Positions 1 to 37,999 of a stretch of 37,999 nt of DNA are shown one piece after another. How positions within the stretch are numbered: the stretch's first letter is position 1; each line of letters opens with the position of its first letter. The notes below the pieces were generated by a model. It had not been told where the DNA came from. It was given only the letters and a program-made list of their open reading frames with translations, and ran no database searches. The stretch is from Acidobacteriota bacterium (GTDB lineage: Bacteria > Acidobacteriota > Terriglobia > Bryobacterales > Bryobacteraceae): assembly GCA_016201205.1 (NCBI GenBank), contig JACQDF010000061.1, forward strand, positions 1 through 37,999, given 5' to 3'. The translations under genes and the position numbers were made by a program.

Positions 1-137
1 CCGTCGAGCGGGCGCGCGAGGGAGCGCGGCCGGGAGAAGTGGTGCTGCTGGCGCCGGCGTGCGCCAGTTTTGACCAGTTTCAGAACTACGAAGAACGGGG
101 AAAAATGTTTAAAACACTTGTTGGTAGACTTGTTTAG
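1..137 (+). CDS. murD: UDP-N-acetylmuramoyl-L-alanine--D-glutamate ligase, C-terminal end (partial)
   Basis: Only the last 44 codons are in the window; the reading frame runs from base 3 to the TAG at 135-137. The translated tail contains [14 protein letters not shown] followed by [13 protein letters not shown], which is the conserved C-terminal signature of MurD (family consensus close to LLSPACASFD-F-NYEERG-xF). MurD adds D-glutamate to UDP-MurNAc-L-alanine in the cytoplasm, an ATP-dependent step of peptidoglycan precursor synthesis. The next gene is ftsW, as in many dcw clusters, which supports the call. The two genes are separated by 92 bp that hold copy A of a dispersed palindromic repeat. 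Nothing can be said about the N-terminal and central ATP-binding domains because they lie upstream of the window. Confidence 0.88.
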
Positions 138-148
138 AACCGGTTCGA

Positions 149-201
149 CCGCTTGCTGACGCGCGCGGCTCCGAAACAGAGCCGCGACCGTGAGGGAGCG
201 G
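149..201 (+). repeat. Dispersed imperfect palindrome, copy A (53 bp)
   Basis: Two 23-nt arms (149-171 and 179-201) flank a 7-nt loop CGAAACA; 18 of 23 arm positions can pair. The left arm begins CCGCTTGCTGACGCG and is identical to the corresponding arm of copies B and D. The whole 53-bp element is the reverse complement of copy D (32520-32572) except for one base. It sits between murD and ftsW, the only copy between co-directional genes. It looks like a REP/MITE-type element; no transposase is in the window. Confidence 0.85.
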
Positions 202-229
202 TTGGAAACGCTACACAGGAGCAGTCAGG

Positions 230-1363
230 ATGGCGCAGCAGTTGAAGACGGATCGCACTTTGTTTCTCACCGTTGTCGCGATGGTGTGCTTCGGCCTGGT
301 GATGGTGTACAGCGCATCCAGCGTGATGGCCGAGATGCGCTTCCAGGACAGCAACCGCTTCCTTTTCCGGCAGATGGGCTGGGCGGTCGCGTCATTCATC
401 GCGCTCATGTATTTCAAGCGCAAGGATTACCGCTCCCTGCGCGGTCCCACCTGGGCCTTTGCGCCGCTGGGGCTGGTGATGGCGTTGCTGGTCGTGGTCT
501 ATTTCGCGGACCGCTCCGCGCACCGCTGGCTGCGGTTCGGGTCCATCGGCATCCAGCCCTCCGAATTCGCCCGCCCCGCGCTGGTGATCTTTCTGGCGTG
601 GTTCGTCACGCGGCGCGCGCACGTCATCAACACGCGGCACACCCTCGCCCCGGCGGCGCTGGCGCTGGGCGTACTGGCGGCGGTTGTGACTGTCGCCGAC
701 CTGGGCACGGCGGCCGTGCTGGTATGCACCGGAGCGGCGGTCTTTTACGTGGCCGGGCTGGATAAGCGCTATTTCCTGGTGGCGTTTGGCGCCTGCGTGC
801 TGGTGCTGCCCGTCGCCATTCTCTCCAAGCCATACCGCCTGCACCGCATCATCGGGTACCTGGATCAATCATGGCTGGACAAGATCGACCCGGCCGGGCG
901 GATCAACGCGTGGGCCAGCCAGTCCCTGGCGGCGAAAGATTCCGGCTACCAGGTGCGGCAATCCAAGATCGCTGTCGGCGCCGGCGGGGCGCTCGGGCTG
1001 GGCCTGATGCAGGGCAGGCAGAAACATATGTATCTGCCGGAAGCGCACAACGACTTCATCTACGCGGTTATTTCCGAGGAGCTGGGACTGTGGGGCGCGA
1101 CTGCCGTGCTGGCCGCGTACATCGTCATTCTTTGGCGCGGCTTCCGGCTCTACTGGCTGGTGCACGATGATTTCGGACGCTACCTTGCGCTGGGAGTCAG
1201 CACCGTCATTGTGTGCCAGGCGCTGATGAACATCAGCGTCGTGCTGGACCTGGCGCCCACCAAGGGCTTCCCGCTGCCCATGATCAGCTACGGCGGCAGC
1301 TCCCTGTTGAGCACTCTTTCCTCTCTCGGCATTCTGATGAGCGTCAGCGAGCATGCGGGTTAA
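230..1363 (+). CDS. ftsW: Cell-division SEDS peptidoglycan glycosyltransferase FtsW
   Basis: Polytopic membrane protein of 377 residues, about the normal FtsW/RodA length, with roughly ten hydrophobic segments starting at residues 10-33. SEDS signatures are clear: HRWLRFGSIGIQPSEFAR after the early helices, PEAHNDFIYAVISEELG in the large external loop, and KGFPLPMISYGGSS near the C-terminus. SEDS proteins polymerise lipid II with a cognate class B PBP; FtsW does this at the septum. The position between murD and murG is the classic dcw location and separates it from RodA or SpoVE. An AGGAG 9 nt before the ATG at 230 supports this start. murG follows after 11 bp, so the two are probably co-transcribed and coupled. 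Confidence 0.95.
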   Translation: MAQQLKTDRTLFLTVVAMVCFGLVMVYSASSVMAEMRFQDSNRFLFRQMGWAVASFIALMYFKRKDYRSLRGPTWAFAPLGLVMALLVVVYFADRSAHRWLRFGSIGIQPSEFARPALVIFLAWFVTRRAHVINTRHTLAPAALALGVLAAVVTVADLGTAAVLVCTGAAVFYVAGLDKRYFLVAFGACVLVLPVAILSKPYRLHRIIGYLDQSWLDKIDPAGRINAWASQSLAAKDSGYQVRQSKIAVGAGGALGLGLMQGRQKHMYLPEAHNDFIYAVISEELGLWGATAVLAAYIVILWRGFRLYWLVHDDFGRYLALGVSTVIVCQALMNISVVLDLAPTKGFPLPMISYGGSSLLSTLSSLGILMSVSEHAG

Positions 1364-1374
1364 CGGAAATCAAG

Positions 1375-2517
1375 ATGAGAATCCGCATTCGCCGGTCTTC
1401 GAAAAAAGCCCGGCCCGGCCATCCCAGGAAGCTGGCGTTCCTGATGGCAGGCGGAGGAACGGGCGGTCACGTGATTCCGGCGATCGCGGTGGCCCGCGAG
1501 CTGAGGCGTCGTGGCCACCGGCCGTTCTTTATCGGGACGAGGGAAGGCCTCGAGAGCAAGCTGGTTCCGCCGGAGAACTTCCCCATCGAGTACATCGAGA
1601 TCGGCGGGCTGAAAGGCGTGGGATGGCGGCGGACGCTGCGCACGCTGTGGCAGTTGCCGCTGGCGGTGGGCAAGGCGGCCGGGCTGATCCGCCGCTATCA
1701 GGCGGTGGCCGTATTCAGCATGGGTGGCTACGTGGCCGGCCCGGCCACGCTGGCGGCGGGGCTGCTCGGCAAACCGGTGGTGCTCATGGAGCCCAATGCG
1801 ATGCCCGGTCTGGTGAACCGCTGGATCGGACGCATCGCACGGCGGGCGTTGCTGAGCTTTCCCGAAGCCGGACGTTTTTTTCCACCAGGACGCATCGAGA
1901 TGACGGGCCTTCCGGTGCGAGCGGAGTTTTTCGCGCTGGCCAAGAAACCGCGACAGCAGAAGCTGACGGTGCTGGTGACCGGAGGCAGCCGCGGCTCGCG
2001 CCGGCTGAACGAGGCCGGGCGCGCAAGCTGGCCTTTGTTCCAGCAGAGCCGTTTTCCCGTGCGCTGGATCCATCAAACCGGCTCGCAGGCTTTCACGGAG
2101 ATGGCGGCGGCCTTCCAGGCGAGCGGCTTGGAAGGCCTGGTGGCGGTGTTTATCGAAGACATGCCGAAGGCGTTCGCCGAGGCGGACGTGGTGGTGTGCC
2201 GCTCCGGCGCGGGCACGGTGGCGGAGCTGGCGGCGGCGGGCAGGCCCTCCATCCTGGTCCCTTTTCCCTATGCCGCCGACCAGCACCAGTTGCGCAACGC
2301 GGAGGCGATGGCGCGGGCCGGAGCGGCGCGCCTGATTCTCGACCAGGAGCTGACCGGCGAGGAGCTGTTTCACACCATCGCCGAGATGGCGTCCGCGCCG
2401 GGACTGCTCGAGCGCATGGCGGAGGCGGCGCGCCAGTTTGCGAGGCCGGGAGCGGCCCAAAGAGCGGCCGAGGCGCTCGAGGAAACGGCGCGGAGCGGGC
2501 GGATGAAAAAGAGTTGA
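1375..2517 (+). CDS. murG: UDP-GlcNAc:lipid I N-acetylglucosaminyltransferase MurG
   Basis: MurG converts lipid I to lipid II on the cytoplasmic face of the inner membrane. With the ATG at 1375 the product is 380 residues, slightly longer than the usual 355-370. The open frame extends further upstream, but that part overlaps ftsW in another frame, so 1375 is preferred; a later ATG at 1444 would cut into the glycine-rich loop. Visible GT-B motifs are MAGGGTGGHVIPAIAVA (about residues 24-40), FSMGGYVAGPATLAA, EPNAMPGLVNRW, VTGGSRGSRRLNEA and CRSGAGTVAELAAAGRPS with the following PFPYAADQHQLRNAEA donor-sugar loop. The N-terminus carries a basic stretch (MRIRIRRSSKKAR) that may help membrane association. 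The GGSRGS loop differs from the more common GGSxGA. Confidence 0.94.
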   Translation: MRIRIRRSSKKARPGHPRKLAFLMAGGGTGGHVIPAIAVARELRRRGHRPFFIGTREGLESKLVPPENFPIEYIEIGGLKGVGWRRTLRTLWQLPLAVGKAAGLIRRYQAVAVFSMGGYVAGPATLAAGLLGKPVVLMEPNAMPGLVNRWIGRIARRALLSFPEAGRFFPPGRIEMTGLPVRAEFFALAKKPRQQKLTVLVTGGSRGSRRLNEAGRASWPLFQQSRFPVRWIHQTGSQAFTEMAAAFQASGLEGLVAVFIEDMPKAFAEADVVVCRSGAGTVAELAAAGRPSILVPFPYAADQHQLRNAEAMARAGAARLILDQELTGEELFHTIAEMASAPGLLERMAEAARQFARPGAAQRAAEALEETARSGRMKKS

Positions 2518-2553
2518 CACCGGTTCCCGAAGCCGAAACAATTAAGGATAAAA

Positions 2554-3951
2554 ATGTTTTTTAAGCCCCAGCGCCTCCACTTCACCGGAATCGGCGGCAT
2601 CGGCATGAGCGGCATCGCCGAAGTGCTCCTGAACCTGGGCTATGAAATCACCGGTTCGGACGTGAAGCTGGGGCCGGCCACCGAGCGGCTGGCCTCGCTC
2701 GGCGCCCTCATCCGGGAGGGGCACGACCCCGCCCACGTGGCCGGGGCCAAGGCGCTGGTGGTGAGCTCGGCGATCGATCCGGCGAATCCGGAAGTCCTCG
2801 AAGCGCGCAGACTGCAAATCCCGGTGATTCCGCGCGGGGAGCTGCTGGCCGAGCTGATGCGCATGAAGTTCGGAATCGCCATCGCCGGCAGCCACGGCAA
2901 GACAACCACCACTTCGATGACGGCGGCGGTGCTCAGCCAGGCGGGGCTGGATCCCACTGTCGTCGTCGGCGGGCGCGTGACAGGCATGGGCGGATCGAAT
3001 GCGCGCGTCGGCAGGAGCGAATTCCTGGTGGTCGAGTCCGACGAGAGCGACGGATCCTTCCTGAAGCTGGCGCCGATCCTGGCGGTGGTCACCAACATCG
3101 ACCGCGAGCACCTGGATCACTACGAGTCTTTCGAAGCGCTGCTCGAGGCGTTTGCGTCCTTTGTCAACAAAGTGCCGTTCTACGGGGCGGCCATTCTCTG
3201 CCTGGACGACGAGAACGTGCAGAGCGTCCTCCCCAAAGTGCAGCGGCGCACGGTCACCTATGGGCGCAGTCCGCAGGCGGATCTGGTCATCGTGGATGTG
3301 GCCGGCGGTGCGACGTCGAGCGAGTTCACGCTTCGCCTCAAAGGCGACGACCTGGGCGGCTTTCGCGTGGGAGTGCCCGGCGCGCACAACGTGCTGAACG
3401 CGGCGGCGGCGGTGGCCGCCGGCCTCGAGCTCGAGATCCCGCTCGAGCAGATCCGCAAAGGGCTGGCCGGCTTCAGCGGCGTCGAGCGGCGGTTTCAGAC
3501 GCGCGGCTCGGCGGCGGGCGTCATGGTCATTGACGACTATGGCCACCACCCTACCGAGATCCGCGCCACACTCGACACGGCCCGGGTCTGCCGCTTCTCG
3601 CGCGTGCTGGTGCTGTTCCAGCCGCACCGCTACACGCGCACGCACCTGCTGATGGACGATTTCGCGCGTTCGTTCCACCTGGCCGACGCCGTATTTGTGC
3701 TGGAAATTTACGCCGCTTCCGAGGCGCCGATCGAGGGAGTAACGGCGCAAGCGCTGGTCGAGCGCCTGCGGCAGTTTGGGCACAAAGCCGCCGAATACGC
3801 CGGCGGCATGGAAGAGGGGATTCGCCGCGTCGTGGCCGCCAGCCAGCCCGGCGATGCCGTGATCACGCTGGGCGCCGGCAGCGTCTGGCAGGCCTGCGAC
3901 CGCATCCTCGAGGCGCTCCGCGCCCGGGAGCGGGTGGCGGCAAGGAGTTAG
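2554..3951 (+). CDS. murC: UDP-N-acetylmuramate--L-alanine ligase MurC
   Basis: First of the Mur ligases; it couples L-alanine to UDP-MurNAc using ATP. The 465-residue protein begins with the MurC Rossmann signature HFTGIGGIGMSGIAEVL (residues 8-24). The central-domain P-loop GSHGKTTTTSMTAAVL follows near residue 113, then ESDESDGSFL and TNIDREHLDHY, and the C-terminal domain motifs GVERRF, DDYGHHPTEI and FQPHRYTRTHLL. All are diagnostic for MurC rather than MurD, MurE or MurF. A ribosome-binding sequence TAAGGA lies 7 nt before the ATG. It ends 2 bp before ftsQ, with the ftsQ ribosome-binding site AAGGAG inside its last codons. In many bacteria murB and ddl follow murC; here neither does. 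Confidence 0.96.
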   Translation: MFFKPQRLHFTGIGGIGMSGIAEVLLNLGYEITGSDVKLGPATERLASLGALIREGHDPAHVAGAKALVVSSAIDPANPEVLEARRLQIPVIPRGELLAELMRMKFGIAIAGSHGKTTTTSMTAAVLSQAGLDPTVVVGGRVTGMGGSNARVGRSEFLVVESDESDGSFLKLAPILAVVTNIDREHLDHYESFEALLEAFASFVNKVPFYGAAILCLDDENVQSVLPKVQRRTVTYGRSPQADLVIVDVAGGATSSEFTLRLKGDDLGGFRVGVPGAHNVLNAAAAVAAGLELEIPLEQIRKGLAGFSGVERRFQTRGSAAGVMVIDDYGHHPTEIRATLDTARVCRFSRVLVLFQPHRYTRTHLLMDDFARSFHLADAVFVLEIYAASEAPIEGVTAQALVERLRQFGHKAAEYAGGMEEGIRRVVAASQPGDAVITLGAGSVWQACDRILEALRARERVAARS

Positions 3952-3953
3952 CC

Positions 3954-4871
3954 ATGGCTCGAAGATCCGTATCGGAAGAACTGGAATACCCGCTGCTCGA
4001 GCAGGTGGAGATGGAAACCGCGCCGGAGCCGGTCCGCCGGCCGAAAAACATCCGCCAGCCGGCCGGAACGGCGCGACGCAGAACGATCAATCTGTTTTAT
4101 TGGGCTCTGCCGTTTCTCGCTCTGGCGGCCGCCTTTCTGCTCACCATCGCCTTCCACCGCGTCGAGGCATGGCTGATCAACGATCCGCGCTTCCATCTGC
4201 CGCCTGCCGCCGGCTACGGAAAGGATCCGGCGAACCTTCAGATGGACGGCGTCCGGCGGTCGTCCAAGGCGGCGATCCTTCGAGTCCTGGAACAGGACTT
4301 CGGGCGCAGTCTGTACCTGTTCCCCGTCGCCGAGCGGCGGCGGCAGTTGCTGGCGGTGGATTGGGTCAGAGAGGCGACCGTGTCGCGCCGCTGGCCTGAC
4401 CGGCTGGCTGTCTTGATTCAGGAACGGGAGCCGGTGGCCTTCGTGCAAATCAACCGGCAGGGAAACGCGCCCCAGTTCCACTTGATCGACGCGGAGGGCG
4501 TCCTGCTGCCGTTGCCGCGAGGGGAAAGATTCAACTTCGCCGTGCTCACCGGCATCAGCGCGAGTGAGCCGGAGGCCTCGCGAAAGGTGCGCGTCCAGGC
4601 GGCCATGACGCTGCTCGGCGGGATCGGGCCGCTGTCGGCTCGGATCTCGGAAATCGACGTGCGCGATCCCGGCAACCTGAAAGCAGCGCTACAGGTGGAC
4701 CGCGACATGGTGACGGTGCTGCTCGGCAACCGCAATTTCCGCGCGCGGATCGAGAAATTTCTGGCTCACTACCAGGAAATTCATCAGCGCAGACCGGGCG
4801 CCAGGACTTTCGACCTCCAGATCGATGACCGGATCACGTCCCTGGAAGGAGCGGATGGTGGCGAATCTTAA
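3954..4871 (+). CDS. ftsQ: Cell-division protein FtsQ/DivIB
   Basis: Bitopic division protein of 305 residues that links early and late divisome components. It has a short basic cytoplasmic tail, one transmembrane helix (about residues 49-66, FYWALPFLALAAAFLLTIAF), a POTRA region, and the typical beta-domain sequence DWVREATVSRRWPDRLAVLIQERE-PVAF, with the conserved Arg-x-Trp-Pro. This pattern plus the location between murC and ftsA makes the assignment secure although FtsQ is poorly conserved. The AAGGAG in the end of murC serves as ribosome-binding site. The last 17 bases overlap the start of ftsA in another frame, which suggests translational coupling. Confidence 0.92.
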   Translation: MARRSVSEELEYPLLEQVEMETAPEPVRRPKNIRQPAGTARRRTINLFYWALPFLALAAAFLLTIAFHRVEAWLINDPRFHLPPAAGYGKDPANLQMDGVRRSSKAAILRVLEQDFGRSLYLFPVAERRRQLLAVDWVREATVSRRWPDRLAVLIQEREPVAFVQINRQGNAPQFHLIDAEGVLLPLPRGERFNFAVLTGISASEPEASRKVRVQAAMTLLGGIGPLSARISEIDVRDPGNLKAALQVDRDMVTVLLGNRNFRARIEKFLAHYQEIHQRRPGARTFDLQIDDRITSLEGADGGES

Positions 4872-6066
4872 CCGCAACTGGCGCCTGGCTGTGGGCCTGG
4901 ACGCGGGCAGCGCGAGGACGCGTTGCGTGATCCTGACGCTGGAGGACGGGCAGCTTCGTTTTCTCGGCTGGGGGGAAGCGCCAAGCCTGGGCTGGACAAG
5001 GGGCCGGATCGCGGATTCCGGCGCCGTCGCCGGGAGCATTCAGTACGCCGTGCGCGACGCCGAGCGGATGAGCCGTGCCTCGGTCGAGTCGGTGGTGGCC
5101 GGCGTGAGCAGCAACACCATCCAGGGGTTCCTCAGCCGCGGCGTCTACGAATTCGGCCGGCCGCGCCAAGTCGAGCAGGACAATCTCAGCTACGCGGTGC
5201 AACTGGCGTCGCGAGTTCGTCTGGAAGACGACCGCTTCGTGCTCCAGATGCTGCCGATGGACTTTACGCTCGACGGGCGGGCCGGCTTCCGCAATCCTCT
5301 GGGAGCCGTCTGCACGCGGCTGGAAGCGAATGTCTACGTGGTGAGCTGCTCGACGCGGGAGCACCAGGCGCTGGTCGGCGCCATCCACCAGGCCCACCTG
5401 GCGGTCGAGGAGACCGTCTTCGAGCCGGTGGCCGCCGCCTACGCCAGCATCCTGCCGGAAGACCGGATCCGCGGCGTCGCGCTGGTGGACATCGGGATGC
5501 ACAGCTCGAGTCTCGTCGTCTATGAAGGCGATGCGCTGTTGCGCGCCGCCGGCATCCCGGTGGGCGGAGAGCACTTCACACGCGACTTATCGCAGGTGCT
5601 GAAGGTGTCCTGGGAGGATGCTCACCAGCTCAAGGAAGAATACGGCTGCGCGATTCTGGGCTTGACCTCCGACAGCAGTTACATCGAGCTGCCTTCGCCG
5701 GAGGGCCGCGCGCCGCGCGAGTCGACCAGGCGGCATCTGAACGAGATTCTGGAAGCGCGCGCCGAAGAGTTGTTTCTGCTCGTGCGCGCGGAAATCGAGA
5801 AGTCCGGCTTGCGTCAGCCGCTGATGGAAGGCGTGGTGCTGACCGGTGGCGGCGCCCAGCTTACCGGCATGTGTGACATGGCGGAGGTGGCGCTGAATTG
5901 CCAGGCGCGCAACGGCCTGGCACAAGGCGTCGACGACTGGCCGGAGGAGCTCGATGGGCCGGCGTGGACCACAGCCGCCGGCCTGGCGATGTACTCGGCC
6001 CGTCTGAAGTCGCACCGCGAGCCCAGACGTCGCGCGCCCAGTTTTGTGGGATTGGTGCTGAAGTGA
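4855..6066 (+). CDS. ftsA: Cell-division actin-like ATPase FtsA
   Basis: FtsA tethers FtsZ to the membrane. The frame is open from an ATG at 4825, but the ATG at 4855 has a strong ribosome-binding site (GGAAGGAG, 4 nt upstream) and puts the first strand (LAVGLDAGSARTRCVI) near the N-terminus, so 403 residues are preferred. Actin-fold motifs are the phosphate-1 loop LDAGSARTR, phosphate-2 VALVDIGMHSSSLVVY, and the adenosine motif VVLTGGGAQLTGM. The 1C-domain region between them is present (QDNLSYAVQLASRVRLEDDR and after). The C-terminus, RRRAPSFVGLVLK, is short and could be the membrane-targeting amphipathic helix preceded by a basic linker. The gene lies between ftsQ (overlap) and ftsZ (62 bp), the standard order. 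Confidence 0.94.
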   Translation: MVANLNRNWRLAVGLDAGSARTRCVILTLEDGQLRFLGWGEAPSLGWTRGRIADSGAVAGSIQYAVRDAERMSRASVESVVAGVSSNTIQGFLSRGVYEFGRPRQVEQDNLSYAVQLASRVRLEDDRFVLQMLPMDFTLDGRAGFRNPLGAVCTRLEANVYVVSCSTREHQALVGAIHQAHLAVEETVFEPVAAAYASILPEDRIRGVALVDIGMHSSSLVVYEGDALLRAAGIPVGGEHFTRDLSQVLKVSWEDAHQLKEEYGCAILGLTSDSSYIELPSPEGRAPRESTRRHLNEILEARAEELFLLVRAEIEKSGLRQPLMEGVVLTGGGAQLTGMCDMAEVALNCQARNGLAQGVDDWPEELDGPAWTTAAGLAMYSARLKSHREPRRRAPSFVGLVLK

Positions 6067-6128
6067 ACCCCGCGGGCCGTCTTGTGACGCCGCGCGAGGC
6101 GGCAGTTGAGCGACACGGGAGGTGGAGC

Positions 6129-7427
6129 ATGACTCAGTTGGAACCCAGACTCGATGGGCTGAAGTTCGAGATTCAGGATGATGCCCCGGTTGGAACCAAG
6201 ATCAAAGTGATCGGCGTCGGCGGCGGAGGATCGAATGCCGTCGGCCGCATGATGCAGTTTGGCATCCAGGGCGTCGAGTATTACGTCATCAATACGGACC
6301 GGCAGGCATTGAACGCATCCGCGGTGACGAACAAGCTGCTGATCGGGCACAGAATGACAAACGGGCTGGGGGCGGGCGCCGATCCCGGCATCGGCCGCGA
6401 GTCGGCGCTGGAAGATACCGAACGGATCATCGAGATTCTCGAGGGATCCGACATGGTGTTCGTAACAGCAGGCATGGGAGGCGGAACGGGGACGGGGGCC
6501 GCGCCCGTGGTGGCTTCGCTTGCCAAGGAGCTGAACGCGCTCACCGTTGCGGTGGTCACCAAGCCGTTCTTTTTCGAAGGGCCCCGCCGAATGAGGATTG
6601 CCGATCGCGGGCTGGCTGAGCTGGCGGCGACCGTCGATACGCTGATCCAGATCCCCAACGAGCGGCTCACCACGCTGGTGCCGCGCGGCACGCCGCTGCT
6701 GGAATCGTTTCGCGCCGCCGATGACGTGCTGCGCCAGGCGGTGCAGGGCATTTCCGACATCATGAACACGCCCGGCCTGATCAACCGCGACTTCTCCGAC
6801 ATTCGCGCCATCATGCAAGGGATGGGGCACGCCATGATGGGCACCGCCGCAGCCACCGGCGAGGATGCGGCCGTCGAGGCGGCCCGCAAAGCGATCCACT
6901 GCCCGCTGCTTGAAGAAACGGAGATGCGGGGCGCCAGGGGCATCCTCATCAATATCACCGCCTCCAGCCGCATCTCGCTGCATGAAGTCCATGACGCCTG
7001 CTCTCTGATCTGCGGCGCCGCCAAGAACGAGGATGCGATGGTCAATTTCGGAATCGTGCTGGACGAAGACATGGGCGACGAGGTCAAGGTGACGGTGATC
7101 GCGACCGGCTTCGAGCGCGCCGCCGCCCAGGAGCCACGCGCGCGCTTGTTCACCGGTGCGACGCTTTCCACTCCGGAACTGCCGATCGGGAGCATTGTCG
7201 AATCCGTCCTCACTTCACGGCAGGAGGAGATTCCGATGCCGGCGGTGGAGCCGGAGCCCGCTGAGGAACTGGCGCCGGCCATGTCCATGGCCGCGGCTGC
7301 GTCTTCGCCGGCAGTCCGGGCGGCGTCTTCCCCGCCTCCTTTGGCGGAGGAACCGGTTCACGATATGGACGACCTGGAGATCCCGGCGTTCCTGCGGCGC
7401 GACCGCCGCTCGTTTTCCGCTCCATAA
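6129..7427 (+). CDS. ftsZ: Cell-division tubulin-like GTPase FtsZ
   Basis: FtsZ polymerises into the division ring. The frame stays open far upstream into ftsA, but the ATG at 6129 has a strong GGGAGGTGGA ribosome-binding site and is followed by the usual short N-tail before KVIGVGGGGSNAVGRM, giving 432 residues. GTP-binding features are the tubulin signature GGGTGTG at residues 117-123, NTDRQAL, and ERLTTLVPRGTPL. The T7 synergy loop region reads PGLINRDFSDIRAIM. After residue about 320 an Ala/Pro/Glu-rich disordered linker leads to the conserved C-terminal peptide DDLEIPAFLRRDRR, the docking site for FtsA and other partners. It ends the cluster; its stop codon overlaps the A-run that forms the U-tract of the opposing terminator. 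Confidence 0.97.
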   Translation: MTQLEPRLDGLKFEIQDDAPVGTKIKVIGVGGGGSNAVGRMMQFGIQGVEYYVINTDRQALNASAVTNKLLIGHRMTNGLGAGADPGIGRESALEDTERIIEILEGSDMVFVTAGMGGGTGTGAAPVVASLAKELNALTVAVVTKPFFFEGPRRMRIADRGLAELAATVDTLIQIPNERLTTLVPRGTPLLESFRAADDVLRQAVQGISDIMNTPGLINRDFSDIRAIMQGMGHAMMGTAAATGEDAAVEAARKAIHCPLLEETEMRGARGILINITASSRISLHEVHDACSLICGAAKNEDAMVNFGIVLDEDMGDEVKVTVIATGFERAAAQEPRARLFTGATLSTPELPIGSIVESVLTSRQEEIPMPAVEPEPAEELAPAMSMAAAASSPAVRAASSPPPLAEEPVHDMDDLEIPAFLRRDRRSFSAP

Positions 7428-7464
7428 AAAAACGCCGGGATGGCCACCCTCACGCCACCCCGGC
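7425..7464 (-). terminator. Rho-independent terminator of the leftward TPR operon
   Basis: Read on the minus strand, a GC-rich stem (arms 7455-7464 and 7434-7443, ten positions with one A-C mismatch, 11-nt loop) is followed by a G and then seven U residues encoded by 7426-7432. The T-run overlaps the ftsZ stop codon. In the plus direction the A-run precedes the stem, so it should act on leftward transcripts, 36 bp beyond the TPR gene stop. The same stem could still slow rightward ftsZ transcription. Confidence 0.7.
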
Positions 7465-7500
7465 CCCGACCCAACTGGAGGTGTGAATCGAACGCAACTC

Positions 7501-9168
7501 TCAGCGCTGCATCTTCGCAAAATAGCTGTCGGCCAGATGCGGCTCGTACTCGACCGCCTTGCGCCAGCAGGCGCGCGCCTCCTGCTCGTCCCCCAAGGCC
7601 CGCAGAGCATGGCCGAGATTGACCAGCGCTTCGGAAAAACGCGGTTTCTGGCTGAGCGCCTGCCGGTAGAAACGGGATGCGTCCTCATGCTGGCCGCCTT
7701 TCTGGCGCGCCAGCCCGATGTGGTAGAGCAGATCGGCCGTCTGTTCTCCCTGCTCGGCCATCAGCTCGGCGGCTTCTTCGGCCTTCTCCAGATCATTGTT
7801 CTCGAGCGCCAGAGAGACCAGCGCGCGCAGGATCTCGACCGACTGGGGCTGCGCCGCCAGCGCCAGCTCGAACGCCTGGCTGGCCGTATCGCGATCTCCC
7901 AGGTTCCAATGCGCCACCCCAAGATTGAACAGCGCATCCGCCCAATCGCCGCGAAGGCGGGTGCAATGATCGAGCGCATCCGCGCAGCCTTTCCAGTTGC
8001 CACGCTCAGCGCGCAAGTACCCTAGCCGGAACCATGCTTCCGGCGAATCAGACGCCACTTTCACCAGCCGCATGTAGACTTTTTCGGCATCCGAGGCGTT
8101 GCCGTGCTGCTCGTAGCCGAGCGCCAGATTCCACAGCGGCTCCGCCTGATCGGGCGAAGCCTGAATCGCCTTTTCGTAGGCTTTGCGGGCCGCGTCCCAG
8201 TCGCCTTTCTGCTCCAGCACCGCGCCCAGACAGGAGTGCACCGACTTGTGGTCCGGGCGGAGCTCGGCCGCCTTGGCAAAGGCCTTGGCGGCTGCATCCA
8301 GCCGGTTCACCCGTTGGTTCGCGATCCCCAGATTGAGCCACGCCTCCATCAGCTCCGGCTCAGCTTCCGCCAGCTCGGAACACAAGCGCGCCGCCGTTTC
8401 CCAATCCTCGTTTGCCAGGGCCACCGTGGCCAGACCCTCCAGCACCGGCCGCGACTTGGGGCGGATGCGCTGGAGACGCTCGCAGTATTCCTTCAGGTTG
8501 GCCGTGTCCTTGCGTGCCACGCCGATGGCGATGAGGTTCACCAGCACCTCCTCGGCGTTCGGATTGCGCTGCAGAAGCCGGCGGTAGATCTCCGCTGCCT
8601 GGTCGAATTGCCAAAGCAGTTGCAGCGCCACCGCCCTGCCGAACAGCGCTGTCGGATTGTTCGGATCGCGGCTCAGGCACTGCTCGAAGGTGTCCTGCGC
8701 CTGCTTCGGCTTCTTCAGATGCAGCAGACAGATGCCCAGCCCGAGCCGCGGCTCGGGACGCGCCGGGTCCGCCTGCGAGGCTTTCTCAAACGCCAGCGCT
8801 GCTTCCTTGTACCGCCGCAGCTTCTCGTAGCAGAGGCCCTGATTGAAATGCCCCATTTTGTGGCCCGATACAGCCGCCGCCGCCTTTCCATAACTGGCAG
8901 CGGCTTCCTCGTAGCGCTCCAGCTCATATTGAATGTGCCCCATCGCCGAGAAGCACTCGGCGGCGTTGTTGGAGTCTTCAGCGCCACGGCTCAGCTCCGC
9001 CAGAGCCTGCTCGGTCTGTCCCTCCAGGTGCCATGTCACCGCGTTGACGAAGGCGTGTGAGGAAGCTGCCCGCTTTTTCAGTTGCGCGTCGGCCTGCTCC
9101 AGCTTCAGCAAGGCGGGAATCAGTTCGTCGTCCACGAACCAAATCCACTGATCCCGGATTTCCTGCAT
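7501..9168 (-). CDS. Tetratricopeptide-repeat protein, function unknown
   Basis: The 555-residue product is almost wholly TPR after an N-terminal helical segment (MQEIRDQWIWFVDDELIPALLKLEQA). About fourteen 34-residue units can be read, for example AECFSAMGHIQYELERYEEA, PEPRLGLGICLLHLKKPKQA, EAWLNLGIANQRVNRLDAA, AEPLWNLALGYEQHGNASDA and SEALVNLGHALRALGDEQEA. No catalytic domain, signal peptide or membrane helix is visible, so a cytoplasmic scaffold role is likely but unproven. The frame extends 33 codons upstream, but the ATG at 9168 follows GGGAGAGAGC and leaves a 28-bp gap to the upstream gene stop, so it is the preferred start. It is probably co-transcribed with the zinc-ribbon protein gene and ends at a good terminator. 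I do not recognise a specific ortholog family. Confidence 0.85.
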   Translation of the reverse strand: MQEIRDQWIWFVDDELIPALLKLEQADAQLKKRAASSHAFVNAVTWHLEGQTEQALAELSRGAEDSNNAAECFSAMGHIQYELERYEEAAASYGKAAAAVSGHKMGHFNQGLCYEKLRRYKEAALAFEKASQADPARPEPRLGLGICLLHLKKPKQAQDTFEQCLSRDPNNPTALFGRAVALQLLWQFDQAAEIYRRLLQRNPNAEEVLVNLIAIGVARKDTANLKEYCERLQRIRPKSRPVLEGLATVALANEDWETAARLCSELAEAEPELMEAWLNLGIANQRVNRLDAAAKAFAKAAELRPDHKSVHSCLGAVLEQKGDWDAARKAYEKAIQASPDQAEPLWNLALGYEQHGNASDAEKVYMRLVKVASDSPEAWFRLGYLRAERGNWKGCADALDHCTRLRGDWADALFNLGVAHWNLGDRDTASQAFELALAAQPQSVEILRALVSLALENNDLEKAEEAAELMAEQGEQTADLLYHIGLARQKGGQHEDASRFYRQALSQKPRFSEALVNLGHALRALGDEQEARACWRKAVEYEPHLADSYFAKMQR

Positions 9169-9196
9169 GCTGCTCTCTCCCTTGTCCGATACCGCC

Positions 9197-11740
9197 TTAT
9201 TTGGCGGACTTTTGCCGTAAATGCCACACTTGAATCTGCCGAACCTGGCCGCGATCCGCGCCTTCATTGGCTACGCCGAAACCGCCCGTCAGAATCGATG
9301 CATCCATCCACTCGTCCACCGTGTGGTCCTGGATCGTCACCGAGAACTTCGGCCCGATCACATCCTGCCGCACGCGGTAGACCATGCCCAGGTGGACCGG
9401 GAAAGGCAGTTGTTTTTCCACTGTCTCTCCCGGAATGTTGTCCACTACCGGGAAACGCGCCAGGTTCACGACCAGGGACGGTCCACCCTTCACCTGTTGC
9501 AGCTTCAGCACGTAATACCTGCTGGCGCTCGCGGCGCGCACCAGCCAGCTCACAGCTTTGGACTCAATCTCCGCCTGGAACTCGACGCGATAGTCTGAGA
9601 TGTGCATGGACGGGCGATAAAAAGAAAGCTGGCGGAACTTGTTGCCGGCCGTGTCGGTAGCCCAGTCGGTCTGCCAGCCCGCATCCCCCATCACAATCCC
9701 GGCTGTCTCCACGACGCCAACCCCAATTCCGGTCAGCGGGCCTGCCGGCGCTTTGGGCCGCGGGACGCCGCTGAACTGCCAGGCAGCGAGCCCGCCGATC
9801 ACCGCCAGCACGCCCGCGGCGATGCCGATCCGCACCCCCGCGCCCGAACCGTTCGTCAGGCCGCCCGCCAGCGGAAATTCTGTCGCAAGTCCTAACCTGG
9901 GAGCATCGTCCGGCTGTCCGGCCGGCGATGCTTTCTTGCTTGCCTCCGGCTGGGGCTTCTTTTCCTCCGTTTTCGTGGCCGGCGCCTTCCCGTCCTGAGT
10001 TCGCGCGGCGATAGCCGCCAGCTCTGCTTCCACTTCCTCGCCTAGCGCGGATGGCTCCTCGATGGGCTCCTCGCCATCATGTTGGCGATGGGTCTGCCGG
10101 TGATGCTTTCGGTTCTTCTTACTTTCCTGCTTCGTTTTGCCGGATGGGGCCGGCTCGGCTTTAGCGTGCTCCGTCTTGACTTGCTCGATCTTGGGAGGCT
10201 CGGCTTTGGCGACCGGCTCGGCTTGCACAGCCGGCTCGAGCTTGGCCGCGGGCTCGGCCTTGGCCACGGGCTCGGGCTTGGCTGCGGGCTCGACTTTAGC
10301 CACGCGCTCGGGCTCACGCTTCGGCTCGGGCGAAGGCGTCGCTTTGGCCTCTGCCTTTGGCGGTTCTTCCGGCTTGATCTGCGGGGCTGCTGCCGCTTCG
10401 GTTTCCGCCGGCGCCGGAGCCTCCGGCGACGGCCCTTTGCACATCGGCTGGCGTAGCGGCAGCACCGATACCGTCGGCAGATGAAGGCGCGAACCGGTGG
10501 TCGTCACCGGTTGGACGGCGGCTTGAGGTTGGATGACAGGGGGACGACGCAGCTTGGGAAGGTCGCCCAGCAGCCGATCCATCATGTCGGGAACGATGAC
10601 TTCTTCTTCGGGCTGGACCTCGATCGCAGCTTGCCCCTCGTCCTTGGATGCCTCCTGAACGGCCGCTTCCACCGGGGGCTCGTACAGCTCTAAGGCGGTG
10701 GCCAACGGCTGAATCGAAAACGGCGGCTGCTCCCGGCTATCTTCAAGCTCGTCCCAGTGAATGTCCTCGAAGACGGGAACCCGGCGCTCGTCAACCTGAG
10801 CTTCCGGCTCCGCCAGGGACGCAGCGACATTCACCACGGTGTCGTCGGGAGTCGCTCTTCCGTTTACGGACCGCCGGATCTCGGGATCGCCGGCAAAATC
10901 GAACCCCGTGACTGAGAATCGCAGCCGGGTCGTGTTCGCCCATTCGACCGAGGAGGCAAACTCCTGCGGCTCCAGCTCTTCCTCAGGTCTTTCCATCTGC
11001 TGCCAGCGCTGTTCCAGCATCCGCAATGCGGTGTCCAGCACCCACTGGCGTTGCAGGTTTGGCGGTCCCGCCACAAGGGTGGCGCCCTGCGGCCGATTCC
11101 GAATCACAGTTTCCGCCATAGAGCAATCTCCGGTCAGCGATTTGAAAACTGGCTGTGATTTTGACATCGGCATTTCCGAGGTAAAACCTTTAGGGACGAC
11201 CGAGGGAAATCCTTTAGTCCTGGGAGGCGAAACAGGCCTACTTATCGGTCTGCGGAAGTGATAGCCCTTGATGGTAACCTGCTTTACAAACCTTGGCGCA
11301 TCGGATGCGGCTGCGCCCACCGGCCGCATATCGTGAAACGCAAATGGATACATCCCCATCAAACAGATGCGTTGCTCCTCGACGGCAGCTACTTTCTCCC
11401 GGTAGTGTGCGACCGTCTCTTCGGACGCGCGGTCCGCGAGACCCAATCGTGCCGGGTAGCCCCGTACCCGCACGGACGGTGTCCCGGCGTGCTCCACCGC
11501 ATGCGCCAGATTCAATAGGAATCCTGTATGCCGGGGTTGCCCTCCTCCGGAGGCGTCGCCGGAAATCGGTCCCTCTTGCTGGTGAAGCGGCCGGTACTTC
11601 CACTGAAACCCCTCGCTTCGTTTCAACGCCAGCCGGCCCAACTCCTCCTCGTAACGCTGGCGGTGCAATTCCGAGCAGAATTCGGGTGCTCGAATCTCAT
11701 CCCGCGTCGGGAAGTCACGCCCGCAATATCGGCATCGCAT
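9197..11740 (-). CDS. Uncharacterised protein: zinc ribbon, Pro/Ala/Glu/Lys-rich linker, one TM helix, jelly-roll-like C-terminal domain
   Basis: 847 residues with an unusual domain order. Residues 3-26 hold a Cys3-x2-Cys6-x15-Cys22-x3-His26 set (FCSELHRQRYEEEL), resembling a small treble-clef or ribbon. Residues about 40-400 are poorly conserved and partly acidic. Residues about 430-610 are rich in Pro, Ala, Glu and Lys and include six perfect-length 6-residue repeats of the type (V/A)AKxEP, then a basic stretch KKNRKHHRQTHRQH. One transmembrane helix, IGIAAGVLAVIGGLAAW, lies near residues 637-657. The C-terminal 170 residues alternate hydrophobic strands (SDYRVEFQAEIESKAVSWLVRA, RYYVLKLQQVKGGPSLVV, FSVTIQDHTVDEWMDAS, GGFGVANEG) as in concanavalin/LamG-like jelly rolls. 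The likely topology is zinc ribbon in the cytoplasm and jelly roll outside. No strong ribosome-binding site precedes 11740. It lies 28 bp upstream of the TPR gene. I do not recognise it as a named family. Confidence 0.8.
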   Translation of the reverse strand: MRCRYCGRDFPTRDEIRAPEFCSELHRQRYEEELGRLALKRSEGFQWKYRPLHQQEGPISGDASGGGQPRHTGFLLNLAHAVEHAGTPSVRVRGYPARLGLADRASEETVAHYREKVAAVEEQRICLMGMYPFAFHDMRPVGAAASDAPRFVKQVTIKGYHFRRPISRPVSPPRTKGFPSVVPKGFTSEMPMSKSQPVFKSLTGDCSMAETVIRNRPQGATLVAGPPNLQRQWVLDTALRMLEQRWQQMERPEEELEPQEFASSVEWANTTRLRFSVTGFDFAGDPEIRRSVNGRATPDDTVVNVAASLAEPEAQVDERRVPVFEDIHWDELEDSREQPPFSIQPLATALELYEPPVEAAVQEASKDEGQAAIEVQPEEEVIVPDMMDRLLGDLPKLRRPPVIQPQAAVQPVTTTGSRLHLPTVSVLPLRQPMCKGPSPEAPAPAETEAAAAPQIKPEEPPKAEAKATPSPEPKREPERVAKVEPAAKPEPVAKAEPAAKLEPAVQAEPVAKAEPPKIEQVKTEHAKAEPAPSGKTKQESKKNRKHHRQTHRQHDGEEPIEEPSALGEEVEAELAAIAARTQDGKAPATKTEEKKPQPEASKKASPAGQPDDAPRLGLATEFPLAGGLTNGSGAGVRIGIAAGVLAVIGGLAAWQFSGVPRPKAPAGPLTGIGVGVVETAGIVMGDAGWQTDWATDTAGNKFRQLSFYRPSMHISDYRVEFQAEIESKAVSWLVRAASASRYYVLKLQQVKGGPSLVVNLARFPVVDNIPGETVEKQLPFPVHLGMVYRVRQDVIGPKFSVTIQDHTVDEWMDASILTGGFGVANEGADRGQVRQIQVWHLRQKSAK
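10196..10303 (-). repeat. Six 18-bp tandem repeats inside the zinc-ribbon protein gene
   Basis: In translation the six units read VAKVEP, AAKPEP, VAKAEP, AAKLEP, AVQAEP and VAKAEP, giving an exact 18-bp period over 108 bp. The units are diverged at the DNA level but in register. This is typical of a disordered spacer, and such tracts can change length by slippage. Confidence 0.8.
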
Positions 11741-11765
11741 GCTGGCGACGAGTTACCTCGGCTTC

Positions 11766-11795
11766 TATAGTAGGCATAGAAGGGGCAAGATTCTA
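11766..11795 (-). promoter_or_regulatory. Possible promoter for the zinc-ribbon/TPR operon
   Basis: On the minus strand a TACTAT (11766-11771) resembles a -10 element, with a weak TAGAAT at the -35 position (11790-11795) and an 18-bp spacer. It lies 25 bp before the ATG at 11740 in a locally AT-rich patch. The -35 match is poor, so this is a weak call. Confidence 0.25.
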
Positions 11796-11839
11796 GTACT
11801 CGAATCCACCTAGTTGTAGACCTCTCCTAGCACCTAGTT
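11793..11839. promoter_or_regulatory. CTAG cluster with a 9-bp direct repeat between divergent genes
   Basis: CTAG occurs at 11793, 11810, 11827 and 11834, the first three exactly 17 bp apart. Two of them are within a 9-bp direct repeat CACCTAGTT (11807-11815 and 11831-11839, starts 24 bp apart). The cluster lies in the 220-bp region between the leftward zinc-ribbon operon and the rightward roadblock gene. CTAG is normally rare in bacterial DNA, so a binding site is plausible. The regulator is unknown. Confidence 0.35.
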
Positions 11840-11960
11840 TGGGGGTAGCCACTGCCTGAAGAAGGGGGTTGGAAGCGGCTGGTCGCAAGTAAAGTTTCCT
11901 GATTGTCGTGTCGATGAAATACCTGCGGGCATACAACTGTATCACCGGCCCGGAGGGAGC

Positions 11961-12326
11961 ATGGTGCACATCGATCAGATTCAGCAAGACCTGGAAAACC
12001 TGCGCGCGACAGTGCCCGAACTGAAAGGCGTGCTGCTGGCGTCCAACGAAGGTGAGCCGATTGCCCATTCTCTTTCTACAGATGCGGATCCCAGCCGGAT
12101 TGCCGCGATGGCCGCGGCGGCATCCAGCCTGGGGAAGCGAGTCAGCGAATCCTTAAGCGCCGGCTCCTTGAGCGAAATCAGCCTGAGTGGGACCGAAGGG
12201 CAGGTGTTTCTGTACAATGCGGGCGGCAAGGCGGTGCTGGCGGTGATTGGGCCGTCCGGGGCCAACACGGGGCTGATCCATCTGGAAGCGCGCTGGGCTG
12301 CGCGGGAAATCGGCGAGCGGTTTTAG
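11961..12326 (+). CDS. Roadblock/LC7 domain protein (MglB-like fold)
   Basis: A 121-residue single-domain protein of the roadblock/LC7 superfamily. It starts IDQIQQDLENLRATVPELKGVLLASNEGEPIAHSL, the typical helix then first two strands, continues with the long central helix (DPSRIAAMAAAASSLGKRVSESL), and ends with the strand pair GQVFLYNAGGKAVLAVIGPSG and a final helix. In bacteria such proteins are usually partners or GAPs of small Ras-like GTPases (MglA) in polarity or motility, or occur in GTPase-conservon operons. No MglA-like GTPase is next to it here. The ATG at 11961 has a strong GGAGGGAGC ribosome-binding site. It is divergent from the zinc-ribbon/TPR operon and convergent with the stress-protein gene. 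The family call is firm; the function is open. Confidence 0.85.
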   Translation: MVHIDQIQQDLENLRATVPELKGVLLASNEGEPIAHSLSTDADPSRIAAMAAAASSLGKRVSESLSAGSLSEISLSGTEGQVFLYNAGGKAVLAVIGPSGANTGLIHLEARWAAREIGERF

Positions 12327-12372
12327 GAGCAAGGCCGGAGGGCTACGGAATAACGTTGCCAACCGTTCGGGA

Positions 12373-12431
12373 CCGCTTGCTGACGCGCGCGGCTCAGCAA
12401 GGGTTTCCGAGCCGCTAGCGTGAGTGAGCGG
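12373..12431 (+). repeat. Dispersed imperfect palindrome, copy B (59 bp)
   Basis: Left arm 12373-12395 is identical over 23 nt to the left arm of copy A. The right arm is 12409-12431 and the loop is 13 nt. Outer flanks CCAACCG and CGGTTGG extend the symmetry, and the right flank TTGGAAA is shared with copy A. It lies between the convergent roadblock and universal-stress genes, 46 and 44 bp from their stop codons. Confidence 0.85.
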
Positions 12432-12475
12432 TTGGAAAGGTTACTTAATGACAGGCCCTTATGGCGCGAGCAGCG

Positions 12476-13348
12476 TTAAACGCTGACCACCGGACACGGC
12501 GACTGCCGGATGATCGAATAAGCATGCGCGCGGATGCGGCCAAAGACGCCCGCCGTCGAGCCGCGGCCGATGATGAGCAAGTCCGCCTTGGCCTTTCTGG
12601 CGAGCTCACACACGCAGGTGGAGGCGTCGCCTGCCTCGATCCGTACTTCGGCGTCGGCGCCGGCCGTCTGCTGCAACTCGGCGATCCGCCTGCCGGCTTC
12701 CTCGGCGAACCGCTCCTTCCAATTCGGTTCGAAGTATTCTCCCGCCATGCCTTCCACCGATGGCGTGGCATGCAGGATGACAAGCTTCGCTCTGGCGACG
12801 CCGGCGAGCTCCGCCGCCCAACGCAGGATCTTTGGGCTGAGGGGCCCCAGATCGAGCGCCGCGGCGACCGTCCGGATCTGGATCTCTTCGGGCTCCGGCG
12901 CGTCTTCCATATGAACGCCGGTGAACACGGGACAATCGGCGTCGTGCAGCACTTTGGCTGTCACCGAGCCGAGCATGAAGCGGCGGAATCCGCCGTATCC
13001 GTGGGTCGGCATCACGACAAGATCGATCTGGTGGTTGTGCGCGTATTCCACCAGCTTGCGCGCCGGATCCCCTTCCAGCAGCACTCGTCTGATCTTATAG
13101 TGCTTCAGCTCTTCGTCGAGAAAGTACTCCAGGTCCTTGCGCACCTGTTCGGTTCGCGCCGTGGTGTACTCCTGGATCAGCCCGCCTCCCAGATCGGCCA
13201 TGCTGTACTCGAAGTGCGGCGGCGGCAGCACGTGCGCCAGCGTCACCTCCGGTTGAAGGAAATCATGCAGCGCGTCCAGCATACGGGCCGCCCCGCGGCA
13301 ACGGTTCGAGAAATCCACCGGGAACAAGATCTGATTCAACGCGAACAT
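12476..13348 (-). CDS. Tandem-domain universal stress protein (UspA family)
   Basis: 290 residues containing two Usp domains. The first (about residues 5-145) begins LNQILFPVDFSNRCRGAARML and carries the nucleotide-binding pattern G-x2-G-x9-G-S in THGYGGFRRFMLGSVTAKVLHDADCPVF. The second (about 155-290) ends GRGSTAGVFGRIRAHAYSIIRQSPCPVVSV, where the terminal Gly-Ser is replaced (Arg-Ala-His-Ala), so ATP binding there is doubtful. The frame is open 21 codons further upstream, but the ATG at 13348 has GGAAAGGAG ahead of it and is chosen. Usp proteins are cytoplasmic stress or energy-status proteins with no known common enzymatic reaction. It is divergent from the sigma-54-type regulator across 274 bp, in which I found no confident promoter. 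Confidence 0.88.
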   Translation of the reverse strand: MFALNQILFPVDFSNRCRGAARMLDALHDFLQPEVTLAHVLPPPHFEYSMADLGGGLIQEYTTARTEQVRKDLEYFLDEELKHYKIRRVLLEGDPARKLVEYAHNHQIDLVVMPTHGYGGFRRFMLGSVTAKVLHDADCPVFTGVHMEDAPEPEEIQIRTVAAALDLGPLSPKILRWAAELAGVARAKLVILHATPSVEGMAGEYFEPNWKERFAEEAGRRIAELQQTAGADAEVRIEAGDASTCVCELARKAKADLLIIGRGSTAGVFGRIRAHAYSIIRQSPCPVVSV

Positions 13349-13622
13349 GGTCCGCCTCTCCTTTCCGAGCGCAAAGGCCGCGCCCCGCGGCGTCATAGCC
13401 TTGAGGAACACCGGAGTGTCCCTCCCGCGGGCGCGCCTATCTCCGGTGCACGCCCACTGCCATAGGCCGCGGCTTGCTCCCCCATTGCTTCAAGATGCTA
13501 CGGCAGAAAAAACCGCGGAAAACCGGAATCCGGCGCGAAATCCCCCAGAGCTTGTCACCACTGGGTGAATTCCCGCATCTTCACATTTCGGGAATGCTAA
13601 ACTAAGCATAAGGAAGGCCAGT

Positions 13623-14957
13623 GTGTCAAGAATCCTGGAAGGCTGGCAGCAATCGAAGATTCTGGAAGCCGTGTTCGACCAGCTTTCAGACGCGTTGTTT
13701 CTCTACGACTCCGACATGCTGATTACCGGGGTCAATCGAGCCGCCGAAATCATGTTTGGCATGAGCGCCGATGAGATGGTGGGCATGCACTGCAACGACG
13801 TGTTTCGCTGCGCCGTCTGCGAGACCGACTGCGCCATGCGGATCGGCGTCCATCAACCGGCCGTCTCCAACGGGACCATCCGCCTGCGCACCGACAATGG
13901 GCGCGAGCGAATGGCGGTGGTCCGGACGACGCACCTCTACAACGAAGAGGGCCACATGGAAGGCGCCGTCGCCACCATCAAGGACATCACCGAGGAGTTT
14001 CTGCCGCAGAACCGGGATATGGTGGCCGAGTCTCAGGCCATGAAGGACATCTACACCTTCATCCGCCGGGTGGCGGCCAGCGAGGCTTCGACGATTCTGG
14101 TGGAGGGCGAAAACGGAACAGGCAAGGACCTGATCGCCAAGATGATTCATTATTCCAGCATGCGGCAGGCCGAGCCGTTTATCGCCATCAATTGCGCCGC
14201 CATTCCGGAAACACTGCTCGAGAGCGAATTGTTCGGCTACGAAAAGGGCGCCTTCACCGACGCGCGCGCACAGAAGCGCGGCCTGCTCGAGCTGGCCGAC
14301 AAGGGTACGCTGTTTCTCGACGAAGTGGGCGAGATCCCGCTCATGTTGCAAGCCAAGCTGCTGCGCGTGCTGGAAGAGCAGACCTTCCGGCGGCTGGGCG
14401 GGCTGAAGGATATTCGCCTGGACGTGCGCGTGATCGCCGCCACCAACCGCAATCTGCGGGAGGCGGTCAAAGAAGGAGCGTTCCGCCAGGACCTCTACTT
14501 CCGCCTCAATGTCATCCACGTCCAGATTCCGGCGTTGCGCGAGCGCCGCGCGGACATCCTCCCGCTGGCTCGCTTCTTCGTGGACTACTATAACCACAAG
14601 TTCAAGCGCCAGCTCCTGGGTCTGGCGCCCGAAACCGAGAGCCTGCTGCTCCGCCACGACTGGCCTGGCAACGTGCGGGAAGTGCGCAACGCCATCGAGC
14701 GCTCGATGATCCTGGAAGACAGCTCCTACATTACGCCCGCCAGCCTGCCGCTCTCGCTGTCGGAGCAACCCGTGCAGGCCGCCGCGGCGGCGGCGGAGGT
14801 TTTCCCGGACGGCGGCGTTTCCCTCCAGGAGACGGAGAAGCAACTGCTCATCCGGGCGCTCGAGAAGACGGGCGGGAATCAGACGCAGGCAGCGCGGCTG
14901 CTTCGGATCACGCGGGACACGTTGCGCTACAAGATGAAGAAGTTCAACTTGCGGTGA
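13623..14957 (+). CDS. PAS-AAA+-Fis sigma-54-dependent-type transcriptional activator
   Basis: 444 residues from a GTG start preceded by AAGGAAGG. An N-terminal PAS domain (about 15-125) contains four close cysteines, [15 protein letters not shown], a possible redox or metal site. The AAA+ domain (about 135-370) has Walker A GENGTGKD at 162-169, Walker [12 protein letters not shown], and sensor and arginine-finger elements [10 protein letters not shown] and [20 protein letters not shown]. The sigma-54 contact loop reads GAFTDA (209-214) instead of GAFTGA. The C-terminus is a Fis-type helix-turn-helix ([25 protein letters not shown]). There is no receiver domain, so the PAS domain is probably the direct sensor. 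Such proteins bind upstream of -24/-12 promoters and open the complex by ATP hydrolysis. Targets are unknown. The downstream thioesterase gene overlaps its stop codon. Confidence 0.93.
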
Positions 14958-15361
14958 TGAAGCCTTTCCGCTGGCAGGCCCGCATCCGGTTTGCGGATAC
15001 CGACGCCAGCCAGCGTATCCACTACACGGCGATGTTCCGGCATTTCGAGGCCTCCGAACAGGAGTTCCTGCACGCGCTCGGATGCCCCTACACGAGCCAC
15101 GAGCATCGCGATTTCGGTTTTCCGCGCGTGCACGTCGAGTGCGATTTTCAGTCGGAGATCCGCTATGACGACCTGGTGGACATTGACGTCACCGTGGACC
15201 GCGTCGGCACATCGTCGTTCACGCTGGCATTCGCCGCCGGCGTCGCGGGCCGCAACGCGGCCAAAGGGAAGGTAACGGTGGTGTGCCTGGACCGCCACAC
15301 CGAACGGTCCACGCCGCTGCCAGCGCGGCTTGCCGAGGCGCTGCGGCGCTATCTGGCCTAA
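14957..15361 (+). CDS. Hotdog-fold acyl-CoA thioesterase (YbgC/4-hydroxybenzoyl-CoA thioesterase family)
   Basis: 134 residues with the family signature at the N-terminus: RIRFADTDASQRIHYTAMFRHFEASEQEFL, where the second Asp of ADTDA is the catalytic position in the 4-hydroxybenzoyl-CoA thioesterase group. The core continues with VHVECDFQSEIRYDDLVDIDV and a strand FTLAFAAG. It should hydrolyse an acyl-CoA in the cytoplasm; the acyl group cannot be read from sequence. The ATG at 14957 overlaps the stop of the upstream regulator by one base (TGATG); a GTG one codon earlier is an alternative start. The overlap suggests joint expression with the regulator, but no functional link is evident. It converges with the histidine kinase gene, with repeat copy C between them. 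Confidence 0.85.
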   Translation: MKPFRWQARIRFADTDASQRIHYTAMFRHFEASEQEFLHALGCPYTSHEHRDFGFPRVHVECDFQSEIRYDDLVDIDVTVDRVGTSSFTLAFAAGVAGRNAAKGKVTVVCLDRHTERSTPLPARLAEALRRYLA

Positions 15362-15370
15362 GTGTGCCAA

Positions 15371-15429
15371 CCGCTCCGTGACCGTCGCGGCTCGGAAGCG
15401 CTTTCCGAGCCGCGCGCGTGAGCAAGCGG
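15371..15429 (-). repeat. Dispersed imperfect palindrome, copy C (59 bp, inverted)
   Basis: The arm at 15407-15429, read on the minus strand, matches the conserved arm of copies A, B and D at 22 of 23 positions. The partner arm is 15371-15393. The 13-nt loop GGAAGCGCTTTCC can itself pair and lengthen the stem. It starts 9 bp after the thioesterase stop and ends 38 bp before the stop of the convergent kinase gene. Confidence 0.85.
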
Positions 15430-15467
15430 CGGTGTCAACCTGAAGCAGTAATTCCATGACATGCGGC

Positions 15468-18400
15468 TCAGGCGGATTGAGGCGCCGGCGCCTGGTCCGG
15501 TTTCCCGGCCCACCTGCAAACGGTTTGGTGAAGCTGTTCCATCTTCACGGGCTTCGAGAGGAAGTCATCCATGCCCGCCTCCAGACAGCGTGTGCGATCC
15601 CCTTCCATCGCATTGGCCGTCATGGCGACAATCGGTGTTCTGTGCAAGCCAAGCTGGGCTTCCCGCCTCCGGATCTGGGCCGTCGCCTCATAGCCATCGA
15701 CTTCCGGCATATGGCAATCCATGAGCACCAGATCAAACCCGGACTGTTCCCATAAGCGGACGCCCTCCAGTCCGTTGGCGGCCAGCTCGACATTGCAGCC
15801 GAATTTCTCAAGAACTCGAAGCGCGAGTTTTTGGTTGACCGGATTGTCCTCGACGACGAGCACCCTGGCGCTGGCGAGCGAGACGGGGGCTGCCGGCGGC
15901 GCCGGCGCCGGCGCCGGCTTGGCCAAGGGCCCCTCGCCGTTTTCAATCCGGCAGCAGCGCAGCACGTCGCGCAACAATTCCCGCACCCCCACGGGCTTGA
16001 GAACAACGAGATTCACGCCGGCTGCTTCCATCAGCGCGTGGTCTGCGCGCCGGCGCAGAAAGGTGAGCAGGATAATCCGGAGGTCCGGACACAGCCGGTC
16101 TGCGCGGATTTCTTTCACTGTTTCCAACGAGCTCGATTCCCGGCTTTGGTCGACCAGCAGGAGGTCGTATGAGCTGTCCCGGATTCGCTCCCGCAGCAGG
16201 GCCGGGGATGCTTCGAGATCCACCTGGAAGCCGGCCGTTTGCAGGGCCTGGCACAGCGCCAGCCGCTGTGGCTCGACGCCGGAGACCACCAGGGCCCGCC
16301 TTCCTGACGCCGCAGCCCGAACCTGGGCGCTCAGCGTCTCCACTCCTTCGCCCACCTCCACGGGGACCGTGAACGTGAAGGTCGACCCCTTTTCCGCTTC
16401 GCTCTCGAAATGAATGGCGCCGCCCAGAAGATCCACCAGCCGCCGGCAGATTGCCAGTCCCAGGCCCGTTCCTCCATAGCGCCTGGTGGTGGACGCATCG
16501 GCCTGGGTGAACTGATGAAACAGGCTCGCCTGCTTGTCGGCGGGGATGCCGATTCCTGAATCCCGTACCCGGACTCGCAAGGTGAGGAAATTGCCGAAGC
16601 GTTCTTCCACGCCAACCTCGACGGCCACAAATCCTCGCTCGGTGAACTTGACCGCGTTGCCAACCAGGTTCAGCAGGATCTGGCGCAGCCTGGCCGGATC
16701 GGTAATGACCGCCGCGGGAATGTCCGGCTCGATGAGCGTCACCATCTCGATCTTTTTTTCGAAAGCCTTCGCCGCCAGCAACTGAACGACATCGGAAATG
16801 CACTCTTCCAGATCGAAAGAGATCTTCTCGACCTGCATCTTGCCGGCCTCTATCTTGGAAATGTCGAGAATGTCGTTGAGGATGGTTAGCAGCGATTCGG
16901 CCGAATGACGCACCGTCTCGGCATACTCGCGCTGCTCGGCGTTCAGGCTGGTTCCCAGCAGCAGTCCGGTCATCCCGAGCACGCCGTGCATCGGCGTCCG
17001 GATCTCGTGGCTCATGTGCGCCAGAAATTCACTCTTCGCTCTGGCGGCTGTTTCAGCCTGGCGATGTGCTTGCTTGAGCTGCTCGACCAGATTGTGCAGC
17101 TCCTGCTCGGCTCGCTTTCGTGGCGTGATATCGCCGATTGAGCCCGCCATGCGCGTGGCTCGTCCGGCATCGGTCCAGATGGCAAGCCCCCGCATCCGGA
17201 ACCAGCGGTACTCCCCATTTTTCATCCCAAGCCGGCATTCGACCTCGTACGGAACGCGGTGACTCAAGTGTTCGCGCAGCGCCCGGTGAACCCTTTCGCT
17301 GTCGTCCGGATGCAGCCGTTCCTCAAAGAACTCCATCGAGTCGCCCGCTTCCCTCTCGTCGCAGCCCAGCAGTTCCAGAAAGCGGGGCGAATAGTAGATC
17401 TTCCCGCCGGCGATGTCCCAGTCCCAGATTCCGTCGCTCGATCCGCGAACGGCGAGCTCAAACCGCTCCCGGCTTGATCGCAGATCCTTCTCCGCCTGCT
17501 TGCGTAATGTAATGTCCTCCAGCAGCCACACTTCCCCGTCTTCGCAGCGGTAGGCGGCCACTGCGAGGTAGCGCATCTGGCCATCCTTGCGGAAAATCCT
17601 GGCCACGCCGGGTTTGGGAAACCCTCGTTCGCGCTCGCGCTCGTAGTTGCGCCGCAGGGTGGCGGCATTCTCCCGCCCCAGCAGCCGGAACCAGTCATCC
17701 ACTGTCGAGATCTCCTCCCGCAGATATCCGGTCATCTCCTCCACAGCCTTGTTCAATTGAAGATACTCGTCCTTGCGGAACACCGCACCGGCCGGCAGAT
17801 TCTCGACCAGCATCCGCAGACGATGCTCGCTGGCGCGCAACGCTTCTTCCACACGTTTGCGTGTGGTGATATCCATCACCGTTCCGATGTAGCCAGTCAG
17901 TGTTCCGGTCTCCTCTCGCAGCGGCGCCGCTTTCAGCAAAACCCATCTGTTGTCCCGGTGCGCGCACGCCAGCCGGCATTCCAGTTGCATCTCCTGTTGT
18001 TTCGCCACCGCCTGCCGCCAGGACTGTATGACAAACTCGAGGTCGTCCGGGTGGATCGCTTTGTACCAGCCCATTCCCAAACCCTGCTTGGTCTCGAAGC
18101 CGCAAATCTCGCTCCAGCCTTTGTTCACATAAAGGCACTGGCCTTCCGGGTCAGCGAGAAAGATACCTACGGGCGCGTGCTGCGCCAGTGTCTCAAAACG
18201 CTGCATGCTGGCTCGCAAGGCGGCCTCCGCCCGCTTGCGCTCGATGGCCAGTCCCGCCAGCTCCGCGGAAGCCTCGAGAGTTCGCAGCTCGACTGCGGTC
18301 GGAGCCTTGCTCTCCCGGTGGTAGATCGTAAGCGCGCCCAGCACGCGTCTGGAGCGGTCGCGAACGGGCACGGACCAGGAAGCACGAATCGCCATCTGCC

Positions 18401-19484
18401 CTGCCAGCTCCTGCGCTTGCTTCCACGCCTCGTCTTCGCTCACGTCCTCGCTGACGACAGCGCGATTGTAAAACGCCGCCGCCGCGCCCGATCCGCCATG
18501 CGGGCTTGCCTCTCCCTGAGCCAGCATCCGGCTGACGGCCGCGGGCAGGCTGGGAGCCAGAGCCTGGCGAAATCGTCTCTGGCCGTCTTCGAGCAACTGA
18601 ATCGAGCTGAACCCGGCCGGCCACAGGAAATCCACGTTCGAGTTGATCGCCACCAGCACTTCCTCGATCGACGCCCCCTGCGCCAGCATCTTCAGGATTT
18701 CCCGCTCCGCCTCGAGCGAAGTCGAGATCGTCTCCAGCTCCAGCGCCATTTGCCTTTGCTCGGTGATGTCCTGGATCGTGCCCACCAGCCGCACCGGATC
18801 GCCTGCCGGATCGCAGATCACTTTGCCGCGCGCACGGCAGACCCGCATCCCTCCATCGGCCCCCTGCAACCGGATCTCCGTGTCGAACGGACGCCGTTCC
18901 TCCATGGCCCGCTCAATGCTCGCAGTGAGCTCCCCGCGGTTGTCCGGATGGACCAGCTCCAGCAGACGGGTGAAGCTGAGCGGCTCACTGAGGCTGACGC
19001 CCGTCAGCCGGTAGCTTTCCTCGGACCAGGTCTCCGCTCCCGTCGTCAGATCCCGCTCCCAGCCGCACAACCGCGCGATCTGCTCCACTTCCCGGAGAAG
19101 CATCTCGCTGCGCCGCAGGCGCCGCTCCGCTGTCACCCGCTCGGTGACGTCCAGAAGAAAGGATCGCATCCCGCAAATCCTGTCGCCGGCGTCGCGCAAC
19201 GCCGTCTCATGGATTTCCAGAATGCGCCGGCTCCCGGCATTGTTCAGATACTCCCGGCAGAAAGGCGCCAGTGGCCGCTGCCCCGCCAGCTTCTGCTCCA
19301 CCGCGAGCCGGCTCTCCTCCCGCTCCTCCGGAACCACCAGTTCCCAAACCGGCCGCCCTAGAATCCGATCCCGGCTCAGTCCCAGCAACTGACATTCCGC
19401 CTCGTTCACCTCCCGCACTACTCCGTCCGCATCGATCTCATGAAAAGCAAATGGCGCATCCACCAGGGATTCAGGGCAGAGCAC
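15468..19484 (-). CDS. Soluble hybrid sensor histidine kinase: five PAS, GAF, HisKA, HATPase, two receivers
   Basis: 1338 residues without transmembrane helices, so probably cytoplasmic. Approximate order: PAS (1-120), PAS with PAC (125-250), GAF (265-415), PAS (425-545), PAS (555-665), PAS (670-800), dimerisation/phosphoacceptor helix with SHEIRTP (His826), HATPase with N box LLNLVGNAVKFT, DSGIGIP and GGTGLGLAICRRL, then a degenerate receiver (about 1055-1185), a KPAPAPAPPAAP linker, and an intact receiver (VLVVEDNPVNQKL, phosphoacceptor Asp1256 in LVLMDCHMPEVDGYEA, KPV). The first receiver lacks the N-terminal acidic pair (ALVVSGVEP), so it may not be phosphorylated. The several repeated PAC tails (DITExxR) separate the PAS domains. 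No HPt domain or output regulator is adjacent, so the partner is elsewhere. The gene is divergent from the PHP-fusion gene. Confidence 0.95.
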   Translation of the reverse strand: MLCPESLVDAPFAFHEIDADGVVREVNEAECQLLGLSRDRILGRPVWELVVPEEREESRLAVEQKLAGQRPLAPFCREYLNNAGSRRILEIHETALRDAGDRICGMRSFLLDVTERVTAERRLRRSEMLLREVEQIARLCGWERDLTTGAETWSEESYRLTGVSLSEPLSFTRLLELVHPDNRGELTASIERAMEERRPFDTEIRLQGADGGMRVCRARGKVICDPAGDPVRLVGTIQDITEQRQMALELETISTSLEAEREILKMLAQGASIEEVLVAINSNVDFLWPAGFSSIQLLEDGQRRFRQALAPSLPAAVSRMLAQGEASPHGGSGAAAAFYNRAVVSEDVSEDEAWKQAQELAGQMAIRASWSVPVRDRSRRVLGALTIYHRESKAPTAVELRTLEASAELAGLAIERKRAEAALRASMQRFETLAQHAPVGIFLADPEGQCLYVNKGWSEICGFETKQGLGMGWYKAIHPDDLEFVIQSWRQAVAKQQEMQLECRLACAHRDNRWVLLKAAPLREETGTLTGYIGTVMDITTRKRVEEALRASEHRLRMLVENLPAGAVFRKDEYLQLNKAVEEMTGYLREEISTVDDWFRLLGRENAATLRRNYERERERGFPKPGVARIFRKDGQMRYLAVAAYRCEDGEVWLLEDITLRKQAEKDLRSSRERFELAVRGSSDGIWDWDIAGGKIYYSPRFLELLGCDEREAGDSMEFFEERLHPDDSERVHRALREHLSHRVPYEVECRLGMKNGEYRWFRMRGLAIWTDAGRATRMAGSIGDITPRKRAEQELHNLVEQLKQAHRQAETAARAKSEFLAHMSHEIRTPMHGVLGMTGLLLGTSLNAEQREYAETVRHSAESLLTILNDILDISKIEAGKMQVEKISFDLEECISDVVQLLAAKAFEKKIEMVTLIEPDIPAAVITDPARLRQILLNLVGNAVKFTERGFVAVEVGVEERFGNFLTLRVRVRDSGIGIPADKQASLFHQFTQADASTTRRYGGTGLGLAICRRLVDLLGGAIHFESEAEKGSTFTFTVPVEVGEGVETLSAQVRAAASGRRALVVSGVEPQRLALCQALQTAGFQVDLEASPALLRERIRDSSYDLLLVDQSRESSSLETVKEIRADRLCPDLRIILLTFLRRRADHALMEAAGVNLVVLKPVGVRELLRDVLRCCRIENGEGPLAKPAPAPAPPAAPVSLASARVLVVEDNPVNQKLALRVLEKFGCNVELAANGLEGVRLWEQSGFDLVLMDCHMPEVDGYEATAQIRRREAQLGLHRTPIVAMTANAMEGDRTRCLEAGMDDFLSKPVKMEQLHQTVCRWAGKPDQAPAPQSA

Positions 19485-19549
19485 AGTTCCCTCCCTCTTC
19501 CTCCCCTTATCGGTGCAAGAAGGAAGACCTGATTGAAAGCTTGTGTAAG

Positions 19550-19570
19550 GCTTCCGTATGATACGGAAGC
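19550..19570. promoter_or_regulatory. Perfect 10-bp-arm palindrome abutting the start codon at 19571
   Basis: GCTTCCGTAT (19550-19559), one G, then ATACGGAAGC (19561-19570) directly followed by the ATG. As DNA it could be an operator in the 86-bp divergent region between the kinase and the PHP-fusion gene. As RNA the hairpin would enclose the only purine-rich sequence upstream of the start (GGAAG), blocking ribosome entry. Confidence 0.5.
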
Positions 19571-22201
19571 ATGCGATTCACCTCACGCCGCACCTTCCTC
19601 GTCATTCTGGCCGCTACCCTCGCCTACGCTGCCATGCAATCCCACACCGCCCAGCCCGGGCGCGCACGCTCCGATGCTCCCGCTCAGCACGAGCGCGGGC
19701 GGGAACGCATCGTGCTCGACGAAGCGACCGAGCGGCTCATGAGCCCGCGGCAGCCCGAGCCCGATCTGCCTCCCGACCCGCGCGTTTCTTCGGTGGTCCG
19801 GCTGACCGATGACAGCCGCGCGGATGATTTCCCGCACATCGCCACCAACCCCCGCAACCGCGCCGAGGTCTGGTGCGCCTGGTTGAGCTACAGCGGCCGC
19901 CAGGACCGGATCCATCTGTCGCGCTATAACGCCGCCGCAAACAACTGGGGCGTGTGGAACGTGGCGCCCGGCTCGATTGGGGACGTGTGGCGGCCGCAGA
20001 TCGTGTTCGACGGCCAGGGACGGTTGTGGGTGACGTGGGCGATGCAAGTGAACGGGAACTTCGATCTGTACGCGCGCTGGTTCGACGGCCGGATCTGGGG
20101 TCCGCTCGAGCGCATCACATCGGCCCCGCAGGCCGACTTCGACCATCGCGTTGCCGCCGATCCGCAAGGCCGCCTGTACATCGTCTGGCAGGGCTTCCGC
20201 GACGGGCAATCCGACATCTTTCTCTCCTATTCCGACGGCCAGCGCTGGGCGCCGGAAGTGCGTGTGAGCGACAGCCCGCGTAACGACTGGGCGCCCGCGC
20301 TGGCCATCGATTCCAAAGGCAGCGTCGCCATCGCCTGGGACAGCTACGACCGGGGCAACTACGACATTCGCCTTCGGACGTTTTCCGGCGGCCAGCTCTC
20401 GCCCATGATTGAGGTCGCCTCGACGCCGAGGTTCGAGGCGCACGCATCGCTGGCGTTCGATTTGAAGGACCGCCTCTGGATCGCCTATGAAGCGGGCCCG
20501 GTGGGGTGGGCCAAGGATCAAGGCCGTCTGGTTCCGAACGCCGCTGCTCCCGGCACGATGATCCTCGACCAGCGTGGCGTCGAGGTGGTTGCCTATCAGG
20601 GCGTCCGGCGGATGGGCATGGCGCCGGACGTCCAGGAGAAACTGCCGCGCCGCAACGCCAAAGCTTACGTTCCCGAATCACCGGCCATCGTTGTCGATCC
20701 GCAGCTTTCCGTGGACGCCAAAGGCCGTGTCCATCTGCTGGTGCGCAACCAGGAGGGACGCGCATTCGCCACTTTCTTCCGGCCGTATCTGCTCACGCTG
20801 GGCTCCGATGGCTGGCAGGAACCCGCGCCGTTGCCATACAGTGAAGGCCGCGTGAGCATGCGCGCCGCTGCTGCGCCTGCCGGGAATGGCGGGCTCTGGG
20901 TCGTCTGGCCGCGAGATAACGATCCCCGCTTTTCCATTTTCATCAACCTGCCCGAAGAGACGATGTTTGAGAATGTGTACGCCGGTTTGTACGACCCGGG
21001 CAGTGCGCGCCGCAGGACCGCGGTCTCGGGCGAGCCCAGGATCGAACCTCGCCAGCCTGCGGTTGCGCCTCGCGCGCCCGGTCATGCCGACGAAGCCAGC
21101 CAGGTGGCCGCGATCCGCGCCCATCGGGCCAAGGCCGGCGGCCAGAGCCTGCGAATCCTGCGCGGCGATCTGCACCGTCACACCGAGCTTTCTCCCGACC
21201 TGCGCGGAATGCCCGACGGATCCATCCTCGACTTCTACCGCTACATGATGGACGCGGCCGGCATGGACTTCGGCATGATCTCCGATCACCAGAATGGCGG
21301 CGACCGCGAATACTGGTGGTGGCTCACTCAGAAGACAGCCGATCTGCATCATGCGCCGCCCAACTACGTGACCCTCTACGGGTATGAGCGCTCGGCGACT
21401 TACCCCAACGGACATCGCAACATCGTGCATACCAGACGGGGATACATGGCGGTGCCATTCTTCCAGAAGCCCGAGACTGCCATACGCTTTCATAACGGCG
21501 CCCGCGACGTGGCTGACGATGACGCCAGGCTGCTTTACGAAGAGCTGCGCCGCTCGGGCGGCATCGCCGTCTCCCATACCAGCGCCACCACCATGGGCAC
21601 CGACTGGCGCGACAACGACAAGGAGATCGAGCCGGTCGTCGAGATTTTCCAAGGCGACCGGTACTCGTACGAATGCCAGGGCTGTCCGCTGGGTGACGAT
21701 GGCAGACCTGGCAACCCGTCGCTCGAGGCGATCCGCCCCCTGGGCTTTGTTCAAAACGCGCTTGCCAAGGGATATCGGCTCGGGTTCATCGCCAGTTCCG
21801 ATCACCTGTCGACGCATATGTCCTACGCGCTGGTGTTCGCCGAGGACACCACCCGCGAGGCAATCCAGACGGCCATGCGCCGCCGGCTCACCTACGCCGC
21901 CACCGACAACATCATCGCTGACTTCCGCATGGGCGAGCATTTCATGGGCGAGGAGTTCTCCGCGGCCGCGCCGCCGCCCATCCAGGCCCGCATCCACGGA
22001 ACCGCTCCAGTCGATGACGTGGTCATCATTCGCGATGCGAAGATTCTCTACCAGGCGTCGCCCAGGACCCCGGTGGCCGAATTGAGCTATCAGGACCGCG
22101 ACGTCCCCGCCGGGCTCCACTATTACTATCTGCGTGCGGTGCAGCGCGACCGGCAGGCGGTGTGGTGCTCCCCGATCTGGGTCCACGTCAACGGCCGATA
22201 G
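19571..22201 (+). CDS. Tat-exported beta-propeller/PHP-domain fusion protein (putative metallohydrolase)
   Basis: 876 residues. The N-terminus TSRRTFLVILAATLAYA is a twin-arginine signal and fixes the start at 19571 despite the lack of a normally spaced ribosome-binding site. Residues about 70-480 are repeated strands with W and D-rich turns, for example VWCAWLSYSGRQDRIHLSRY, LWVTWAMQVNGNFDLYARWF, LYIVWQGFRDGQSDIFLSY and VAIAWDSYDRGNYDIRLR, a sialidase-like propeller. From about 530 a PHP-type domain begins GDLHRHTELS (His535 and His537), continues with DFGMISDHQNGGDREYWW, GGIAVSHTSATTMGTDWR and GFIASSDHLSTHMSY, all supplying metal ligands of the kind seen in PHP/DUF3604-like proteins. The final 90 residues look like a beta-sandwich. 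The substrate is unknown; hydrolysis of phosphate or other esters outside the cytoplasm is an inference. The sulfatase gene follows directly. Confidence 0.82.
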   Translation: MRFTSRRTFLVILAATLAYAAMQSHTAQPGRARSDAPAQHERGRERIVLDEATERLMSPRQPEPDLPPDPRVSSVVRLTDDSRADDFPHIATNPRNRAEVWCAWLSYSGRQDRIHLSRYNAAANNWGVWNVAPGSIGDVWRPQIVFDGQGRLWVTWAMQVNGNFDLYARWFDGRIWGPLERITSAPQADFDHRVAADPQGRLYIVWQGFRDGQSDIFLSYSDGQRWAPEVRVSDSPRNDWAPALAIDSKGSVAIAWDSYDRGNYDIRLRTFSGGQLSPMIEVASTPRFEAHASLAFDLKDRLWIAYEAGPVGWAKDQGRLVPNAAAPGTMILDQRGVEVVAYQGVRRMGMAPDVQEKLPRRNAKAYVPESPAIVVDPQLSVDAKGRVHLLVRNQEGRAFATFFRPYLLTLGSDGWQEPAPLPYSEGRVSMRAAAAPAGNGGLWVVWPRDNDPRFSIFINLPEETMFENVYAGLYDPGSARRRTAVSGEPRIEPRQPAVAPRAPGHADEASQVAAIRAHRAKAGGQSLRILRGDLHRHTELSPDLRGMPDGSILDFYRYMMDAAGMDFGMISDHQNGGDREYWWWLTQKTADLHHAPPNYVTLYGYERSATYPNGHRNIVHTRRGYMAVPFFQKPETAIRFHNGARDVADDDARLLYEELRRSGGIAVSHTSATTMGTDWRDNDKEIEPVVEIFQGDRYSYECQGCPLGDDGRPGNPSLEAIRPLGFVQNALAKGYRLGFIASSDHLSTHMSYALVFAEDTTREAIQTAMRRRLTYAATDNIIADFRMGEHFMGEEFSAAAPPPIQARIHGTAPVDDVVIIRDAKILYQASPRTPVAELSYQDRDVPAGLHYYYLRAVQRDRQAVWCSPIWVHVNGR

Positions 22202-22226
22202 CGGTGTTACAATGGGGCACTTTCCT

Positions 22227-23639
22227 ATGCCCCTTGCTTCCACGCGCCGGCAGTTCCTCGGGTCTCTCGGTGCGTTGGCGCCGGCCGCGCAACGAAAGCG
22301 GCTTCCTAACATCCTGTTCTTCTTTCCCGATCAGCACCGCTTCGACTGGGTGGGAGGGAATCCGGATCTGCCGGTCCACATGCCGAATGTCGATTTCCTC
22401 GCCAGGAACGGAGTGCGCTTCACGCGGGCTATCGTCTCGTCGCCGCTGTGCGCTCCGTCACGCGCCTCGCTGGCTTGCGGCCGTGAATATGCGCGCTGCG
22501 GCGTTCGCAACAACGGCCAGGACTATCCGCTCGAGCAGCCGACCTTCTACCAGATGCTGCGCGACTCGGGCCACCAGGTGATGGGCTGCGGCAAATTCGA
22601 TCTGCACAAAGCGACCCACGACTGGGGACTCGACGGGAGGCGTTTCCTGCCGGAATGGGGTTTTTCCGACGGCATCGACAATGCAGGCAAGTTCGACGCC
22701 ATCCAAAGCGGAGCCCTCGAACCGCGGGATCCTTACATGGCGTACCTGCACCGGCGCGGGCTGGCAGCGATGCATGTGGACGACTTTAAACGTCGCATGC
22801 AGCAGAACTCCTACCTCAACACGGAACCGACTCTGTTGCCCGAAGAAGCTTATTGCGACAATTGGGTCGCCAGTAACGGGCTCGAATTGCTGCGCGCGGT
22901 CCCCTCCGGACGCCCCTGGTTCCTCCAGGTCAACTTCACCGGTCCGCATAACCCCGTCGACATCACGCGCCGCATGGAGCGTCTTTGCCGCCGGAGGATG
23001 TTTCCTCATCCGGCCGACGCGGAACAGTATTCCCCGGAGCGGCACACCGCCATCCGCCAAAACTACACGGCCATGGTCGAGAACATCGATCGCTGGCTGG
23101 GAATCTATCTCGACGAGGTGCGCCGCCGCGGGGAGCTGGACAATACGCTCCTGGTGTATTCCAGCGACCACGGCGAGATGCTCGGCGATCACGAGCGCTG
23201 GGGCAAGAGCGTCCCTTATCAACCCAGCGTCGGCGTGCCACTCTACATCAGTGGTCCGGGCGTCGAAAGAGGCATTGTGAGCGATGCTTTGGTGAGTCAC
23301 TTCGACCTGGCGGCGACGTTTCTCGATCTCGCCGGTTTTACCAAGGCGCGTGACATGGACGCCCGTTCGCTTCGGCCGCTGCTGGAAGGCAAGGCCAGGA
23401 CGCATCGCGAGTTCGTCCGCTCGGGGCTCGACCGCTGGCGGATGGTTTACGACGGACGCTACAAGCTGATTCGGGGTTTTGAGACCGAGCGGGCGCCGTC
23501 AAGAGGCAAGGGCCGGCAAGGGATTCCGGCGGAAAGCAAGATGATCCTGTTCGACCTCAAGATCGATCCGGAGGAAACGAAGAACCTCGCGCGCGAAGGG
23601 CCGGACCAGGTCGAGCGATTGAGCAAGCTGCTGAGCTGA
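22227..23639 (+). CDS. Tat-exported type I sulfatase
   Basis: 470 residues of the alkaline-phosphatase/arylsulfatase superfamily. The N-terminus MPLASTRRQFLGSLGALAPAA is a twin-arginine signal. An ATG five codons upstream (22212) is equally in frame and cannot be excluded; neither has a clear ribosome-binding site. The mature part starts PNILFFFPDQHRFDW (metal-binding Asp) and has the sulfatase signature CAPSRASLACG with Cys75, which must be converted to formylglycine, so a maturation enzyme elsewhere in the genome is needed. Other motifs are FLQVNFTGPHNPVD and VYSSDHGEMLGDHERWGKS. The overall pattern is like choline-sulfatase/iduronate-sulfatase-like proteins. A sulfated polysaccharide or small sulfate ester outside the cytoplasm is the probable substrate class. 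It follows the propeller-PHP gene by 25 bp. Confidence 0.92.
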   Translation: MPLASTRRQFLGSLGALAPAAQRKRLPNILFFFPDQHRFDWVGGNPDLPVHMPNVDFLARNGVRFTRAIVSSPLCAPSRASLACGREYARCGVRNNGQDYPLEQPTFYQMLRDSGHQVMGCGKFDLHKATHDWGLDGRRFLPEWGFSDGIDNAGKFDAIQSGALEPRDPYMAYLHRRGLAAMHVDDFKRRMQQNSYLNTEPTLLPEEAYCDNWVASNGLELLRAVPSGRPWFLQVNFTGPHNPVDITRRMERLCRRRMFPHPADAEQYSPERHTAIRQNYTAMVENIDRWLGIYLDEVRRRGELDNTLLVYSSDHGEMLGDHERWGKSVPYQPSVGVPLYISGPGVERGIVSDALVSHFDLAATFLDLAGFTKARDMDARSLRPLLEGKARTHREFVRSGLDRWRMVYDGRYKLIRGFETERAPSRGKGRQGIPAESKMILFDLKIDPEETKNLAREGPDQVERLSKLLS

Positions 23640-23692
23640 CCGCGCCCGCATCCGCGCCAATGCTAGGATGATTCTAAAGGAGCTTCCCCGCA

Positions 23693-24892
23693 ATGGATTC
23701 CCGCCGCAAGTTCATCGGCAGCGTTGCCACGGGCCTGGCCGGGAGCCTCGCCCCCTCCTCCGTATTGGGCGCCAACGAGCGTATCCGGCTCGGCATCATC
23801 GGCCCCGGCGACCGGGGCATGGAAATCACCCGGGAAGCGATCGCCTGCCCGGACACCGAGTTCGTCGCCTTTGCCGATGTGTACACGCGCCGGCTCGAGC
23901 TGGCCAAGCAGCTTGTTCCCAACGCCAAGACCTACCTTGACCACCGCTATCTGCTCGATGACAAGTCCATCGACGCCGTGCTGATCGCCACACCGCAGCA
24001 CCTGCACTGCGAGCACTTCGTCGCCGCGCTCGACGCCGGCAAACACGTCTACCAGGAAAAGACGATGGCCTTCACGGTCGAGCACGCCAGACGGATGCGG
24101 GCCGCTTATCAGAAAGCTTCCAAACGCGTGGTCCAGATCGGACACCAGCACGTCTCTTCCGGCCAGATGACGGACGCTATCGCCATGGCCGGCTCCGGCA
24201 AGCTCGGCAAGATCACCATGGTCGAGTCGCACATGTTCCGCAATACGCCGCACGGCAAGCCGCAATGGTCGCGGCCGGTCTATCCGGACATGACGCCGGA
24301 AAACATCCTGTGGAACTCCTTCCTGGGCGAAGCCCCCAGACGCGAATTCGACGCCAACCGTTACGTCAACTGGCGCTTCTTCTGGGATTACTCGGGCGGC
24401 AATGTCTACGAGAACATGTGCCACCAGCTCGCCTTCTGGTACAAGCCGCTGAATCTGCAAATCCCCAAGGCAGTGACCATGACCGGCGGGGTCTATCTCT
24501 GGAAAGACGGCCGCGAGGTGCCGGACACGATGGACGTGTCCATGGAACATCCGGAGGAGATCCTGTTCACGTGGGCTTCCGGCTTCGGCAATAATCAGCT
24601 CGGCAGCTCCGAACATGTGCTGGGCACGGATGGCGCCATTCTCAAGTCGCAGCAGATCCGCTACGTTCCGCAGAAGGTGAACCGGCCGCAGGAGCAGGAA
24701 GCCCTCGGCCAATCGCGCACCCAGCCACACGCCCACATGCAGAACTTTCTCGACTGCATCCGATCGGGCGGCGAGCCCAATTGCCCCTTCGATCTCGGCT
24801 TCCGTGTCTCGATCGCCTGTCGCATGGCGGTGGAAAGCTACCGCCGCGGACGCACCGTCCACTGGGATCCCGCCAAGGAAGACATCGTCTGA
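23693..24892 (+). CDS. Tat-signal Gfo/Idh/MocA-family oxidoreductase
   Basis: 399 residues. The N-terminus MDSRRKFIGSVATGLAGSLAPSSVLGA is a twin-arginine signal with a probable Ala-x-Ala-like cleavage region. The Rossmann domain begins IRLGIIGPGDRGMEI (about residues 31-45), followed by AVLIATPQHLHCEHFVAALDAGKHVYQEKTMAFTVEHARRM, where the usual Glu-Lys-Pro is Glu-Lys-Thr. The C-terminal domain contains FFWDYSGGNVYENMCHQLAFWY, the histidine-containing substrate segment. Members use NAD(P) to oxidise or rearrange sugars and polyols; exported members keep the cofactor tightly bound. The sugar is unknown. AAAGGAG lies upstream of the ATG. The next gene starts after only 4 bp. Its place after a Tat sulfatase suggests work on glycan-derived material in the periplasm. 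Confidence 0.92.
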   Translation: MDSRRKFIGSVATGLAGSLAPSSVLGANERIRLGIIGPGDRGMEITREAIACPDTEFVAFADVYTRRLELAKQLVPNAKTYLDHRYLLDDKSIDAVLIATPQHLHCEHFVAALDAGKHVYQEKTMAFTVEHARRMRAAYQKASKRVVQIGHQHVSSGQMTDAIAMAGSGKLGKITMVESHMFRNTPHGKPQWSRPVYPDMTPENILWNSFLGEAPRREFDANRYVNWRFFWDYSGGNVYENMCHQLAFWYKPLNLQIPKAVTMTGGVYLWKDGREVPDTMDVSMEHPEEILFTWASGFGNNQLGSSEHVLGTDGAILKSQQIRYVPQKVNRPQEQEALGQSRTQPHAHMQNFLDCIRSGGEPNCPFDLGFRVSIACRMAVESYRRGRTVHWDPAKEDIV

Positions 24893-24896
24893 TCCC

Positions 24897-26039
24897 ATGA
24901 ACTTCGACTTCTCGGCGGAGCAGATCCAACTGCGCAAGAGCGTCCGCGAGTTTGCCGAGTCGGAAATCGCGCCGCACGTTCTCGAATGGGACGAGACACA
25001 GGCATTTCCGCTGGAAGTCATCAAACAGTGCGGCCGGCTCGGCCATCTGGGCTGCATCTTCCCGGAAGAGTATGGAGGCGGCGGCCTCAGCTACATCGAC
25101 TACTGCATGATCGTCGAGGAACTGTCGCGGGTGGACCCTTCCGTCGGCCTGATTGTGGCCGCGCACACCTCGCTGTGCACCAACCACATCTTCCTCGCGG
25201 GCACTGAAGAGCAGAAGAACCGCTATCTTCCCAGGCTCGCCACCGGGGAATGGATCGGCTGCTGGTCGCTCACCGAGCCGGAAGCCGGCTCGGACGCCGC
25301 CGGGACGCGCAGCATCGCCGTCAAAGATGGCAACGGCTGGGTGGTCAACGGCGGCAAGACGTTCACCACCAACGCCCACTACGCTGATGTTTGCGTCGGC
25401 ATGGCGGTCACGGACCGGGCTGCGGCGGCCCATGGCATCTCTGCTTTCATCTTCGAAGCAGGCACGGCCGGCTTCCGCGTCGGCAGGAAAGAGAACAAGA
25501 TGGGCATGCGCGCCAGCGCAACCGGAGAAGTGCTTTTCGACAACTGCCGCCTGCCGGCGTCGCAACTGCTTGGCAAACCGGGCGAAGGCTTTATCGACAG
25601 CCTCCGCGTGCTGGACGGCGGGCGCATCTCGATCGCCGCGCTTTCCTTGGGCACGGCTCAGGGCGCCTATGACGCGGCCTTGGCCTACTCCAAGCAGCGC
25701 AAACAGTTCGGCCGATTCATCAGCGAATTTCAGACGATCCAAAACAAGCTGGCCGACATGGCGACCGCGCTCGAAGCTTCACGCCTGCTCACTTACAAAG
25801 CCGCCGCTCTCAAGGATGCCGGCGCTCGCGTGACGCGCGAATCGGCGATGGCAAAGCTGTATGCTTCCGAGGCCGCTGTCCGCATCTGCGACGAGGCTGT
25901 GCAGATTCACGGCGGCTATGGCTTCATCAAGGATTATCCCGTCGAGAAGTTCTACCGCGACGTCAAACTGTGCACCATCGGCGAGGGAACCAGCGAAATC
26001 CAGCGTCTGGTGATCGCCCGCCAGTTGCTGAATTTGTAG
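24897..26039 (+). CDS. Acyl-CoA dehydrogenase (short/branched-chain type)
   Basis: FAD enzyme of 380 residues that introduces the alpha-beta double bond in acyl-CoA thioesters and passes electrons to ETF. The frame opens upstream inside the previous gene, but the ATG at 24897 starts MNFDFSAEQIQLRKSVREFAE, the standard N-terminus. Motifs are GCWSLTEPEAGSDAAGTRSIA, NGGKTFTTNAHYAD, RKQFGRFISEFQTIQNKLADMA and QIHGGYGFIKDYPVEKFYRDVKLCTIGEGTSEIQR; the catalytic base is Glu363 in the position used by MCAD and SCAD enzymes. The chain length preference cannot be read with confidence. It is 4 bp after the Gfo/Idh gene and 28 bp before the MeaB gene. Its cytoplasmic pathway seems unrelated to the exported proteins upstream. 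Confidence 0.95.
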   Translation: MNFDFSAEQIQLRKSVREFAESEIAPHVLEWDETQAFPLEVIKQCGRLGHLGCIFPEEYGGGGLSYIDYCMIVEELSRVDPSVGLIVAAHTSLCTNHIFLAGTEEQKNRYLPRLATGEWIGCWSLTEPEAGSDAAGTRSIAVKDGNGWVVNGGKTFTTNAHYADVCVGMAVTDRAAAAHGISAFIFEAGTAGFRVGRKENKMGMRASATGEVLFDNCRLPASQLLGKPGEGFIDSLRVLDGGRISIAALSLGTAQGAYDAALAYSKQRKQFGRFISEFQTIQNKLADMATALEASRLLTYKAAALKDAGARVTRESAMAKLYASEAAVRICDEAVQIHGGYGFIKDYPVEKFYRDVKLCTIGEGTSEIQRLVIARQLLNL

Positions 26040-26040
26040 A

Positions 26041-26057
26041 GCGGGCCTGAGGCCCGC
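26041..26057. other. Intercistronic 7-bp hairpin between acyl-CoA dehydrogenase and meaB
   Basis: GCGGGCC (26041-26047), TGA loop, GGCCCGC (26051-26057): a perfect stem one base after the stop codon, with no U-run. It may protect the upstream message end or attenuate expression; it is not a convincing terminator. Confidence 0.4.
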
Positions 26058-26067
26058 AAGCGCGCCC

Positions 26068-26970
26068 ATGACCAACATCTCACCAGAGCCGATCCTCGCC
26101 GGCGACATCCGCGCCATGGCCCGGGCCGCCACCGCCATCGAGAATCGCACCGCTGCCGCCGAGCCGCTGCTCAAAGCGCTGTTCCCGCACACCGGACAGG
26201 CGGCGGTCATCGGCATCACGGGCCCTCCCGGGGCGGGCAAGAGCACGCTGGTGGATCAGCTCACACGCATTCTGCGCGCCGAAGACGTCCCTACCGGCAT
26301 CATCTGCGTGGATCCGTCGAGCCCGTTTTCCGGCGGCGCCATTCTCGGCGACCGCATCCGCATGCAGCGCCATCACGCCGACCCGGGCGTGTTTGTCCGC
26401 TCGATGGCGACCCGCGGCTCGGTGGGCGGCCTCGCCCGCGGCACGCTGGAAATGGCGCTGATGCTCGATGCTGCCGGCAAGCGGGTCATTCTCATCGAGA
26501 CCGTCGGCGTCGGCCAGGACGAAGTCGAGGTGGCCCGGCTGGCGGACGTCACCGCCGTTGTGCTGGCGCCCGGCATGGGAGACGACGTGCAGGCGCTCAA
26601 GGCCGGCATTCTGGAAATCGCCGATGTGTTCGTGATCAACAAGGCGGATCTGGAAGGCGCGGCCCGCCTCGAGCAGGAGCTGCGCGCCATGCTGAGCCTC
26701 GCAACGCGGCCGGTGGAAGTGCCCATTGTGAAGACGGTCGCCAGCCAAGGCGACGGCATCGGGGAAGCGCTGGCCGCCATCCGTTCCGTGCAATCGGGGA
26801 ACAAGCGCGACTCGGTGCGTTTGTGGGCGCTGCGGCTGCGCGAGATGCTGCGTGAGCGGCTGCTCGAGCGGATTCCACTGGAGGAGCTGGGAGCTGCCGC
26901 CGAGGCAGTGGCTTCGCGCCGGCAAGATCCGTACACGATCGTCGAGCAATGGCTCTCCACGCTATACTGA
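26068..26970 (+). CDS. meaB: MeaB/ArgK-type G3E GTPase (methylmalonyl-CoA mutase chaperone family)
   Basis: 300 residues. It carries Walker A GPPGAGKST (52-60), CVDPSSPFSGGAILGDRIRM, the switch-like RSMATRGSVGGLA, Walker B VILIETVGVGQDEVEVA, and the guanine motif NKADL. The combination DPSSPFSGGAILGDRIRM and ETVGVGQDEVE is diagnostic of MeaB/YgfD. MeaB protects and reloads adenosylcobalamin-dependent acyl-CoA mutases with GTP hydrolysis; in the family it usually lies near the mutase subunits. No mutase is in the window, but the acyl-CoA dehydrogenase next to it fits a branched-chain or propionyl-CoA degradation context. The family C-terminal dimerisation region appears short but present (RLWALRLREMLRERLLERIP). 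Confidence 0.92.
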   Translation: MTNISPEPILAGDIRAMARAATAIENRTAAAEPLLKALFPHTGQAAVIGITGPPGAGKSTLVDQLTRILRAEDVPTGIICVDPSSPFSGGAILGDRIRMQRHHADPGVFVRSMATRGSVGGLARGTLEMALMLDAAGKRVILIETVGVGQDEVEVARLADVTAVVLAPGMGDDVQALKAGILEIADVFVINKADLEGAARLEQELRAMLSLATRPVEVPIVKTVASQGDGIGEALAAIRSVQSGNKRDSVRLWALRLREMLRERLLERIPLEELGAAAEAVASRRQDPYTIVEQWLSTLY

Positions 26971-26991
26971 GTCATTTTTGGGAGTCCACCG

Positions 26992-29900
26992 ATGCACCTG
27001 ATCACCTCTTTGCTCCTTCTCCTCTTCGCGCAACGGCCCACACCGCCGGCGAAGCCCGACCGAGACCCCTTCTCCGCACAAACCTTCCTCGGGCTGCGGC
27101 TCCGCTCGATCGGACCCGCCCTCTCGAGCGGGCGGGTGACCAGCTTCGCCGTCGATCCTCGCAACCATGCCCACTACTACGTCGGTGTAGCCTCCGGCGG
27201 AGTGTGGAAGACGACCAATGCAGGCATTACCTTCACTCCGGTTTTCGACAACGAAGGTTCCTACTCGATCGGCCACGTCGCCCTGGACCCCAGGAATCCC
27301 AGCACCGTCTGGGCCGGCGCCGGCGAAAATAACTCGCAGCGCAGCGTCGGCTACGGCGATGGCGTCTATCGCTCCGACGACGGCGGGCGCACCTGGGGCA
27401 ATATGGGCCTCAAAGCCAGCGAGCACATCGGGCGCGTCCTGATCGACCCGCGCAACTCCGACACGATCTTCGTCGCCGCCCAGGGACCTCTCTGGGGCTC
27501 CGGCGGCGATCGCGGTCTCTTCAAATCCACCGACGGCGGCAAGACCTGGAAGAACGTGCTCTCGATCAGCGAAAACACCGGTGTCACCGATGTCGCCCTC
27601 TCTCCGCACAACCCCGATTTCATGCTGGCCGCTTCCTGGCAGCGCCGGCGTCACGTTTGGACGCTGATCAACGGCGGCCCGGAGAGCGCCCTTTACAAAT
27701 CGCGTGACGGCGGCAACACCTGGACCAAAGTGCGCGGCCTGCCCACGGAAGACCTTGGCCGCATCGGCCTTGCATTCTCGCCCGCGCAGCCCTGTCTGGC
27801 GTACGCGCGTGTCGAGATCGCAAGCCCCCAAAGCGCCATCTTCCGCTCGACCGATTGCGGCGAATCCTGGGAGCGCCGCGGCAACTTCGACGGCCAAGGC
27901 ATGTACTACGGCCAGATCATCGCCGACCCCGCCGACTCCGACCGCGTCTACCTCGGCGACGTCCGCGGCCGCGTTTCAGACGACGGCGGCCGCACGCTGC
28001 GCCAGGCCGGCGACCGTTCCAAGCACCCTGACACCCATACCTATTGGATCGACCCCGGCAACAGCAACCACCTGCTTTCAGGCTGCGATGGAGGCGTTTA
28101 CGAATCCTACGACCGCGCCCAGACCTGGCGCTTCCTGGGAAATATCCCCACCATGCAGTTCTACGACGTCACCGTCGACAACTCCGCGCCTTTCTACTAC
28201 GTCTACGGCGGCACGCAGGACAACTTCTCGGTCGGCGGCCCGTCGCGCACCAGGAACGCGTCCGGCATCGTCACTTCCGATTGGTTCGTCACCCAGGGCG
28301 GCGACGGCTTCCACTCCCGTGTCGATCCATCAGACTCCAACATCGTTTATTCGGTGATGCAGTACGGCGGCATCATCCGTTACGACCGCCGCACCCGCGA
28401 GCGCACCGGCATCAGACCTGTCGAAGGCAAAGGAGAGCCGCCGCTGCGCTGGAATTGGGATTCGCCGCTCATCGTGAGCCCGCACTCGGCTTCCCGCATC
28501 TACTTCGCCGCCAATAAACTCTTTCGCAGCGACGACCGGGGCGGCGCCTGGCGCGCCGTCTCGCCTGATCTCACCCGCCAGCTTGACCGCGACGCTCTCC
28601 CGGTGATGGGCCGCATCTGGGGACCGGACTCCGTCGCCAAGCACCAATCGACATCGTTCTACGGCAATCTCACCGCTCTCGCCGAATCGCCCGGCAAGGA
28701 AGGGCTGCTCTACGCAGGCACGGATGACGGCCTGATCCAGATTTCCGAAAACGGCGGCAGCGGCTGGCGCAAAACCGATTCCTTTCCCGGAGTCCCGGAG
28801 CGCACCTTTGTCACGCGCATCCTTCCATCCCAGCACGATGACTCCACCGTTTACGCACTCTTCAACAATCACAAGAACGCCGACTTCAAGCCCTACGTGC
28901 TCAAGAGCAAAGACCGCGGCGTCACCTGGACCGCCATCCAGAACGACCTGCCCGCCGGCGGCCCCGTCTGGGCCATCGCCGAAGACCACGTGAATCCCGA
29001 TCTGCTCTTCGTGGGAACGGAGTTCGGCCTTTACTTCACGATCAACGGAGGCCAGAAGTGGATTCGCCTCCGCGGCGGCCTGCCGACCATCGCTGTGCGC
29101 GACCTGGCCATCCAGAAGCGTGAAAACGATCTCGCTCTGGCCACTTTCGGACGAGGCTTCTATATTCTTGATGACTACACGCCGCTGCGCCTGCTGAAAC
29201 CGGAAACGCTGGAACAGGAGGCGACGCTGTTCGCTGTAAAGAACGCATCCATCTATATCGAAGCCCAGCCCATCGGCGGCCGCGGCAAGGCGTTTCAAGG
29301 GGAAGCTTACTTCACCGCGGAGAACCCGCCCTTCGGCGCGGTCTTTACGTATTTCCTGAAGGAGACTTTGCGCACGAAGAAGCAGCAGCGCCAGGAAGCC
29401 GAACGCCAGGCCGTTCGCGAGAAGCAGGAAATCCGGTATCCGTCCCGGGAACAGCTCAGCAAGGAAGATGCCGAGGAGGCGCCGGCGATGATCCTGACCA
29501 TCACCGACAGCGCCGGCAAGGTGGTGCGCCGTCTCAACGGCCCCGCGCAGCGCGGATTCCAGCGGGTCGCCTGGAACCTGCGCACGCCCCCGCCGAGCCT
29601 GCCTGCCCAGCGGCGGCCGGGCGCCGAAGAAGAGGAAGAGGAACCCTTCCGTTTTGCTCCGACAGGCCACCTGGTGGCGCCGGGCGCGTACCGCGTCTCG
29701 ATCGCCAAACGCGTCGATGGTGTCCTCACGCCTCTCTCACAGGCACAATCCTTCCAGGTCCAGGGCTCGACCGGCCTGCAACATCTCTCCGAATTCCAGC
29801 AGAGCGTGCTGCGATTACAGCGCGCGGTCAACGGAGCCACTGAAAACCTCACCAGCGCGGCCCAGAAGATGGCCGCCATCCTTCGCGCTCTGGACGAATC

Positions 29901-30240
29901 GAATGCCGATCCGAAGCTCCGTCAGGAAGCCTCGCGCATCAACCAGCGGCTTCGACAGATCTCCGCAGCCGTCCGCGGCGATGAGGCTCTTCGACGCCGC
30001 CAGGAGAATCTGCCGGTATCGATCAACGAACGCGTCCAGCGCCTGGCCGGCAATTACCGAATGTCCACCGCGACGCCGCTCAAGACCGATCAGGACAGCC
30101 TCAGGATCGCCGGCGAAGAGATGAAGGAGCAACTGGCCGCCCTGCGGGCGGCGCTCGAGACGGATCTGAAGAAGCTCGAGAAGGAAATGGAAGCGGCCGG
30201 GGCGCCGCACACGCCTGGCCGGATTCCTGACTTGAGGTAG
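26992..30240 (+). CDS. Exported BNR/VPS10-type (sortilin-like) beta-propeller protein
   Basis: 1082 residues. A short hydrophobic N-terminus ([16 protein letters not shown]) is a probable signal peptide. Many Asp-box/BNR turns are visible: [66 protein letters not shown] and [11 protein letters not shown], in two propeller blocks covering about residues 40-740. Then come a region with a charged helix ([19 protein letters not shown]), a beta-sandwich-like segment with [15 protein letters not shown], an acidic EEEEEE patch, and a helical C-terminus with coiled-coil character ending in [11 protein letters not shown]. Proteins of this layout are abundant in Acidobacteriota and Bacteroidota and are often labelled glycosyl hydrolase, but no catalytic residues can be named here. 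It begins 21 bp after meaB. Confidence 0.9.
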
Positions 30241-30242
30241 GC

Positions 30243-32507
30243 ATGATAGAGAAACCGGCATCTGTAAAGGACCCCGTGTGCCAGATGGATGTGAACCCGG
30301 TCACGGCCGCGGCCTCCCACGAATACCAGGGCACGACCTATTATTTCTGCTCCCAGGGTTGCCGGCAGCGCTTCCAGATCAACCCGGAGCGCTATCTTGC
30401 GCCTGCCAGGCGCGTCGAAGACCTGCCCAAAGACAGCGAGTACACCTGCCCGATGCATCCCGAGATCGTCCAGGCCGGTCCCGGCGCGTGTCCCAAGTGC
30501 GGCATGGCGCTCGAGCCCAGGACGTTCTCCCTCGAAGAGGCGGAAAACCCGGAGCTCGAAGACATGCGCAAGCGGCTGTTCGTCGCCGCGCTGTTCACGG
30601 CGCCGTTGTTGCCGGCCGCCATGGGCGGCTGGAGCGTGTTGCTCCAGCTCCTGCTGGCCACGCCGGTTGTGCTCTGGGCGGGCTATCCGTTCTTCGAGCG
30701 CGGCTGGCAGTCGATCCTGACCCGGCATCCGAACATGTTCACGCTGATCGCCATCGGCACGGGCACGGCGTATGGCTACAGCCTGATCGCGGCGCTGGCG
30801 CCCAGCCTGATTCCGCCGGCCATGCTCGAGCACCACGGCCAGCCGGCTGTGTACTTCGAAGCTGCCGCCGTGATCGTGACGCTGGTGCTGCTGGGACAGG
30901 TGCTCGAGTTGAAGGCGCGTGAGCGCACCGGCAGCGCCATCCGCGCCCTGCTGGGACTCGCTCCGAAAACAGCCCGTATGGTGATCGAGAACGGCCACGA
31001 AATGGATGTGGCCATCGAGCAGGTGCGCCGTGGCGACGTCCTCCGCGTGCGTCCCGGCGAAAAAATCCCGGTGGATGGCGTTGTCAGCGAAGGGCTCAGC
31101 GCCGTCGACGAATCGATGGTGACCGGCGAGCCGCTGCCGGTGGAAAAAACGCCAGGCAGCAAAGTCACCGGCGGCACGGTGAACGGCGTCGGATCGTTTC
31201 TGATGCGCGCCGAGCGGGTGGGCGCCGAAACATTATTGGCGCGCATTGTGCAGATGGTGAGCGAAGCGCAACGCAGCCGCGCGCCCATCCAGCGGCTGGC
31301 GGACAGGGTCGCGGCCTGGTTCGTCCCGGCTGTCGTGGCCGTGTCGGTGGTCTCGTTTGCGGCCTGGGCAATGTGGGGTCCGGAGCCGAGGCTGGTGTAT
31401 GCGCTGGTGAACGCGGTCGCGGTGCTGATCATTGCCTGCCCGTGCGCGTTGGGGCTGGCCACGCCGATGTCCATCATGGTCGGCACCGGGCGCGGCGCGC
31501 AGGCCGGCGTCCTCATCCGCAATGCCGAAGCGCTGGAAACACTGGAGAGGGTGGACACGCTGCTCATCGACAAGACGGGCACGCTGACCGAAGGCAAGCC
31601 GCGGGTGGCGGCCATCGGGGGAGCAGGCGGATTCACCCAGGAAGAGGTGCTGCGGATGGCGGCTTCGCTCGAGCAGGCCAGCGAGCATCCGCTGGGAGCG
31701 GCCATCCTCGATGCCGCCCGCGAGCGCCAGTTGCCTCTCGGCAAGACGGGCCTTACGCGCACGTTCCCTGGACTCGGGGTCGCCGGCCAGGTGGACGCGC
31801 GCTTTGTCCTGCTCGGAAACCCGCGCTTTTTCGGCGAGCGCGGCGTCGATGCCGGCGATCTGCCCTCATCGAGCGAGCGGCTTCGCGAGCAAGGCCAAAC
31901 GGTGATCTGGATCGCCATCGACCTGCGCGCCGCCGGCTGGATCGCCATCGAAGATCCGGTCAAGCGAACCGCACCTGAAGCGCTGTCCGAATTGAAGGCG
32001 GACGGCATCCGGGTGGTGATGGTGAGCGGCGATCAGAAGCGCACAGCGGAAGCAGTCGCGCGCCGCCTGGGCATCGAGGAGTTCGAAGCCGAAGCGCTGC
32101 CCGAGACCAAAGGACAGATCGTCGAGCGCTATCAGAAGCAAGGCCGCATAGCCGCCATGGCGGGCGACGGCATCAACGACGCGCCGGCGCTGGCCAAGGC
32201 CCACGTTGGCGTCGCCATGGGCAGCGGCACGGATATCGCCATGGAGAGCGCCGGCATCACGCTGGTGAAAGGCGATCTGCGGGGCATCGTACGGGCGCGA
32301 CGCCTGAGCAAAGCGGTGATGCGCAACATCCGGCAGAACCTGTTCTTTGCCTTCGTCTACAACATGCTGGGCGTGCCCATCGCCGCCGGCGTGCTCTATC
32401 CGTTCTTCGGGATTCTCCTCAGTCCGATGATCGCGGCGGCGGCGATGACGTTGAGCTCCGTTTCGGTGATCAGCAACTCGCTGAGGCTGCGGCGTGTGCG
32501 GCTGTGA
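30243..32507 (+). CDS. copA: Copper-translocating P1B-type ATPase with YHS and heavy-metal-binding N-terminal domains
   Basis: 754 residues. The N-terminus has a YHS domain ([23 protein letters not shown]; residues 9-50) and a [22 protein letters not shown] metal-binding domain (about 62-84), but no CxxC HMA ferredoxin-like domain. Then come the transmembrane helices, actuator loop with TGE ([10 protein letters not shown]), the ion-pathway motif CPC at 399-401 in helix 6, the phosphorylated Asp443 in [10 protein letters not shown], the HP motif in SEHPLGAAI, and [10 protein letters not shown]. The last helices carry [11 protein letters not shown] and [16 protein letters not shown], typical of Cu+/Ag+ exporters. 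It uses ATP to export Cu+ to the periplasm. The ATG is 2 bp after the stop of the propeller protein, implying translational coupling; no CueR or CsoR gene is nearby. Confidence 0.94.
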
Positions 32508-32519
32508 CCGGTGGCGCCT

Positions 32520-32572
32520 CCGCTCCCTTACGGTCGCGGCTCTGTTTCGGAGCCGCGCGCGTCAGCAAGCGG
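32520..32572 (-). repeat. Dispersed imperfect palindrome, copy D (53 bp, inverted)
   Basis: Reverse complement of copy A (149-201) with one mismatch over all 53 bp, including an identical 7-nt loop. Arms are 32520-32542 and 32550-32572. It fills almost all of the gap between the convergent copper ATPase gene (stop 12 bp away) and the TonB receptor gene (stop codon 5 bp away), so both transcripts would end in this stem-loop. Confidence 0.88.
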
Positions 32573-32577
32573 TCTGT

Positions 32578-35862
<3,285 letters not shown>

Positions 35863-35906
35863 TGGAAGCCTCCCTGAAACGTCTTTTCATGGTAGCGCGG
35901 ATGTCG

Positions 35907-35920
35907 CCCGTCCGGACGGG
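35907..35920. promoter_or_regulatory. 14-bp perfect palindrome between divergent genes
   Basis: CCCGTCCGGACGGG is fully self-complementary and sits in the 99-bp spacer between the TonB receptor gene (-) and the CoA ligase gene (+), 45 bp from one start and 42 bp from the other. A -10-like TATCAT follows at 35929-35934 for the rightward gene. The position fits an operator for both promoters. Palindromes of this length are more likely by chance in GC-rich DNA, so this is moderate evidence. Confidence 0.4.
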
Positions 35921-35961
35921 GGGATTGCTATCATCGCCAGACAGGCACGAATTCCTTCCTT

Positions 35962-37476
35962 ATGTCCCATCCGAACCATCTTCTTGACCTGTTGCAGGCC
36001 GCGCCCGGCGATCGAACGGCGGTGATCCTGCCGGAAGCGGGCATCGCGGTCACATACAGCGCGTTGCGTGAGCAAGTCATGCGGATGGCTGATGTGCTGG
36101 CAGCACTGGGTATCGGCCGCACAGACCGCGTTGCCACCGTGCTTCCCAACGGGCTGCCGGCCATCGTCAGCTTTCTGGCGGCGTCGATTGCGGGCACAGC
36201 CGCGCCGCTCAATCCGGGCTACCGCCACGACGAGTTCCGGTTCTATCTCGAGGACACCAACGCGAAGGTCTTGCTATGCCCGCCGAACGGGGCGGAGGAA
36301 GCCAGACGCGCCGCCGAAGGTCTGGTTGCGGTGTATTCGATTGAGATGAACGAGAAGGGAGTTGTCGAGGTGCTGGACGCGCCCGTGGCGGCACAGCGCT
36401 CGGCGCTGCCGCCTTCGCCCGAGGACATTGCGCTGGTGCTCCATACCAGCGGCAGCACCGGGCGGCCGAAGCGGGTGCCGATCCGCCACAGGAACCTCGC
36501 AGTCTCGGCCCGCAACATCGTGAACACTTATGCGCTATCGCCCGACGACGTCGCGCTGTGCGTGATGCCGCTGTTCCACGTGCACGGCCTGGTGGCCTCG
36601 ACGCTCTCGACACTGCTTTCAGGCGGGGCGGTGGCGACGCCCGCCCGGTTCAACCCGCTTTCCTTCTGGCGCACGGTGCGCGACTGCCACGCGACGTGGT
36701 ATTCGGCGGTCCCCACCATTCATCAGCTCGTTCTGGCGCGCAGCGGCGACGGCGGCCAGCGGCCGGCCGGCTGCGAAGGCCTGCGGTTCATCCGCTCATG
36801 CAGCGCCTCGCTGCCGCCCGAGATGATGCAGAAGATGGAGCAGGTGTTCGATGTTCCGGTGCTCGAAGCGTACGGCATGACGGAGGCGGCCCATCAGATG
36901 TGCTCGAACCCGCTGCCGCCTGGCGTCCGCAAGCCGGGCTCGGTCGGGCCGGGCGCCGGAGTCGGCGTCGCCATCCTGGATGCGAACGGCAATCATCTGA
37001 GGACCGGGGAACGCGGCGAAGTTTCCATCCAAGGGCCGAATGTGGTCGCGGGGTATGAGAACAACCCCGAGGCCAACGCCGCTTCTTTCACCAACGGCTG
37101 GTTCCGCACGGGAGATCAAGGGTTCCTGGATGCGGACGGCTATCTGACGCTGACAGGCCGAATCAAGGAGCTGATCAACCGCGGCGGAGAAAAGATCGCC
37201 CCTCGCGAGATCGATGAAGTGCTGCTGGCGCATCCCTCGGTGGCCGAAGCAGTGGCCTTCGGCGTTCCGCATCCCACTTGGGGCGAGGAAGTGGCGGCGG
37301 CGGTGGTGCTGCGGGAAGCGCAGACCGAAGCTGCGATCCTGGCTCACTGCCGCAAGCATCTTGCGGACTTCAAGTGTCCCCGGAAGCTGTACATCGTGAA
37401 AGCGATTCCGCGGACGGCGACCGGCAAGATCCAACGGCTCGCGGTGGCCACCGCGCTGGCCGGGGAAAAGGGATGA
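35962..37476 (+). CDS. AMP-forming acyl-CoA synthetase, oxalyl-CoA-synthetase-like (Pcs60/AAE3 group)
   Basis: 504 residues of the adenylate-forming superfamily. The P-loop TSGSTGRPKRVP begins at residue 162; the A5 motif is YGMTEAAHQMCSNPLPPGVRKPGSVG; A7 is GWFRTGDQGFLDADGYLTLTGRIKELINRGGEKIAPREIDEVL; the A10 lysine is in PRTATGKIQRL. The A5 extension MTEAxHQMxSNPLPP and the MPLFHVHGL segment resemble fungal Pcs60 and plant AAE3 oxalate-CoA ligases from memory, which is suggestive but not proof of oxalate specificity. It would activate a carboxylic acid with ATP and CoA in the cytoplasm. No ribosome-binding site is clear before the ATG at 35962. Its stop overlaps the next start (ATGA), so the two genes form an operon. 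Confidence 0.85.
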   Translation: MSHPNHLLDLLQAAPGDRTAVILPEAGIAVTYSALREQVMRMADVLAALGIGRTDRVATVLPNGLPAIVSFLAASIAGTAAPLNPGYRHDEFRFYLEDTNAKVLLCPPNGAEEARRAAEGLVAVYSIEMNEKGVVEVLDAPVAAQRSALPPSPEDIALVLHTSGSTGRPKRVPIRHRNLAVSARNIVNTYALSPDDVALCVMPLFHVHGLVASTLSTLLSGGAVATPARFNPLSFWRTVRDCHATWYSAVPTIHQLVLARSGDGGQRPAGCEGLRFIRSCSASLPPEMMQKMEQVFDVPVLEAYGMTEAAHQMCSNPLPPGVRKPGSVGPGAGVGVAILDANGNHLRTGERGEVSIQGPNVVAGYENNPEANAASFTNGWFRTGDQGFLDADGYLTLTGRIKELINRGGEKIAPREIDEVLLAHPSVAEAVAFGVPHPTWGEEVAAAVVLREAQTEAAILAHCRKHLADFKCPRKLYIVKAIPRTATGKIQRLAVATALAGEKG

Positions 37477-37999
37477 CGTTTCTCATCGCTGGCGCCGGCG
37501 CCATCGGCGGCTATCTGGGGGCATGCCTGGCGCGGGCCGGAGAGGATGTGATCCTGTTCGCGAGGGGCCCGCATCTGCGGGCGATGGAGGACAACGGCAT
37601 CCGCGTCCTCAGCCGGGACGGCGATTTTCAAGTGCGCCCCCGCGTCATCGGAAGTCTCGACGAAGCCGGCCCGGTGGACGTGATCTTGCTGGGAGTGAAA
37701 GCGCACGGGCTCACCTCGCTTGCTCCCCGGATCAAGCCGCTGATCGGCGCGAACACGACGGTGGTGAGCACACAGAACGGCGTTCCGTGGTGGTACTTCC
37801 AGTCGGGCGCGGGCGAACTGGCGGGGTTGCGCCTCGAGCGGGTGGATCCCGGAGGCGTGATCGCGGAGTCGATTCCACCCGAGCGGGTGGCCGGCTCGAT
37901 CGTCTACTTCTCCACCGATATCCTCGAGCCGGGCGTGATCCGGCACACCGAGGGCAACCGCATCTCGCTTGGTGAGCCGGACGGCTCGCGATCCCAGCG
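37473..37999 (+). CDS. Ketopantoate reductase (ApbA/PanE) family protein, N-terminal part
   Basis: The first 175 codons are in the window and the gene continues beyond it. It starts at an ATG overlapping the upstream stop (ATGA). The N-terminus MTFLIAGAGAIGGYLGACLARAGEDVILFARG is the NADP-binding Rossmann fold with GAGAIG, as in 2-dehydropantoate 2-reductase. It continues DVILLGVKAHGLTSLAPRIKPLIGANTTVVSTQNGVPWWYF, where the conserved Lys (GVKAH) and Asn (TQNGV) are retained. The PWWYF segment and the partner gene suggest a paralog acting on another 2-oxo or hydroxy acid rather than the housekeeping PanE, but this is an inference. The C-terminal dimerisation domain is not visible. Confidence 0.85.
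   Translation, partial: MTFLIAGAGAIGGYLGACLARAGEDVILFARGPHLRAMEDNGIRVLSRDGDFQVRPRVIGSLDEAGPVDVILLGVKAHGLTSLAPRIKPLIGANTTVVSTQNGVPWWYFQSGAGELAGLRLERVDPGGVIAESIPPERVAGSIVYFSTDILEPGVIRHTEGNRISLGEPDGSRSQ

Follow-up and report, generated by a model that had tools for sequence, protein, structure and literature searches.

Dispersed palindromes of an Acidobacteriota genome: very probable REPIN-type doublets of a class 3 TnpA-Y1 family

The window analyzed here, i.e., the whole stretch of 37,999 nucleotides of contig JACQDF010000061.1 from an Acidobacteriota bacterium, carries four near-identical imperfect palindromes, which raises the question of what these sequences are and whether they could have been spread by a transposase. 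A first-pass annotation had suggested REP elements moved by RAYT proteins or small MITEs. The computational analysis reported here indicates that the palindromes are very probably REPIN-type doublets of a REP family belonging to class 3 TnpA-Y1, and we infer that the short repeat is probably mobile.

Anatomy of the palindromes

Direct reading confirmed the four palindromes at 149..201 (copy A), 12373..12431 (copy B), 15371..15429 (copy C) and 32520..32572 (copy D), all 4 of them outside called genes, as had been claimed. Copy A precedes the gene starting at 230, which we take to be ftsW-like, and follows the stop of an upstream gene cut by the window edge, presumably murD-like; copies B, C and D are placed between convergent genes, copy D occupying most of a 70-bp gap. 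The 23-nt arm CCGCTTGCTGACGCGCGCGGCTC was indeed exact in A, B and D, with one mismatch in C, A and D were reverse complements of each other (98% over 55 nt), and two loop classes were present in the window, of 7 nt (A and D) and 13 nt (B and C).

Each palindrome of 53–59 bp is composed of two REPs placed foot to foot in a REPIN-like doublet, in which every 23-nt arm constitutes a complete REP, namely a CnGA foot and then a hairpin with a bulge and a GTNA loop. The other arm, previously described as variable, did not vary freely, and is a REP of a second type, which forms a hairpin as well and reads GAGCCGCGACCGTNAGGGAGCGG in most copies. In copy A, the T-type REP (149..173, minus strand, foot CGGA) and the G-type REP (177..201, plus strand, foot CAGA) were read directly, each with a predicted hairpin. 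Copy D, also read directly, presents a T-type REP at 32548..32572 on the plus strand (foot CGGA) and a G-type REP at 32520..32544 on the minus strand (foot CAGA). The same direct reading revealed in copy B a T-type REP at 12373..12397 on the minus strand (foot CTGA) and a second REP with a variant center at 12407..12431 on the plus strand (foot CCGA). Copy C holds a T-type REP read directly at 15405..15429 on the plus strand (foot CCGA) and, at 15371..15395 on the minus strand, a G-type REP (foot CCGA) in which an inner-stem C-G pair is replaced by a compensated G-C pair.

Arms of the T and G types share the same predicted folded shape, and the stems of both covary. Of the 111 own arms sampled, 109 presented C at position –2 of the foot, the n being variable and the GA having belonged to the search pattern. 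Compared with shuffled sequences, the single hairpins were weak (G type, z –1.8; T type, z –0.4) and the entire 53-nt doublet was strong (z –4.4). Among the 35 inverted doublets recovered from sampled own DNA, the loops measured 7 nt (8 doublets), 13 nt (23), 14 nt (1) and 15 nt (3). The foot-to-foot pairing of a T with a G arm was preserved in nearly all sampled copies; three of the 35 doublets were scored as GG, and by eye each of these holds a T-like arm with a substitution.

A 9-nt center was observed in 23 of 230 fixed-anchor arms, e.g., ACCACAGGG and ACAGCATGG, so that relatives may possess a REP type with a shorter loop. The dinucleotide TC, which followed 37 of 53 own T-type arms, was considered as a guide-complementary cleavage site; elsewhere, however, it followed only 3 of the 22 T-type arms and 14 of the 68 G-type arms, and this candidate, only a guess, was set aside.

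Copy number, genomic placement and the partner transposase

In the own genome (7.0 Mb), 213 arm matches were found at up to three mismatches and none in the reversed control, therefore the four-copy family cannot be attributed to chance. A general arm pattern retrieved 337 arms, again with 0 in its reversed control, so that the hundreds of copies anticipated from the window were recovered. The arm matches at up to three mismatches were all exact T-type copies among the matches listed. Within the genus, the number of arms ranged from 0 to 337, with 0 in 6 of 11 genomes, and other genomes with high counts were G041 (235), G028 (176) and G073 (172), the relatives G030 and G031 being high-copy too.

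Across 81 genomes, the element co-occurred with a class 3 gene, whose presence went with the copy number, in counts that ignore phylogeny; other Y1 genes were also associated with arm number, but weakly (p 0.03, likewise ignoring phylogeny). This partner gene encodes a Y1 transposase of the HUH type, marked by a Y....Q motif, and it was assigned to class 3 because its motifs, foot and taxa match the description in Quentin et al. 2018 (PMC6006769), as far as the text of that survey goes. The first-pass annotation had proposed looking for a transposase gene flanked by the same arms, and such a gene was found: of the 80 loci named, 55 have the same REPs adjoining the class 3 gene, 36 of them on either side of it, and no arm was present in the flanks examined at the other 25, some of these flanks being cut by a contig end. 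The H-hydrophobic-H motif was preserved in 66 of the 67 near-full-length proteins from the 80 loci (NHVH in 34, THVH in 15) and Y....Q in 64, most commonly as YVVEEQ (7). The class 2 Y...NP motif was found in none of these 67 proteins, and the Y...Q of class 1 (IS200/IS605) in only one. Four proteins were scanned with profiles, and all four fell below the cut-off of transpos_IS200 (25–32 bits vs. 55) and of NCBIfam REP_Tyr_transpos. The PDB sequence search for the class 3 protein was also weak (best E 0.034), hence the use of structure comparison, in which the predicted structure resembled TnpA of IS608/ISDra2, as well as the REP transposase of E. coli (4er8); on this model, the class 3 protein has the HUH/Y1 (TnpA-Y1) fold. 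Other Y1 genes were rejected as partners, since arms were near only 1 of 30 Pfam-found loci (L083), or 1 of 18 in a fair control, 12 of the 30 being in genomes without any arm; the own Pfam-found Y1 genes (C216 and C202) had no arms.

The elements are located at the 3′ ends of genes, and 0 of 34 were in divergent gaps. Moreover, orthologous sites were empty in relatives. The site of copy A was empty at 10 of 10 relatives' loci read, these being loci, L276 apart, with a match that extended close to the start of the gene. For copy C, the left gene was found at 8 of 19 loci and the right gene at only one, giving one testable locus, a same-genus genome in which the same gene pair lacks the element and is separated by 16 bp. 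The two neighbors of copies B and D were not together in relatives, among the matches listed.

These observations uphold much of the earlier proposal of REP elements moved by RAYT proteins, namely the hundreds of copies, a Y1 gene flanked by the same arms, their co-occurrence and the empty sites; the movement itself is the part that we infer. If E. coli TnpA-REP and IS200/IS605 are taken as models, the binding, cleavage, movement and polarity may be envisaged as follows: the transposase would bind the hairpin in single-stranded DNA, such as the lagging-strand template, the foot would act as a guide choosing the cleavage dinucleotide, the transposase would form a 5′-phosphotyrosine link, and the doublet would be moved or copied into intergenic DNA at gene 3′ ends. 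Counting against the class 3 REPIN reading are the genomes G073 and G028, in which no class 3 gene was found by profile search despite 172 and 176 arms, and which may have lost the gene or be represented by bins that miss it, as well as the stops in the own genes, the armless loci, the weak single hairpins and the association of other Y1 genes.

Relics, outer palindromes and other readings

The alternative that survives best, to which we give slightly less than an even chance and which is compatible with the class 3 REPIN reading rather than opposed to it, is that the copies are relics, spread once by a class 3 TnpA and now decaying in their own genome. Only two class 3 genes (C7 and C266) were detected there, each with one in-frame stop and neither intact, an intact transposase being usual rather than defining for a class 3 REPtron; a single arm is located upstream of the C7 gene, which terminates close to a contig end, and on the 4.2 kb contig of the C266 gene no good arm was found. 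In addition to these stops, decay is suggested by the many half copies or mosaics and by G041, which has class 3 fragments only alongside its 235 arms. On the other hand, the exactness of all T-type arms among the matches listed speaks against decay, an intact gene may be missing from the bin, which is 94% complete, and the stops may be assembly errors. Recent spread, offered by the first-pass annotation beside strong selection, is at most a possibility, given these stops and same-genus relatives that are ~67–77% identical in the DNA stretches compared.

The extent originally given for copies B and C proved too short, since the repeated unit reaches ~100–120 bp, with the core flanked by subfamily-specific outer palindromes. 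The composite of copy B, with a subfamily 2 outer palindrome, spans 12345..12461 on the plus strand (12345–12448 at 95%, the right end set by reading), and its left part lacks TGTCA. The composite of copy C, of subfamily 3 and with a truncated right half, spans 15362..15465 on the minus strand, and another own contig matches window positions 15359–15471 at 94%. The outer ends are AGGGCCTGTCA.. in subfamilies 2 and 3 and TAAACAC.. in subfamily 1. These features raise the tentative, rather doubtful idea of a hybrid element, in which the class 3 REPIN would form the center of different long palindromes, three or more in number, whose left and right halves recombine via the core, so that one conserved module for single-strand processing, made up of the two REP hairpins, may capture, spread and reshuffle outer palindromes. 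The 23-nt arm was near-unchanged in bins labeled as other phyla, with an adjoining transposase of ~52–58% identity, a remark that depends on unreliable bin or record labels and on a search in which 4 of 16 bins had no arm.

The earlier suggestion of a small MITE was partly apt, inasmuch as some of the copies carry longer outer palindromes, a number of them sharp-ended. It is unlikely that a conventional DDE transposase moves a composite of ~100–130 bp that is bounded by terminal inverted repeats and has the conserved core only as its center. The outer-unit search gave at least 46 matches including the query (40 of 256 candidates scored), and 13 of the 45 non-query matches begin at query position 35–40, 7 of them at 37, a shared left end that a MITE would explain. 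Similarly, of 37 matches to the outer sequence in the own DNA sampled, 36 had a REP arm nearby, the exception being a 15-mer with two mismatches. Possible target duplications, read by eye, differed between two loci, with TGA/TGA in L312, which would suit a MITE, and TTA/ATA in L296. Against the MITE reading, one outer half was unrecognized in 23 of 47 doublets and both in 2 (subfamily 4 having no right-hand probe), and copy A is almost without an outer part. Finally, conservation of the core extends to other genomes and to the copies adjoining class 3 genes, and the outer parts differ among subfamilies, whereas MITEs usually show the reverse.

A known structured RNA was discarded, as the window had no Rfam match at the gathering threshold, and it is very improbable that the copies are non-mobile regulatory or structural elements selected for a host function (3′-end RNA hairpins, terminators or nucleoid sites), which would suit their 3′-end location and absence from divergent gaps but not their patchiness (337 arms here vs. 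0 in 6 of 11 same-genus genomes), the empty orthologous junctions, the adjacent transposase gene, the lack of an Rfam match in the window or the same placement reported for other REPs in the text of PMC3733652.

Comparison with known systems

This kind of system is already known from the 2018 survey of class 3, and the family described here is a further member. According to the text of that survey (PMC6006769), class 3 TnpA-Y1 was based on 24 proteins and may be intermediate between class 1 (insertion sequences) and class 2 (REP transposases), its behavior being left open, with ~600 copies of REP-like structures in Solibacter usitatus. The likeness extends to the motifs NHVH, W[TA] and YV[VI]xEQ (Y....Q), with extended conservation at the N terminus, to the Y....Q form described there as YV[VI][AENY]EQ and found here, to the protein length (median 178 aa there, mostly 157–183 here), to the taxa (Planctomycetes, Acidobacteria and Proteobacteria), and to the CnGA foot and high copy number of the REPs; unlike that description, both class 3 genes found here carry an in-frame stop. 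The main-text sections of PMC6006769 considered here contain no sequence of these REPs, doublet or heterodimer anatomy, stem covariation, subfamily outer palindromes or mosaics. The present family supplies exact candidate substrates for class 3, in the form of two REP types defined by their foot, bulge and GTNA loop. Together with the 80 named loci, 55 of them with adjoining REPs, and with a genus whose genomes hold from 0 to 337 arms, these make class 3 behavior directly testable, both in vitro and between strains.

As in the REPINs described in the text of Bertels and Rainey 2011 (PMC3116915), inverted REP doublets with a spacer occupy extragenic positions near a dedicated Y1 transposase, but here the foot is CnGA instead of the GTAG type, two different REP types are paired and some copies have longer outer palindromes. 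The E. coli REP/TnpA-REP system (subclass 2.2, 4er8), as presented in PMC8266576, differs in having Y...NP rather than Y....Q and GTAG rather than CnGA; the GT[AG]G foot of the GTAG REPs (subclasses 2.2, 2.4, 2.5, 2.7 and 2.8) is absent here, replaced by CnGA. Nesting of REP dimers within longer palindromes was also reported by Di Nocera et al. 2013 (PMC3733652), whose text describes it for A. variabilis and H. neapolitanus, no REP-free copies having been found in these two, and for T. roseum, in which the target palindrome also occurs alone. The dimers and the TIRYTs of Acidobacteria described there differ from the present family in sequence and transposase class.

Anatomy and copy number of the palindromes

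All four palindromes of the first-pass annotation were borne out by direct reading of the window (copy A, 149-201; B, 12373-12431; C, 15371-15429; D, 32520-32572), and A and D were indeed reverse complements, with 98% identity over 55 nt. The genome that contains the window (7.0 Mb, 392 contigs, 94% complete) yielded 111 forward and 102 reverse matches to the 23-nt arm with up to three mismatches, the reversed control giving none, and 337 matches to a general arm pattern with up to one mismatch, again with none in the control. The genome scan thus agreed with the expectation of hundreds of copies. No Rfam family matched the window at the gathering threshold. The junction of copy A recurred with a few differences at the end of another contig of the same genome (L012, C46), and loci L022 and L024 likewise presented one junction on two contigs, which suggests that strain variants are mixed in the bin and that a few duplicates are included in the copy counts.

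From its central end outward, each arm starts with the foot CnGA, followed by GCCGCG..AGCGG. The foot C, placed outside the search pattern, was present in 109 of 111 sampled arms of this genome, the second base being free. For the covariation analysis, a pattern with fixed outer anchors and a free centre retrieved 230 arms from sampled loci; the 200 with a ten-base centre represented 39 distinct centres, the other 30 being excluded. The two inner pairs were Watson-Crick in 32/39 and 35/39 distinct centres, compared with averages of 16.9 and 24.0 (maxima, 25 and 29) after shuffling, and thus each arm is a hairpin of the form CCGC, two mismatches, two pairs, a GTNA loop, two pairs, two mismatches and GCGG. 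The T-type and G-type arms shared the same predicted fold (–5.4 and –5.3 kcal/mol, respectively), each weak on its own relative to shuffles (z –0.4 and –1.8), while the copy A doublet was strong (–19.8 kcal/mol, z –4.4). The palindrome is a foot-to-foot pair of these two REP types, an arrangement recognized by script in 32 of 35 sampled doublets and by eye in the other three, and the fixed asymmetry reported earlier arises from the difference between the types.

Arms with a 9-nt centre and unchanged anchors, such as ACCACAGGG, were also observed (L037, L108, L116, L122, L146, L153, L154, L167, L192, L194 and L212), some of them in class 3 transposase gene loci lacking standard arms, and they are perhaps a shorter-loop REP type. 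Unlike the usual doublets, single arms or loop-arm units formed head-to-tail arrays at L018 1501-1597 (period of 37 bp) and L007 1501-1610.

Composite units and genomic placement

Loop length was associated with the outer sequence: copies with 7-nt loops, each of two kinds with 13-nt loops, and those with 15-nt loops tended to be flanked by a palindrome of their own. The B-type unit occupied at least 46 places in its genome, a lower bound, since BLAST scored 40 of 256 candidates, and 13 of the 45 non-query matches listed started within query positions 35-40. An arm lay near 36 of 37 outer-sequence matches in the sampled DNA of this genome, the remaining one being a 15-mer with two mismatches. 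Among 47 doublets, the outer halves matched in 18, were mixed in 4, and were unrecognised on one side in 23 and on both in 2; in mixed copies, including L302, L305 and L310, the outer type changed at the core. Target duplications were inconsistent between copies.

In 21 regions of this genome (372 kb, most picked for holding copies), surveyed with a simple purpose-made gene caller, elements occupied 12/25 convergent, 21/118 tandem and 0/34 divergent gaps of at least 20 bp (convergent versus tandem, p 0.003; divergent versus the rest, p 0.0005), and four lay inside called genes. The empty-site comparison proposed in the annotation gave the expected outcome at two copies: the arm was absent from the copy A junction in 10/10 relatives' loci read, with the same junction kept, and L226, the sole relative with the convergent pair of copy C, had 16 bp between the stop codons versus 106. 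Arms were altogether absent from 6 of the 11 relatives in the genus. At copies B and D (window 11961-12326 and 30285-32578), gene order differed from that of relatives among the matches listed, the left and right neighbours mapping to different contigs; it is possible that these elements lie at rearrangement breakpoints.

The partner transposase gene

Pfam Y1_Tnp was found at three places in this genome. The gene on contig C7 was directly downstream of an arm, and relatives of its protein occurred in 21 of 81 genomes, its own included, many with arms in their flanks. Thus, a transposase flanked by the same arms, as the annotation had proposed to seek, was found: among the best 80 of 112 loci, 45 had an arm no more than 300 bp ahead of the matched stretch and 46 had one no more than 400 bp behind it, with 36 having arms on both sides, while the parts of these loci more than 1 kb away contained 15 arms in 514 kb. 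Both REP tails facing the gene was a frequent layout at class 3 loci.

At least five arms were present in 20/21 genomes with the gene and in 10/60 without it; arm number was higher with the gene across the 81 genomes (Mann-Whitney, p 2.9e-10) and within the window's family (p 1.3e-7), kinship being ignored in both tests. However, three genomes count against this co-occurrence: by profile, no class 3 gene was found in G073 and G028, despite more than 170 arms each, and G041, with 235 arms, carried only class 3 fragments. In the genome of the window itself, two class 3 genes were found, each with one in-frame stop.

A second Y1 transposase gene (L032 1400-2280, contig C216) was flanked by different palindromes (GGCTGAAGCCCGG.., GGCCTTCTGGCCGG..) and is probably another REP/RAYT family in this genome. 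The third Y1_Tnp gene (L033 1-1000, contig C202) had one in-frame TGA and lay beside an apparent ORF remnant of IS66 type.

The G-type arm, with up to two mismatches, was found 78, 79 and 263 times in bins titled Verrucomicrobiia, Armatimonadetes and Singulisphaera, respectively, and in any number in 12 of 16 searched bins, the other four having none; these cross-phylum counts rest on bin titles that can be wrong. For example, the record of L213 carries the title Bordetella parapertussis but is apparently a mislabelled acidobacterial bin; L213 and L118 (G035, contig C18, from the window's own family) each held a class 3 match.

Comparison with known REP systems

In the parts of the literature consulted, REPINs were defined in PMC3116915, REP dimers within longer palindromes and REPs between tandem and convergent genes were described by Di Nocera et al. 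2013 (PMC3733652), and E. coli REP cleavage was reported to depend on foot and bulge (PMC8266576), in whose consulted text "class 3" had no hits. No paper later than Quentin et al. 2018 was recognisable as work on class 3 REPs from the titles and abstract openings consulted. How the elements would spread is inferred from relatives. Two features are of greatest interest, namely the nesting in outer palindromes whose halves form mosaics and the good preservation of the arm in bins that carry the labels of other phyla. Class 3 TnpA-Y1 was defined, with the NHVH and Y....Q motifs also present in the partner proteins, in the consulted main text of Quentin et al. 2018 (PMC6006769), where class 3 was considered possibly intermediate between classes 1 and 2, and its REPs were described with a CnGA foot and high copy number (~600 in Solibacter usitatus). 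The present family shares those protein motifs, the foot and the high copy number, and is an already known kind, the class 3 REPtron with its REPs, here in a new host, with an anatomy sharper than in that main text.
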